In this document: positions 1 to 45,039 of the stretch, one piece after another
Layout: every line of letters starts with the position of its first letter
How positions within the stretch are numbered: position 1 is the first letter of the stretch
From: a virus
DNA: 45,039 bases
Reading direction: 5' to 3' (one strand)
Virus record (IMG/VR): IMGVR_UViG_3300047678_000811
Location: 1 to 45,039 of that record
Translations under genes and position numbers: made by a program
The notes under the pieces: generated by a model
Seen by the model: the letters and a program-made list of their open reading frames with translations, nothing else
Databases searched by the model: none
Told to the model about the DNA's origin: nothing

Positions 1-186
1 ATGAAGTATGTGCCGACCAACCGGGAGAAGAAGCTAGCGCCACGGGGCCGCTCATTCTGGTGCGGCGCGTGCGATGCCAATATGATCCATGCCGGAAGCA
101 AATGCGAGAATTGCGGATCGCGAACCCTCAGCAAGCGCAGGATGAAGTTCAATAAGCGAAACGCCCACCCCGACATGGAACACTGA
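1..186 (+). CDS. Small zinc-ribbon protein
   Basis: The 61-residue basic protein has two paired-cysteine knuckles, CGAC near residues 21-24 and CENCG near residues 35-39, which is a zinc-ribbon layout. The Lys/Arg-rich ends suggest nucleic-acid contact. It starts at the first base of the window and is followed after 10 bp by another small ORF on the same strand, so it probably belongs to a cluster of small accessory phage genes continuing leftward. No named family was recognised and the function is unknown. Confidence 0.6.
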   Translation: MKYVPTNREKKLAPRGRSFWCGACDANMIHAGSKCENCGSRTLSKRRMKFNKRNAHPDMEH

Positions 187-196
187 TGGAGAGGGA

Positions 197-289
197 ATGA
201 CGGACGACAAATTTGTTGGATATGCCCTGCTTGGGATTGTCGGAATTGGCGTCATACTGTTTCTAGTTTTGCTCACAGCGTTCCAGTAA
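197..289 (+). CDS. 30-residue single-pass membrane peptide
   Basis: ATG at 197 is preceded by a purine-rich GGAGAGGG site. The peptide has a short polar start (MTDDKF) followed by about 20 hydrophobic residues ending in LLTAFQ, one membrane segment. It lies 10 bp after the zinc-ribbon gene. A small holin-like or membrane-modulating peptide is possible, but only the membrane segment is visible. Its support is the RBS and its place in a same-strand cluster. Confidence 0.5.
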   Translation: MTDDKFVGYALLGIVGIGVILFLVLLTAFQ

Positions 290-323
290 CGCCCCACCAC
301 GCTTACAGGATAGGAGGATGGGA

Positions 324-485
324 ATGGACGATAAGGTCGAGCATAGCTGCGGCTGTGTGCTCTGTGACATGGGCTTAGAACCAATCCGAGCCATGATCGG
401 CGTAACGAAGAACGAAATCGCTTTCGTCCACCCAGTGACAAACGATATCGTCCGTTGTGAACGCCGCCTGTCACCCGAGAGGTGA
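324..485 (+). CDS. Small cysteine-rich protein
   Basis: The 53-residue protein begins MDDKVEHSCGCVLC. The CxCxxC cluster near residues 9-14, with a further Cys near residue 45, suggests metal binding. An AGGAGG site at 312-317 sits 6 bp before ATG 324, which favours this start over the in-frame ATG at 318 that touches the site. The stop overlaps the next possible start. Function unknown; likely an accessory phage protein. Confidence 0.5.
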   Translation: MDDKVEHSCGCVLCDMGLEPIRAMIGVTKNEIAFVHPVTNDIVRCERRLSPER

Positions 486-706
486 TGTTGCGGGCCGGGC
501 TGGGTACCGGCTTCCCCAAGCTGCCATTTCTGGCTTTCGGCCTTTCGCGCTCGACCAGCTTGCGCCAGCCCACGGACTACCGGGACCATCGAATGCGTGT
601 CTATCCACGCCGCCGCAACCCCCAGATTCTACCACCTATAGGGGGAAGGGCAATCCCGGTGACAAACAAACATTACCGTGCTTTAACGTCGCCATCGCCA
701 GCGTAG
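485..706 (+). CDS. Hypothetical basic protein
   Basis: The 73-residue ORF could start at GTG 482 (overlapping the previous stop as GTGA) or ATG 485. It is rich in Arg and Pro in the middle (RMRVYPRRRNPQILPP) with no recognised domain. Support is limited to the tight junction with the previous gene and the absence of a better frame. It could be non-coding spacer before the methyltransferase. Confidence 0.35.
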   Translation: MLRAGLGTGFPKLPFLAFGLSRSTSLRQPTDYRDHRMRVYPRRRNPQILPPIGGRAIPVTNKHYRALTSPSPA

Positions 707-731
707 CGTTCGGCCATCAGGGGAATGGGTG

Positions 732-1397
732 ATGAGTCGGTCAGCACGACATGCAATCGCGGGAGCATTGTTTCCGCGGTATAATTTACGTCTCGATCAG
801 GTGAACCATAACGCTGCGCTGCGGCAATGGCTTATGGCGAATCCGATGCCGGTCTTTGCGGACCGCCCTGCCCTGCACCGGCACGTCAATGACATGCAGC
901 CCGGCCCGGTCGAATATCTGGAGTTCGGGGTCTATCAGGGCGAAAGCCTGTTCATGTGGTCGGGGCTGAACGGCCATCCCGAAAGCCGGTTCGTCGGCTT
1001 CGACAGCTTCGAAGGCTTGCCGGAAGATTGGCACCCCGGATGCTTGGCCGGCCGCTTCAATGTGGACGGCAAAATCCCGATCATCACAGACCCCCGCGTC
1101 GCGTTCCGCAAGGGCTGGTTCAACGACACGCTGGAGCCGTTCCTTGTCGATTTCCAGCCGCGTGCAAGGCTGATCGTGCACATCGACTGCGACCTCTATT
1201 CGTCAACGCTGTTCGTCCTGACGAAGCTGGACGCGCTCGCGGTGCCCGGCACCGTCGTCATCTTCGATGAACTGTTCTCAGCCCTGCATGAGTTTCGCGC
1301 GATGCGAGATTATTGTTCCGCTTTCAAGCGGACGCTTGCTCCGATTGGCCGAGTTGATGATCGGCATGGCCGGGTGGCGTTCGTCGTTACGGCTTGA
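732..1397 (+). CDS. TylF/MycF-like class I SAM-dependent methyltransferase
   Basis: The 221-residue protein has the TylF-family pattern. It contains YLEFGVYQGES (SAM-binding loop, about residues 61-71), FVGFDSFEGLPEDW (about 85-98), then HIDCDLYSS (metal/substrate region) and VIFDELFS. Known family members O-methylate sugars or small molecules; the substrate here is unknown. It is on the strand opposite to the lysis genes and overlaps the end of the holin candidate by 11 bp tail-to-tail. GTG 729 is an alternative start. Its place outside the morphogenesis operon suggests a cargo (moron) gene that could modify surface glycans of the lysogen. Confidence 0.8.
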   Translation: MSRSARHAIAGALFPRYNLRLDQVNHNAALRQWLMANPMPVFADRPALHRHVNDMQPGPVEYLEFGVYQGESLFMWSGLNGHPESRFVGFDSFEGLPEDWHPGCLAGRFNVDGKIPIITDPRVAFRKGWFNDTLEPFLVDFQPRARLIVHIDCDLYSSTLFVLTKLDALAVPGTVVIFDELFSALHEFRAMRDYCSAFKRTLAPIGRVDDRHGRVAFVVTA

Positions 1398-1746
1398 AGA
1401 ACATCGCCCTTATCCCAAGGCCGAGCGCCACAAGCATGGCCGTGACCAGCGTGGCCAGCGTCACCTTGTAGAGCGTCGCCCCTGTGGTGAGCGCGCCGTT
1501 GTGCAGCGAGCCGAGAAATTCCAGATTTCCGCGCAGCCGGTTTATGTCCTTCATGTTCGCCATGTCGAAGCCGAGCTGTCCGAACAGCTTGGCGTTATAC
1601 TCGATGACGGCCTTCTCTGCGGCGGCATTGACCAGTCGTTCCGCGTCCGCCTTGGTGAAGGTCTGCTGCCCCAGCGCCGTTGCAACAGCCCCAGCGACCA
1701 CATTGCTCAGGTGCGCATCTTGTTCTGCCTGTGTCATTTCGGCCAT
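1387..1746 (-). CDS. Putative holin or lysis-associated membrane protein
   Basis: The 119-residue protein starts MAEMTQAEQDAHLSN (MTQ at 1737 is an alternative start). It has a soluble, partly helical N-terminus and one C-terminal hydrophobic segment (VTLATLVTAMLVALGLGI) followed by a short basic tail. It is the last gene of the endolysin-spanin block and overlaps the Rz gene by 13 bp. The single membrane segment and the position suggest a holin or pinholin-like role. No family motif proves this. Confidence 0.6.
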   Translation of the reverse strand: MAEMTQAEQDAHLSNVVAGAVATALGQQTFTKADAERLVNAAAEKAVIEYNAKLFGQLGFDMANMKDINRLRGNLEFLGSLHNGALTTGATLYKVTLATLVTAMLVALGLGIRAMFFKP

Positions 1747-2237
1747 GCCTGCTGCTGCTGTCGAACCCAGTCCTGAAGTGCGGTCAGCTGGGATGCGATG
1801 AGATCGTATTGGGCGGCGTTGACGGTTTCTGCTTCGGCAACGGCAGAGAGCGCGGTGTCGGCGGGGGCACCATAAGGGCAGGCGGCGGGGTCGGGAACGG
1901 GGCCGTGCCAGCGGTTGTTGAACAGGCTGACAAAGCCGCAAGGCAGAGGAAAATCGCGGTCGGTTTCAGGGGTGACATAGACGTGAACCTCCGGGAGATG
2001 GACGGACAGGCCTTCGATGATGACGGCCTTCTGGCCTTCGAATAGCGCGCCTACATTGTAGGAAATCTCGCCCTGCTTGATGACCTGATTTGTCGTGGCC
2101 TTGGCCTTCTGCGTTTCCGCATGCCCTGCCTGCCATGACATAACGCGCCACGTTCCTGCCGAGCCGAATACCGCCCCAGCAACGAACAGCGCGGCCCAGC
2201 CTTTGGCACCGCCGAGGAACGCAACAAGGCCGGGCAT
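1734..2237 (-). CDS. Rz-like i-spanin
   Basis: The 167-residue protein starts MPGLVAFLGGAKGW with an N-terminal membrane anchor (about residues 12-28), then a hydrophilic, largely periplasmic domain with two Cys. It starts in a TGATG overlap with the endolysin stop. A separate lipoprotein ORF (Rz1) is nested in another frame inside it, which is the classic spanin arrangement and the strongest evidence. Spanins fuse inner and outer membranes in the last step of lysis. The sequence itself is divergent from the enterobacterial Rz. Confidence 0.72.
   Translation of the reverse strand: MPGLVAFLGGAKGWAALFVAGAVFGSAGTWRVMSWQAGHAETQKAKATTNQVIKQGEISYNVGALFEGQKAVIIEGLSVHLPEVHVYVTPETDRDFPLPCGFVSLFNNRWHGPVPDPAACPYGAPADTALSAVAEAETVNAAQYDLIASQLTALQDWVRQQQQAWPK
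1784..1978 (-). CDS. Rz1-like o-spanin lipoprotein, nested inside Rz
   Basis: The 64-residue protein has a lipoprotein signal, MSPLKPTAIFLCLAALSAC, with lipobox LSAC and the acylated Cys at residue 19. The rest is very proline-rich (PTPPPALMVPPPTP), typical of Rz1 outer-membrane spanins. The whole gene lies within the Rz coding sequence in a different frame. Lipobox, proline content and nesting together make the call; each alone would be weak. Confidence 0.8.
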   Translation of the reverse strand: MSPLKPTAIFLCLAALSACSTTAGTAPFPTPPPALMVPPPTPRSLPLPKQKPSTPPNTISSHPS

Positions 2238-3022
2238 CAGTTCCTCGCGTTGCGCTTCTGGATGAATGTGTAAACGATGGCGACCGCGGCACATGCAGCG
2301 GCAATTGCGGCGAGGACCGCAAGCATGGTCTGCACATAGCTGGAGTGCTGCGCCATTGGTTTGATGGCGATTTCGATCTGATTGTAGACCGGGCCAACAC
2401 CGGAGGCCGCGCCTATGGCGCCCGCAATAAGCGCCTTGCTTCGACTGGGCGGGACCGGATCGGCGGGCGTCGGAGGCGTATCTCCGGCGCGCGTGGCGCT
2501 GGATGGCGGTTCGTCCGGTACGCTACCGGGTTCGTCTGTGGACCATAGCGCAACCTCGGCAGCGCGACGGTTGACCAAGCCCTGCACCTTGACCTTCTGC
2601 CCGTCGATGGTGGCGTTCACGAACTTCATCAATTCGATAGGCACCTGTTCGAATTGCCGGCGTGTTAGGCGCTTCCAGATTGTCCACTTCGGGTCCGCGC
2701 CGACATTGAACACGAACGAGATCAGCGCTGAGTACTGGTGCTCTGTCAGCTCGCCAATCAAGTCGCGAGTCAGCACTCGGGACAGCTTCACCGCCGCGAC
2801 CTGACAATCAGCCTCAAGCCATTCCTTGGCCTGCACCGCTGTGATGACTTGCCCCGCGATAAGGCGGCTGCTGGTGTGGCCATATCCCGCCGTCAAAACG
2901 CCTACGGCCTTCTCTCCCGGCCGCAAAATCTTCCCCGGATATGCATCGTCATAGACGCGCAGAACGCAGCCCTCATGCTCCGCAATGAACATGACGGCCA
3001 TCTGGGGGACTGGACGGGTCAT
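2237..3022 (-). CDS. GH24 endolysin (lysozyme-like muramidase) with C-terminal membrane segment
   Basis: The 261-residue protein has a T4-lysozyme-type N-terminal domain. EHEG places the catalytic Glu at residue 17, YDD gives Asp26 (nine residues later, as in T4 lysozyme), and a GYGHT motif follows. It would cleave the glycan strands of peptidoglycan. A Pro-rich linker (about 175-195) leads to a C-terminal hydrophobic helix (about 228-250) ending in QKRNARN. No N-terminal signal is seen, so the C-terminal helix may tether the enzyme or give it holin-like behaviour. Its start overlaps the upstream gene as ATGA. Confidence 0.88.
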   Translation of the reverse strand: MTRPVPQMAVMFIAEHEGCVLRVYDDAYPGKILRPGEKAVGVLTAGYGHTSSRLIAGQVITAVQAKEWLEADCQVAAVKLSRVLTRDLIGELTEHQYSALISFVFNVGADPKWTIWKRLTRRQFEQVPIELMKFVNATIDGQKVKVQGLVNRRAAEVALWSTDEPGSVPDEPPSSATRAGDTPPTPADPVPPSRSKALIAGAIGAASGVGPVYNQIEIAIKPMAQHSSYVQTMLAVLAAIAAACAAVAIVYTFIQKRNARN

Positions 3023-3561
3023 GGGCCGATCACGCCGTGCGCGATGAGGTCGTCAATCAAGGCCTTCAGTGCCTCGGCGCAGTTCTGAGCGGTTGCGGAG
3101 CCGGTCGCAATCGTGGTGCGCGTGGCGGTGCCGGACCATGCCGTCCAGCCTGTGCGGCGTGTTCCGATGACCCTTGTGCCTGCCACATTGTATTGCGTGG
3201 TGGCATTGATGGTGGTGCCGGTGATGGCGGCGGGGATCGTTCCGCCTATGGCCCCGGGGTTGGCCTTGTCGAGAATGATGCCTCCGCCGGTCGAACCCAG
3301 TGCAGTCAAAGCCGCGGCAGCATTGGCACATCCGACAAGCGTGCGGCCATAGGCGGTGAACTGCGTCAGGTCCAGCGTACCGGCGCCCGTGGCATAGGGC
3401 AGGTAATCCGCCGCCAGCGTAAGATTGTGCAGGGCGGTCAAGTTGGGGCTGGAGAACTTGAAGTCACGCGCGCCGGGCAAGCCTCCCGTGCGGTGGACAT
3501 AAAAATAATCGGTCGGAACCAGCGGTTCCGGCAGAGTGGTGAAATCTCCGACTTTCGACAT
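3019..3561 (-). CDS. Tail-fibre-associated protein
   Basis: The 180-residue protein from MSKVGDFTTLPEP is rich in Thr, Ala and Gly. The middle (LHNLTLAADYLPYATGAGTLDL) reads like short fibre repeats, as in phage appendage proteins. It lies 8 bp downstream of the tail fibre gene and overlaps the endolysin start. A longer start at 3594 would overlap the fibre gene, so 3561 is preferred. Probably a fibre tip, accessory fibre or assembly protein. Confidence 0.6.
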   Translation of the reverse strand: MSKVGDFTTLPEPLVPTDYFYVHRTGGLPGARDFKFSSPNLTALHNLTLAADYLPYATGAGTLDLTQFTAYGRTLVGCANAAAALTALGSTGGGIILDKANPGAIGGTIPAAITGTTINATTQYNVAGTRVIGTRRTGWTAWSGTATRTTIATGSATAQNCAEALKALIDDLIAHGVIGP

Positions 3562-3569
3562 GATCGCCC

Positions 3570-5843
3570 CTATGCGTGCGTCATCAGTTTCCAACCGGTG
3601 TTCGCACCGATCGTGCCGCGGAAGATGTAAGCCTCACCGTTGGTGATGTCGTAGGCCATGTGCGCCTTCGACAAGCCCGTGAGCGATGCTTCCGGCGTGG
3701 CGGTCACGATGCTCTCGTACCGATCGCCCAGGTTATTGCGGTGGCGCACACGCGCTCCCACCAACGAAAGCTGCTTCAGCGTATTTGTGCTGTGGTCTTC
3801 GGCGCGCAACTCGCCTTCGCCGTTGCCGCTGTCAGCGGTGCTGTCATACGAGCCTTGGAGGCTGGAGCCATTGGCGTCCGTGACCTTGCCCGTCGCGCGC
3901 CATTGCTTGTGCAGCGCCAGATAGTCGTCGGACGAGCGGGCGATGGCGCCCGGGGAATCGGACGAGGAGAAGCGGTTACCGATGCCCGCGCCAAAATCAC
4001 CTGCGAGAGTGGACCAAGTGCCACCCGTCACTTCCGGCAACTCCCAGCCGTGCAGGATGACGTTCGAATTATCGACGTTCACTATCTTGCCGCCGGTGTA
4101 GGTGCCCGCGCCCAAGTCTTCGAAACGCTGTGTGCCGAGGAACCGGATGCGGTCAAACTCCCGGTTGGCCGATGGCACGCCAGCGCCCCAGATCACATGT
4201 GCGGAACGGCCGTCCAATGCCTGAATGGCGTTGATGTTGGGATAGCTGCTGTTCGCCACCGCGAAATTGCTGGCCGCGTCAGCGGTGATGTGCTTCACCG
4301 TCACGCCGTCGATCAAGCCATTCGTCGCGGTCTGCGACAGGAACGACATGGCTGCGCCGAGCTGGTTCTTCTGGGTAGTGGTGTTGATGCCCAAGGCAGC
4401 GGAATTGACCGCCACGCCGCGCACCTCGATCTGCTCCATAACCGTGTCGTTGATGAAGTTGTCCACAAAGGCGCAATGGAACATGAAGGCGTCGTGTCCG
4501 GCCTTCGATACCGTTACCTGCCGGATGGTCAGGTTCTCGATCCAGTTGGTGTTCGTGGGCGCGATACGCACGCCCTGCCGATAAGACTGGTCCAGCATTA
4601 CGCGTTCGATGATGCCGCCGTCCGTGTCGCTGGCGACGAGCAGATCAAGGCCGGTGTTATTGCCGAAGATGTCGAACCCAGACAGCAAGTAGGGCAGGAA
4701 CTCGCGCCCGGGGACAGTCGCATGGTCCTCATGGCCTTGCAGGGTGAGGCAGTGCGCGGCATGGCCGGACAGGTGAAAGTCCAGCGTCGCACGCCCGTCC
4801 GGGCAGACCAGCGCGTGCGCAATGGATGCGCTGCCGCCGATGGTGACCGCTTGGGTGAAATAGAGCTTCAGCCCAGCATGGACACGAACACCGCTGAACG
4901 CCTTGCCCTTCGCTGCACAAGCGGCTGCTAGATAGGTGGAGAGGTCAGTTGTGCCAGCACCGGATTCGATCCCGGCCCAAAGCGTTTTCGGGATGAAGTC
5001 CATGAGGTTCACGTCGAGCGATAGCTTGGCCCCAAGGCCAACCGCCTGGCCGCCAGTTTCCTCATGCGTGAACGTCGCCAGATCGGCGCTTTTCTGCTGC
5101 CACGAACCGGACAGGAAAACCCGTTCCAGCCCATCGCTCTGAATGGTGATGACCTGGCCCGATGTCGGCGCACCGGAATACAGCCACGCGCTGCCGCTCC
5201 ATTCCGCGACCTGATTTTCGCGGCCGACAAATGCGCCTGATGTTCCGCTGGGTGCGACCAGATACCGGGCATTTGTGGCGGGTCCGCCGGGCGGAGAGGA
5301 TTGAATCGAGATGACCGGCTTGGCCCAAAGGTTGGTTCCCACCGATGCGGCGGTTCCCATGATGGCCTCGGCGGCAGCCAGAACTTCCGTCGCAAGGCTC
5401 TCCGGGTCCACGCCATCGAGATAATCGGCAACCGATACCGACAGCGCCCGCTTCACCCGCAAATCCAGATCGCGCATCTGGACCGCGAAGTCGTTCAGCA
5501 CCTTGTCCAACTCGGTCATGTTGAGGGCCTTACCCTCAAGGAAGAAACCGATGCGGCGCGGATCGCGCTTGGACCAGATGATGACGCGGGTGCCGGAAAC
5601 TGCCGTGTCCAGCGTAACGGTCCCGCCGTCATAGACGCCGGTCAGGCCGGAAATGGGATTGCCGACAAACTCGAAATCCGCAGCGGTCAGTTCCCCGCCG
5701 CCGGACAAAATCCCGATATCGTCTTTCGGGTCTTCGCCGTCCGAAAAATAGACCGGCCAGTCGATTACAAAGTCGCTGGTCGAAACGACCGGCGTGTAAT
5801 CGGCAAGGCGATCAACATCTTCGATGTCAGGGTTCGTGGCCAT
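3570..5843 (-). CDS. T7-like tail fibre / tailspike
   Basis: The 757-residue protein begins with a T7 gp17-type attachment region (about residues 1-150; FVIDWPVYFSDG, DPRRIGFFLEGKAL and VQMRDLDLRVKRALSV are visible). A DUF2793-like segment follows (about 180-250; ARYLVAPSGTSGAF). Residues about 280-620 have the Asn/Gly/Val-rich repeat pattern of a right-handed beta-helix, as in polysaccharide-degrading or receptor-binding spikes. It is the last virion gene before lysis and is preceded by a copy of the leftward repeat motif. Enzymatic activity cannot be judged from sequence alone. Confidence 0.85.
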   Translation of the reverse strand: MATNPDIEDVDRLADYTPVVSTSDFVIDWPVYFSDGEDPKDDIGILSGGGELTAADFEFVGNPISGLTGVYDGGTVTLDTAVSGTRVIIWSKRDPRRIGFFLEGKALNMTELDKVLNDFAVQMRDLDLRVKRALSVSVADYLDGVDPESLATEVLAAAEAIMGTAASVGTNLWAKPVISIQSSPPGGPATNARYLVAPSGTSGAFVGRENQVAEWSGSAWLYSGAPTSGQVITIQSDGLERVFLSGSWQQKSADLATFTHEETGGQAVGLGAKLSLDVNLMDFIPKTLWAGIESGAGTTDLSTYLAAACAAKGKAFSGVRVHAGLKLYFTQAVTIGGSASIAHALVCPDGRATLDFHLSGHAAHCLTLQGHEDHATVPGREFLPYLLSGFDIFGNNTGLDLLVASDTDGGIIERVMLDQSYRQGVRIAPTNTNWIENLTIRQVTVSKAGHDAFMFHCAFVDNFINDTVMEQIEVRGVAVNSAALGINTTTQKNQLGAAMSFLSQTATNGLIDGVTVKHITADAASNFAVANSSYPNINAIQALDGRSAHVIWGAGVPSANREFDRIRFLGTQRFEDLGAGTYTGGKIVNVDNSNVILHGWELPEVTGGTWSTLAGDFGAGIGNRFSSSDSPGAIARSSDDYLALHKQWRATGKVTDANGSSLQGSYDSTADSGNGEGELRAEDHSTNTLKQLSLVGARVRHRNNLGDRYESIVTATPEASLTGLSKAHMAYDITNGEAYIFRGTIGANTGWKLMTHA

Positions 5844-5872
5844 GGCGGGAGGGTGGCCGAAACCTCCCTACC

Positions 5873-5884
5873 CGCAACGCACCG
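5873..5884 (-). promoter_or_regulatory. Late-module repeat motif, copy 1 (before tail fibre)
   Basis: Read leftward this is CGGTGCGTTGCG, in the 44-bp gap between the large ejection protein gene and the tail fibre start (29 bp to the ATG). A GGGAGG...CCTCCC inverted repeat lies between motif and start. It is one of five exact 12-bp copies plus one 11-bp match, all in the late region and all in the same orientation. A phage-specific promoter or activator site is inferred. Confidence 0.6.
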
Positions 5885-5887
5885 CCC

Positions 5888-8404
5888 CTATTGGCCGACC
5901 GCGTATTGCGACGGCGGAAACATGAAAGTCTGATCGTTGTCCCGCTTCACCCGCTGCTCCATGCGGCGCAGATAGCCGGGGTTCGCCATTTCCTGCAAAT
6001 TATACAAGACCAGATAGTCGAGGGCGATGCGCGTGTAGGGCAGATTCAGGAATGGCGTGTTGCTGACGCCAAGCCGGATGCCGTCCGCGGTGGGGTCTTC
6101 GCCGCTGCGGATTTTGCCCCAAAGCTGGATGATGTCGGCAGCGGTGCCGAAAGCCGGACCCGCCGCCGTCTCCAGCGGGCCGCCACCGAAGCGGTTCACC
6201 TCTCCGAACAGATAGTCGCCATAGATGCCAAGGCCCCCGCCCTGAAGCATCGCCGCGCGCCATGTGCTGGCCCAATTGTCCCCGAACGGATCGCGCGGGG
6301 ATCGGCCCTTGAGGACTTCCTTGGTCTGGAGCGCAATCATGCCCATGACGGTCGTGGCGGCGATGGTGTGCGCCAAGCCGGTCAGGTCGCCCTTGCCCTT
6401 GAGCAATCCCTGCACGACACCCTCCCCACCCAGATCGCGCCCGATGACCTTGGTGGCGAAGGCGACGGGGAACGCCTTGAACTGCATCAGGAAGCGCAGG
6501 CTTTCGCCCATCCATGTCCCGCGCGTGGTGCCTTGGTGCAGGATGGCGTTCTCGCGCGCGCCGGGCGTGACCACGGCGATATCCGTCCGATCGGTGTAGA
6601 AGGCCTGCAAGGCGGTCGAGAGTTCGTCCCGGAGCGATTGCGCCTGCCGGCCGGTCTTGGCCCCCAGCGCCGCAAACGCGGTGTCAGGAAGGGCGCGGAT
6701 GGCGTCCGGGGTCAGGTAGGCCTTGCCGTCCAGCGACCGCTGCGGGGCCTTGCGGATGACCTCCCAGCGGGCTTCGTCAATGCCATAGAGCGACAGGGCT
6801 TCCCGAAAGCGCGGATCGACCTTGCCCCACGCCCGCGCCGTCTCGCCGGCCGCCCGGGCGGACATCATGCGCGCCGCGCCGGTCTTCATGGCGTCGGTCC
6901 AGAAGGTCAGCAGGTTGGCCTTGAAGAACAGGCGTTGCAGATTGGACGCCACGCCCGGCAGATCGTCCACCGCGCCGAAGCGGGACATGACCGAGCCGAG
7001 CGCCCCGTCCAGCCCGACGCCGATATCCGCCGCCAGCACCCGCGCCTCGCGCGATGCCCGGCCTTCAAGGAAATTTGCCAGCAGGCCGGTATAGGCCGCG
7101 CCAAGGTTCTGCCCCTGGAACCGCAATTCGCTCGCCGCCGTGGCCACGTCCGACACGCTGGAAATGACCGAGCCGCCCAGCTTGGCCATGCTCTGCACGG
7201 CCCGGATGCCGCTGGCGACCTGGGCGATGGACGGGTCATCGGCAATCTTGGCCGTGCCGTCGATCTCCGCGAACTGGTTCTCCAGCCCGGCGCCGCGCAA
7301 CTGGCTGGCCCATTCGGGATGCTCTGACCGGTTGGAATAGGCCAGCGCCGCCCGCACGTCATCGAACATGGCGCGGGGATTGGTGCCCCACGTCTCCATC
7401 AAGCCGATGTCGCGCGCCGACCGTTCCAGCCCGCCGAATATCCCCTCGATGAGCGACCGCGTGCCGAACCGCTCGTTGTAGGCCAAGAACGCATCCGCAT
7501 CCTTGAAGTGCAGAATCCGCTCCTGGCTGACGCGTTTCGCCAGATTACCCGGGCCTTTGAAGGCAAGATCATCCGTTGCACCTTGGGATTTGAGATGGAC
7601 GCCGGAGGCGAGCGCGTCATAGGCACCGCCCAGAAACGCCTTGGGATCGCTGCTGCCGAAGGTCTTGTCCGCGTCCAGCAGGGGGCGAATGAACGCCTGC
7701 CATTCGGCCCCGCCCGCCTTGCGGATTTTCAGCATGTCGTGGCTTTGCCGCATGATGTAGCCCGGCAGGCGGCGGACGAATGACCCAGCGCGGTTCGACC
7801 GCAGACGGGCCACCTCCTGCCATTTGTTGACGATTTCCGCGATGCGCTTGGCTTCTGGCGAAACATCAGCCGTTGCCTTGCCATCCTCACCGATGGACCA
7901 CAGGGCGCGGGCGATGTCCCGATCCAGCACCCCGGCGTCGCGGCCGAACAGCCCCAAGCGGCGGGAGAAGAACTCCAGCAGGCCGTCCCGCTCCAGATCA
8001 CCGATCAGCCCGCCGACGAACTCCGCGGCAAGCGCCTTTTGCCGGGCATCGACCGACAGGCGCGACCCGGCGAATTTCTTGTTGGTCCCGACATTGATGG
8101 CCGCGATGGCGTCCGGCGCCGATACCCCCTTGGCGATGGCCATGTCCGCGAATTCATGCAGGCGCTTCCTGACCACAATATTGATGGCCTTGTTCCGGGC
8201 TTCCATCTTGGCGGCCATGTTGGCATCAGCCCGGAAATCCTCCGCAGCGGCGTCCAGCGCCTCTTTGTCGGACAGCAGCTTGTCGCGCGCCCGCTTACCC
8301 CGCGCCCGACGCTCCACATCGGCGGCGATATCCTCGATATCCTGAGCGGTCAGATCGTCTCCGGCCACCTTCCGGATTTCGTCAATGCAGTCCTTGATCG
8401 CCAT
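5888..8404 (-). CDS. Large internal virion / DNA-ejection protein (T7 gp16-like position)
   Basis: The 838-residue protein is mainly helical, with Ala/Arg-rich N-terminal coiled-coil character (about residues 20-90). Its C-terminal part has hydrophobic stretches (GLAHTIAATTVMGMIALQT, about 650-670) and ends near FPPSQYAVGQ. Length, order after two other internal proteins and position before the tail fibre match the gp16-type ejection protein of T7-like phages, which enters the cell envelope during DNA entry. No transglycosylase motif was recognised; the peptidase activity sits in a neighbouring gene instead. Confidence 0.72.
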   Translation of the reverse strand: MAIKDCIDEIRKVAGDDLTAQDIEDIAADVERRARGKRARDKLLSDKEALDAAAEDFRADANMAAKMEARNKAINIVVRKRLHEFADMAIAKGVSAPDAIAAINVGTNKKFAGSRLSVDARQKALAAEFVGGLIGDLERDGLLEFFSRRLGLFGRDAGVLDRDIARALWSIGEDGKATADVSPEAKRIAEIVNKWQEVARLRSNRAGSFVRRLPGYIMRQSHDMLKIRKAGGAEWQAFIRPLLDADKTFGSSDPKAFLGGAYDALASGVHLKSQGATDDLAFKGPGNLAKRVSQERILHFKDADAFLAYNERFGTRSLIEGIFGGLERSARDIGLMETWGTNPRAMFDDVRAALAYSNRSEHPEWASQLRGAGLENQFAEIDGTAKIADDPSIAQVASGIRAVQSMAKLGGSVISSVSDVATAASELRFQGQNLGAAYTGLLANFLEGRASREARVLAADIGVGLDGALGSVMSRFGAVDDLPGVASNLQRLFFKANLLTFWTDAMKTGAARMMSARAAGETARAWGKVDPRFREALSLYGIDEARWEVIRKAPQRSLDGKAYLTPDAIRALPDTAFAALGAKTGRQAQSLRDELSTALQAFYTDRTDIAVVTPGARENAILHQGTTRGTWMGESLRFLMQFKAFPVAFATKVIGRDLGGEGVVQGLLKGKGDLTGLAHTIAATTVMGMIALQTKEVLKGRSPRDPFGDNWASTWRAAMLQGGGLGIYGDYLFGEVNRFGGGPLETAAGPAFGTAADIIQLWGKIRSGEDPTADGIRLGVSNTPFLNLPYTRIALDYLVLYNLQEMANPGYLRRMEQRVKRDNDQTFMFPPSQYAVGQ

Positions 8405-8413
8405 GCCGATCTC

Positions 8414-10093
8414 CTACGGATGCAGCAGCAGACAGGCAGCGGCGGCCCGTGCCGCCCGCCCGCGCTTCGCCGCCTCCGCGATACCCTCTTTCCCGGAACG
8501 GGCCTGTGCGGCTTCCTCAGGAGTCAGGGCGCCCTGCTTCTCCATCGCGTCGATGGTAGCGCTGGCCTCCTGCAATTCGATGTCTAGATCATCCCCCTGC
8601 GCTTCCTTCACATAGCGGTCGGCGGCGGTGGAGGCTTCCTGCGGCGGGACGGCGGTGCTGCGCTCTACATTCCGGCCATAGGCGACGGATGCGGTGCGGG
8701 CTTGGTCGAGGGCTGCCGCGCTGGTCTGGTCGGCGGCGCGCGTCAGGGCCAGGCTGGCCTCGCGCTGGGCGGCCAGCATCGCAGCCGGTTCCTGCATCCG
8801 GTCGGGATAAAGACCACGGAAGCGGCGCGATGCGGCCTCGGCGGCGGCGGTGATCTGCGGCGGGGTCAGGGCGGCTTGCACATCCGCCTCGGTGCGGCGG
8901 CGGCGCAGGCCGGACAATTCTTCCGCCACGCGGGCTTTCTGCGCTTCGGCGGCGCGGCGGTCGATCAGCGGCTTGGCCTGCTCCCGCAGCTTTTCCGGCG
9001 TCGTGTCGGTCAGCAATTCGTCCCGGCGGGTGGAAAGCTGGCGCTGTACCTCCGGGGCAAGGTCCGGCTGGCGCAATTGGCTTTCGACCGCATCAAGGCG
9101 GGCCAGCAAATCCTCGGCCTTGGGATCGCCGGGCGGCAGCGCCTTGATCTGGGCGTCCAGCGCGTCCACCTCGGCCATGAGGCGGGCTTCGTCCGACGCC
9201 AGCCGGAGGCCCTGCACGGTCGGCAGTTCATCGAACCGGCGATAAAGGGGATCGGTCAGGACAATATGGTCCACCTGCACCGGGCGGCCCTCGGCCATGT
9301 TCGCCAGCGCGCCGCGCAGGGTGGCGTCCCGCGTCTCCGGGGCCATCCGGCCGATGAAATCGGACACCGCGCCGAACCCGACGTGCAGCCCGCCGCCCAG
9401 CACCGTCCCCAGCGCGACATTGATGAGGCTGTCGCCCATCGTGTAATCGTCGCCCAGATATTGCGCCGCGCCGTAATTGATGGGTTCGATGCCAGCCGCG
9501 CCAACCGCGCCCTCAATCCCGCCCGTGAACGCACGCGCTGCGGTTTTGCCGTATTTCGCGGTCCACAGGGCGGCGCGGGCTTCCGGCACAATCGGGATGA
9601 AGGCCGATGCGACGTTGAGCGGGTCGGTGGCGCTGACCGCAAGCATGGTGGCGAAATTGGCGATGCCATAGGTCAGCCCGCCGGGCGCGCGGTTGAGCGA
9701 TGCCTGCCGGGCGATTTCTTCCTGCTTGCGCCGGACCATGATCGACACCGCGCCCGCGCGGGTGGGGCGGTCGAATGTCAGGCCGAGAGACTGGCCATAT
9801 TGGGCGTTGAGGGTCTTAGGGTCCTGATATTCGTCCGCCTTGCCGAAATCGAAATCCATGTCGATGCGCGACAGGTCTTGCTCGCCCATCTGTTGCGCAA
9901 ACATGGCGCGGCGCTGTTCGGGATTTGACCCGGCCCACGCCAGCCCGAAGGCGTCGATGGTGGCGGCAATCGGGTTATGGACGAAGGTCTGTTCGGCTGT
10001 GGCGGCCAGCGCATCCCGCCAAGGCAGCGTTACGCGGTCCAGCAGCCCGGCGCGGGAAATGTCGTCTTCTGGAATGTCGGTGCCAAAATTCAT
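8414..10093 (-). CDS. Internal virion protein
   Basis: The 559-residue protein starts MNFGTDIPEDDISRAG in an ATGA overlap with the previous gene, which argues against the longer frame. The N-terminal 250 residues are mixed and contain a hydrophobic segment (FATMLAVSATDPLNVASAF). From about residue 300 it is Ala/Arg/Glu-rich and probably coiled coil. It lies between two ejection proteins, matching an inner-core component. No enzymatic motif was seen. Confidence 0.65.
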   Translation of the reverse strand: MNFGTDIPEDDISRAGLLDRVTLPWRDALAATAEQTFVHNPIAATIDAFGLAWAGSNPEQRRAMFAQQMGEQDLSRIDMDFDFGKADEYQDPKTLNAQYGQSLGLTFDRPTRAGAVSIMVRRKQEEIARQASLNRAPGGLTYGIANFATMLAVSATDPLNVASAFIPIVPEARAALWTAKYGKTAARAFTGGIEGAVGAAGIEPINYGAAQYLGDDYTMGDSLINVALGTVLGGGLHVGFGAVSDFIGRMAPETRDATLRGALANMAEGRPVQVDHIVLTDPLYRRFDELPTVQGLRLASDEARLMAEVDALDAQIKALPPGDPKAEDLLARLDAVESQLRQPDLAPEVQRQLSTRRDELLTDTTPEKLREQAKPLIDRRAAEAQKARVAEELSGLRRRRTEADVQAALTPPQITAAAEAASRRFRGLYPDRMQEPAAMLAAQREASLALTRAADQTSAAALDQARTASVAYGRNVERSTAVPPQEASTAADRYVKEAQGDDLDIELQEASATIDAMEKQGALTPEEAAQARSGKEGIAEAAKRGRAARAAAACLLLHP

Positions 10094-12591
10094 TCCGGCA
10101 TCGCGTTCGATTTGGCGATTTGCGCCTCGGTGGCGACGGATGCCCGCGCGCCCGCCTGAGTCAACGCCGACCACGGATAGGAGATGGTCTTGCCGCCCAC
10201 GCCGCGCGCCGGGACGAAGCCGGATTCCTGCGGATAGGCCAGATACAGCCCGCTCTCATCCGGCAGCGTCAGCCAGACACCCTTGCCGCGCAAAACTTTC
10301 CCGGAAAGCTGCTGGCGTGTTTCACGTGAAATGCGCGGGTCGGCAAGCGATTGCTCCGGCATGATCGCCGCATCTGGCAAGGCGCTCAAAAGCTGGCGCG
10401 CGCCGCTTTCAACCGCGTCCGCGTCAATGCCGGTGGGCACGCGGAATGTGCCGGTGAAAGCATAATGCTTGCCCAGAATGTCCTGCACCGCCCGCTCGGC
10501 CGCGTTGCTGACGCCCTCCTGCGTGAGCTGGTAGGCATAAAGCTGCGCCGCCTCGGCCTGCACTGCCGCCGCGCGGGTGTTGCCGGACTGGCCGACCAGC
10601 GTCTTGGTGAAGGGCGCTAGGGCCTGGGCAACCGATTTGTCGATCTCGCTGGCGTCCGGTGTGGCCTTGCGCAGCGTCTCCCGCCCGGTGTTCACCGCGT
10701 TCGCCATGCGCCACGCCACCGCCGGATCGCCCTTCACCTGCGCGAGCGCGATGGCTTCGGACGGCAAACCCTTGCGCTGCAATTCCCCCATGACCTGGGG
10801 GAAGTATTTTCCATACTGCCGTTCCAGCCCGCCGATGATCTGCACCATGTTGTCGGCGCGCTTTTCCGGGTTCGGCGGATTGTTGAACTGCTGGACGATG
10901 CCGCTCACCTGCCCATCGGACAGAACGCGGGGGGCCAAGATGCCCATGTCCCGCTGCGCCATGATCGAATTGCGGACGCCATTCTGGAAGATGGTCGGGT
11001 TATCGGACCGCAGATATTCCGCGATGTCGGGCCGAGCAAAATTGACATAGCCCGCCGGGTCGCTGGCGAGCGCCTTGTTCCGCGCGTCCCGTGCCTGCAA
11101 GAACGCCTGATAGGTGCGCTGACGGTCGGCAAAGCCCTGCCCGTTCCCGCCCTTCTGGCCCCATGCCCAATGGATGTGGTCGCCTTCATCAATCAGTTCG
11201 GAAATCGGCAGTCCCTTGGCGGTGAGCGCGGCGCGCACATCCGCGACCGTCTTGCCCTTCGGCAGCACGAAATCCATCGCCGCCGCGTCAAGGTGCTGGG
11301 AGTTCGCAACCCCGCCAACCTCGGCATTTTTCTCCGCCGTGCGCGCGCCGCTGGTGATGGTGCTGCCGGGGAACAGGTCAGTGATGGCGGCTTGGGCGGA
11401 CGCCTCGCTGATCGGCGGCGCGGTGCCTGCCGGGTTCAGTTCGGCATCCATCCGCGCCAACGCTTCCGGCGTGGCGTTCTTCACCTGCTGCCGCATCGAA
11501 TAGACATCGGCGGCGCTGTTGAGCTTGCTGATGATGTCTGCAGCGCGGGCGGGATTGTCGGCATAGGCGCGGGTGATCTCCGGGACGGACACCACGTCAT
11601 CATACCGGCCTGTCGCCTCAGCCTTCGCCACGGCATCGTCAAGGCGCTGATCGACGCCCTGCCGCATCTCGACCATGGCGTCGCGGCGCAGCGCGTCCCA
11701 TTCCCCGATCTCGCGCTTGCCTCGGCTGACATAGGATTCGCGCTGCTGCGGCGACAGGTTCAGGTCTTTCGACCACATCGCCTTTTCGAGGAAGTCCAGC
11801 CCGGCCTGCGTGCCGTTGGCCTTGGCTTCTCGCAGGGCCATGCCTAGCGCCGCCTCGCCATGTGCCTGCGCCACGGTTTCGGCAATGTCGTCGTCAATCG
11901 CCTGCCCGGAAATGCCGAACACGGGGTTGCGCAATTGGTCTTGCTGGTTGCGGAGCTTGGCCACCGCCGCGGCAAAATCAGGCGTTTCCGTGCCGCCGTC
12001 GTGAGACAGCGCGAAGATATCGTTCTTGGTGCTGGTGATGCCGGAGTTGATCGCGCCCAACTGCTTGCGCACGTCGCGCTGCTGCTTCTGGCCGGTCAGG
12101 TTCGCGGTGAATTGCGTCACGTCGGCAAGGCCGGTGTTCAGCAGATCGCCACGCAGCGCCGAAGGGACGCCAGCCCCGCCCGCCTGCTTCTTCACATAGT
12201 CGGTCGCCAGAAGCCGGAATCCTTCCGGATCGTCCAGCTTGTCGATCGCCAGCTTTTGCAGATAGGCCCGGCGGTCGCCCTCGCTTTGCGCTGCGAACGA
12301 TGCCTGCGCCGCATGGTTATAGGCCACGTCCAGTTCGTTCAGCGGCGTGCGCATTTCGACGGTCAGGTCGCCGGTCGCCGGGTCGCGCGTGACGGCCTGT
12401 GAACCCTTGGCCGCCATTTCCGGCTTGAGCATTTCCGTGCCGATCTGCTCAAGCTGCGCTCCGGTATCAGCCAGGCTGGACCACGCGCCGATGCCGCGCG
12501 AATATTCCGCCGCCGGGGACGGTCCGCGCACCTGATCCACAAGGACCGGCTGGCTGTTTGCACCAATGTCTATCGGGCGAGGCGTGGCCAT
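10090..12591 (-). CDS. Internal virion protein with embedded M15-type peptidase domain
   Basis: The 833-residue protein is helical at both ends and has a compact enzymatic core in the middle. SGARTAEKN (about 414-422), SQHLDAAAMD with His433 and Asp440, and EGDHIHW with His474 match the zinc-ligand pattern of the M15 (D-Ala-D-Ala carboxypeptidase / L-Ala-D-Glu endopeptidase) superfamily. The domain could cut peptidoglycan peptide bridges during DNA ejection, replacing the transglycosylase of T7 gp16. It sits between the core protein gene and another internal protein gene. Confidence 0.8.
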   Translation of the reverse strand: MATPRPIDIGANSQPVLVDQVRGPSPAAEYSRGIGAWSSLADTGAQLEQIGTEMLKPEMAAKGSQAVTRDPATGDLTVEMRTPLNELDVAYNHAAQASFAAQSEGDRRAYLQKLAIDKLDDPEGFRLLATDYVKKQAGGAGVPSALRGDLLNTGLADVTQFTANLTGQKQQRDVRKQLGAINSGITSTKNDIFALSHDGGTETPDFAAAVAKLRNQQDQLRNPVFGISGQAIDDDIAETVAQAHGEAALGMALREAKANGTQAGLDFLEKAMWSKDLNLSPQQRESYVSRGKREIGEWDALRRDAMVEMRQGVDQRLDDAVAKAEATGRYDDVVSVPEITRAYADNPARAADIISKLNSAADVYSMRQQVKNATPEALARMDAELNPAGTAPPISEASAQAAITDLFPGSTITSGARTAEKNAEVGGVANSQHLDAAAMDFVLPKGKTVADVRAALTAKGLPISELIDEGDHIHWAWGQKGGNGQGFADRQRTYQAFLQARDARNKALASDPAGYVNFARPDIAEYLRSDNPTIFQNGVRNSIMAQRDMGILAPRVLSDGQVSGIVQQFNNPPNPEKRADNMVQIIGGLERQYGKYFPQVMGELQRKGLPSEAIALAQVKGDPAVAWRMANAVNTGRETLRKATPDASEIDKSVAQALAPFTKTLVGQSGNTRAAAVQAEAAQLYAYQLTQEGVSNAAERAVQDILGKHYAFTGTFRVPTGIDADAVESGARQLLSALPDAAIMPEQSLADPRISRETRQQLSGKVLRGKGVWLTLPDESGLYLAYPQESGFVPARGVGGKTISYPWSALTQAGARASVATEAQIAKSNAMPE

Positions 12592-12596
12592 CTATC

Positions 12597-13049
12597 TCAC
12601 CCGTACGCGCTGGCGGCTTTACTGCCCGCCTTGAAGAACGATCCCGCCGCCGACAGATACCCCGCCCGCTGCGCCATCTTGCCGGACAACCGTGCCTGCG
12701 CTCCGGCCACACGCTGGTTGCTGGCGGTCTGCATGGCATTGAACCGTTCCCGGCCAATGTCCCGATAGGTGTAATCACGCGCCCCCTCGGTCATGGCCAG
12801 TGCGGACGGCGAGGTCAAATCCAGCCCGCGCGATGCGACGATGGCGTTGATATTGCCGGTCGTGCGCGTCAGTTCGTCCAGCCGCGCCGCCTGCGATTGC
12901 TTCGCCGCGATCTCGGTATTTTGCGCGTCGATCTTCAGCTCGTTCTCGCGCGCCTTCCCGGCCTCGGCGGCCATGTTGCCCTGCGTGATCGACGCCATGC
13001 CCTGAAGAATGCCGCCGCCAATGGCCAGCGGTGCCGCCAAGACGCTCAT
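12597..13049 (-). CDS. Small internal core protein (T7 gp14-like)
   Basis: The 150-residue protein starts MSVLAAPLAIGGGILQG in an ATGA overlap with the nozzle gene; a longer in-frame start would sit inside that gene. It is Ala-rich and helical, with a hydrophobic N-terminus and a repeated small-residue pattern (QRAGYLSAAGSFFKAGSKAAS) near the end. Its order immediately after tubular protein B and before the large core proteins matches gp14-type ejection proteins. Confidence 0.7.
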   Translation of the reverse strand: MSVLAAPLAIGGGILQGMASITQGNMAAEAGKARENELKIDAQNTEIAAKQSQAARLDELTRTTGNINAIVASRGLDLTSPSALAMTEGARDYTYRDIGRERFNAMQTASNQRVAGAQARLSGKMAQRAGYLSAAGSFFKAGSKAASAYG

Positions 13050-15271
13050 GTCACAATCACCTCTTGCGCGACGGAAATCACCGTCAGGGGGGTCGGAATC
13101 GGGCGGCCGATCTGCACGCACGGCTCGTACTCATAGCCGGACAAGGCATAACGCTTGACCTCGCTGCGCAGCGGCGGGGCTTCCTCCAGATCATCGCCCT
13201 GGTCATAGGCGGGGCGCGTGTTGACCTGCGTCCGGCCCTCGATGCCCAGCGTGTAGACCCCGCTGTCCTGCACGCGGATCGCAGCGTGCGTCAGGCGGCG
13301 GCGCGCAAACATCGCGCGCTGGTCGCCATCGGCCTCCGGCGGCCACAGCACCGCGTCATATTGGAAATGCAGGCCCGCCTCGAAATCCCCGTCCGCCGCG
13401 TCGATGCCGGGGATGCTGCCATCCGCCGAAACCGTGAACTCGCCCAGATATTCCGTTCCTCGGATCACCTGCACGGTCTGCCCCGCCAGATGCGGCATGG
13501 CCCCGATATCGGTCAGGATAGGATTGCCGTCATCGTCGGTGATGGCGTCGCCATTATCGTCGGTCAGCGGGAGATAAGAGCCGGAGCTTGAGAACAGCGT
13601 CGAGGCGTCCATCTGCGCATCGCCATCCAGCCGCTCCAGAAAATACTCGTCCGCCCCGCCAATGGTCCGGCGGCACACCGCATAGACGATGCCGACAATG
13701 GTCACGAACGCCAGATAGGCCCCATCCGGCGTATCCCAAGGCGTGATTCCCAGCCGCGGCGGGTTCGTGTCGAAGAACATGCAGGCCAGCGTCCCGTCCG
13801 AATTCAGGGCGAACAGGTAGCGTTCCGGCGCCTGCGCGTTGCCGCTGGTCTGGGCAAGGCTGACCGGCGTGCGGATAAGGTGCGCGGCATGGCGCGACAG
13901 GTCCGTCACCCGATATGGCGTGGTCAGATCGCCGGTCGCCAGCATCCCCATGACCCGGTTGCCGCCCGCTTCGATGAACGCGACGCCCTCCTCCATGATG
14001 ACCGGGAACGCGCTCGATGCGCCGGTCTTGTCGATCATAATCGGCTGGAAGGTGCTGGCCGCCAGCGGGGTATTGGTGTCTTCCGGGACATAATAGACGC
14101 GCCGGTCGGTCAGGATGATGAGGCTGGCCGCCGACACGCAATAGCGCACCCGCTGCCCACCTTCGGCCAGCAGGAAGAATATCGCGTCGGACACCTCGCC
14201 CTTGCCGGTGTTGAAACTGTCCCGCGCGCCGGGGGATGACAGGAGAATGGCCCCCGGAATATGGGGGAAGTCCGCAAAGCCCAGCCGCCCGCTGCGCTCG
14301 AACACATCGCCGGGATAGCCGCGCACGGGCGACAGTGCCGCCTCATCCCAGACCGTGCTTGCCGCCGGGCTGCTCGCGCCTGCGACCCCGGACGCCTTGC
14401 TGCGGGCGTAAGGCCCGACGACATATTCCGCATCGGGCGTGGTGACGAAGGTGTTGCTGTTCGACATCAGCACGGTCAGCACATTGCCCGCGATGTTCGT
14501 GATAGTCCCAGCGGCCTGGCTGTCCTGCCCCTCAACATCCTCCCCGACGCGAAAGCCCGATCCGTCCGCAACCGTCACGTCGATGGTCGGCGGCAGCGTG
14601 TCGATCACCGTGCCGGTGCCGTTCTGGCCGTCCACAACCGTCGCGATCTGGATTTCCTTGGCGGACGCGATGGTCGCGCCATAGCGGAAGCGCACCCCGA
14701 CATGCCCGGCTTCCAGCACGTCATCGGAAAAGACCAGATTGATCGTGCCCGAAGTCGCGGACGGCGTGAGGGTGATGCCCTTCTCCGCAAAGCGGTAATA
14801 GGGCTGTTGCGATGATCCGCCAGCCCCTGCGGCGAAGGTTACAAGCCCAAGCGACCACACCCCGCCAGAATAGGTCAGCAGGCGCGGCCAATAGCCTTGC
14901 AGCGTGAAATAGACCTCATTCTCGCGGGCGTGCCATGTGATCGACCCGACCTCATCCGCCGTCCATGGCCCGCCGGACACCGATTGCAGCAGCGAACCGT
15001 CCTGCGAATAGATGTCGATCCCGCCCGCCCGCACGGCGCCGATCACCGAACCAATCTCCGAAACGATGATCTCGATGGCGATGCTGTTCCCGGCTAGCGA
15101 CGCCATTCGCCGGGAGCCATTGCGCTGAGAAAAGCCATAGGAATTCAGGATGCGGCAGTTGCGGCCGCGCTTCAGCGCACGCGTCTTGGCCTCGGCGTTG
15201 CTGGCGGCGTAATCCTCCGACAGTTCCCCGAACCCGAAATCGCTTTGCCGGACGACCTGGCGACGCGCCAT
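13046..15271 (-). CDS. Tail tubular protein B / nozzle (T7 gp12-like)
   Basis: The 741-residue protein begins MARRQVVRQSDFGFGEL and soon shows the typical nozzle-family pattern of a short N-terminal region followed by beta-rich sequence. SGRLGFADFPHIPGAILLSSPG, about residues 330-350, is characteristic, as are LTDRRVYYV and TPWDTPDGAYLAFVT. It forms the tail tube below tubular protein A. Its start overlaps the stop of the tubular protein A gene. Confidence 0.85.
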   Translation of the reverse strand: MARRQVVRQSDFGFGELSEDYAASNAEAKTRALKRGRNCRILNSYGFSQRNGSRRMASLAGNSIAIEIIVSEIGSVIGAVRAGGIDIYSQDGSLLQSVSGGPWTADEVGSITWHARENEVYFTLQGYWPRLLTYSGGVWSLGLVTFAAGAGGSSQQPYYRFAEKGITLTPSATSGTINLVFSDDVLEAGHVGVRFRYGATIASAKEIQIATVVDGQNGTGTVIDTLPPTIDVTVADGSGFRVGEDVEGQDSQAAGTITNIAGNVLTVLMSNSNTFVTTPDAEYVVGPYARSKASGVAGASSPAASTVWDEAALSPVRGYPGDVFERSGRLGFADFPHIPGAILLSSPGARDSFNTGKGEVSDAIFFLLAEGGQRVRYCVSAASLIILTDRRVYYVPEDTNTPLAASTFQPIMIDKTGASSAFPVIMEEGVAFIEAGGNRVMGMLATGDLTTPYRVTDLSRHAAHLIRTPVSLAQTSGNAQAPERYLFALNSDGTLACMFFDTNPPRLGITPWDTPDGAYLAFVTIVGIVYAVCRRTIGGADEYFLERLDGDAQMDASTLFSSSGSYLPLTDDNGDAITDDDGNPILTDIGAMPHLAGQTVQVIRGTEYLGEFTVSADGSIPGIDAADGDFEAGLHFQYDAVLWPPEADGDQRAMFARRRLTHAAIRVQDSGVYTLGIEGRTQVNTRPAYDQGDDLEEAPPLRSEVKRYALSGYEYEPCVQIGRPIPTPLTVISVAQEVIVT

Positions 15272-15864
15272 CAGTACCTCCGGCGGCGGCGGCCCATGCG
15301 GGCATCGACCAAGGTGCCATCACCAAGGGGCCGGTTGCGCTGCTGCCCCGCCTCGGTGTGCTTGGCGATTTTGGACTTCATGTCGGTGCGCTGCTCGGTC
15401 GCCTCGGCTTCCGCATGGCGTTCGCTGACGCCCATGAACAGGGCCTTGAGCCGCCCCCGGACGATGCTCTTGAACCGCGCTGGCCATAGGGATTCTGCCG
15501 GCCAATACAGATGCTTGACGGTGATATCGGTATTGTAGGCCGTCCGGACGACATTGCCCTCGATCTGGTAGAATTCGCCGTCCAAATCCTGGCCCTTGTA
15601 GAGCACCGACATGACCTTCAGGACGCCCGCCGGAAGCTGCCAGCGATACTTGAGCGGAAGGTCCGATGTGGCGGTCAGGAGGCTGGGATTGCCGATCTTG
15701 GCGGCGAATTTCCAGCCGCCGTTCTCCAGTTCCTCCTCGACAAAGGCGTCATAATTCTCGATGGCGGCATTGGCCATCACCGTGCCCGGCGTCAGCGTGG
15801 TCAACGGGTCTTCACCCGCAGCCGTGAGCGCCTGATTGACGATGGAGAGCTTGGTATCGGCCAT
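15271..15864 (-). CDS. Tail tubular protein A / gatekeeper (T7 gp11-like)
   Basis: The 197-residue protein begins ADTKLSIVNQALTAAGEDPL after the initial Met, the signature start of gp11-type adaptor proteins, and continues with YDAFVEEELENGGWKFA. Residues about 115-155 have the LYWPAESLWPARF region. It connects the portal to the nozzle. The C-terminal 25 residues are Arg-rich (MGRRRRRY). A copy of the leftward repeat motif lies 30 bp before the ATG. Confidence 0.87.
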   Translation of the reverse strand: MADTKLSIVNQALTAAGEDPLTTLTPGTVMANAAIENYDAFVEEELENGGWKFAAKIGNPSLLTATSDLPLKYRWQLPAGVLKVMSVLYKGQDLDGEFYQIEGNVVRTAYNTDITVKHLYWPAESLWPARFKSIVRGRLKALFMGVSERHAEAEATEQRTDMKSKIAKHTEAGQQRNRPLGDGTLVDARMGRRRRRY

Positions 15865-15893
15865 ATCGGCAGAATGGCCCCGGAGGGGTCAGC

Positions 15894-15905
15894 CGCAACG
15901 CACCG
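15894..15905 (-). promoter_or_regulatory. Late-module repeat motif, copy 2 (before tail tubular protein A)
   Basis: An exact CGGTGCGTTGCG read leftward directly abuts the stop of the SGNH hydrolase gene (15906) and lies 30 bp before the tubular protein A start. It is followed leftward by ACCCC and a small CCCCTCCGGGG hairpin. Placement between two virion genes fits a promoter for the tail operon. This is inference from recurrence, not from a known consensus. Confidence 0.6.
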
Positions 15906-17246
15906 TTAGGCAGCGGCGAGAGGGTACAGCGCCGTGAGCAGGCTGGTCGCCGGACGGATGCCCCAATACAGCGCGCCCGCCGTGTTCGGATGCACGGTGT
16001 CGGTGCCGCAATACTGGCCAACCGTGCCGGTCGCGGCCGCACCCGCCAGCCAGTTTTCGCCGGTCGCGGAATTGTCCAACCAAATAAAGCGGGGATCGCC
16101 GTCCGCCGCACGAAGGAACGCCTCTCGCGCTGTCGAAAAGCGCGACGCCACATAGCCGCCGGTCGCGGAGCCGGTGACCTGCGGACCCCAGCTTACGATG
16201 ATGGGGTTTGGCTGCCGCAGCTTGGCGGATGCGAAATAATCATAGACCGCCGTGGCGTGCGCGGTGTCGGTATAGGCCGCATTGACCGCGAGGTTGTCGT
16301 TCACGCTGCAGGGAACGACCAGCAGGTCCAGATTGCCCACATTGCTCACGTCGATGTCGCCATTCGACATGCGCGTGCCATATGTGCCATTGGTCGAGCC
16401 GGGGTTCAGGAAGCCTGTGCCGCCATTCGCCAGAACGATCGGGTTCGGCTGGCCCAGCACTTCGCCAAAAACATCGGGCGGCCAGATTTTCTGGCTGTTG
16501 GTAGCACCGCCACCAGCCGCGCCATTGGCGGCGTTATTGCCATAGCTGTCCCAAACGAACGCCAGATTGAGCGCATCGGGGCGGCGTGCATTCCAGACCG
16601 AACACACCGGGATCGCCACGCCCGTCGCGGTGATGTTCATGCCGCGAACGGACGCGGTGGTCGGGAAATACAGTTCGATAATGCGCGGTGCGCGCGAACC
16701 GAAATCGCACGAGTAGTACCGCTGCGAGGCGTCGGGCGTGGCCTGATCGTTGGCGATGGACCGCTGGCGGATGCCAGCGTTCGCGCCGGTCAGTTCGGTC
16801 TGGTAGATGATGAAGGTATCGCCAGAACCGGCCTGAAGGGTGAACTCCAGAATTTGCCCGTCGAAGCCGAAGCGGAATCCCTGCCCGTGCATACCGCGCT
16901 TGCTGCCGGACGCGACGGACGAAATGATGCCCTGATAGTTTGACCCGACCGTGCCCCACTTGCCGATCTGCTCCAGCCGGGTGTCGGTGCCCATCTGAAT
17001 TTGACCGGACCCGAAAGCGGTCGTCTGCGCGGTGTCGAGGGTGGACGCGGTGTTCGCCGCGCCGACCGTGATGACAACGGGGGTGCCCGCCGTCTGCGGC
17101 ATTCCCCGGAAGTTTGCGGCCGAGCGCAGGATTTTCTGCGCCTTGGCCTGGAGCGACGTGAGCGGACCAATATCCTTGATAGGCAAGTCCGAATACTTAC
17201 GGATGCCGTTGTTCTGGTCCTCGTATGTCTCGGCAAACTTTGCCAT
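15906..17246 (-). CDS. Virion-module SGNH/GDSL-like hydrolase
   Basis: The 446-residue protein has a weak N-terminal third. Its C-terminal half has the SGNH arrangement: WDSYGNN with Ser234 as candidate nucleophile, CSVNDN (oxyanion Asn region), and DTVHPN with Asp416 and His419 as the catalytic pair. The family includes esterases and carbohydrate deacetylases. The gene lies between head genes and tail tubular genes, so the product may be virion-bound and deacetylate host surface polysaccharide. The substrate is unknown and virion location is inferred from gene order. Confidence 0.7.
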   Translation of the reverse strand: MAKFAETYEDQNNGIRKYSDLPIKDIGPLTSLQAKAQKILRSAANFRGMPQTAGTPVVITVGAANTASTLDTAQTTAFGSGQIQMGTDTRLEQIGKWGTVGSNYQGIISSVASGSKRGMHGQGFRFGFDGQILEFTLQAGSGDTFIIYQTELTGANAGIRQRSIANDQATPDASQRYYSCDFGSRAPRIIELYFPTTASVRGMNITATGVAIPVCSVWNARRPDALNLAFVWDSYGNNAANGAAGGGATNSQKIWPPDVFGEVLGQPNPIVLANGGTGFLNPGSTNGTYGTRMSNGDIDVSNVGNLDLLVVPCSVNDNLAVNAAYTDTAHATAVYDYFASAKLRQPNPIIVSWGPQVTGSATGGYVASRFSTAREAFLRAADGDPRFIWLDNSATGENWLAGAAATGTVGQYCGTDTVHPNTAGALYWGIRPATSLLTALYPLAAA

Positions 17247-17254
17247 CGCCGCTC

Positions 17255-17875
17255 CTAGTCGTCGCCCATCAGCAGGACCACGACGGAGATGGTGCCGGTG
17301 ACGGAGATGGTGCTGTTGGCGTCGATGGTGGCAGCCGAGCCGGACCAGTTCAGATACAGGTCAACGGCGGTTGACGTGCCGTCCAGACCGGCGGAGGAGT
17401 TCAGGCCGGCGCCAGAGAATTTGGTGCCGGTTCCGGTGCCGCCTGAAAGCGTGATGGTTCCGGTGACCGCGCCGAAATCGACTTCGGTGCCAGTCAGCGC
17501 CGCATCGCCCGCATTGGCCGCGACAGAGCCGAGGCCCATGACGAAGGACGCGTCGCCCGCCGCGCCAGTCAGCGCCGCGCCTTCGGCAAACGCGGTGTAA
17601 TCCTGACGGCAGCCGAGCGGCACAACACCGGCCTCGGCAAAATCGAACAGCTTGAGCGAGCCGGACGATCCGCCCGCGCCCGCATCGGTGACGGTGATCG
17701 ACACGGCGGACAGGGTGAAATCCAGCCGGATGATGCCGATACCGACATCCTTGATGCTCAAGGACAGGCCGGTCGCCGGGTTCAGCGATCCGATATTGTC
17801 CTCAACCAAATTCAGCGGAACGGGGACCGTGCTGCCACCGGAGAGGGTCTTGATCGCCGTCAGGGCTGTGGGCAT
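17255..17875 (-). CDS. Putative head or virion-decoration protein
   Basis: The 206-residue protein is rich in Gly, Ala, Ser and Thr with alternating beta-type pattern (VTGTITLSGGTGTGTKF) and no Lys-rich or catalytic motif. It ends TGTISVVVLLMGDD. It lies 8 bp upstream of the SGNH hydrolase gene in the same transcription direction. A surface decoration protein is plausible from composition and context, but no family was recognised with certainty. Confidence 0.55.
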   Translation of the reverse strand: MPTALTAIKTLSGGSTVPVPLNLVEDNIGSLNPATGLSLSIKDVGIGIIRLDFTLSAVSITVTDAGAGGSSGSLKLFDFAEAGVVPLGCRQDYTAFAEGAALTGAAGDASFVMGLGSVAANAGDAALTGTEVDFGAVTGTITLSGGTGTGTKFSGAGLNSSAGLDGTSTAVDLYLNWSGSAATIDANSTISVTGTISVVVLLMGDD

Positions 17876-17887
17876 GGGCGTGCGTCC

Positions 17888-18193
17888 CTATTCGAGTGTG
17901 GCGAGGATCGCTTCCGCGTCCGCCTTGGAAACCGGCTTTTCGGTGATGATCGCGCCGGACGCGTCGGACACGACGTATTTGCCCTTGCCCTTGTGCGTCA
18001 TGGATGGTTTGCCTTCGGTCTTGACCACCGGCGGACCGGGCGGCTTTTCCGGCGGCGCGACGATGGCAGCCTTCACCGGCATACCTGCGACCTGCACATA
18101 CTCGCCGGTCGCCAGAAGATCGGCGGCGTCCACACTGAACCGCTCACTGATCTCGCCGGTCGGAACGTGCTTGATCTGGACGAGAACCGACAT
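17888..18193 (-). CDS. Small head-module protein
   Basis: The 101-residue protein from MSVLVQIKHVPTGE has a beta-type N-terminal half, a Pro/Lys linker (PPEKPPGPPVVKTEGKP) and a short C-terminal helix-forming region ending EAILATLE. The start at 18193 is 4 bp from the cement-like gene; the longer frame would overlap it. Possibly a head-completion or linker protein. No recognised family. Confidence 0.55.
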   Translation of the reverse strand: MSVLVQIKHVPTGEISERFSVDAADLLATGEYVQVAGMPVKAAIVAPPEKPPGPPVVKTEGKPSMTHKGKGKYVVSDASGAIITEKPVSKADAEAILATLE

Positions 18194-18197
18194 TGGT

Positions 18198-18647
18198 CTA
18201 GCAGTCCAATCCGGCCCAGGCCGAATAGTTGATGCCAGTGGCGATGGTGCCGGACACGAAGGTGTACATCCGCAGATACGGATACTGCACACCGGCCTGC
18301 ACGTTCATGAACGGCAGTTCGTAGCGCCCGACCACCGAGTCCTGCGCGCTACCCCAGCGGCCGGACGATGCCGCGCCGAGGTCCAGCGCCGCCAGCGTTT
18401 CGATCACCGACGCGAAGGTCGCGGAGGTCGATCCCTGCACCAGCAGACCGAACTTCTCGTTGCCGGTGCCGATTTCGACCGCCGTCACGTCGATCTGCAT
18501 CACCGCCTTGATGAAGGTGTCACCGACCGTGATGATGCGGTTCGACCCCGACACCTGCGCGGCGGCGGACGCGGCGATGAGGCCCGCATCCTTGAACAGC
18601 ATGTTCGCGTCGTAGGTGTAGGTCCGGCGGGAGGCTTGAAAGGGCAT
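18198..18647 (-). CDS. Putative capsid cement protein (Bbp16-like)
   Basis: The 149-residue protein begins with YDANMLFKDAGLIAASAAAQVSG, followed by beta-rich sequence with GTGNEKFGLLVQGS. This resembles the short cement proteins encoded right after the capsid gene in Bordetella phage BPP-1-like phages. The order Bbp19-like, scaffold, capsid, cement supports the call. The family assignment is from pattern memory plus gene order and was not tested by alignment. Confidence 0.55.
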   Translation of the reverse strand: MPFQASRRTYTYDANMLFKDAGLIAASAAAQVSGSNRIITVGDTFIKAVMQIDVTAVEIGTGNEKFGLLVQGSTSATFASVIETLAALDLGAASSGRWGSAQDSVVGRYELPFMNVQAGVQYPYLRMYTFVSGTIATGINYSAWAGLDC

Positions 18648-18674
18648 GTCTGTATTCCTTCTTCCTTCGGCCGG

Positions 18675-19616
18675 TTAGGCCACGATGGCCGCGTCCGCGA
18701 TGTAGCGAAGGCGGGCCAGGTGAAATTCGCTCGGAACCATCAGGCCCACGTTCCAGGTCACGCGGGTGCGCTTGGCCGGGGTGGATTCCAGTTCGCCCAG
18801 ATCGCGCACCGAAATGCCGGGGTTGTTGATGCCGTGAACCGCATCGGCGCCGAAGTTGACCGCATAAATGGAAGTCGCGGTCGCGCCGCCCGATGCCGCC
18901 GCCTCGGTGAAGGGCAGGACTTTGGTGTTCTTGTTCTGCGGATAGCCGACCAGGATCGGGATGCCCTGGAAGCGCGTGACGCGGCGACCCAGTTCGCTGT
19001 CCATGTCGTCCGTCACCATGTTGTTGGTGAGGGTCGGGCTGCGCGCGGCGGCCTGGAAGCGGCGGCGCAGCGCGCGGCTCATGATGAGGTGGGTTGCACC
19101 GTCAACGGTATCGACCAATTCGTCCATCTTGGTCAGCTTCAGGGGTTCACCGCCAGCGGTCGAGCCCGCGTCGATGAGCTGGCCGCCGGTGGCGCGCTTC
19201 TGGAAGCCGTCGAACTGGCGCGGATCGGTGGAATTGTCGCCCTTCAGGATGGCGTCGGTGATGCCGACGCCCAGCGCCTTGGACTTCATGCCGACATGCG
19301 TGCTGCGGACGCCTTCGCCCTGCGTGTCGAGGATGAACATATCCACGTCCAGGTCGCCACCGGCGGCAAACAGCGCCTCGGTCTGCGGGGTCAGCGAACC
19401 ATTGTTGGCGGTGAAGCCTTCGTTCACGCCGCGGAACGCGGTGGTCGGCAGATCGCCTTCCTGCGTGAACTTGACCGCGCCGCCCATGATGCCTTCGAAG
19501 GTCATGGCGGCCAGGATGTCCGACCGCTCGGCGTACATCTGGATGACGGCGGCCTTGACGGTATCGCCTTGCTCGGCGGCGGCCTTCGCGGCTTCGATGA
19601 GGGTCATTGCGGGCAT
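18675..19616 (-). CDS. Major capsid protein
   Basis: The 313-residue protein starts MPAMTLIEAAKAAAEQGD (an in-frame MTL start at 19607 is also possible). It has the layout of HK97-fold capsids of BPP-1/T7-related podoviruses: an N-terminal helical arm, then a beta-rich shell domain with TLTNNMVTDDMDSELG, FQGIPILVGYPQNKN and VTWNVGLMVPSEFHLARLRYI. It directly follows the scaffold gene. Confidence in capsid identity comes from length, position and these segments. Confidence 0.83.
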   Translation of the reverse strand: MPAMTLIEAAKAAAEQGDTVKAAVIQMYAERSDILAAMTFEGIMGGAVKFTQEGDLPTTAFRGVNEGFTANNGSLTPQTEALFAAGGDLDVDMFILDTQGEGVRSTHVGMKSKALGVGITDAILKGDNSTDPRQFDGFQKRATGGQLIDAGSTAGGEPLKLTKMDELVDTVDGATHLIMSRALRRRFQAAARSPTLTNNMVTDDMDSELGRRVTRFQGIPILVGYPQNKNTKVLPFTEAAASGGATATSIYAVNFGADAVHGINNPGISVRDLGELESTPAKRTRVTWNVGLMVPSEFHLARLRYIADAAIVA

Positions 19617-19631
19617 GGCTTCGTTTCCTCG

Positions 19632-20354
19632 CTAGGCGGCGGCGGCTGCGTTGAAGGTGTCCATGGCCTTGTGACCGGGCGTTCCGATCTTGTCGGCCAA
19701 GTTCTTGTTCGGATTTTCTTTGGTGCTGCCCGGCTGGCCGCGCACAACGGTGCCGGACGCCTTGGCGATGATCTTTTCGACGGCTTCGACGCCGACTTTG
19801 AGGTCCAGAAGCGTCGCGTAAACGCTCGCTTCTTCCTTCGACAGGTTCGCGTCGATCCAGGTCTTTGCGGCGGTGCGCCGGGCTTCGGCGTTGGCACCCA
19901 GCGCCGCGGTCTGCTCGGCGGCGAACTTCGCCTGGTTCTCGGTTTCGGCCTTGATCTCCGCCGCCTTCACCTTGGCGTAGGTCGTGACCAGCCCGCCGAG
20001 TTCATCCTGCGTCAGCTTGTTGGTGACGGCGTATTCGCGCACCGCCTGCACCAGCGGGTCATCGGCGCGGGCTTCGAACTTCGTGCCTTCCGGCAACTGA
20101 AAATCGGCAGGCAGTTCGAACTTGTAATCTTCGGGCTTGGCCGGAATCTTGGCCGCGCGCTCATCGGCGGCGGTCTTCAGCGGGCGCAGCGTGTCCAGTT
20201 CGGTGAGCGACGCGGCGAGGTCGATCTTGGGGGCGTTCTTCTCGCCATCCCAAATCGTTTCGGGCAGCCAGTCAGGCCGCGCCACGACGGCGGCGGGATC
20301 GGGCTGATTTCCGCCCGCCGGGTCCTGTTGCTGCTGCTGTGCCGGGTCCGACAT
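19632..20354 (-). CDS. Scaffold protein
   Basis: The 240-residue acidic protein starts MSDPAQQQQQDPAGGN. The Gln/Pro-rich N-terminus is followed by helical, Lys/Glu/Ala-rich sequence (LVTTYAKVKAAEIKAETENQAKF, about 120-142). Composition and position just upstream of the capsid gene are typical of phage scaffolds. The frame is open to 20441, but the Met at 20354 is the natural start. It overlaps the end of the Bbp19-like gene by 83 bp. Confidence 0.75.
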   Translation of the reverse strand: MSDPAQQQQQDPAGGNQPDPAAVVARPDWLPETIWDGEKNAPKIDLAASLTELDTLRPLKTAADERAAKIPAKPEDYKFELPADFQLPEGTKFEARADDPLVQAVREYAVTNKLTQDELGGLVTTYAKVKAAEIKAETENQAKFAAEQTAALGANAEARRTAAKTWIDANLSKEEASVYATLLDLKVGVEAVEKIIAKASGTVVRGQPGSTKENPNKNLADKIGTPGHKAMDTFNAAAAA

Positions 20355-20631
20355 TCTGACTTGCGCTCTCTGTGTGGCGCTGAATTCGCGCCTCAATGAT
20401 CGCGACAAATCTCCGCTGCGCCTCATCCTCCCGCAACGCACCGTCCGAAGCGTTCGGCGCGGTGCGCTTCCAAGTCGTCAAACGGTGCATATTTGCGAGC
20501 GCCATCTGTCCATCCGGCGTGCTGAAAACGCGCGCAAAACACGCGTCAATCCGTTGCTCCTCGATGCTCAATGGATCGGATGCGGTCAGGTCTTCCCAGC
20601 GGTGACCGCGCTGCGGGCGGAGAGGCGTCAT
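20272..20631 (-). CDS. Bbp19-like phage protein
   Basis: The 119-residue protein contains FARVFSTPDGQMALANM (about 33-49) and REDEAQRRFVAIIEARI (about 67-83), the pattern of the Bbp19 family encoded between portal and scaffold in BPP-1-like phages. The role is unknown. The last 35 residues are Arg/Gly-rich and overlap the scaffold gene start in another frame. Its start overlaps the portal stop as ATGA. A copy of the late repeat motif is embedded in the coding sequence at 20432-20443. Confidence 0.6.
   Translation of the reverse strand: MTPLRPQRGHRWEDLTASDPLSIEEQRIDACFARVFSTPDGQMALANMHRLTTWKRTAPNASDGALREDEAQRRFVAIIEARIQRHTESASQNVGPGTAAATGPGGRKSARSRRRRGAA
20432..20443 (-). promoter_or_regulatory. 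Late-module repeat motif, copy 3 (before scaffold/capsid)
   Basis: An exact CGGTGCGTTGCG read leftward lies inside the Bbp19-like coding sequence, 78 bp before the scaffold start. Inside a gene the motif is constrained by codons (Gly-Ala-Leu-Arg), so this copy could be chance. The position ahead of scaffold and capsid matches where strong late promoters sit in T7-like phages. Confidence 0.5.
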
Positions 20632-22199
20632 TGCTGCGCCCTCATCAGCGGCGCGGCTGTGGCGGCAGCCTGCTGCGCCATCGCCGCTTCCTGCATCCCC
20701 TTGATGGTCGCATTGATCTGTTCCTTGGGATGGAGCGTCACACCGGACGCATCGGAGAGCTTGACCATGTTGTGCGCCGTCTCACCGACATCGACAATCT
20801 GCGGAAGTGTTTCCGGCCCGAACAGGTTGCCCAGGCTGGCCAAGACGCGTTCGCACGCAATCGCCTTTTCCTGATTGGCAGCGCGCTTCAGCGGGTTGAT
20901 CGGACGGACGGGGAATTCCTTGCCGCCAACCTTGATGACTTCCTGCAATTCGCCGCGCTTCACCAGCAGCCAGCGGAACCGCATATAGGCTTCGGAGAGA
21001 AATTCCTGCCACAGCGGCGCGGCGGGCGTGCCAAGGCGGCGCTGCTTTTGCAGGGCTTCGTCCATCCACTGGCCCAGCGTCGGCGGGGTCTTGCCCTTTT
21101 GAACCGGGCCGTCCTGATAAAAATGGCGGCGGATGCGCTGCTCCACCATATCGACCGCATAGAGTGCCGCATCCATGCCGTGCCGCGATTCCAGAACGTC
21201 GATTTTCGAACCCGGCAGGCGCGGGATCGCCACGCCGTTCGGGATGCCGCCCTCCAGATTGATGACCTGATCGTCGTCATAGGCCCAAGACGGGTCCACG
21301 TTGCGCGCCAAGCCCTTCAGCTTCAGATAGGCGGTTTCATCATTCTCGCGGAAATCGGCCAGCGTCTTGAGTGCCGGGCCATTGCCCCATGAGAAATTCG
21401 GGTCCGGGTCCCAGCGCGCGACAAGAATGTTTGCCGAACCGACGCCCAACTGCCGGCTACCCTCACAGGCCTCGTTGTCGATCAGTGTGAACTTCACCCA
21501 TGCGACTTCGGCCTTCACCTTGCGGTCGCGGTAGCAGCCCTGCAAAACATTGAATTTCGTGTCGTATTTCTTGCCCGCGATGGCCGCCTTGACCTTGGGC
21601 GGAAGGTCGATGTCCGGGAACAATTCCTCGATATCGCCCGCCGGGAGATTGCGGTCCCAGCCCCGGAAGTCGATTTCACCGGTGGCGCCGCGCAGGATCA
21701 GTAGTTCCCCGATCGGGATGACCTGGCAGCGGAAAGGCTGACCCGCGCCGGGGTCTTCCACCGCCATGCCAACCGCCGAAATTCCCAAATCCTTGAAGCC
21801 CTGCTTTCCGGCCTCATGAAAATTCGATGCCGTGATCGCCGCGAAGGTCGTGTCGGTGTCGATCTTGGCGGCAGCCTTGGCGTCGGTTTCGAACTCCTGC
21901 GGCACCGTGGCGGCGACTTCGACCCCGGCCCAATTGTTGTGTTCCGGGATGAACGTATCGGCCATGTCGGACGCGAAATCGGTCAGCACCTCCTCACCGA
22001 TCGTGCTGAAATTGTCGCTGGTGCCGCTCGGCCGCGTCGTGCTGCTATCGCCCGGCTTGATGCGCTGCGGCAGGCAAAAGCTGTACGCCTCCTGAAAATC
22101 GGATTCGAACATTTGCTTTTCGGTGCGCGCCTTCGCGGCGCGGCGACCGACTTCCGCCTTGATCGTGTCCAGCAATGTCGGCTTGGGCTTCTCGGCCAT
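20628..22199 (-). CDS. Portal protein (head-to-tail connector, T7/BPP-1 type)
   Basis: The 523-residue protein begins with helical sequence MAEKPKPTLLDTIKAEVGRRA and then EKQMFESDFQEAYSFCLPQR, typical of podovirus head-tail connector proteins. Later segments include EHNNWAGVEVAA, the long stem/crown helices (LGQWMDEALQKQRR) and an Ala/Gln-rich end. It forms the dodecameric ring through which DNA is packaged. The start overlaps the upstream small gene as TGATG. Confidence 0.85.
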   Translation of the reverse strand: MAEKPKPTLLDTIKAEVGRRAAKARTEKQMFESDFQEAYSFCLPQRIKPGDSSTTRPSGTSDNFSTIGEEVLTDFASDMADTFIPEHNNWAGVEVAATVPQEFETDAKAAAKIDTDTTFAAITASNFHEAGKQGFKDLGISAVGMAVEDPGAGQPFRCQVIPIGELLILRGATGEIDFRGWDRNLPAGDIEELFPDIDLPPKVKAAIAGKKYDTKFNVLQGCYRDRKVKAEVAWVKFTLIDNEACEGSRQLGVGSANILVARWDPDPNFSWGNGPALKTLADFRENDETAYLKLKGLARNVDPSWAYDDDQVINLEGGIPNGVAIPRLPGSKIDVLESRHGMDAALYAVDMVEQRIRRHFYQDGPVQKGKTPPTLGQWMDEALQKQRRLGTPAAPLWQEFLSEAYMRFRWLLVKRGELQEVIKVGGKEFPVRPINPLKRAANQEKAIACERVLASLGNLFGPETLPQIVDVGETAHNMVKLSDASGVTLHPKEQINATIKGMQEAAMAQQAAATAAPLMRAQQ

Positions 22200-22411
22200 C
22201 AGATCGACCGGATGAAGCCGGAGGTCAGGGACGATCCGCCGGGATTTCCGCCCACCATCCCGAAACGCTGAAGCCGAACCTGCATCCGGCGGCGCAAATC
22301 ATCCTGGATCGTGCTGGTGAGCGCGTTCTCCGATTGCACCTGCTGGCGCTGACGCGCCGCCTTAACCGCCGGGTCTTCCTCCGGGGCTTTCGGGGTGCTG
22401 AATAGGGACAT
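22199..22411 (-). CDS. Small phage protein upstream of portal
   Basis: The 70-residue protein from MSLFSTPKAPEEDPAVKAAR is charged and helical, ending with GGNPGGSSLTSGFIRSI. Short proteins with this MSLF...P...DPAVKAA start are common just upstream of the portal in podoviruses; the function is unknown. A longer frame reaches 22438, but the second Met fits better. The first 50 bp overlap the end of the upstream gene. Confidence 0.65.
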   Translation of the reverse strand: MSLFSTPKAPEEDPAVKAARQRQQVQSENALTSTIQDDLRRRMQVRLQRFGMVGGNPGGSSLTSGFIRSI

Positions 22412-22841
22412 GGCTCTCCTCGACCAGCGGACGGGCACCGTGCCGCACCATCCAGTCGTGCAATCCCTTGGGGGTCATCGCAACGCACCGCAGCCCCAGC
22501 ACATGCTTGATCGCGGGCACGCACCAGAACCCGAACCGCGGCCACCACGAAGCCTTCAGCGCGCCCGGCGCCGGCCAGTTCAAAACCCCGCCCTGCCGCT
22601 GCGCCGTGGTCAGCAGCCGCCCCGCCAGCGCCCCAGGCAGCACCGTGATCTCGGTTTTGAAGAACAGCACGTCATAGCAAAGCCACCGATCCAGCCCGGG
22701 CAGATATCCCAACAGGAACGCGTGCCGGTAATTCTGCGGGCATATCCAATCCCACGGTGCCCGCCGCACCCGATCCGCAAAGCACACTTGCCACACCACA
22801 GGCATGTCGGGTTGCTCCGGCACATCGGGCACGAAGCGCAT
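22362..22841 (-). CDS. Phage protein with Cys-containing terminal domain, function unknown
   Basis: The 159-residue protein is rich in Trp and aromatic residues. Its C-terminal part, FWCVPAIKHVLGLRCVAMTP followed by LHDWMVRHGA, resembles a recurring phage family encoded next to terminase. The conserved Cys-Val-Pro-x-x-Lys core hints at a papain/transglutaminase-like fold, but no clear His-Asp partner was identified. The start overlaps the terminase stop as TGATG, so translation is probably coupled. Confidence 0.6.
   Translation of the reverse strand: MRFVPDVPEQPDMPVVWQVCFADRVRRAPWDWICPQNYRHAFLLGYLPGLDRWLCYDVLFFKTEITVLPGALAGRLLTTAQRQGGVLNWPAPGALKASWWPRFGFWCVPAIKHVLGLRCVAMTPKGLHDWMVRHGARPLVEESHVPIQHPESPGGRPGG
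22479..22490 (-). promoter_or_regulatory. Late-module repeat motif, copy 4 (before portal block)
   Basis: An exact CGGTGCGTTGCG read leftward lies inside the unknown gene after terminase, 68 bp before the small gene that precedes the portal. As in copies 2 and 6, an ACCCC run follows within a few bases. Coding constraint (Leu-Arg-Cys-Val-Ala) is present, so this copy alone would not be convincing. Confidence 0.5.
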
Positions 22842-24427
22842 CAGGCGCGCGCCGCCTGCCGGTGTGGCCGGTACAGCTTCCGGTTCTGCCCCGGCTTGTA
22901 GCCCGTCACCACGCTGACCGGCCGCTTCGGCTCCGACCCCTTCATGAAGGATTTCCCCTCGCCCGCCCCCAGAAACAGGTATTGCGACGCGTCGGCAATG
23001 TCAGCATGGCCGTTCCGCTTATCCGGCTCGCTATCATAGACCTCGCCCGACACGTTCAGCTTGCGGAACCGATACCCGCCTTCGCACGCCGCGATATAGC
23101 GCGTGCAGGTCGGGGAAACCGTGATCCGGTCGAAATCGAACATCGCCTCCACCGTCTCGGTCCGGTGCTTGATCCCGTTCCCGCCCGGTGCCGGGATCAG
23201 CAAAATCCCATGCTTGCGATAGACAAGCTGCGAGGAATTATCGTCCGTCGCGTTCTTCTGGTCATGCGGATCGCGGTAAAACGAAATCCGCACCTGCTCA
23301 ATCGACAGCCCCGAAGGCGCAATGAGCTTCGCCACCCAGCGCCGCACCAAGGGCGCGAACGCATCCGACCCGATGTCCTTGCCCACCAGTTCACCGATCA
23401 GCCGCCACCGCCCGGCGTGAACCTGCCCGGCAATCGCCGCGGGATTGCGCCCCGTCTGGTCCACCCCGACATACAGGTGCAAATTCGGATCGAACGGTAT
23501 CGGCTGCGGCGCCACATGCCGATCCCGCGCAAAGGTCGGCCACACCGGCTTCCCCGCCACCATCGAACCCAGCTTGTTGCAGAAATTCACCCGTATCCAC
23601 GAACGCGTCTTGCCGCCCATGCGCTGCAAATAATACCCGAACCCGTCCGTCAGATTCCGGATGTTCTCCGCCATCGGGTTCGGCTGATACGAAATCTCCT
23701 TCGTCGTCGCATCCCGCACCTCAAGCAAGGCTCCCGGCTGGACGTAATAGTTCCAATCCTCCGGCCGCTTCAGCCCCGCCTGGTCGTCCTCGCTCAAATC
23801 CTCCGGCATGGGCACCTCGCCCATCATGATCGGCAGCCAGTGCGTGTCCGCAGGCGCGTTCGTGTCCATGATCGCCCCAGACCAGCTATGCCCACCATCC
23901 CGCTTCGACGGATACCGACCCGTCCGCCCGATGATGTCGTCAATGATCCCCTTCAAAACCTCCCGCGCCTCGTTTACCCAGACCCCGGTCAACTCCAGCG
24001 ACAGCAGCTTCTTCCGGTCATTCTCATCGTCCAGCGCGACGAAAATCACCTCCATCTCAACCGTCGTCGCCCGCCCACGCGCATCCGGCTCCCCTGGAAC
24101 CCGGATCGTGTGCGTATACGGCCGCGCCTTCACCATCGGCCCGTACACATCCTCCGGGAACCAATCCAGCCACGTCTTGATCGTCGTATCGCGCAATTCC
24201 GAATACGTGTTCCGGACCACCGCCCACCGCGTCTTGCGCTTTCCCTGCGGGTTCGGCCGCTGCCGACACGCGATGTCGTACAGCTTCGATATGCACGCCA
24301 CCGACTTCCCGCTCGCCCACGGCCCCCGCACAATCGTCACAAACGCATAATCGTCCAGAAACGCCTCCAGCGTCGGACCATCAATCGTCAGTTGAAGCTG
24401 CTGCGGCTGGGGAGCGTCGTCTGCCAT
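22841..24427 (-). CDS. terL: Terminase large subunit
   Basis: The 528-residue packaging motor has an ATPase half with Walker A RGPWASGKS (residues 34-42) and a Walker B-like LELTGVWVNEARE. A nuclease half with LYVGVDQTGRNP (RNase H-like acidic residue) starts after about residue 320. It cuts concatemers and pumps DNA into the prohead. The start is ATG 24427; a TTG one codon earlier is less likely. It is preceded by a repeat-rich 0.2-kb segment. Confidence 0.92.
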   Translation of the reverse strand: MADDAPQPQQLQLTIDGPTLEAFLDDYAFVTIVRGPWASGKSVACISKLYDIACRQRPNPQGKRKTRWAVVRNTYSELRDTTIKTWLDWFPEDVYGPMVKARPYTHTIRVPGEPDARGRATTVEMEVIFVALDDENDRKKLLSLELTGVWVNEAREVLKGIIDDIIGRTGRYPSKRDGGHSWSGAIMDTNAPADTHWLPIMMGEVPMPEDLSEDDQAGLKRPEDWNYYVQPGALLEVRDATTKEISYQPNPMAENIRNLTDGFGYYLQRMGGKTRSWIRVNFCNKLGSMVAGKPVWPTFARDRHVAPQPIPFDPNLHLYVGVDQTGRNPAAIAGQVHAGRWRLIGELVGKDIGSDAFAPLVRRWVAKLIAPSGLSIEQVRISFYRDPHDQKNATDDNSSQLVYRKHGILLIPAPGGNGIKHRTETVEAMFDFDRITVSPTCTRYIAACEGGYRFRKLNVSGEVYDSEPDKRNGHADIADASQYLFLGAGEGKSFMKGSEPKRPVSVVTGYKPGQNRKLYRPHRQAARA

Positions 24428-24651
24428 CAACGCATTTCCGAAACCGAAAAATTTCCGGACAAAATTTCCGAAACGAAAAATCGGGAACGGCTAGAGGGGC
24501 GCACCCCAGTCAGTCGTCGCGATTGCGTTTTTGCCCCCCCGGTGCCACGCTCAGGCCGCACGCGATCCCAGGCGCATCGAGCGCCAGTTGCCTGATAATT
24601 GTTTATTATGGGAAATCGTGTTTCCTGATATATCAATGACTTAGCCCTCAT
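24427..24651 (-). CDS. Doubtful small ORF between terminase subunits
   Basis: The 74-residue ORF starts in an ATGA overlap with the TerS stop and ends in a TGATG overlap with the TerL start, so it would be translationally coupled at both ends. The underlying DNA is AT-rich at one end and carries direct and inverted repeats, and the protein has no recognised features (it ends FFVSEILSGNFSVSEMR). It may be a real linker gene or only a reading frame through a regulatory or packaging site. Confidence 0.3.
   Translation of the reverse strand: MRAKSLIYQETRFPIINNYQATGARCAWDRVRPERGTGGAKTQSRRLTGVRPSSRSRFFVSEILSGNFSVSEMR
24434..24481. repeat. Direct repeat cluster before terL
   Basis: ATTTCCG occurs three times (24434, 24451 and 24464). 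The outer copies extend to near-identical 18-bp blocks, ATTTCCGAAACcGAAAAA and ATTTCCGAAACGAAAAAT, differing by one inserted base. The block sits immediately upstream of terL. Iterated sites in this position can be terminase small-subunit recognition (pac/cos-like) sites; that role is inferred. Confidence 0.5.
24595..24635. repeat. AT-rich inverted repeats at the terS 3' end
   Basis: Three short inverted repeats follow each other: ATAAT/ATTAT (24595-24609), GGAAA/TTTCC (24611-24625) and the palindrome TGATATATCA (24626-24635). The segment is much more AT-rich than the surrounding genome. It may be a protein-binding or regulatory region for terL expression or for packaging initiation. Confidence 0.5.
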
Positions 24652-25211
24652 TTGCGCTTTCGAGCGCCACGATTGGGCTGCTCAACACAAGATGTGGTGG
24701 TCGCTGGTGCCTGCGCCTCCGGGTGTGCAGCAGGCTTGCCTATCGCATTGATTGGCCTTGCGTTTTCGACCTGGTGCGCGGTGGTGTCGATGACATCTCC
24801 GTGCGGTTGCCAGTTGCCGCGGTTGATGGTCAGGCCGGGGATAACGTGTTGATGCACATGCATATTCTCGGTGCGCTGGATAGGCGCAATGCTCTCAAGA
24901 CCGGCGAGCCATGTGTTTGCCTGCAGCTTCACGTGCTCGGATTCAGCCTCATCGGCCAGTTTTGCAGCGCGCGCGATGGTTCGGGACGCCTCGCTCTCAC
25001 GCAACACCTGCATCAGGTGGTTGCGGAAGGACTTACACTCCGGTCGTTCGAGGGCGCGATAAAGCCAATCGTCAGTAATTCCGCAGGCTTTAGCGGCCTC
25101 GGCTCGGCTCCGACCTTCATCGACCATGAGGCGGATTGCGGCGCGTACTGGACCGGATATGCGGGCCTTGCGCGGGCTTGTGGTGGTTATGGCGAGCGCA
25201 GCGGATGACAT
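24648..25211 (-). CDS. terS: Terminase small subunit
   Basis: The 187-residue protein has an N-terminal helix-turn-helix region (RAAIRLMVDEGRSRAEAAKACGITDDWLYRAL, about residues 21-52) followed by a helical oligomerisation segment and a polar tail. TerS proteins bind the packaging site and regulate TerL. The assignment rests on HTH type, size and position upstream of TerL. The start at 25211 leaves a 29-bp leader after the nearest copy of the late repeat motif. Confidence 0.72.
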   Translation of the reverse strand: MSSAALAITTTSPRKARISGPVRAAIRLMVDEGRSRAEAAKACGITDDWLYRALERPECKSFRNHLMQVLRESEASRTIARAAKLADEAESEHVKLQANTWLAGLESIAPIQRTENMHVHQHVIPGLTINRGNWQPHGDVIDTTAHQVENARPINAIGKPAAHPEAQAPATTTSCVEQPNRGARKRK

Positions 25212-25240
25212 GCGGTGAGGATGGGCTGTCGGTCGCTGGT

Positions 25241-25252
25241 GGCAACGCACCG
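25241..25252 (-). promoter_or_regulatory. Late-module repeat motif, copy 5 (before terS)
   Basis: CGGTGCGTTGCC read leftward matches 11 of 12 bases of the motif and lies 29 bp before the terS start in non-coding DNA. Together with copy 6, 68 bp further upstream, it forms a tandem pair at the head of the whole late operon. This copy is free of coding constraint. Confidence 0.6.
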
Positions 25253-25308
25253 CGCTCTATCTGGATACAGTGGGGGATGCGCGCGAGGGTACGCGGTGGC
25301 GGGGTTGT

Positions 25309-25320
25309 CGCAACGCACCG
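25309..25320 (-). promoter_or_regulatory. Late-module repeat motif, copy 6 (head of late operon)
   Basis: An exact CGGTGCGTTGCG followed leftward by ACAACCCCGCC sits in non-coding DNA 97 bp before terS. It is the rightmost copy; none was seen in the early regions or the host flank. Position and orientation suit the principal late promoter or activator site. Confidence 0.62.
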
Positions 25321-25792
25321 GGCGATGTGCGGAAATGCCCTGTAATTGCTGGGTTATTCGTGCGTTTGATGTGTCGAAAGGGGCTTGACAGGAATTGGCA
25401 TGGTAATTGCCTTGATGCAGAAAGGGCGCGGCCCGTGAAGACCCCGCCCTACTGCCTGCACCTACATGCAACGCCGGGACTCGACACCCCTAGCCTTGCC
25501 AGCCTTTCGCAGACACTCGCTGCGCGGCCCAGCAACGCTCATACGCGACACAACCATCGCTGCAATGCCTGCCCTTCCGGACCGGGCCATACCACTCCGC
25601 GCTACTACGCGCTGTGACATGCCGTACCCAGCCTGCCTGACCCCGCATCGCTGGGCCGTGCAACAACAAGACTTACCTAGCCAGATATTCCCAACCTAGC
25701 GCGGACACTCCGCGACTAGACGTGCAATGCCTGCTTATCCCGGACGAGCCGAACAAAGCCGGGCCGTGCGGCGACACGCCTTGCCAAATACC
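25321..25792. other. Gene-poor spacer between early and late leftward operons
   Basis: No convincing gene was found on either strand; open frames lack RBS and recognisable features. The segment contains a near-perfect hairpin at 25696-25719 and two related stretches, TGCAATGCCTGC followed shortly by CGGAC (near 25562 and 25726). It may hold the terminator of the early operon, a regulatory RNA or late-gene control sites. Confidence 0.5.
25696..25719. terminator. Hairpin, possible early-operon terminator
   Basis: CTAGCGCGGA (25696-25705), loop CAC and TCCGCGACTAG form a ten-pair stem with one bulged A. It lies 74 bp downstream (leftward) of the last early gene. There is no T-run, so intrinsic termination is uncertain; an anti-termination or processing site would look the same. 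Confidence 0.4.
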
Positions 25793-26302
25793 TCAGGCCG
25801 CCGCTTGCACGGCAGGCTGGGTAATACGTTCCCTGCGACGCCGGACAGCATCACGGGCCGATTTCACGAACTCAACCACTTCGATCAAGTTGGAATACCG
25901 CTTCTCGAAGGCCTCCAGATCAGCCTCAGCACGGGCAAGCACGGCGGCCTGCATGGCTGCGCTGGACCGGATTTCCTCAATTGCGCGATAGCTGGTGCCG
26001 CCCGTATCGCTGACGGACAGGAAGGCCGGGGACGGTGGGCGTCCAGATTCCTCGACACGTATGCACCGAATGATACGCCGCGCTTGGTCGATACGATATT
26101 GCTCGGCGGCGCGAGCGTCATTCCACTCGAAATACTTGTGCAGATCGTGAGCAGGGTCGCGTGCGGCGTCTACCACGTCCTTGGGCAACAATTCACCGTT
26201 GGCCTTTTCCGCGATCTCAGCCAAGGCATGGCCGATGACATTGGGGTCAGCCTGGGCGGCGTTCTTGATAGTGAGGGTTTCTGTGAAAGCGTATTTGATC
26301 AT
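25793..26302 (-). CDS. Conserved-type early phage protein, function unknown
   Basis: The 169-residue protein contains LHKYFEWNDARAAEQYRIDQARRIIR (about 54-79), a segment that recurs in phage early proteins, and a long helical C-terminus (about 115-155) with probable coiled coil. It starts 3 bp after the RAMP-like gene and probably works with it. It is the last gene of the leftward early operon. No catalytic motif. Confidence 0.68.
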   Translation of the reverse strand: MIKYAFTETLTIKNAAQADPNVIGHALAEIAEKANGELLPKDVVDAARDPAHDLHKYFEWNDARAAEQYRIDQARRIIRCIRVEESGRPPSPAFLSVSDTGGTSYRAIEEIRSSAAMQAAVLARAEADLEAFEKRYSNLIEVVEFVKSARDAVRRRRERITQPAVQAAA

Positions 26303-26305
26303 TGG

Positions 26306-27025
26306 TCACTCCGCTGCGATTGCATAGACGATTTCGGGAAGCGGCCCCTTGCCAGCGGCATATGCCTCCCATGCTGCTTCCTCGGCTGCGTCGGCCAGAT
26401 GGAACGCTCCGAACATGCCTGATTTCTCGTTCCGCCATTCGCCAAGGCCGCAAGACACGCCCGCCTCTTGGATCAGAAACGCAAGCTGATCCGCAGTCAG
26501 CACCGCGTCGTTAAATTTGGCGATGATGCGGAATGCCCATGTGGTGAACTGACCACGGTAGGCGAGGCTGGCGGTCTTTTGCAGACCGGCACCTACGCGC
26601 ACCATGTCCTCGCGCATTTCGGGTTTGCTGCCCCAGATGCGGACCAGCGGCATATCGCAGATGGCACCTGCCAGTGCTGGACGGGTGCGCACCATCTGCG
26701 CGTCCAACCATAGCGCCTGCATCACCGTGCTTTTGGGAATGCCTTTGTCCTTGTGCGCCACGGACAAGATGGCTTTCTTGAAGCCGGTGACCGGGAAGCC
26801 ATAGGCATCATCGCCCATTTCATACAGGGATGACTGGAAATCGGCGTTGGGATCGCGAGCTTCCTTGCCCGATTTGGTCGCCTTCACCTGCTTGGCAAGC
26901 ATTTCGCGCCGGGCTTTCTCCGACCACGCATGGCAGATCAAGGGCGTGTCGCCCACAATCCATAGCCGGGCCACCTGATAGACAGGTTTCTTGGACAGGC
27001 TTTCACTCAGGCTCTTTACGGTCAT
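26306..27025 (-). CDS. Early phage protein with RAMP-like features, function unknown
   Basis: The 239-residue protein contains PLICHAWSEKARREMLAKQ (about 28-46), YGFPVTGFKKAIL (about 75-87) and a terminal GLGEWRNEKSGMFGAF (about 193-208). The Gly-rich G-x-G-E-W-R...G-x-F-G-x-F end resembles loops of RAMP-fold proteins such as Cas7; this is a weak structural analogy, not an assignment. An AGGAGAG ribosome site precedes ATG 27025. It is paired with the next gene and may bind nucleic acid during replication or recombination. Confidence 0.62.
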   Translation of the reverse strand: MTVKSLSESLSKKPVYQVARLWIVGDTPLICHAWSEKARREMLAKQVKATKSGKEARDPNADFQSSLYEMGDDAYGFPVTGFKKAILSVAHKDKGIPKSTVMQALWLDAQMVRTRPALAGAICDMPLVRIWGSKPEMREDMVRVGAGLQKTASLAYRGQFTTWAFRIIAKFNDAVLTADQLAFLIQEAGVSCGLGEWRNEKSGMFGAFHLADAAEEAAWEAYAAGKGPLPEIVYAIAAE

Positions 27026-27033
27026 GCTCTCTC

Positions 27034-27537
27034 CTATGGTTGTTGGTCATTGGCTGCTTCAGGAATCGGATACGCCCTGCCCTCCAGCACATCGCGGACC
27101 ATGCGAGGCGTGGTGTGGAAGCTGGCGGCGAGCAGTTTGACGGTCCACCCGCCTTCGGCGTGCAGCTTGCGGAGGCGCTGTGCGCGTTTGAATGTCATCG
27201 TGGGCGGCTTTGGCGGGGGCGTGACGGCCTGGCTGATGCGCACCCCTCCGGCGGTATGCTCGTCCGCCACCACCACCAGCGCCACGCCCAGGGCCGCCAG
27301 CCATGTGTCGAACAGCGGATGCATGGTGCAGCGGCCGGATGGCCATTTGCGGGGGAACGGCTGCTCCATCTTGCCGGTGTAGCCGACGTTGAAACCGGCG
27401 TGCGCGTCCAGATCGTTCTGCGACAAGCCCCGGCACTCGCGCACCTTCTGCATGGCGTGCGTGACCTCCTCCCGCGTGCGGCAGATCATGGCCGGTATGG
27501 GCTGGGGCTTCTTGGTCGGAACGATGCGTCGGGTCAT
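27034..27537 (-). CDS. Two-HTH regulatory protein
   Basis: The 167-residue protein has an XRE-like N-terminal part (EVTHAMQKVRECRGLSQNDLDAHAG, about 24-48). A C-terminal sigma-region-4/resolvase-like HTH follows (FKRAQRLRKLHAEGGWTVKLLAASFHTTPRMVRDVL, about 118-153). It starts in an ATGA overlap with the upstream gene. Position in the early operon suits a DNA-binding regulator of replication or middle genes. Confidence 0.65.
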   Translation of the reverse strand: MTRRIVPTKKPQPIPAMICRTREEVTHAMQKVRECRGLSQNDLDAHAGFNVGYTGKMEQPFPRKWPSGRCTMHPLFDTWLAALGVALVVVADEHTAGGVRISQAVTPPPKPPTMTFKRAQRLRKLHAEGGWTVKLLAASFHTTPRMVRDVLEGRAYPIPEAANDQQP

Positions 27538-28211
27538 GCCGCTGTCCGTGCCTCGATCTGCTTGTTGGTGTCGCCGGGCTGATAGCGGTGGATTTCGTCC
27601 CGCGTTTCGACCTCGCGCTTCAATTGCGAGCGCCACATGGTCACGGCCTTTGACCGGTTTTCGTCGCTGAAATCTACCTCCCGATCGGGATTGCGGGCGA
27701 TGAAATTATGGCCGTCACGCAGGCGTTCGGCATTGGCATGGGCGCGGTTCTTGGCCAACCGCAGTTCGCGCAGGTCGATGGTCGCAGCGTCCTTCCCATC
27801 GCCTAGGATCAGGCATTTGAACGACCATGCGACGCCCATCTGGGCAGCCTCGGCGGCCTTCGGCGTGGCGCGCGCGACCTTCCAGAGGGTGAATTTCTCC
27901 TCCTCGGTCATGCGCTCCCATCTCCGTTGCTGGCCCGGCACCGGCTTGGTGCTTCCCTCGGCCGCCGCTTTGCGCGCTGCCTTGGCCGCCTTCACAATGA
28001 CCGCGGGGACCGGCCAGGTGGTCTTGTCGTGGTTGCTGACGACTTCGACCCATGCGGCTTTCAGGTCCGCAGCATCGAACAATTCCAGCGGGGCGACGTA
28101 ATCCCGCAGCGCCGCCGATATGCGGGTCAGGTCATCGCTGTGCCGATGGGGCGGCGAGAACATCCGCTGCATCGGTTCGAGGATTTCGTTCTGGACTGCC
28201 AAGGCGCTCAT
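27534..28211 (-). CDS. Replication-module protein of unknown function
   Basis: The 225-residue protein starts MSALAVQNEILEPM. The N-terminal half (DLTRISAALRDYVAPLELFD, FDAADLKAAWVEVVSNHDKTTWPVPAVIVKAA) resembles proteins encoded next to phage initiators, possibly helicase-loader-like. The C-terminal half is Arg/Lys/Glu-rich. It overlaps the initiator gene stop as ATGA. No P-loop was seen, so it is not a DnaC-type ATPase. Confidence 0.6.
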   Translation of the reverse strand: MSALAVQNEILEPMQRMFSPPHRHSDDLTRISAALRDYVAPLELFDAADLKAAWVEVVSNHDKTTWPVPAVIVKAAKAARKAAAEGSTKPVPGQQRRWERMTEEEKFTLWKVARATPKAAEAAQMGVAWSFKCLILGDGKDAATIDLRELRLAKNRAHANAERLRDGHNFIARNPDREVDFSDENRSKAVTMWRSQLKREVETRDEIHRYQPGDTNKQIEARTAA

Positions 28212-28966
28212 TGCACGACTTTCACGATGGGTTGGGCTGGACGGGACTGGCCGAACAGCGACGGCCCTGCGCGCTGTCCTCCCCCGCGATCCTGCTCCTT
28301 GCCCAGCCATGCGTTGACGAACCGCGCCATGCCCTGCGGCGTTTTCCGGTTCTTCGGATTGTCCAGCAGCCAGCGTCGCATCTCGCGGAATTGCTGCGGC
28401 ACATCCACGGCCGGGAACGTGGCGGCGTAGTCCGCGATTTGGGCTTCGGTGAATGGCACGTCCTGCCCTTCGTGAATCGTAGGCAGGGCGATGAATGGCG
28501 CGGCCTCCGGCGGGGATGGCGCTTGCGCCTCACCGCCTCCAAGGTCCAATCCTTGGTCCTCTGGTCCTTGGTCCTTTCCCTTCCTTGGTCCAGAGCGAGG
28601 ATTTCGGACTTTCTCGCGAGGCTTTACGATTTTCTCGGGAGGGTTCGGGAATTTGGATTTGGACGGATGGTCAATCCGTTGATGTTCCGACCATTTTTCG
28701 ATTTGCAGGTATGTGTTTCCGTCCACCTCATACACGCGGACGCACTTTTCACGCTCCAATTCCTTGAGCCAGCCAGGGATGCGCTCGGCGGCGTCATCGT
28801 CATATGGAAACAGGAGGCTCGCGAGCATTCGCGAGGATGCCCGAGAGCGTCCGAAATCGTCGGCCACGGTCCAGAGCATGATGAAAAGCAGGCGCGCATC
28901 CCGCGACACACGGCCCATGCTTTCCGATTGGGGAAACTCAGGCTTGATCGTGCGGATTCTTGCCAT
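28208..28966 (-). CDS. Phage replication initiator-like protein (O/DnaT-type N-terminal domain)
   Basis: The 252-residue protein begins ARIRTIKPEFPQSESMGRVS after the initial Met, then ARLLFIMLWTVADDFGR, the typical winged-helix start of phage replisome-organiser proteins. A charged linker (about 115-150, PRKGKDQGPEDQGLD) leads to a C-terminal domain (FREMRRWLLDNPKN) that may contact a helicase loader. The start is fixed by TAATG overlap with the HNH gene. It likely binds the phage origin, which may lie within this gene. Confidence 0.78.
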   Translation of the reverse strand: MARIRTIKPEFPQSESMGRVSRDARLLFIMLWTVADDFGRSRASSRMLASLLFPYDDDAAERIPGWLKELEREKCVRVYEVDGNTYLQIEKWSEHQRIDHPSKSKFPNPPEKIVKPREKVRNPRSGPRKGKDQGPEDQGLDLGGGEAQAPSPPEAAPFIALPTIHEGQDVPFTEAQIADYAATFPAVDVPQQFREMRRWLLDNPKNRKTPQGMARFVNAWLGKEQDRGGGQRAGPSLFGQSRPAQPIVKVVQ

Positions 28967-29268
28967 TACGCGCCCGCCATTTCGACTTGTGATGGTGCCC
29001 AATTCAGGCGCATCCACTTCTGCGCGTTACACTTCTCGCAGGCGGGCACCATGTTCGGGATCTTATTGCTGCCACCCAATATTTTCGGGTGCAGGTGGTC
29101 CATGTGGAACGAACCGCAATTGCTGAAAACAAGAGAGCAACCACAATGCCAGCAGTAGCCGCCCGTTTTATTCCAGATAGCGACTTTGCGATTGTACCTG
29201 GCGCGCTTCGCCAGCTTCGACGCCTCGAACGTCGGCACAGCAATGGGTGGGCCATAGTCACGGGCCAT
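28966..29268 (-). CDS. HNH endonuclease
   Basis: The 100-residue protein has CWHCG (about 39-43), then FHMDHLHPKILGG (the D-H catalytic pair, about 54-66), NMVPACEKCN and AQKW, a complete HNH layout with two zinc-binding Cys pairs. It could act in DNA processing or as a homing-type nuclease. It starts directly after the methyltransferase stop. Confidence 0.8.
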   Translation of the reverse strand: MARDYGPPIAVPTFEASKLAKRARYNRKVAIWNKTGGYCWHCGCSLVFSNCGSFHMDHLHPKILGGSNKIPNMVPACEKCNAQKWMRLNWAPSQVEMAGA

Positions 29269-29895
29269 CTATGCGGCCTCCTGTGGGGTGGTGTTAATTT
29301 TCTCGACCTCGTTGGAGGGCGCGTACAGCGTCACCGGCCGCTGGTGGCGCAGGTGCGAGCGAATCCAGATGAACCATGCATGGTTCGCGCTGGGGCCTGC
29401 CTGACCGGGCTGCGGATCGAACCAACAGATGCGCTTGCGCAGGACGATCTTGGCGGCGAAGTGGGAATTGTCCCCGAACAGCCGCGCCCGGCCCTTGGCG
29501 CTGTCAAAGTCCACGGGAAGCAGCAGGGCGAGCATCCCGCCGGGCGGCAGGCGTTCCAGCCCCCGCTCGATGAACGCCGTGCCGGTGCGCCCCTGTGGCC
29601 CGTATGGGGGATTGGTGATGATGCTGTCGAAATAGAAATGGCCTGGCGCGATCTCGTCCACGGTGAAATCGAACTGGTCCGCCATCCCCTCGAAATTCTG
29701 GTCGTTCAGATCGGTGGCGGTCACGTCGGCGCCATGGGATTGCAGCGCGCGGACCATTTTCCCGCCACCACAGGCAGGCTCCCAGACAGACAGGCCGGTA
29801 AGGTTGACGTGCTCGGCCAAGGCGTCCACCACCCAAGCGGGCGTTTCGTACAGATCGGCAGGAACGCGGTCGAAGCCGGATGCGCGGGTGCTCAT
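29269..29895 (-). CDS. Putative DNA N6-adenine methyltransferase
   Basis: The 208-residue protein contains LYETPAWVVDALAEHV, SAM motif I EPACGGGKMVRAL (about 38-50) and the catalytic NPPYG (about 95-99), followed by AFIERGLERLPPGGMLALLLP. The NPPY motif indicates N6-adenine (or N4-cytosine) DNA methylation. No separate target-recognition domain is visible, so specificity is unknown. Likely protection from host restriction or epigenetic control. ATGA overlap with the preceding gene. Confidence 0.85.
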   Translation of the reverse strand: MSTRASGFDRVPADLYETPAWVVDALAEHVNLTGLSVWEPACGGGKMVRALQSHGADVTATDLNDQNFEGMADQFDFTVDEIAPGHFYFDSIITNPPYGPQGRTGTAFIERGLERLPPGGMLALLLPVDFDSAKGRARLFGDNSHFAAKIVLRKRICWFDPQPGQAGPSANHAWFIWIRSHLRHQRPVTLYAPSNEVEKINTTPQEAA

Positions 29896-30260
29896 GCGTC
29901 ACCCGCCCTTTCCTCAGCGGTGCGTCCGCCCAAGGAACCGGGATAGACCTTGGCCGGAATAAACGGCGTGATGCCAAGCCTCTTGTAGATGTTCGCCGCC
30001 TTGGCGATCTGGCTGGCGGATGGCTGCTGTGCCTTGCGCCCCTGGTTGCAGCGCACATGCGTCAGGACAATGTTGTAAACCATTGCCTTGCCGGTGGTGG
30101 CGTGCGGGAAAACATGTTCGCGGGTTGCGCACTCGCCCTGCGGTTCACCCTTTTTGCGGCCCAGAACCATCAGCCCATCGCAGAGAAAACAGCGATGCTC
30201 CTGCGCCCACATAAGGCGGCGGATAAACACGGTAGGCTTGGCGATATGGAGATTGCTCAC
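29892..30260 (-). CDS. HNH-like nuclease
   Basis: The 122-residue protein starts at GTG 30260 in a GTGA overlap. It has CFLCDG (about 24-29), TREHVFPHATTG (His in the betabeta-alpha-Me core) and LTHVRCNQGRKAQ, matching a degenerate HNH fold. An upstream in-frame start would lie inside the previous gene. Function is probably DNA cleavage; a non-catalytic zinc protein is possible. Confidence 0.65.
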   Translation of the reverse strand: MSNLHIAKPTVFIRRLMWAQEHRCFLCDGLMVLGRKKGEPQGECATREHVFPHATTGKAMVYNIVLTHVRCNQGRKAQQPSASQIAKAANIYKRLGITPFIPAKVYPGSLGGRTAEERAGDA

Positions 30261-30430
30261 CGGTACGCATCCTTCGCCAGCACGCCGGTATGCGACCGCA
30301 CAGGCTTGTCGGTGCCATGCGTGAGCCAGCGCCGGGCGTCGCCGTACCTGCCCTCGTCCATGCATTTCAGGGCTTCACGGGCGATGGCCTGTAGCCTGGC
30401 CGGGTCGTTGATGTAATCGACGGCGGTCAT
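30257..30430 (-). CDS. Small hypothetical early protein
   Basis: The 57-residue protein starts MTAVDYINDPARLQAIAREAL and is mostly helical with a basic end. ATGA overlaps at its start (with the GcrA-like gene) and GTGA at its end indicate a translated, coupled gene. No recognised domain. Confidence 0.6.
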   Translation of the reverse strand: MTAVDYINDPARLQAIAREALKCMDEGRYGDARRWLTHGTDKPVRSHTGVLAKDAYR

Positions 30431-30645
30431 GCGGCCCTCCGCGATAGCGAGCCGCCCCAGCCGGGCTGGTGCATGGGAAGGCGGAGACGATGGACCTTGC
30501 CGACCACGGCGTTGCGCGTGACCGTGTAACCGGGAAACATCTCGTTCAATGCCTCGGCAATTTCCACGGCAGTCCATTGCTCGGCCCAAAGGTGGCGCAG
30601 CACGTCGCAGCGTTCCTCATTCCAGTATTTCTGGCCGACGCTCAT
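30427..30645 (-). CDS. Short GcrA-like regulator
   Basis: The 72-residue protein has YWNEERCDVLRHLWAEQWTAVEIAEAL (about 7-33) and TRNAVVGKVHRLRLP (about 42-56), the DNA-binding region of the GcrA family. Chromosomal GcrA is about 170 residues and also has a C-terminal sigma70-interacting domain, which is absent here. Known GcrA activates promoters methylated by CcrM in Alphaproteobacteria. The phage form could compete with host GcrA or act as a small phage regulator. It overlaps the rusA stop as ATGA. Confidence 0.82.
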   Translation of the reverse strand: MSVGQKYWNEERCDVLRHLWAEQWTAVEIAEALNEMFPGYTVTRNAVVGKVHRLRLPMHQPGWGGSLSRRAA

Positions 30646-31088
30646 GCCGCCGCCCTCACATAGGCGTCGCGCAACTGCGTGACGTAGATTTCGGTATGTT
30701 CGCCACCTTCGACAAACCGGCGCCCGACATGCAGGGACGCAATCTGGCTGTCGTCGCGCCAGACGATGCCGTTCAAGCTGTCGCCAATGAGCTTGGTCAC
30801 ATTGTCCAGATCGGGCTTGCCGGTCGGGATGGGGTTCTCTGCCCGCTTCCGCTTCGACCACGATGCCGGGCGGTTAAGGTTGACCACGATGGTCAGGTGC
30901 AGCGCACCGTCCAGCAGATCAGCACCGGCCATGGCATCCGCACCTATCTGCCGGACAACGGCTTCCATGCTGGCCGTCTTTGCTGGGGTGTAGGCGCGCG
31001 CGTGTCCACCAACGACCGTGAAGCGCGGACGGCCCTTGCCGCCCACACGCCCCGGAATCGTAAAGCGGACTTCGCGCGCGCTTTCCAT
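30642..31088 (-). CDS. rusA: RusA-family Holliday junction resolvase
   Basis: The 148-residue protein has an N-terminal FTIPGRVGGKGRPRF and the RusA catalytic segment KPDLDNVTKLIGDSLNGIVWRDD with three conserved Asp residues. It resolves four-way junctions made by phage recombination or replication, so it fits the RecT/exonuclease module elsewhere in this phage. Start overlaps the GapR-like stop as TGATG. Confidence 0.9.
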   Translation of the reverse strand: MESAREVRFTIPGRVGGKGRPRFTVVGGHARAYTPAKTASMEAVVRQIGADAMAGADLLDGALHLTIVVNLNRPASWSKRKRAENPIPTGKPDLDNVTKLIGDSLNGIVWRDDSQIASLHVGRRFVEGGEHTEIYVTQLRDAYVRAAA

Positions 31089-31477
31089 CAGGCAGCAGCC
31101 TTGATCGCGGCTTCGCCCAGCGGGCCAAGGTCGCCCAGCGCCAGCAGAATCTTGTCGTAGTTGTCCTGCTGCTCGCCTTCGAGGTCATCGCGGAGCTTTT
31201 CGACGGACGCCAGCAGCGCGCGGCGCTTGACGGCCTTCTTCAGTTCCTTCTTCGGGATGCCGGTGTCCTTGGCCTCGTCATACACGACCTTCAGGTCGCC
31301 ATGGATGACCTTGCAGCGGGTCATGAACTCGGATTTCTCGGTAGCCAGGTCGCCGTTCAGGTTCTCGATGCGAGAGACGAACGCCTTCACCGCTTCCGGG
31401 TCATACCCGTTCCCGCGCAGGGCGCTCACGCCATGCCCATCGGTCTTACCGTCAACCGGCTTTACGTTTTTCGCCAT
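31088..31477 (-). CDS. GapR-like (DUF2312) nucleoid protein
   Basis: The 129-residue protein contains AVKAFVSRIENLNGDLATEK, IHGDLKVVYDEAKDTGIPKKELKKAVKRR and a helical tail. The xVYxEAKxxG...Kxx(L/I)xxxxxxR pattern is the GapR/DUF2312 signature. GapR in Caulobacter binds overtwisted AT-rich DNA ahead of replication forks. The phage protein is longer by about 40 residues at its N-terminus. An AAGGAG site precedes the ATG. It may reshape replication or host nucleoid structure. Confidence 0.7.
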   Translation of the reverse strand: MAKNVKPVDGKTDGHGVSALRGNGYDPEAVKAFVSRIENLNGDLATEKSEFMTRCKVIHGDLKVVYDEAKDTGIPKKELKKAVKRRALLASVEKLRDDLEGEQQDNYDKILLALGDLGPLGEAAIKAAA

Positions 31478-31479
31478 GC

Positions 31480-31677
31480 TCAAACTCCTTGGGTTAAGGT
31501 TGATGCTTCTTGTGAAGTCGCAGGCCGCACCCAGCCCGGCAGGCCGCGCGCAAGGCACACAGGGCAGCCATATCGGTCGCGGGGTTGCAGGGCACCATGC
31601 AGAGCGGACAGCGTGTCGAGTCCGGCTTGCAGGAATGCGCCGTGGTTCTCGTCGCGGCAGGCCCAGGCGAGCGGCAT
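31480..31677 (-). CDS. Small hypothetical protein with CPVC motif
   Basis: The 65-residue protein starts MPLAWACRDENHGAF in a TGATG overlap with the XRE-like gene and ends just before the GapR-like start. A single CPVC pair near the middle may bind a metal. Existence is supported by tight packing between two credible genes. Confidence 0.5.
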   Translation of the reverse strand: MPLAWACRDENHGAFLQAGLDTLSALHGALQPRDRYGCPVCLARGLPGWVRPATSQEASTLTQGV

Positions 31678-32117
31678 CACTCTGCGCCTCCGAAAATCTT
31701 CTCGGCCTGAATGGCGCAATAGCGCATCAACTCCGCCATCTTGGCCTGATGCTTTGGGTCGAGGACTTGCTGCAGCCCTGCCAATTCCATCGACAGCGAG
31801 AGGTATCCCGGAATGACTGCCAGCGCCCGGCGGTCGTGGATGCCCTGCGGCGTGGTCTTGCCTTCGAGGTAGTTCTTCGCAGTGCCGGGGCTGCACTGGA
31901 GCGCGTTGGACAGCTTCGCCACCGCGTTCTCATTGCCCGCAAATTCGCGCATCACCGCCTGCACGCGCTCGGTCAATTCGTGCTGCGTGATGTTGAACGC
32001 AGGCAAGTTCTTGCGATCCGTGGGGCTAAGATTGTTGTTGCGGATCGGCGCGCTGACATTCTTGCCCTGTTGAAGGCCCGAATATGTTTCAGCGATCATT
32101 GTGGCAGCACTTGACAC
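31677..32117 (-). CDS. HTH-containing early regulator
   Basis: The 146-residue protein starts at GTG 32117 with an AAGGGG site 8 bp upstream; the internal ATG at 32099 has no such site. The middle (VAKLSNALQCSPGTAKNYLEGKTTPQG) reads as an XRE/bacteriophage-CII-type helix-turn-helix. A helical C-terminus (LAGLQQVLDPKHQAKMAELMRYC) may oligomerise. Position soon after cro is where lambdoid phages carry cII-type activators; the analogy is not proof. Confidence 0.6.
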   Translation of the reverse strand: MSSAATMIAETYSGLQQGKNVSAPIRNNNLSPTDRKNLPAFNITQHELTERVQAVMREFAGNENAVAKLSNALQCSPGTAKNYLEGKTTPQGIHDRRALAVIPGYLSLSMELAGLQQVLDPKHQAKMAELMRYCAIQAEKIFGGAE

Positions 32118-32129
32118 GACTCAGGCCCC

Positions 32130-32336
32130 TTACTCGCCGCGATGCGAGACAAACTGAGAAATGTGATGGATGACGGCGTCGGGCGCGAAGATCAGCGCGG
32201 CAAGCACCTTGAAGAACAGCAGCCACGCGACCGCGCAGAACACGATGACCACGGCGGCTGTGGTACGCAGCGACCATTTCTCGCGTGCCGTCTCAACAGC
32301 AGGAACCAGATCGCGGTGTGCAAATTCGGTGCGCAT
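32130..32336 (-). CDS. Small membrane protein
   Basis: The 68-residue protein has a charged N-terminus (about 1-23) and a long hydrophobic segment (TAAVVIVFCAVAWLLFFKVLAALIFA, about 26-51), one or two membrane passes. It lies between two regulators in the early operon. Function unknown; early phage membrane proteins sometimes affect host physiology. Confidence 0.6.
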   Translation of the reverse strand: MRTEFAHRDLVPAVETAREKWSLRTTAAVVIVFCAVAWLLFFKVLAALIFAPDAVIHHISQFVSHRGE

Positions 32337-32339
32337 GTT

Positions 32340-32606
32340 TCAGCCTCCGATGGTCTGCGTGCGCACCTGACCGCCACAGTGCGGACAGATGCAGGCTTCG
32401 ATGATCTGGACGGCGTGGCGGCGGCCATAGCGCCGGCGCACGGCGCCACGTTCAGAGAGTCCTCCGACTATTCGGCTAACGGCGGAGGTGGATTTCACGC
32501 CAATCGCGGCCGCGATCTCCCGGAAGCTGGGAGCAAACCCATGCGCGACCTGATACGCCCGGATATAGGACAGGCAATCGGCTTGGCGGCGGGTCAGCGC
32601 GATCAT
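32340..32606 (-). CDS. LexA-type winged-helix regulator with zinc-knuckle tail
   Basis: The 88-residue protein begins MIALTRRQADCLSYIRAYQVAHGFAPS, followed by FREIAAAIGVKSTSAVSRIVGGL, the N-terminal DNA-binding domain of LexA. There is no S24 peptidase domain. The C-terminus ends with CICPHCGGQVRTQ, a Cys-rich tail. It could be a compact Cro-like or anti-repressor-type regulator working on SOS-type sites. It starts directly after the preceding stop. Confidence 0.75.
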   Translation of the reverse strand: MIALTRRQADCLSYIRAYQVAHGFAPSFREIAAAIGVKSTSAVSRIVGGLSERGAVRRRYGRRHAVQIIEACICPHCGGQVRTQTIGG

Positions 32607-32840
32607 TCAGCCCACCCCGCGCTGTGTAAGGTATCCGCCCGACGCAGCAGCGCAGTCGATGGAGCTGGGGGCGTTTGCACCACCGCGCCGGGCGAATTTC
32701 TCGGAACCGTGGTCCCGCTTAACCATGCTGCCCCCGCTGTTTATGGGGGCATCTGGAAAACTTGCCGCGCGCCTCTTGTTTGTGCAGCGCAGACGGGGGT
32801 TCCATCTTGTTACGAAAGCTTCACGAAGTGCGCCGCTCAT
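32607..32840 (-). CDS. Small basic hypothetical protein
   Basis: The 77-residue protein starts in an ATGA overlap with the Cro-like stop and ends exactly before the LexA-like start, so it is probably translated. It is Arg/Gly/Ser-rich and looks low in secondary structure. No family recognised; composition leaves some doubt that it is a stable protein. Confidence 0.42.
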   Translation of the reverse strand: MSGALREAFVTRWNPRLRCTNKRRAASFPDAPINSGGSMVKRDHGSEKFARRGGANAPSSIDCAAASGGYLTQRGVG

Positions 32841-33049
32841 GCTGCAACACCTTCGATTTGCGGGAAAAAATCGGCAGGCGTCAGGTCAATTCCCTGCTCC
32901 CGCGCTGCCTCAAGCACGCGAACTTGCTGCTGGGCGGGGACATACCCTCGACGCTTCCAACCAGCGATTACGGACTGCCGACAGCCCAATGCAGCAGCCA
33001 GCTTCTCCTGGGTGCCGAACTTGGAGATCACGCGCTCTGCCTGTGTCAT
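32837..33049 (-). CDS. Cro-like / YdaS-type repressor
   Basis: The 70-residue protein starts MTQAERVISKFGTQEKLAAALG, then CRQSVIAGWKRRGYVPAQQQVRVLEAA, a YdaS/Cro helix-turn-helix. It is transcribed divergently from the S24 repressor and is the first gene of the leftward early operon. The predicted promoter places transcription start about one base before the ATG, so the message may be leaderless. Longer frames up to 33190 would run through the operator and are rejected. Confidence 0.8.
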   Translation of the reverse strand: MTQAERVISKFGTQEKLAAALGCRQSVIAGWKRRGYVPAQQQVRVLEAAREQGIDLTPADFFPQIEGVAA

Positions 33050-33056
33050 GTCCGGC

Positions 33057-33085
33057 AGAATTAGCGCGATGCGCGATATTGTCAA
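33057..33085 (-). promoter_or_regulatory. Predicted leftward early promoter
   Basis: Read leftward, TTGACA (33085-33080) is followed after 16-17 bp by TAATTC/AATTCT. The -35 box overlaps the palindromic operator, so repressor binding would block it. It drives the Cro-like gene and the early operon. The core GCTTGACAATATC is shared with the rightward promoter at 34164. Confidence 0.62.
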
Positions 33086-33101
33086 GCATGATACATGCTT
33101 G
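33083..33101. promoter_or_regulatory. Palindromic operator
   Basis: CAAGCATGATACATGCTTG is a perfect 19-bp inverted repeat (8-bp arms, ATA centre) between the divergent repressor and Cro-like genes. It overlaps the -35 box of the leftward promoter and lies 24 bp before the repressor start. It is the obvious binding site for the dimeric repressor; only one such copy was noticed. Confidence 0.7.
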
Positions 33102-33124
33102 GGCGGAAGTTCCGTGGTGCCCGT

Positions 33125-33787
33125 ATGACTCCGGACATGACTTTCCGGACCCGTCTTGCCACAGCCCGCAAGGCCAAGCACCTCAGCCAAACCGCCTTAG
33201 CCGAGCGGGTTGGTGCCGCACAGAGCACCGTCGCCAGCTACGAGCGCGAGGGCAGCAACGAGCCGCCCCTCGCAATGATCGAGCGCTTGGCCAAAGAACT
33301 GGAGATCACCCCGGAATGGCTGGCTTTTGCCGTGGGCGAGGAAGCTGTAAGCAACAAGCTGGCGCTGGTCCCGGAGCTTGATATGCGCGTCACGGCCGGC
33401 CATGGCGGTCTGATCGAAGTCGCCAAGAATGACGGCGAAGCAGTCCTTCGGCGCTACGGCTTTCCAAAGGAAGACTTTCGCGGGCTGTTCGGTTCAAAGC
33501 CCGATGGCGTGGTCATAATTGAGGTGGTGGGCGATTCCATGGCCCCCACGCTGATCCCTGGCGAGCGTGTGATCGTGAATACGAACGACAGATCGGCCTC
33601 GCCGCCCGGGATTTTTGTGGTTTGGGACGGGCTCGGCCTGGTGCTGAAACGCGTGGAATTTGTGGCCCATTCAGACCCACCGCGCGTGCGGATCATGTCG
33701 GATAATTCCCGCTATGACGCCTACGAGCGGGAGTTGGGCGAGGCCCAGATACAGGGCCGGGTCATAGGATCGTTGCAGCGGCGATAG
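33125..33787 (+). CDS. LexA/CI-type prophage repressor (XRE + S24 peptidase)
   Basis: The 220-residue protein has an XRE HTH (LSQTALAERVGAAQSTVASYERE, about 20-42). The S24 domain has GDSMAPTL with nucleophile Ser138 and general base Lys175, the LexA-like 37-residue spacing. An Ala91-Gly92 pair in VTAGHG is a plausible self-cleavage site. It should hold the lysogenic state and be inactivated during SOS. ATG 33137 is an alternative start; neither has a strong ribosome site, so leaderless translation is possible. Confidence 0.9.
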   Translation: MTPDMTFRTRLATARKAKHLSQTALAERVGAAQSTVASYEREGSNEPPLAMIERLAKELEITPEWLAFAVGEEAVSNKLALVPELDMRVTAGHGGLIEVAKNDGEAVLRRYGFPKEDFRGLFGSKPDGVVIIEVVGDSMAPTLIPGERVIVNTNDRSASPPGIFVVWDGLGLVLKRVEFVAHSDPPRVRIMSDNSRYDAYERELGEAQIQGRVIGSLQRR

Positions 33788-33796
33788 GGGAATGTC

Positions 33797-34147
33797 ATGT
33801 GGTTACGCATTGGTGTTGCCGCGTGCTTTCTCGCTATCTCTGCACTAGGTGCCCACGCCCAATGGGCGGCTTCTCCTACAACAGTCGAAGGGCTCGCAGA
33901 CCGCTGTAGGGCCGAGTCGGACGTCAACGCGATGACATTGTGCGTCGCCTATATCGCCGGGATCGAAGGTACGTACCGACTGCTTAGGCAAAACCGCTGC
34001 CTGCCAACTTCTGTGGACACCGCCCGCATAAGGCTGGAATTCCTTGAAAGTATTAGGAATTTAAAGATGTCCGAGGTCGGGGCTGGTCCGGCCCTCATCG
34101 CGATCATCGCAACAATGGATGGCCTCTCGTCAAACTGCCTGAAATAA
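33797..34147 (+). CDS. Exported Rap1a/Tai-like protein
   Basis: The 116-residue protein has a signal peptide (MWLRIGVAACFLAISALGAHAQ, cleavage after AHA). The mature domain has four Cys and TLCVAYIAGIEGTYRLL followed by CLPTSVDTARI, the pattern of the Rap1a/Tai family. Named members neutralise type VI secretion amidase effectors in the periplasm. It starts 9 bp after the repressor stop with a GGGG site, so it is probably expressed in lysogeny. A role in superinfection exclusion or effector immunity is inference. Confidence 0.72.
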   Translation: MWLRIGVAACFLAISALGAHAQWAASPTTVEGLADRCRAESDVNAMTLCVAYIAGIEGTYRLLRQNRCLPTSVDTARIRLEFLESIRNLKMSEVGAGPALIAIIATMDGLSSNCLK

Positions 34148-34163
34148 TAATCGCGTATCGCGC

Positions 34164-34192
34164 TTGACAATATCACGTTACGCACTTATCAA
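34164..34192 (+). promoter_or_regulatory. Predicted rightward early promoter
   Basis: TTGACA (34164-34169), a 17-bp spacer and TATCAA (34187-34192) form a strong sigma70-type promoter about 30 bp before the first gene of the rightward operon. The sequence GCTTGACAATATC is identical to the core of the leftward promoter at 33085. No matching palindrome was noticed here, so control may differ from the leftward promoter. Confidence 0.72.
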
Positions 34193-34222
34193 TCCGCCAT
34201 CGAAACCCAACGAGGGCAGGAC

Positions 34223-34471
34223 ATGGCGGAAGGGAAATTGGCCGAGATTGCGAGCCGGGAGGGCACCGAAGCCGACGCCCGCGCCCGCCGCGCGCTGATC
34301 CTGAACAAGGAAAAGGCTTGGTCGGCATACTGGAATAGCGCCCTGCCGTCGTCGGCCATGTCGGACGAGGAACGGGTCGACACCGCCCTGCGCCGCGAGG
34401 AATTGCTGGCAGGGTACAACGCCGCCTGTGAGGCCGTTCGGGCCTTTGATGCCCACAAGGCGGCAGCATGA
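34223..34471 (+). CDS. Small early hypothetical protein
   Basis: The 82-residue helical, acidic-basic mixed protein (MAEGKLAEIASREGTEADAR) has no recognised domain. It is the first gene after the rightward promoter, with a GAGGGCAGG ribosome site, and ends in an ATGA overlap with the Lar-like gene. The pattern suits a small coiled early protein. Confidence 0.6.
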   Translation: MAEGKLAEIASREGTEADARARRALILNKEKAWSAYWNSALPSSAMSDEERVDTALRREELLAGYNAACEAVRAFDAHKAAA

Positions 34472-34683
34472 CCCGCCCAGCGAATTGCCCGTTCTGCGGC
34501 CACGAAGCCAAGACGACGATCCTCAACTTCGCATCGAAGCTCGCCCGCTACGCCGTCACCTGCACCAATGACGAATGCCCTGTTGAGGCGCAGGCGACCG
34601 CCGGGACTATCCCCGAAGCGGTTGCGCTGTGGAATACCCGGCCTGCGTCGGTAGGCGTCGGCGTGCACCGGGAGGCGGCGTGA
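34468..34683 (+). CDS. Lar-like zinc-finger protein
   Basis: The 71-residue protein has CPFCG (about 8-12), CTNDEC (about 32-37) and TIPEAVALWNTRP (about 47-59). This is the CPFCG...C..C...A...WN.R signature of the Lar restriction-alleviation family. Lar of prophage Rac modulates type I restriction; the phage homologue may protect incoming DNA. Its stop overlaps the ATPase GTG start. Confidence 0.72.
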   Translation: MTRPANCPFCGHEAKTTILNFASKLARYAVTCTNDECPVEAQATAGTIPEAVALWNTRPASVGVGVHREAA

Positions 34684-36356
34684 CCTTTCCTATTCCGACC
34701 ACCGCCCTGGACGACCGGCTGGCCATTCTCGGCACGGCAGGCAGCGGCAAAACTTATCTGACCACGACCGCTATTGAGCGGCTGCTGCAATCTGGCCAGC
34801 GCGCGGTATGCGTGGACCCGCTAGGCGTGATGTGGGGGCTTCGCCTCAAGGCTGATGGCAAAACGTCTTCCGGCTTCAATTTGCCGATATTCGGTGGGCG
34901 ACATGGCGATCTGCCGCTGACCGAACATGCCGGTGCGCTGATCGGTGAGACTGTGGCGACAATGCGGGAAAGCTGCATCGTGGACCTGTCAGAACTGCCC
35001 ACCAAGGCGGCGGAGCGTCGCTTTATGACCGCGTTCCTTGAGGCGATCTATCGGCACACCGACCCGACCAAGGTCGATCCGTTCCACCTGATTATTGATG
35101 AAGCCGACCGCTTTGCACCGCAGAAGCCGCCAGCCGGTGACGAAACCATGCTGAACCGCATGGAGGAAATCGTCCGACGCGGCCGCGTGAAGGGCTTCAT
35201 TCCGTGGCTAATCACCCAGCGCCCGGCTGTCCTGAACAAAAATGTCCTATCACAAGCTGACGGGCTGGTGCTGCTCAAGCTGACATCCTCGCAGGACCGC
35301 GATCAAGTCGGCGCGTGGATCGAAGGGCAAGCCGACCGCGCACAGGGCAAGGCGATCCTCGGTTCGCTCCCGGCGATGCAGCGCGGTCAGGGTGTCGTTT
35401 GGATACCGGGGCGCGGTATCCTCGAAACTGTTCAGTTTCCCCGCAAATCCACCTTTGACAGCAGCAGTGCGCCGAAGCGAGGCGAAAAGCGCAGCGCCAC
35501 CGCGCTCAAGCCGCTGGACCTCGGCGCGCTCAAGGAACGGCTGGCAACGGTCGAAACTGAAACCAAGGCCAACGACCCCAAGGCATTAAAGGCCGAGATT
35601 GCCTCGCTGCGGAAGCAGATGGCCGACGCGGTCAAGCAGAAGGTGGTGGCCGACCCCGCGGCTTTGGCCAACGCGGAACAGCGCGGATACAACAATGGCT
35701 GCGCCGTTGGCTTCGCAGATGGCTATGTAAAAGGCCGCGATGAGGCGTTCGAAGTTGTTCGCGACGCCGCCACAAGGATCGGTAAGCTGGAATCGCCGGT
35801 CAAGCCGCGCTTTCCACATCCCCCCCCCCCAGCGCCTGTAGCTCAGAGGATAGAGCGCCGGGTTCCGAACCCGAAGGTCGCAGGTTCGAGTCCTGCCGGG
35901 CGCGCCACCCTTCCACCGGGCGAGCGCGCCGTTTTGATCGCCGCCGCACAGTTCGATGGCGTCGAACGGGAACAGCTTACGGTCCTGACGGGGTATAAGC
36001 GCTCGTCCCGCGACGCATATATCCAGCGCCTCAAGGAAAGGGGATTTGTTAGCGTATCTGGCGCAACGGTTTCGATCACGCCAGAAGGCGAGGCCGCGCT
36101 GCCGGACGATTACGAGCCGTTGCCGACCGGCGCTGATCTGCGCGCTTATTGGCTGGGACGGCTTCCAGAGGGCGAGCGGCGCATCCTTGAAGTTCTAATC
36201 GACGCCTATCCCGACAGCATAGACCGCGCCTCATTGGACACCGCCACCGGATATAAGCGGTCCAGCCGCGACGCATACCTGCAACGGATGAAGGCGAAAC
36301 GCCTTTGGGAAGCGGACGGTTCACTTGTCCGCGCTGGCAAGGAGCTTTTCGCATGA
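34680..36356 (+). CDS. HerA/DUF87-like ATPase with a tRNA gene embedded in its linker
   Basis: The 558-residue protein starts at GTG 34680 (GTGA overlap, GGGAGG site). The N-terminal ATPase has Walker A GTAGSGKT (18-25) and Walker B LIIDEAD (137-143). A helical, Lys/Ala-rich linker ends in a proline run. Residues about 385-410 are encoded by a tRNA-Arg gene. The C-terminal part carries two copies of TGYKRSSRDAY (from about 437 and 523), a winged-helix-like tandem. It precedes the exonuclease and RecT genes, so a DNA-translocation role in recombination is plausible. A poly-C run at 35820-35830 could cause slippage. Confidence 0.8.
   Translation: MTFPIPTTALDDRLAILGTAGSGKTYLTTTAIERLLQSGQRAVCVDPLGVMWGLRLKADGKTSSGFNLPIFGGRHGDLPLTEHAGALIGETVATMRESCIVDLSELPTKAAERRFMTAFLEAIYRHTDPTKVDPFHLIIDEADRFAPQKPPAGDETMLNRMEEIVRRGRVKGFIPWLITQRPAVLNKNVLSQADGLVLLKLTSSQDRDQVGAWIEGQADRAQGKAILGSLPAMQRGQGVVWIPGRGILETVQFPRKSTFDSSSAPKRGEKRSATALKPLDLGALKERLATVETETKANDPKALKAEIASLRKQMADAVKQKVVADPAALANAEQRGYNNGCAVGFADGYVKGRDEAFEVVRDAATRIGKLESPVKPRFPHPPPPAPVAQRIERRVPNPKVAGSSPAGRATLPPGERAVLIAAAQFDGVEREQLTVLTGYKRSSRDAYIQRLKERGFVSVSGATVSITPEGEAALPDDYEPLPTGADLRAYWLGRLPEGERRILEVLIDAYPDSIDRASLDTATGYKRSSRDAYLQRMKAKRLWEADGSLVRAGKELFA
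35820..35830. repeat. Poly-C tract (11 bases)
   Basis: Eleven consecutive C bases lie immediately before the embedded tRNA, encoding a proline run. Loss of one C would bring the TAG at 35839 into frame near the tRNA 5' end; gain of one would use another frame. It is a candidate slippage or phase-variation site, or a place where sequencing could have miscounted. Confidence 0.8.
35832..35907 (+). tRNA. tRNA-Arg (anticodon CCG), inside an ORF
   Basis: A full 76-nt cloverleaf can be drawn: acceptor GCGCCTG/CGGGCGC (one G-T pair), D stem GCTC/GAGC, anticodon loop TTCCGAA (CCG), T stem GCAGG/CCTGC with TTCGAGT loop, discriminator G and encoded CCA. The anticodon stem has one C-A mismatch at its outer pair. 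It is in frame with the ATPase gene, encoding the VAQRIERR...VAGSSPAGR type of peptide known from tRNA read-through. No promoter of its own was identified. Confidence 0.88.
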
Positions 36357-36502
36357 CCACCCGCTACCGCCCACGCCTGCTTGGCGACCGCGCGATGATG
36401 GTGCTGGAAGGTGCTGGCCTGCTCGCCATCGTGGTCGCCTTCTATTGCTTCGCAGAACCCCTCGGTCGGCTGGTCTGCGCTCTGTTCGGAGAGGCGCCGT
36501 AA
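36353..36502 (+). CDS. Small membrane protein
   Basis: The 49-residue protein starts MTTRYRPRLLGDRAMM in an ATGA overlap with the ATPase and ends in a TAATG overlap with the exonuclease. A basic start and one membrane segment (GAGLLAIVVAFYCFAEPLG) are visible. Function unknown. Confidence 0.6.
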   Translation: MTTRYRPRLLGDRAMMVLEGAGLLAIVVAFYCFAEPLGRLVCALFGEAP

Positions 36503-37425
36503 TGCCCGATCCGACCCGCGCCACCATATCCGCCACGGAAGCGAGCGCGCTGTTCGACGTGTCGCCGTACCTGACGCGCTGGATGTTGTGGCGGCGGTTC
36601 GCCAAGGGCGAGGAAGCGTTCAAGCCCACCGATGGCCGTATGGACTGGGGCAAGAAGCTGGAGCCGCTGGTGCTGGCGCAGGCTGCTGACGACCTGAAGC
36701 TTGAGGTCCGACCCAATGTCGGCCCCGATGGCGGCCAGACATACATCCGCCGCGGCATGTTTGGCTGCACCCGCGACGCCGACGTGATCTGCCCGGAGCG
36801 CGGCCCCGGCGCGTGCGAGACGAAGTGCGTCTTCGATTACCGGACATGGATGCAGGAATGGGACGGCGGCAACAAAGTCCCGCGCCAGCATGAAATCCAA
36901 GTGCAGGTCCAGATGTACGTCGGTGACGGCGTGACGCCCTACAAGTGGGGCGTGTTCGGCGTCTGGATTGCTGGCGAGGTGTTCTATTACGAGCGCAAGC
37001 CGATCCCGAGCTTTTGGGATGCTCTGGACGCCGAGGCCGCCCGGTTCTTTGCCGACGTGAAGGCCGACAACGAACCCGAACCGTTCGGCATCCCAGTCGA
37101 ATATCCGCTGCTGGACATCGCCTTTCCTATCGACCCGCAGAAGGTCACGGACTGGCGCGACGAACCGGACGCGGAAGCGATGGCCGAATCCGTGCGCATG
37201 TTCGAATACCACCGCGAGCAGCGCCTTGCGCATACGAAGGGCGAGGACGCGCTGAAGGCGAAGTTCCGCAAGACCTTCCTCGACAGCGGCAAAGTCCTAT
37301 TGCCCCACGGCATCAACCTTACCCTGAAGCAGAACAAGACCGGCGTCGGCGTCAAAACCTACATCCCCGCCGATCTGGACCAGGGCAGCGTCAAACCATT
37401 CCAAGGGGGCGAACTCGGTGCCTAA
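36502..37425 (+). CDS. YqaJ/lambda-exonuclease-like recombinase nuclease
   Basis: The 307-residue protein has TATEASALF-type start (ATISATEASALFDVSPYLT), WGKKLEPLVLAQAAD, GCTRDADVIC and ETKCVFDY. The D-x(n)-E-x-K motif of PD-(D/E)XK nucleases is visible in DADVIC...ETK. It makes 3' single strands for the neighbouring RecT. The order exonuclease-RecT is the standard phage recombination pair. Confidence 0.82.
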   Translation: MPDPTRATISATEASALFDVSPYLTRWMLWRRFAKGEEAFKPTDGRMDWGKKLEPLVLAQAADDLKLEVRPNVGPDGGQTYIRRGMFGCTRDADVICPERGPGACETKCVFDYRTWMQEWDGGNKVPRQHEIQVQVQMYVGDGVTPYKWGVFGVWIAGEVFYYERKPIPSFWDALDAEAARFFADVKADNEPEPFGIPVEYPLLDIAFPIDPQKVTDWRDEPDAEAMAESVRMFEYHREQRLAHTKGEDALKAKFRKTFLDSGKVLLPHGINLTLKQNKTGVGVKTYIPADLDQGSVKPFQGGELGA

Positions 37426-38380
37426 CGATCTGATCGTGCTGGAACAGCAGCTTGCCCCCCTCGCCCCGCATTTCGAACAGGCGCTCGCTGGCGTCATGCC
37501 GGTGGACCGGCTTATCCGCACGGCCATCATCTCGGTTGAGCGGAACCCATATCTGCTGGAATGCGACCGGCAGAGCTTCTTTAACACCATCATGTCCGCG
37601 GGCGTGCTGGGGCTGGAGATGGATGGCGTGACCGGCCAATGTTTCCCGGTGCCGTTCAAGAAGCGGGTCCAGCTTGTCATCGGCTACAAGGGTTACAACA
37701 CGCTGGGTGCGCGGGCCGGGCTGACGATTACCGGCGAAGTCGTGCGCGAGGGAGATGATTTCGATTACCAGCTCGGGACTGGGGCTTTCGTCAAGCACAA
37801 GCCGAAGCTGGGCAACAAGGGCCGCATCATCGGTGCATGGGCGCAGGCCGGTGCGCTTGGCCGGCCGCCGGTCATCTCCGTGCTGGGCATCGATGAACTG
37901 CTGGAGATCAAGCGCAAGTCGCCCGGCGCGGCGAAGTCCGACAGCCCATGGAACAATGAGGCCATCGGCTTCCCCGCCATGTGCAGCAAGTCGGCCAAGC
38001 GCCGCCTTTGCCGGTCCACACCGCTCAATGTCATGCAGCTTGCCGCCCGGATGGAAGAAGCGTTCGAGGAGCAGGGCAAGCAGGCATTCATCAAGCCGGA
38101 CGGACAGTTGGTTATCGAAGGCGAGGAAAGCCCCATCGCAACAGTTCACCACGACAACCATACGCCAGAAGCCGCCATGCTGACCGCGCCGCGCGCCGCG
38201 CACGACCCGCTCGCCGCCATCAAGGCGGACGGCCTCATCGCCGCCAAGGAAGGCATGCAAAGCCTGCAAATCTGGTTCCGCGATCTGCCGAAGCACATGC
38301 AGGCCCAGATCAAGCCCTATCTGGATTCCGACCTGAAGCCTGCCGCTGACAAGGCCGACATGGAGGCGATGCAGGCATGA
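37418..38380 (+). CDS. recT: RecT-family single-strand annealing protein
   Basis: The 320-residue protein starts at GTG 37418, overlapping the exonuclease end by 8 bp, with an AAGGGGG site. The RecT core is recognisable: FNTIMSAGVLGLEMDG, CFPVPFKKRVQLVIGYKGYNTL and PWNNEAIGFPAMCSKSAKRRL. It anneals complementary strands during phage recombination. The C-terminal 70 residues are low in conservation and rich in Ala, His and Asp. Confidence 0.92.
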   Translation: MPNDLIVLEQQLAPLAPHFEQALAGVMPVDRLIRTAIISVERNPYLLECDRQSFFNTIMSAGVLGLEMDGVTGQCFPVPFKKRVQLVIGYKGYNTLGARAGLTITGEVVREGDDFDYQLGTGAFVKHKPKLGNKGRIIGAWAQAGALGRPPVISVLGIDELLEIKRKSPGAAKSDSPWNNEAIGFPAMCSKSAKRRLCRSTPLNVMQLAARMEEAFEEQGKQAFIKPDGQLVIEGEESPIATVHHDNHTPEAAMLTAPRAAHDPLAAIKADGLIAAKEGMQSLQIWFRDLPKHMQAQIKPYLDSDLKPAADKADMEAMQA

Positions 38381-38763
38381 GACGCGCCGAATTCGACAAA
38401 CCGACGAAGCGTGCCGCCCTGAAGCGCTCCGGTGGCCAGTGCGAGGCTGGAACGGTTGCGCCGGCAGAGTGGTACGGCCTTGATGCTGGCACCCGCTGCT
38501 ATGCCCTGCTCTCTTACGGAGTCGAGTTCGACCATATCGACCTTGATGCGAACAGCAGGGACAACAGCCTGGGGAATTGTGCTGCGGTCTGCAAGCGCTG
38601 CCATTCGTTCAAGACCCGCAACCGCGACATTCCCCTCGCAGCCAAGACCGTCCGCCAGCGTGACAAGCACGCCGGGATCAAGACCGGAAGCACCCGCGCC
38701 CTCCCCGGCACCCGCGCCTCAGGCATACGCAAGAGAATGAATGGGACTGTGGAGAGATGGTGA
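38377..38763 (+). CDS. HNH endonuclease
   Basis: The 128-residue protein has FDHIDLDANSRDN (about 49-61) followed by NCAAVCKRCHSFKT, the HNH core with zinc-binding Cys residues, and an upstream RSGGQCE. ATGA overlap with recT. In this position HNH proteins may assist DNA processing. Confidence 0.8.
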   Translation: MRRAEFDKPTKRAALKRSGGQCEAGTVAPAEWYGLDAGTRCYALLSYGVEFDHIDLDANSRDNSLGNCAAVCKRCHSFKTRNRDIPLAAKTVRQRDKHAGIKTGSTRALPGTRASGIRKRMNGTVERW

Positions 38764-38764
38764 T

Positions 38765-38998
38765 ATGAGCGAATGGCTGCCGATTGAAACCGCGCCGAAG
38801 GATGGGAGTGCCGTGCTGGGCTACTTTCCCGGTTATGATGGCGTCAGCTTCGCGCGCCGTGACGTAATTGCAATGTACTGGAGCGGTTGGGGCGGCGGCA
38901 TCTGGGATTGCGCGTCAAGCGGCCATCACATTCATCAGTCGCCCACCCACTGGATGCCCCTTCCCTCTCCACCCGACAGTAAGGAGAAGGTGACGTGA
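38765..38998 (+). CDS. DUF551-like protein, copy A
   Basis: The 77-residue protein begins SEWLPIETAPKDGSAVLGYF after Met and contains HWMPLPSPP, the DUF551 pattern (WxPIETAPKDG...W.PLP.PP). It is followed by a second, diverged copy in a GTGA overlap. Function of the family is unknown. Confidence 0.75.
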   Translation: MSEWLPIETAPKDGSAVLGYFPGYDGVSFARRDVIAMYWSGWGGGIWDCASSGHHIHQSPTHWMPLPSPPDSKEKVT

Positions 38999-39207
38999 GC
39001 GACTGGCAGCCGATTGAGACAGCGCCGAAGTCAGAACCATACTGGGATGCCCCGCGCGTTCTGGTGTTCGGGAAGTGCGGAATACAGATGGGTCGCGTCA
39101 TCCATTTTCCTGACGGCTCGGTCGAGGGCCGCGCCGAAGGCTTTCATGGCGAATGGGAAATCACGATGTGGCAGCCCCTTCCCTCCCCACCCACCAGCAC
39201 GGAGTAA
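38995..39207 (+). CDS. DUF551-like protein, copy B
   Basis: The 70-residue protein starts at GTG 38995 with SDWQPIETAPKSEPYWDAPRV and ends MWQPLPSPPTSTE. It shares the WxPIETAPK start and PLPSPP end with copy A, which points to a tandem duplication with later divergence of the middle. Confidence 0.75.
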   Translation: MSDWQPIETAPKSEPYWDAPRVLVFGKCGIQMGRVIHFPDGSVEGRAEGFHGEWEITMWQPLPSPPTSTE

Positions 39208-39211
39208 GGGG

Positions 39212-39865
39212 ATGGCGCGTTCTAAAAAGGTCGCTGGAACAATTTCGATTAAGTCGAAAGACCGAGGCCAGGGAAACGGCAACATTTCGGAAACATTCGT
39301 CTTTCCACCCCAGACCATGGGCTATGCGCGGGTCAGTACGTCCGAACAAAGTCTGGATATGCAAATCACTGCCCTAAAGGCTGCGGGCGTTCCTGACGAG
39401 CCTTACCGCCTGTTCCGGGAGAAGGTATCGGCTGCCGGACATCGGCCACAGCTTTCCCTGCTGATGAAGATGCTGCGGAAGGGAGACACCCTATACGTCT
39501 ATTCCTTCAGCCGTCTGAGCCGCGAACTGAAAAAGCTGCTGATCCTCATGGATGAATTGAGGGCCAAAGGCGTCACTATTCGCAGCACTTCAGAGCCTCA
39601 TATCGACCCGCACACGACCAGTGGCCGCCTTGTCCTGAGCATGACAGGCGCGATTGACGAGAACGAACGCCGCCGCCTGCGGGAGCGCACGACTGATGGC
39701 ATGACCGAGCGTAAGCGCCAGGGCGTGAGTATGGGGCGGCCGAGACTGGTCACACCAGAGGTGGCCGCACAGATGCAGAAGCTGCGCAACAAGCGCATTT
39801 CTGTTTCTGCAATCGCAAGCCAGTTCAAGGTCAAGCCATCAACCGTCTATGCGAATACTCGTTAA
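39212..39865 (+). CDS. Serine recombinase (resolvase/invertase family)
   Basis: The 217-residue protein has the catalytic YARVSTSEQSLDMQ with Ser42, then SRLSRELKKLLILMDEL, TSGRLVLSMTGAIDENERRRLRER and a C-terminal HTH (VSAIASQFKVKPSTVYANTR). This is the small resolvase/invertase type. The first 35 residues are a basic, unusual extension; Met36 is an alternative start. The phage also has a tyrosine integrase, so inversion, resolution of multimers or use as a second integration route are all possible. Confidence 0.87.
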   Translation: MARSKKVAGTISIKSKDRGQGNGNISETFVFPPQTMGYARVSTSEQSLDMQITALKAAGVPDEPYRLFREKVSAAGHRPQLSLLMKMLRKGDTLYVYSFSRLSRELKKLLILMDELRAKGVTIRSTSEPHIDPHTTSGRLVLSMTGAIDENERRRLRERTTDGMTERKRQGVSMGRPRLVTPEVAAQMQKLRNKRISVSAIASQFKVKPSTVYANTR

Positions 39866-39879
39866 AAGGAGCGCATTCA

Positions 39880-40422
39880 ATGACCGATCTGCTTGCAAGG
39901 GCGCGCGCAATTGTCGATGACCGGCGATACTCTTTAGAGACGCGGGAGGAAATTGGCAGATCGCGCGATGAGTATGTCGCCATCCTAGACACTTTGACGA
40001 AGGCTCGCGCAGCACTGAAGGTTGCGGAGAACGACGCCGACTTCTGCGCTAGAGAGTTCGAGAAAGAACTCCAGCGCGCCGCCGCAGAAATACCAGTTGA
40101 TCGGACAGCGCGGACTTTGGCGGACGGTTCCCCGGTTACGGAAGATCATCGCGAGTTGAAACCAAACGGTCAGCAGAAAGATTATGTCGTGCTGTCCGAA
40201 TCCGAGCGCGCCAAGGGTTTCGTCCGCCCAGTGCGCCGATCCTATGTCCACCAGAAGTGCGGTGGAACCACCACTATGAGTCAGTCCATTGCGGAAACCT
40301 ACGCCCGCGACCCGTACTTCTATAGCGGCACGTTCTGCGTCGACTGTCGCGGTCATTTCCCTGTCGGCGAAGATGGCGAGTTCACCTGGCTGGACAACCC
40401 CGATCAGAAGGTGGGCACATGA
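39880..40422 (+). CDS. Phage protein with coiled N-terminus and zinc-ribbon C-terminus
   Basis: The 180-residue protein has a long helical region (about 20-75, KARAALKVAENDADFCAREFEKEL). The C-terminal part contains CGGTTTMSQSIAETYARDP and CVDCRGHFPVGEDGEFTW. The Cys residues may bind zinc. The sequence resembles small phage proteins of unknown role. It ends in an ATGA overlap. Confidence 0.65.
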   Translation: MTDLLARARAIVDDRRYSLETREEIGRSRDEYVAILDTLTKARAALKVAENDADFCAREFEKELQRAAAEIPVDRTARTLADGSPVTEDHRELKPNGQQKDYVVLSESERAKGFVRPVRRSYVHQKCGGTTTMSQSIAETYARDPYFYSGTFCVDCRGHFPVGEDGEFTWLDNPDQKVGT

Positions 40423-40493
40423 AGATCAAGCGCCAAGAGCCGAAGGCTGCGCGATCTGGTGACCGGCAACAGTCCGCCGCCGCGCGCCGTTGA
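40419..40493 (+). CDS. Possible 24-residue basic peptide
   Basis: The ORF starts in an ATGA overlap with the preceding gene and ends in a TTGA overlap with the next possible start. The peptide is mostly Arg, Lys, Gln and Ala. It may be a translation bridge rather than a functional product. Confidence 0.35.
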   Translation: MKIKRQEPKAARSGDRQQSAAARR

Positions 40494-40861
40494 ACACGCC
40501 TATATCAGTGCAGCAGCGTCGTAACGGGGAGGCCAAATTGCGCTTGCTTGTCACTTGGGTCGGAATGACCACTGGAGTCTTTGTCTCCGAATGGCTGATG
40601 CGCTCCGACGACTGGATGGGCGCCGCTGTTTGCTATCCGCTGCAAGGATATCTCAGCGCCCTTCATGGCCTTCAGACTGAGGTTGTCGAAAGCGACCTTG
40701 GCGAGTGCAATCACGTTTGGCTGAAGTTGCCTGACGGACGCGCGCTGGACCCGACCGCTGACCAGTTCAACTATTGCAATCCAGAGAAGATGCCGCCGGT
40801 CTATCTGGGACCGCCGACGAAGCTGCATGTCTCGCCCACCCCACCCGACACCAGGGGCTAG
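40490..40861 (+). CDS. Putative cysteine-peptidase-like phage protein
   Basis: The 123-residue protein starts at TTG 40490 (TTGA overlap; an in-frame ATG exists at 40565). It has a Cys in GAAVCYPLQGYLSAL, then CNHVWLKLPDGRALDPTADQF. The His in NHVW and the Asp in LDPTADQF could form a papain/transglutaminase-like triad with an upstream Cys. This resemblance is from pattern only. It may have no peptidase activity. Confidence 0.5.
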   Translation: MNTPISVQQRRNGEAKLRLLVTWVGMTTGVFVSEWLMRSDDWMGAAVCYPLQGYLSALHGLQTEVVESDLGECNHVWLKLPDGRALDPTADQFNYCNPEKMPPVYLGPPTKLHVSPTPPDTRG

Positions 40862-40868
40862 CACACCG

Positions 40869-41141
40869 ATGAGCCGCCTCAAACGACATGCTGCTTTGAC
40901 CACCCATGCCCGGCGACTGACGCCGGTCGAGGTCGCGCAGCATTGGTTCCGGCGCAGCACCGACTTTGCCAAGCAGATTCATGAGGCGTTCCCCACCTTT
41001 CCGCAGGCCGGACCGGATGGGCTTTTTCTCCTAAGCCATGTCGAGGCATGGTTTGACCGCTTCCACGGCAATAAGCAGCGTGACCCCGGTCCTGTTCGCG
41101 AAGAACAGGAACTGCGGAGGGTCATCAATGGGATCAGATAA
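40869..41141 (+). CDS. Excisionase-like DNA-binding protein
   Basis: The 90-residue protein starts MSRLKRHAALTTHARRLT. TPVEVAQHWFRRSTDFAKQIHEAF and GLFLLSHVEAWFDRF resemble the HTH and wing of AlpA/Xis-type proteins. It overlaps the integrase start by 14 bp. Size and position fit a recombination directionality factor. Confidence 0.65.
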   Translation: MSRLKRHAALTTHARRLTPVEVAQHWFRRSTDFAKQIHEAFPTFPQAGPDGLFLLSHVEAWFDRFHGNKQRDPGPVREEQELRRVINGIR

Positions 41142-42210
41142 GGTGCGGCATCTTAGGCTGAGAGGTGGGCGGTATTACTGGCAGCCGAGCGCGACGCTGG
41201 TGGCGCGGGGGCTGTGCGCTGAGGCCTTGGGCACCGACTATGCGGCGGCCAAGAAACGGGCTTTGGAACTGAACGACTTAGCCGATGGCGTTCGCGCCAC
41301 CCGCCAGATCGTGGTGGACATAGGCCCCAAGCCGGGGACCATCTCGAAGCTGTTCCGGGACTATCAGGCATCGGAGGAATTCCAAGACCTGAAGCAGCGC
41401 ACCCGTGACGATTACACCTATTATCTGGGGAAGATCGAGGACCATCTCGGCCAATTTCAGGTGCGCAGCCTGACCCCGAAGGACGTCAAGGATTATTACC
41501 GGAAGGTCCGGGCGGCGAAGTCCGTCACATGGGGCTACCACATTCTCAGCACCCTGCGCACGGTCCTGAGCTGGGCCGTGGCTGAGAACTGGATAGACGA
41601 CAACCCGGCCAAGCACGTGAAGATGAAGGCCCCCCAGAAGCGCCGGGTTATGTGGACGCTGGCGCAGGCAGAGGCCTATATCGCCCAAGCGAAGGCCATG
41701 GGCTGGCATTCCATAGCCGCTATGGTTCTGGTGTTCGATTGCACGGCACAGTCCCCTGTGGACGTTAGGGGGCTCAGGCGCGGCGATTACGACGGGGTGG
41801 CCATTTCCGTCACCCGCGCCAAGACGGGCGTGTCTGACGCTCCTATCCCGCTGTGGCCCGAAGTTAAGGCGGCGCTGGACGAATACCTTGCCACCCGACC
41901 AGCCCTGCACCCGGACGCGGCGCTCTTTGTCGATGACCGAGCACTGCCTTGGAATGAGAACCATCTCAACCGCAAGCACCGGCTGATCCGCCGCGCGGCT
42001 GGCCTGCCCGAGAACCTACAGCTTCAGGACTTCCGCCGGACGGCACAGACGGAGGCCGGGGCCGGGAGCGCGACGGTCGATGAAATCCGCGCCCTCGCCC
42101 GCCACAAAACCCGGTCAGCAGCAGAACACTATGTCGTGCCAACCGGCGACTATGTTACAAATGCCCAGCGGAAGCGCCGGGCCTTCAGGAAGGGTCAGGC
42201 CAATGGCTGA
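41128..42210 (+). CDS. int: Tyrosine integrase
   Basis: The 360-residue protein starts at ATG 41128 behind a GGAGGG site. It has an N-terminal arm-binding region, a core-binding domain (LTPKDVKDYYRKVR) and a catalytic domain with Arg214 (DVRGLRRGDY), Arg303 (DFRRT), His326 (ARHKT) and Tyr335 (EHYVVP). The first box-II position is Gln-Asp instead of His, as in many phage integrases of this type. It is adjacent to tRNA-Arg(CCT), the likely target. Confidence 0.92.
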   Translation: MGSDKVRHLRLRGGRYYWQPSATLVARGLCAEALGTDYAAAKKRALELNDLADGVRATRQIVVDIGPKPGTISKLFRDYQASEEFQDLKQRTRDDYTYYLGKIEDHLGQFQVRSLTPKDVKDYYRKVRAAKSVTWGYHILSTLRTVLSWAVAENWIDDNPAKHVKMKAPQKRRVMWTLAQAEAYIAQAKAMGWHSIAAMVLVFDCTAQSPVDVRGLRRGDYDGVAISVTRAKTGVSDAPIPLWPEVKAALDEYLATRPALHPDAALFVDDRALPWNENHLNRKHRLIRRAAGLPENLQLQDFRRTAQTEAGAGSATVDEIRALARHKTRSAAEHYVVPTGDYVTNAQRKRRAFRKGQANG

Positions 42211-42322
42211 ACAGAAACGACTTGGCAACCAAATGTTGGAATTCGCCCTCTGTGCTGCTATCGAAAAGTTGGAAAAGCCCAGCGACCCCATAGCTCAGCA
42301 GGATAGAGCGGCGGTTTCCTAA
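42203..42322 (+). CDS. Small ORF ending inside the tRNA gene
   Basis: The 39-residue ORF starts in an 8-bp overlap with the integrase end and runs MAEQKRLGNQMLEFALCAAI, then into the tRNA, where its TAA stop is part of the anticodon loop. The last ten residues are tRNA-encoded. It may be a chance frame or a phage gene that spans the attachment site. Confidence 0.35.
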   Translation: MAEQKRLGNQMLEFALCAAIEKLEKPSDPIAQQDRAAVS

Positions 42323-42360
42323 ACCGTAGGCCGGAAGTTCGAGTCTTCCTGGGGTCACCA
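42284..42360 (+). tRNA. tRNA-Arg (anticodon CCT), probable attachment site
   Basis: The 77-nt cloverleaf has acceptor GACCCCA/TGGGGTC, D stem GCTC/GAGC, anticodon stem GCGGT/ACCGT with loop TTCCTAA (CCT), T stem GGAAG/CTTCC with loop TTCGAGT, discriminator A and encoded CCA. The integrase gene ends 73 bp before it. The prophage lies on its 5' side, so the 5' part and promoter may be phage-derived. Confidence 0.92.
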
Positions 42361-42823
42361 GCCTGTCATTGCGGCAATCAGCCACCCACGCTACGTAAAT
42401 GCCCCGGGGCTGCCGACGGCCGCGAACTGGCGCGCAGTCTTTCCAGCAATCCCCTCTGCGATGTGCGCTTTGATAATAGCGTGCGGGGCATCTCGGTTGT
42501 CTGGAAAGGCTATGTCTCCAGCACCCAGCTGGGCTTCGCCCAAGTGAGTGTTCTTCCTTTGTTGCGCCGGCTGGGTGCCACGAACATCTTCGGTGACGAC
42601 ACGAAGCTTCCGACAATCCCTGCCGAAGATCAGACTTGGATCGTCTCGACCGGATGCCCCGCGCCATTGAGGCGGGCTTGATCATACTCATCCGCGCCTT
42701 TTGAGAGCGAACAGGACGCCCAGTCCTGGCTGCGCGCGGATGGCCCGGAACCCGTCCATTGTTGAAACGCGCGGTTGGCCGGTCAGGCGTCAGGCGTGGC
42801 GTTAATGGGATGACAGTTTCTTT
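42361..42823. other. Non-coding or decayed flank after the tRNA
   Basis: No convincing gene was found. A + strand frame without a good start (about 42388-42681) gives a protein-like stretch, VRFDNSVRGISVVWKGYVSS, that could be the remnant of a chromosomal gene or old integration scar. No repeats of the tRNA were seen. Confidence 0.45.
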
Positions 42824-42859
42824 GTGGCAAAAAAGGCGGGTATTCCCGGCGCGCCTCTC

Positions 42860-43060
42860 ATGCCACCCGAACCCAAGACCCTAACCTGGCCCGATATCCT
42901 GTTCCTGGCCCTGGTGCCGCCGGTGACGGCCCTGATCCTGGCGCCGAGCTTCGGTTTCTGGTTCTCGGAATGGCCCGCCGTCTCGCTGGAAGCGCTTGGC
43001 ATCCTGGCTTTGGCAGGCACCCTGTGCGCCCCCGGCGAACCGCCGGGCTGGTGGTCCTAA
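42860..43060 (+). CDS. Small host membrane protein
   Basis: The 66-residue ORF from ATG 42860 (GTG 42824 is a longer option) has two hydrophobic stretches, ILFLALVPPVTALILA and AVSLEALGILALAGTLC. It ends with a Pro/Gly/Trp-rich tail. No recognised family; a small inner-membrane protein is the simplest reading. Confidence 0.45.
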   Translation: MPPEPKTLTWPDILFLALVPPVTALILAPSFGFWFSEWPAVSLEALGILALAGTLCAPGEPPGWWS

Positions 43061-43212
43061 GCGACCCCATCGGAATCAACCGCTTAGAAGCTATACGCCC
43101 TCCCGATGGCGCGGCTGCAACAGCCGGACGGCTTTTGCGTTTTGCTGTTAACCAATCTTCCACAGCAGGCGGGCCGGCCTTATCCTATCGCCAACCGGAA
43201 TCAGGAGCGAAT

Positions 43213-43557
43213 ATGCGCAAAGCCATTGCCGCGACCATGCTGGCCTCCGGCCTGCTGGTGACATCCGTCACCGCCGCCTTCGCCTGGGACGAGCGTTATT
43301 ATGATGGCTATGACGGCCACCGCGGTCCCGGGCCTGTGGCGGGCTTCCTCGGTCAGATCGCAGATGGCGCGCTCACGATCGCCACCGCACCGCTACAGCT
43401 GGTGGGCGTGAATGGCTGGCGCGGATGGCGCGATGGCCCTCGCGGCAATTACATCGAAGGCGCCTATGCCCCGACGCCGGAAATCGCGCAGGATTATTAC
43501 GGTGCTGGCGCACGGTTTTATGGCCCGCCCCCGCGCTACGCCCACGATTACTGGTAA
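43213..43557 (+). CDS. Secreted hypothetical protein
   Basis: The 114-residue protein has a signal peptide (MRKAIAATMLASGLLVTSVTAAFA) and an AGGAG site before the ATG. The mature part is Tyr/Gly/Pro-rich (YYDGYDGHRGPGPVAG, FYGPPPRYAHDYW) with one hydrophobic stretch. Periplasmic or surface-exposed; function unknown. Host flank. Confidence 0.75.
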   Translation: MRKAIAATMLASGLLVTSVTAAFAWDERYYDGYDGHRGPGPVAGFLGQIADGALTIATAPLQLVGVNGWRGWRDGPRGNYIEGAYAPTPEIAQDYYGAGARFYGPPPRYAHDYW

Positions 43558-43664
43558 GCGGTCACCAAAAGTTCCCACCTTTCACCCGGGCGGAACCTCG
43601 GGAGAGTTTTGAGTTGTCATTCGTTTGCTCTGCAGAGGGTTCGTACCCATACGAGGAGCACACA

Positions 43665-44219
43665 ATGATCAGCAGCAAGATTTTTACCATCGCGCTGGTG
43701 GCCAGTACCGTCACCATCGCACTGCCCGCCTCCGCTCAGTTGCTGGGCGGCGCGAGCGGCGGCGTAGCCGGCGGAGCGCCCAGTGGCGTTGCGGGCGGCA
43801 TTAATGGCAATGCGGGTATCGGTGATGGCATGACGACCATCCCACCAACGGCCGGCACCCGCACCGGCGTCAATGGCACGGTGAATGCGCCCGTCATGAT
43901 GCCTCCTTCCAATACCGTGGCCCGCAATGCGCGGAACAACGCCGATAACGCCGTGGGAAACCCCGATACGCGCGCCGGAGCGGCGGTGGACAACGCCATC
44001 AATGGCGCACCGGGCGCCAATGCCAGCGCGGGGGTCAATGCTGCCGGACAGGGCGCGTCAGCCAGCACCGATTCCCATACCGCGCTAAACGGCGCCAATA
44101 ACGTGACGCGCGGCCCGTCTGGAGATGCAATGGGCGCAGAGCAGGATGTTACCCGCCGGCAGAACCAGCAGCAGGCGCCGGTCGTGAATGGCGCGGCCGG
44201 GGCCTCTATGCAACGATAG
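43665..44219 (+). CDS. Secreted low-complexity Gly/Ala/Asn-rich protein
   Basis: The 184-residue protein has a signal peptide (MISSKIFTIALVASTVTIALPASA). The mature part is rich in Gly, Ala, Asn and Thr with short irregular repeats (GGASGGVAGGAPSGVAGG, NGAPGANASAGVNAAG). A GAGGAG site precedes the ATG. It is probably periplasmic or extracellular; such low-complexity proteins have no set function. A strong terminator follows. Confidence 0.75.
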   Translation: MISSKIFTIALVASTVTIALPASAQLLGGASGGVAGGAPSGVAGGINGNAGIGDGMTTIPPTAGTRTGVNGTVNAPVMMPPSNTVARNARNNADNAVGNPDTRAGAAVDNAINGAPGANASAGVNAAGQGASASTDSHTALNGANNVTRGPSGDAMGAEQDVTRRQNQQQAPVVNGAAGASMQR

Positions 44220-44240
44220 CTGAAGCCGGGATGACGAGGA

Positions 44241-44265
44241 ACGGCCGGGCCTTTTGCCCGGCCGT
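44241..44265. terminator. Bidirectional intrinsic terminator
   Basis: ACGGCCGGGC (44241-44250), loop CTTTT and GCCCGGCCGT form a perfect 10-bp stem followed by TTGTC. It lies between two convergent genes, 21 bp after the secreted protein and 3 bp before the PPK2 stop, so it can serve both. Confidence 0.82.
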
Positions 44266-44268
44266 TTG

Positions 44269-45039
44269 TCATGGGAACACACGCAGGTCGCGGCTAAAGG
44301 GCAGGACCACATCGCTGTTGGGCACCGTCAGCTTTGCCTTCTTGCCGGGATAGGAAAAACCGTCCAGCAGGTCCCGCAGCAATTCCAGGCGCGCGATTTT
44401 CTTCTCGTCCGAACGCACCACATGCCAGGGCGCCTCCGCATGACTGGTGCGCCGGAACATCTCGTTGCGGGCTTTAGAGTAGTCCTTCCACTTGTCCTGT
44501 GCCGCCTCGTCGATCGGCGAGATCTTCCACTGTTTCAGGGGATCGCTTGCCCGCTCGGCAAGCCGCTTCGCCTGCTCCCGCCGCGAAATGTCGAGATAAT
44601 ATTTGCGCAAACACAGCCCGTCGCGCGCCAGCAGGCTCTCGAACGGACAGACCGAATGAAAGAAGGCGTCCAGCTGCGCATCGGTGCAGAAGCCCATCAC
44701 CCGCTCAACGCCCGCGCGGTTGTACCAGGAGCGGTTGAAGATCACGAACTCCCCGCCGCGCGGCAGGAACGGCACGAAGCGCTGGAAATACCACTGGGAG
44801 GTCTCCACATCGGACGGCTTTCCGGGCGCATGGATGCGCGTGTCGCGTGGGCTCATATGCTCGGTCAGGCGCTTGATCGCGCCATCCTTGCCTGCCGCAT
44901 CGCGGCCCTCGATGATGACCAGGACCTTCTCGCCGCGGCGGATCAGGTGGCGCTGCAGCTTGACCAGCTCCATCTGAAGCTTCCGCAGCGTATGGTGGTA
45001 GTGGCGTTCGGCCTCCATCTTGTCATCTTTTGCCGTCAT
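44269..45039 (-). CDS. ppk2: Polyphosphate kinase 2 (PPK2)
   Basis: The 256-residue protein has Walker A EGRDAAGKDGAIKRL (about 44-58), FNRSWYNRAGVERVMGF (Walker B/lid region) and KYYLDISRREQAKRL followed by PLKQWKISPIDEAA, the PPK2 signature. It uses polyphosphate to phosphorylate nucleoside diphosphates or monophosphates. ATG lies exactly at the window edge, and the N-terminus looks complete. This is a chromosomal gene typical of Alphaproteobacteria. Confidence 0.92.
   Translation of the reverse strand: MTAKDDKMEAERHYHHTLRKLQMELVKLQRHLIRRGEKVLVIIEGRDAAGKDGAIKRLTEHMSPRDTRIHAPGKPSDVETSQWYFQRFVPFLPRGGEFVIFNRSWYNRAGVERVMGFCTDAQLDAFFHSVCPFESLLARDGLCLRKYYLDISRREQAKRLAERASDPLKQWKISPIDEAAQDKWKDYSKARNEMFRRTSHAEAPWHVVRSDEKKIARLELLRDLLDGFSYPGKKAKLTVPNSDVVLPFSRDLRVFP

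Follow-up and report, generated by a model that had tools for sequence, protein, structure and literature searches.

Lambda cII, T4 MotA (at middle promoters) and P2 Ogr are phage activators whose dependent promoters are read by the host RNA polymerase. A T7-type promoter is one uninterrupted site of ~20 bp and needs a phage gene for a single-subunit RNA polymerase. The late region described here lies in a 45,039-nt viral sequence (IMG/VR record IMGVR_UViG_3300047678_000811; hereafter, the window). Like the cII, MotA and Ogr systems, it would combine a phage DNA-binding protein (here a candidate), a site in or near the -35 region, the host polymerase and a weak or missing -35 element; unlike them, it has another site, a candidate protein of another family with a HipB/Cro fold, and late virion genes whose ATG follows the -10 box by 5-7 nt. 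With T7-type (Autographiviridae) late promoters it shares many directional copies ahead of late blocks, but here a short core is followed by a -10-like box at 19-21 nt. The predicted helix-turn-helix (HTH) fold of the candidate regulator is shared with XRE/HipB and restriction-modification controller proteins (PDB 4z5h and 3g5g), although the candidate has an extra basic C-terminal region and only weak Pfam/NCBIfam matches. The AR9 late promoter consensus AACA-(6N)-TA/G is ascribed to a phage multisubunit polymerase and goes with long 5' UTRs (PMC5312081); both systems place a late consensus ahead of many late genes, but consensus, polymerase and UTRs reported for AR9 differ from ours. Among the matches listed in a literature search, there was no paper on the motif or regulator described below.

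Motif copies along the late gene block

The late block of the window (3570-25211, minus strand) comprises, by PHROGs matches, terS, terL, portal, scaffold, capsid, tail tubular proteins A and B (TubA and TubB), internal virion proteins and tail fibre. Its terS, terL, head-tail adaptor, major head, tail tubular and internal virion proteins match podovirus families, and an 838-aa virion protein is closest to Pseudomonas Ab31-like phages (~40%; phiV10-type ~30%). The phage belongs with Ab31, epsilon15 and phiV10 and is not T7-like. In PHROGs, the large minus-strand open reading frames (ORFs) searched matched structural or packaging families or unassigned ones, and none matched an RNA polymerase, in agreement with an initial annotation that had seen no polymerase gene; a 575-aa plus-strand ORF gave ATPase matches. 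The window also encodes an S24-type repressor, a RecT-like protein and an integrase, and carries a phage-borne tRNA-Arg(ccg) at 35832-35907 (plus strand). A 35-nt inverted repeat, 77% complementary (33060-33094 and 34155-34189), flanks the S24 repressor and a Rap1a-like small gene, and its arms are possible operators. In the flank lie tRNA-Arg(cct) (42284-42360, plus strand), a likely attachment site by neighbouring host synteny, and PPK2; because the same gene order occurs in a Hyphomicrobiales MAG, the host probably belongs in or near this order.

The 12-mer CGGTGCGTTGCG occurs five times exactly (5873-5884, 15894-15905, 20432-20443, 22479-22490 and 25309-25320) and once as an 11/12 match (25241-25252), all on the minus strand and all where the initial annotation had placed them. 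Its core, GTGCGTTG, is found six times on this strand, which is that of the late genes, and never on the plus strand of the window, bearing out the reported orientation. The 9-mer GGTGCGTTG was observed 6 times against 0.68 expected, a count reached in 0 of 100 dinucleotide shuffles, and an unbiased scan ranked GTGCGTTGC and GGTGCGTTG top among late-strand 9-mers in the window and again in a related genome, G002. The conserved part of the motif spans only ~9 bp.

The copies had been described as preceding terS, the portal block, scaffold and capsid, TubA and the tail fibre, which is accurate for some of them. Upstream of terS (24648-25211, minus strand, 187 aa, its start re-set by inference to the ATG at 25211), the distal core (25311-25318) is followed 19 nt on by the -10-like box TACCCT (25286-25291), and the proximal core of the 11/12 copy (25243-25250) by CATCCT (25218-25223), with the ATG six nt further on. 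The core of the putative TubA promoter (15896-15903) precedes CATTCT (15871-15876) and an ATG at 15864, and that of the putative tail-fibre promoter (5875-5882) precedes CACCCT (5850-5855) and an ATG at 5843; at terS, TubA and fibre alike, the motif stands exactly 31 nt before the ATG. The 22479 copy (core 22481-22488), on the other hand, lies within a small gene after terL (ORF 22362-22841), with no -10 box found and no ATG at the usual distance. The 20432 copy (core 20434-20441) does lie ahead of the scaffold gene, but as coding sequence, read on the late strand as GAC GGT GCG TTG CGG GAG; a weak -10-like box, GAGATT (20408-20413), and the scaffold ATG at 20354 follow it, and G002 has a core at the same place. 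Two features of local arrangement were also recorded: the terS copies of the window are 68 bp apart and G002 holds a tandem AGGTGCGTTAGGTGCGTTG separated by nine bases (42902-42920), and between the fibre motif and its ATG (5850-5874) the leader contains GGGAGG and CCTCCC, two potentially pairing arms.

Recurrence in other phages and the two-part layout

Two relatives that were found by protein, without recourse to the motif, carry it as well. G002 (IMGVR_UViG_3300036760_000229), found by the 838-aa protein (65% identity), has 7 late-strand cores and 0 on the other strand, and Mwe-JY08 (PP395640; hereafter JY08), a named phage found by terL, has 7 and 1. The terS, scaffold and after-terL sites recur in G002 while the remaining sites are shifted, a pattern that fits regulatory sites. 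No motif cluster was seen in G001 (39% identical), Hodr, MEP301 or BcepC6B, and the motif is missing from most capsid or decoration relatives. A contig search with the 838-aa protein found no relatives; among 385 alphaproteobacterial genomes 11 encode one, and no motif cluster was seen in the regions examined of ten such genomes (eight of the 11 and two from another search), some being contig fragments. The major capsid protein of JY08 (L379 22182-23126) is ~34% identical to large Caulobacter phage capsids, such as that of CcrRogue. Two pattern scans of viral contigs plus whole-contig counts added at least ten motif phages (G494, G495, G530, G531, G532, G534, G538, G541, G543 and G547), picked from the contigs richest in one-strand sites; the other contigs counted have mostly one or two scattered sites.

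Across these genomes the element takes the form GTGCGTTG-N19..21-CAYCST, that is, the core and, 19-21 nt downstream, a -10-like box, and its sites are very probably late promoters, as the initial annotation had proposed. In the window, CATCCT, CATTCT or CACCCT starts at offset 20 at the three sites 31 nt from an ATG, which then follows after six bases, and TACCCT starts likewise at offset 20 at the distal terS copy; overall, a consensus box stands at the usual offset in only 4/6 window sites and a near ATG in 3/6. In the three genomes not chosen by motif (window, G002 and JY08), [CT]A[CTG][CTG][CGT]T occurs at offset 20-22 in 11 of 20 late-strand sites, against 0.43 expected. All 13 motif phages together have 88 late-strand cores and 7 on the other strand, although strand and ATG counts of the ten added phages are partly selected because the search pattern held the motif plus an ATG. 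The same box, with its key A and T, is present at offset 20-22 in 50 of the 88 sites (1.9 expected), with 14, 25 and 11 sites at offsets 20, 21 and 22, respectively (0.6 expected each); in the alignment of 66 boxes, the A and T were required. It is present at 31/46 sites with an ATG-ORF at 29-36 nt and also at 19/42 sites lacking one, and is thus independent of the start codon. As many as 29 of the 88 sites lie within a late-strand ORF of at least 100 aa.

Where a start codon is near, its distance from the box is narrow: of 37 boxed near starts, 32 have the box 5-7 nt away, whereas a box at this distance precedes only 8/590 other late ORF starts. A Shine-Dalgarno-like sequence precedes 1/46 near starts and 108/364 other late ORFs (Fisher 1e-5, a value that is too small, as are the other P values, since kin sites are counted as independent). 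Because the ATG usually follows the box by 5-7 nt and Shine-Dalgarno sequences are missing, transcription would begin at or next to the ATG and the late mRNAs would be leaderless; for the three window genes terS, TubA and fibre, we regard leaderless starts as likely.

The core sits in the -35 place, and its 3' TTGC is a conceivable poor -35 in the window (16-nt spacer), with a longer spacer in other groups. The core-to-box distance is 19 nt in the window, 20-21 nt in most relatives and ~23 nt in marine class I; as it is not constant between phage groups, a plain -35 hexamer is doubtful.

In a wider set of 84 sources, core-to-ATG distances are bimodal (31-36 and 45-57 nt), and ATGs are almost absent 13-28 nt downstream of the core. 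Here 27 of 120 sites fall at 29-36 nt, where 279 letter permutations predict 5.4; 3 of the 279 permutations (26 to 48 sites each) exceed the real rate, perhaps through homologous coding starts. Low-GC marine terL relatives (79 loci) have 82 forward and 12 reverse cores, often just after terL, with the ATG either 45-57 nt off and a Shine-Dalgarno sequence or 32-35 nt off; some sites of the latter kind show a TATTnT-like box. The marine data serve as support only, since some of the copies are coding and codon-biased permutations yield counts as high as 160.

A helix-turn-helix gene that accompanies the motif

Comparison of genes near the late block identified one family common to the first five motif phages. 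In the window its member is a HipB/Cro-fold HTH protein (27034-27636, minus strand; assigned by profile and predicted structure), encoded 1.7 kb upstream of the first motif; the others lie at 44062-44907 in G002 (C-terminal part), 11123-11641 in JY08, 14555-15238 in G494 and 41833-42492 in G495. A profile built from the five had its top match to this family in 8/8 other motif phages (E values 2e-18, 3e-14, 3e-13, 3e-12, 1e-5, 0.0023, 0.008 and 0.051, those of G543, G532 and G541 being weak taken alone, at 0.0023-0.051), and a reverse profile from the eight recovered all five (7e-22 to 0.002). The family was not found in nine control contigs with scattered sites (best E 0.25). All 13 motif phages encode it on the late strand ahead of the late block, and a motif follows 0.6-5.6 kb further on; in five contigs motif copies also precede it. 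Because the motif-bearing viruses also carry the HTH gene, the two resemble a single transferable switch, and the HTH protein is a reasonable, though less than firm, candidate for the late activator.

In tblastn against 50,697 phage records, the JY08 protein matched JY08 alone and the G495 and window proteins had no match. Marine motif carriers gave weak HTH matches, on the opposite strand. The profile had 13 weak matches in the 385 genomes; these generic XRE matches are uninformative because no motif cluster was seen in the flanks of nine of the genomes. One relative (L421 1-489, minus strand, genome G253, E 2.6e-7) lies in a region without a motif cluster and may use another site. An AlphaFold2 model gives a confident HTH over residues 1-80 (pLDDT at least 87 per ten-residue block) and a basic C-terminal helix pair; the predicted HTH is closest to HipB (PDB 4z5h; Z 10.1, 2.1 A over 72) and to controller proteins such as C.Esp1396I (Z 8.8, 2.2 A over 63), comparisons in which model residues beyond ~6-74 were barely tested.

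A proposed late transcription model, alternatives and possible exchange between lineages

Our preferred reading, which we hold to be probable as a whole, is of a two-part late promoter used by the host RNA polymerase with a phage XRE/HipB-fold activator on GTGCGTTG. It draws on the motif, its strand bias, the -10 box, the spacing, the absence of Shine-Dalgarno sequences and the gene-motif association, and from these promoter activity, start site, sigma factor and the activating role of the HTH protein are inferred. Weighing against it are the window sites with no consensus box or near ATG, the copies within ORFs, the HTH relatives that lack a motif cluster, the opposite-strand matches of the marine carriers, the presence of GapR in four of five motif phages and a spacing that varies between phage groups. 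The unit GTGCGTTG(C)-N19..21-CAYCST would be the promoter and GTGCGTTG its recognition half. The XRE/HipB-fold protein, encoded just upstream of the late block, is probably made in the early programme; it probably occupies GTGCGTTG, at about -39 to -32, where a -35 element would otherwise lie, and probably brings the host sigma70 holoenzyme to the weak -10 box. The terS, TubA and tail-fibre mRNAs would then probably start at the ATG or a few bases from it, with little or no leader.

A core with a separate -10-like box is the layout expected of a host RNA polymerase working with a phage factor. The likeness to T7 late promoters suggested by the initial annotation fails on the features tested; that annotation had recognised neither the box nor the leaderless arrangement, nor had it linked a regulator gene to the motif. 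Promoters for a T7-type single-subunit phage polymerase would account for repeated strand-specific sites ahead of late blocks, but the box is separate with three allowed spacings, only ~9 bp of the core are conserved and no polymerase was found among the large ORFs searched; we consider them very improbable. A role as an operator or as an RNA antitermination or translation element, not part of a promoter, would suit the strand-specific copies that come right after stop codons in several places, as well as those in coding DNA. It is nevertheless improbable, given that the spacing to the -10-like box is fixed even at sites without a near ATG and that ATGs are nearly missing 13-28 nt past the core in the 84 sources.

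The least remote of the alternatives, though still unlikely, is that a host sigma factor alone reads the element, GTGCGTTG being an unusual -35 and CAYCST the -10, with no phage activator. The box spacing is suitable for a bacterial holoenzyme, the key -10 A and T are kept (as the alignment required) and the activator gene family is still a candidate. Against it, GTGCGTTGN{19,21}CAYCST has 68 matches among 385 alphaproteobacterial genomes, spread over 57 of them with no more than two in any one and no clustering, and it has none in G003, the nearest host relative. Such sparse matches argue against a host sigma factor that makes general use of core plus box and against a host regulon or promoter class. 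The same core moreover occurs in AT-rich marine phages, there with differently spaced TATTnT-like boxes, and the HTH gene tracks the motif.

Portals split the 13 phages into two hardly related groups (the window, G002, JY08, G495, G530, G534, G543 and G547; and G494, G531, G532, G538 and G541), so the pair of motif and HTH gene does not just reflect common descent of the virion; on sequence it is present in two lineages, through exchange or deep ancestry. The next portal relative of the second group in the compared set, BcepC6B, has neither a late-strand motif cluster nor a good HTH match. We are evenly divided on a broader joint claim: that the HTH gene and GTGCGTTG-N19..21-CAYCST form a mobile module, exchanged by structurally different phages of Alphaproteobacteria and by marine phages, that drives leaderless virion transcripts, that the family is new as a late activator, and that abundant marine phages have a host-adapted -10 box.

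A sequence-defined promoter with a candidate activator makes it testable how late genes are switched on in many temperate and marine podoviruses without an RNA polymerase of their own. It also offers a way of mapping late operons in uncultured phages, and suggests that phage lineages with different structural genes can trade a late switch. If real, virion mRNAs that are both regulated and leaderless would lend themselves well to the study of leaderless translation in Alphaproteobacteria. Two other regulators were considered as the common factor in the five motif phages searched: neither is in all of them, as GcrA was above cut-off in G000 and G495 only, and GapR, found in the other 4/5, was missing from G495. 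The window encodes a GapR/DUF2312-like protein (31088-31558, minus strand; also in G002, JY08 and G494) and a GcrA-like protein whose DNA-binding part is C-terminal (30427-30861, minus strand; also in G495), and such phage relatives of cell-cycle regulators, the GcrA-like ones included, merit attention.

Follow-up and report, generated by a model that had tools for sequence, protein, structure and literature searches.

Phage-encoded tRNA genes and HerA proteins are both of kinds that are already known. The tRNA genes of phages ordinarily lie between other genes or in arrays, and the HerA/FtsK-type DNA translocases, including those of the HerA-NurA, HerA-SIR2, and HerA-DUF4297 systems, have a P-loop ATPase fold. 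A third kind of relevant element is found in Rickettsia, whose palindromic elements are selfish repeats present in many copies as in-frame insertions in protein genes. The locus described here lies in record IMGVR_UViG_3300047678_000811 (45,039 bases, hereafter the window, meaning the whole stretch of DNA that was analysed). Its tRNA gene is like other phage-encoded tRNA genes in being complete, in encoding its CCA, and in having diverged from the sampled host isoacceptors (at most 83% identity to host-clade tRNA-Arg(CCG) genes), but it differs from them in its in-frame location within a conserved gene of considerable length. The protein encoded by that gene gave its best Foldseek and profile matches to the P-loop ATPase fold of HerA/FtsK-type translocases, but unlike the three HerA systems above it represents a phage branch with a coiled coil, tandem winged helices, and a tRNA in the linker. 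As with the Rickettsia elements, a structured nucleic-acid element is tolerated in frame in a coding sequence; in contrast to them, it is a single complete tRNA at one orthologous site. We know of no other case in which diverged phages have a complete in-frame tRNA at the orthologous position of a conserved gene, and the searched open-access literature yielded no report of a phage gene with a complete tRNA within its reading frame. A check of 424 other tRNAs from 120 viral contigs revealed none deep in a long ORF of the same strand; the one exception was an array of tRNAs through which a frame of 350 codons stays open.

Annotation practice treats structural-RNA genes and protein genes as mutually exclusive; the intact pair of nested tRNAs and the fossil described below show that they can share DNA. 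AntiFam collects spurious translations of tRNAs (PMC9710616), and the peptide VAQRIE...NPKVAGSSPAGRA resembles its entries in being a translated tRNA. Unlike those entries, the frame here runs on both sides into conserved domains under selection, and the ORF at 34680-36356 is therefore real. In the PHANOTATE work tRNAs were masked (PMC6853651), and Bakta removes ORFs that lie along tRNAs, which it treats as spurious (PMC8743544); as a result, nested cases would tend to escape notice. Such masking and filtering could explain the absence of comparable cases.

The prophage and its HerA-like gene

The window covers most of one prophage, with host DNA at its right end. The features considered in this study are as follows.

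34680-36356, plus strand: ORF containing the nested tRNA, 558 codons, GTG start; HerA-like ATPase, coiled coil, linker, and two winged helices
34680-35478, plus strand: HerA/FtsK-type P-loop ATPase domain (Foldseek, PDB profile search)
35523-35783, plus strand: helical coiled-coil region, residues 282-368 (AlphaFold model)
35790-35900, plus strand: predicted disordered linker, residues 371-407 (AlphaFold pLDDT <50)
35820-35830, plus strand: C11 tract, read as Pro codons, ending one base 5' of the nested tRNA
35832-35907, plus strand: tRNA-Arg(CCG), 76 nt, encoded CCA, in frame (ARAGORN, Rfam); protein reading APVAQRIERRVPNPKVAGSSPAGRA(T)
35910-36353, plus strand: two winged-helix repeats of the GYKRSSRDAY type, the usual C-terminus of the family (homologues, AlphaFold)
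41038-42210, plus strand: tyrosine integrase (PHROG 1, E 3e-31)
42284-42360, plus strand: host tRNA-Arg(CCT), probable right attachment site of the prophage (ARAGORN and Rfam)

Host-type genes, including one for a PPK2 kinase, follow on the 3' side of the tRNA-Arg(CCT) at 42284-42360. The alphaproteobacterial genomes G141 and G240 each have an identical copy of this tRNA, and this places the host of the prophage in or near their clade. Genes for a YqaJ-type exonuclease and a RecT-like annealase are located downstream of the HerA-like gene.

The HerA/FtsK P-loop fold of the ATPase domain was found with an AlphaFold model (built with a 44-sequence alignment; mean pLDDT 89.7), with Foldseek (E 4e-12 against HerA structures), and with a PDB profile search (E 4e-28 to a HerA-type helicase). 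Both sides of the nested tRNA showed dN/dS far below 1: the ATPase domain gave dN 0.06 and dS 1.67 against the homolog in contig L003, and the winged-helix part gave dN 0.17 and dS 1.57 against that in L057. In the model, residues 371-407 form the sole segment predicted with pLDDT below 50, and this segment covers nearly all of the tRNA-coded residues 385-410.

The homologs of the HerA-like ORF are single continuous genes, the linkers of which vary in length and sequence. None of them consists of two separate genes at this point, and the ORF itself is continuous through the tRNA, in agreement with the original prediction that the gene had absorbed a tRNA without loss of frame. The repeats (TGYKRSSRDAY) that had been taken for the normal C-terminus of the protein are indeed that, a GYKRSSRDAY pair being usual in the family. 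A separate downstream gene was also considered and was excluded by the continuous homologs; the winged helices follow directly after the tRNA, with no convincing start. Counted from TFDS to LPPGE, the linker including the tRNA has 153 residues, compared to 142-203 in 43 homologs, and after subtraction of the tRNA-coded part it is shorter than the linkers of all 43. Because the linker is not longer despite the tRNA, the tRNA replaces linker sequence and makes no net addition.

The gene at 4001-5782 of L003 lacks the tRNA, and its ATPase domain is 94% identical in amino acid sequence to that of the prophage. Beyond about residue 320, any similarity of its coiled coil, linker, and C-terminal module is very remote or nonexistent. 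Judged from the two sequences, this is a case of C-terminal block swapping between phages.

A complete tRNA-Arg(CCG) in the reading frame

The foldable 76-nt tRNA-Arg(CCG) of the original prediction proved to be complete. ARAGORN called it at exactly 35832-35907, and the Rfam covariance model RF00005 accepted the cloverleaf over its full length with 67.7 bits, against a gathering threshold of 29. The near-universal tRNA positions tested, including the conserved tertiary ones, are all kept (15/15), the CCA is encoded, and 20 of the 21 stem pairs are formed, the sole unpaired one being C27.A43. Bacterial tRNAs with 4-bp anticodon stems are on record (PMC13092985). The position in frame inside the ATPase ORF was likewise confirmed: the tRNA starts in phase at codon 385 (GCG CCT GTA GCT ...) and supplies 25 codons and one base to the ORF at 34680-36356, occupying codons 385-410. 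Not one of 2,000 codon-shuffled versions of this ORF contained a tRNA. A20 and the CCG anticodon fit what is expected for arginine identity. In the mRNA context, the cloverleaf lies approximately 5.8 kcal/mol above the ensemble, and 14 of 150 ordinary phage tRNAs are at least as costly; the value is thus within their range, and the strength of the fold is not diagnostic. The CGG codon accounts for approximately 25-31% of the Arg codons of the phage, a share not clearly higher than in a host-clade genome.

The C11 tract at 35820-35830 is the only homopolymer of at least eight bases in the window. Gain or loss of one base in the tract would shift the frame, so that the protein would end ahead of the winged helices or inside them. 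The tract may be hypermutable and confer phase variation, or it may be a scar of acquisition or an error in assembled length. The HerA-like gene of L293, described next, has no such tract.

Relatives with an intact or decayed tRNA at the same site

A search using the C-terminal repeats found 85 homologs, none of which had a tRNA, and the insertion was at first concluded to be a one-off. This view was dropped because a search using the ATPase domain led to L291 and L293, contigs of two assemblies that contain an identical ORF. The ATPase domain of this ORF is 70% identical in amino acid sequence to that of the prophage, and the C-terminal module is different. The corresponding linker of this ORF also contains a 76-nt tRNA-Arg(CCG), which is located at codon 388 (5162-5237 of L291 and L293) in the same phase and has an Rfam score of 70.0 bits and a single blemish, the change of C56 to U.

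A third relative, L302, displayed an ungapped match to the tRNA in the same phase at codon 392 (5174-5249), in which 51 of 75 positions agree. The best in-frame matches of the other linkers reached at most 38/75, which is within noise, and none of 1,000 shuffles attained the alignment score of L302. Since only 15 of the 21 pairs and 10 of the 15 conserved sites remain and Rfam rejects the sequence, we regard it as a fossil tRNA with a surviving reading frame. The linker peptide encoded at 5174-5249, SPATLRTERQVQNLRAAASSPVGRG, is derived from the tRNA; its frame was kept while the tRNA decayed. As far as sequence comparison can tell, the linker of the L302 protein thus originated in a tRNA gene, and the nested tRNA shows a route from RNA genes to protein linkers. 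The remaining homologs scanned, more than 110, were without a nested tRNA. The "tRNA-Pro" called by ARAGORN within an ORF of L010 and L065 was rejected as a false positive.

Possible constraint on the RNA rather than the peptide

The nested tRNAs of the prophage and L293 are 87% identical, with ten differences. The ATPase genes of the same two phages have 69% nucleotide identity, and their flanking linkers are unalignable (approximately 50%). When the linker and the C-terminal half were compared by blastn, the match consisted mainly of the tRNA as an island (ORF nt 1151-1240, 86%), plus a 44-nt piece. Five of the tRNA differences are located in the acceptor stem, and pairing is kept at all of them (4-69, 5-68, and 6-67); a sixth stem difference turns C27.A43 of the prophage into U27-A43 in L293. 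Five of the six changed codons within the tRNA are nonsynonymous. For this one sequence pair, randomly placed substitutions preserved pairing to this extent in 0.5-3% of simulated trials, the value varying with the setup. These results suggest that the RNA, rather than the peptide, is under constraint; as the evidence comes from one pair of sequences, the RNA-level constraint is suggestive, short of proof.

Origin and history of the nested tRNA

Both intact nested tRNAs have the 76-nt length, a shorter D-loop, G30-C40, G31-C39, and G59, all of which are absent from the sampled host-clade tRNA-Arg(CCG) genes. These genes are no more than 83% identical to the nested tRNA, and we therefore rejected a recent capture from the host. 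The best matches at the level of the class reach 87% and are Arg(TCT/CCT) genes. No match to the tRNA signature at up to three mismatches was obtained in 385 alphaproteobacterial and 329 same-phylum genomes (two samples that partly overlap), nor was a copy of the exact-form pattern found elsewhere in the viral contigs. Protein searches of bacterial genomes, which were insensitive, revealed no further carriers.

In the tree of the ATPase domains, the tRNA-less L003 is placed beside the prophage, and L293 belongs to another well-supported clade, with tRNA-less relatives between the two intact carriers. This separation means that horizontal movement was involved or that loss has been frequent. 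A single ancestral acquisition, with later loss and exchange, is the simplest history.

Interpretation of the nested tRNA

An intact homologous tRNA at the same site and in the same frame in a distant relative, together with a decayed one in a third phage, leads us to propose that the same DNA probably gives rise to a tRNA as well as to part of a protein. A dual-coding locus, one of several meanings that the original prediction had offered, has thereby become the leading reading: the tRNA lies in frame in a continuous gene and recurs at the same site, intact in L291 and L293 and decayed in L302. On balance, we favor the interpretation that this is a phage tRNA-Arg(CCG) nested in frame in a disordered HerA-like linker and probably still serving as a tRNA.

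The following course of events would account for it. An ancestral HerA gene of the phage group would have gained the tRNA within a linker in which nearly every sequence is tolerated, with the tRNA sitting in its stop-free frame. The tRNA would have been retained for its usefulness to the phage, for example as a decoder of Arg-CGG codons or as a replacement when host tRNAs are cut; codon usage favors neither of these two roles over the other. Going by established tRNA biology, the G73-CCA end and the cloverleaf would make the HerA transcript a candidate RNase P substrate, from which RNase P and 3' processing may free the tRNA. The upstream message would then lack a stop codon and the downstream piece a start, and each transcript would give either full-length HerA or the tRNA. 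Maturation would compete with translation on the same transcript, and translating ribosomes in the linker would hold the tRNA unfolded; the nested tRNA would be a natural case of conflict between translation and tRNA processing. In lineages that swap the linker and C-terminal block, or in which the tRNA decays, the protein would stay and the tRNA would be lost. That both products are actually used, with the transcript going either to ribosomes to give HerA or to RNase P to give tRNA-Arg and a truncated message, is an extension that we put forward tentatively and with some doubt. If it is true, tRNA maturation would set the amount of translocase or split the translocase from its winged-helix tail. 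Among the points that count against a retained tRNA are the cost of the cloverleaf in the mRNA and the CGG share, which is not clearly above that of a host-clade genome. In addition, an RNase P cut would destroy the message of a gene under purifying selection, and each intact copy has one blemish, C27.A43 in the prophage and C56 to U in L293.

The same blemishes fit the alternative that the tRNA is a passenger, tolerated in an unconstrained linker because its frame is open, now serving only as linker peptide and heading for decay. L302 demonstrates such decay with the frame kept, and the tRNA-coded peptide gives the linker its normal length, without which it would fall below all 43 homologs. 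The prophage and L293, however, keep nearly all pairs and conserved sites despite the 69% identity of their ATPase genes and the unalignable flanks, and the tRNA changes are nonsynonymous yet preserve pairing, which makes a mere passenger unlikely in our view. Given the separation of the carriers on the ATPase tree, horizontal exchange in place of long conservation is possible: the tRNA, with or without a little linker, may have recombined recently between HerA genes, perhaps as a homology anchor for C-terminal swaps, and its conservation would then reflect recency. The branches parting the carriers are well supported, their C-terminal modules differ, and L003, with its 94% identical ATPase domain, has another C-terminal block and no tRNA. 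On the other hand, the match barely exceeds the tRNA (ORF nt 1151-1240), the two tRNAs already differ by ten substitutions without loss of pairing, and no free copy appeared in the two genome samples or, as the exact pattern, elsewhere in the viral contigs. Recent exchange as the source of the conservation thus seems rather improbable.

The original prediction had further suggested an old attachment site captured by the phage, or a landing site for other elements. Genes for tRNA-Arg are common integration targets, and in G141 the 3' half of a tRNA-Arg(CCG), 44 nt long, is found near an integrase-like gene. The prophage integrase, by contrast, adjoins the tRNA-Arg(CCT) at 42284-42360, which host-type sequence follows; with the right attachment site of the prophage most likely there, an attachment reading of the CCG tRNA is unsupported. 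The CCG tRNA is complete, lies away from the integrase, and has neither a repeat of its 3' end nor any partner repeat in the 45,039-nt record; no repeat or element was found at it that would indicate a landing site, and in L293 it is a different tRNA 3' fragment that follows the integrase. We consider attachment or landing of the phage or another element at this tRNA very improbable. Still harder to credit is an assembly chimera joined at a conserved tRNA with the aid of the C11 tract. The sequence comes from a collection of viral records and a homopolymer adjoins the tRNA, but a misjoin at a tRNA would not bring both parts of a single gene family together in frame, and two other contigs, L291 and L293, were assembled with this architecture and have no C tract.

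Other tRNA fragments and recombinases

In L293, a tRNA 3' fragment differing from the nested tRNA is present at approximately 6900-6947, directly 3' of the integrase, and is a probable attP. The 44-nt 3' half of tRNA-Arg(CCG) in G141 is located at 268011-268054 of contig C5 (L048 and L278) with an integrase-like ORF close by, and is probably an attachment-site remnant of another element. In addition to the tyrosine integrase, the prophage has a gene for a serine resolvase/invertase at 39014-39865.
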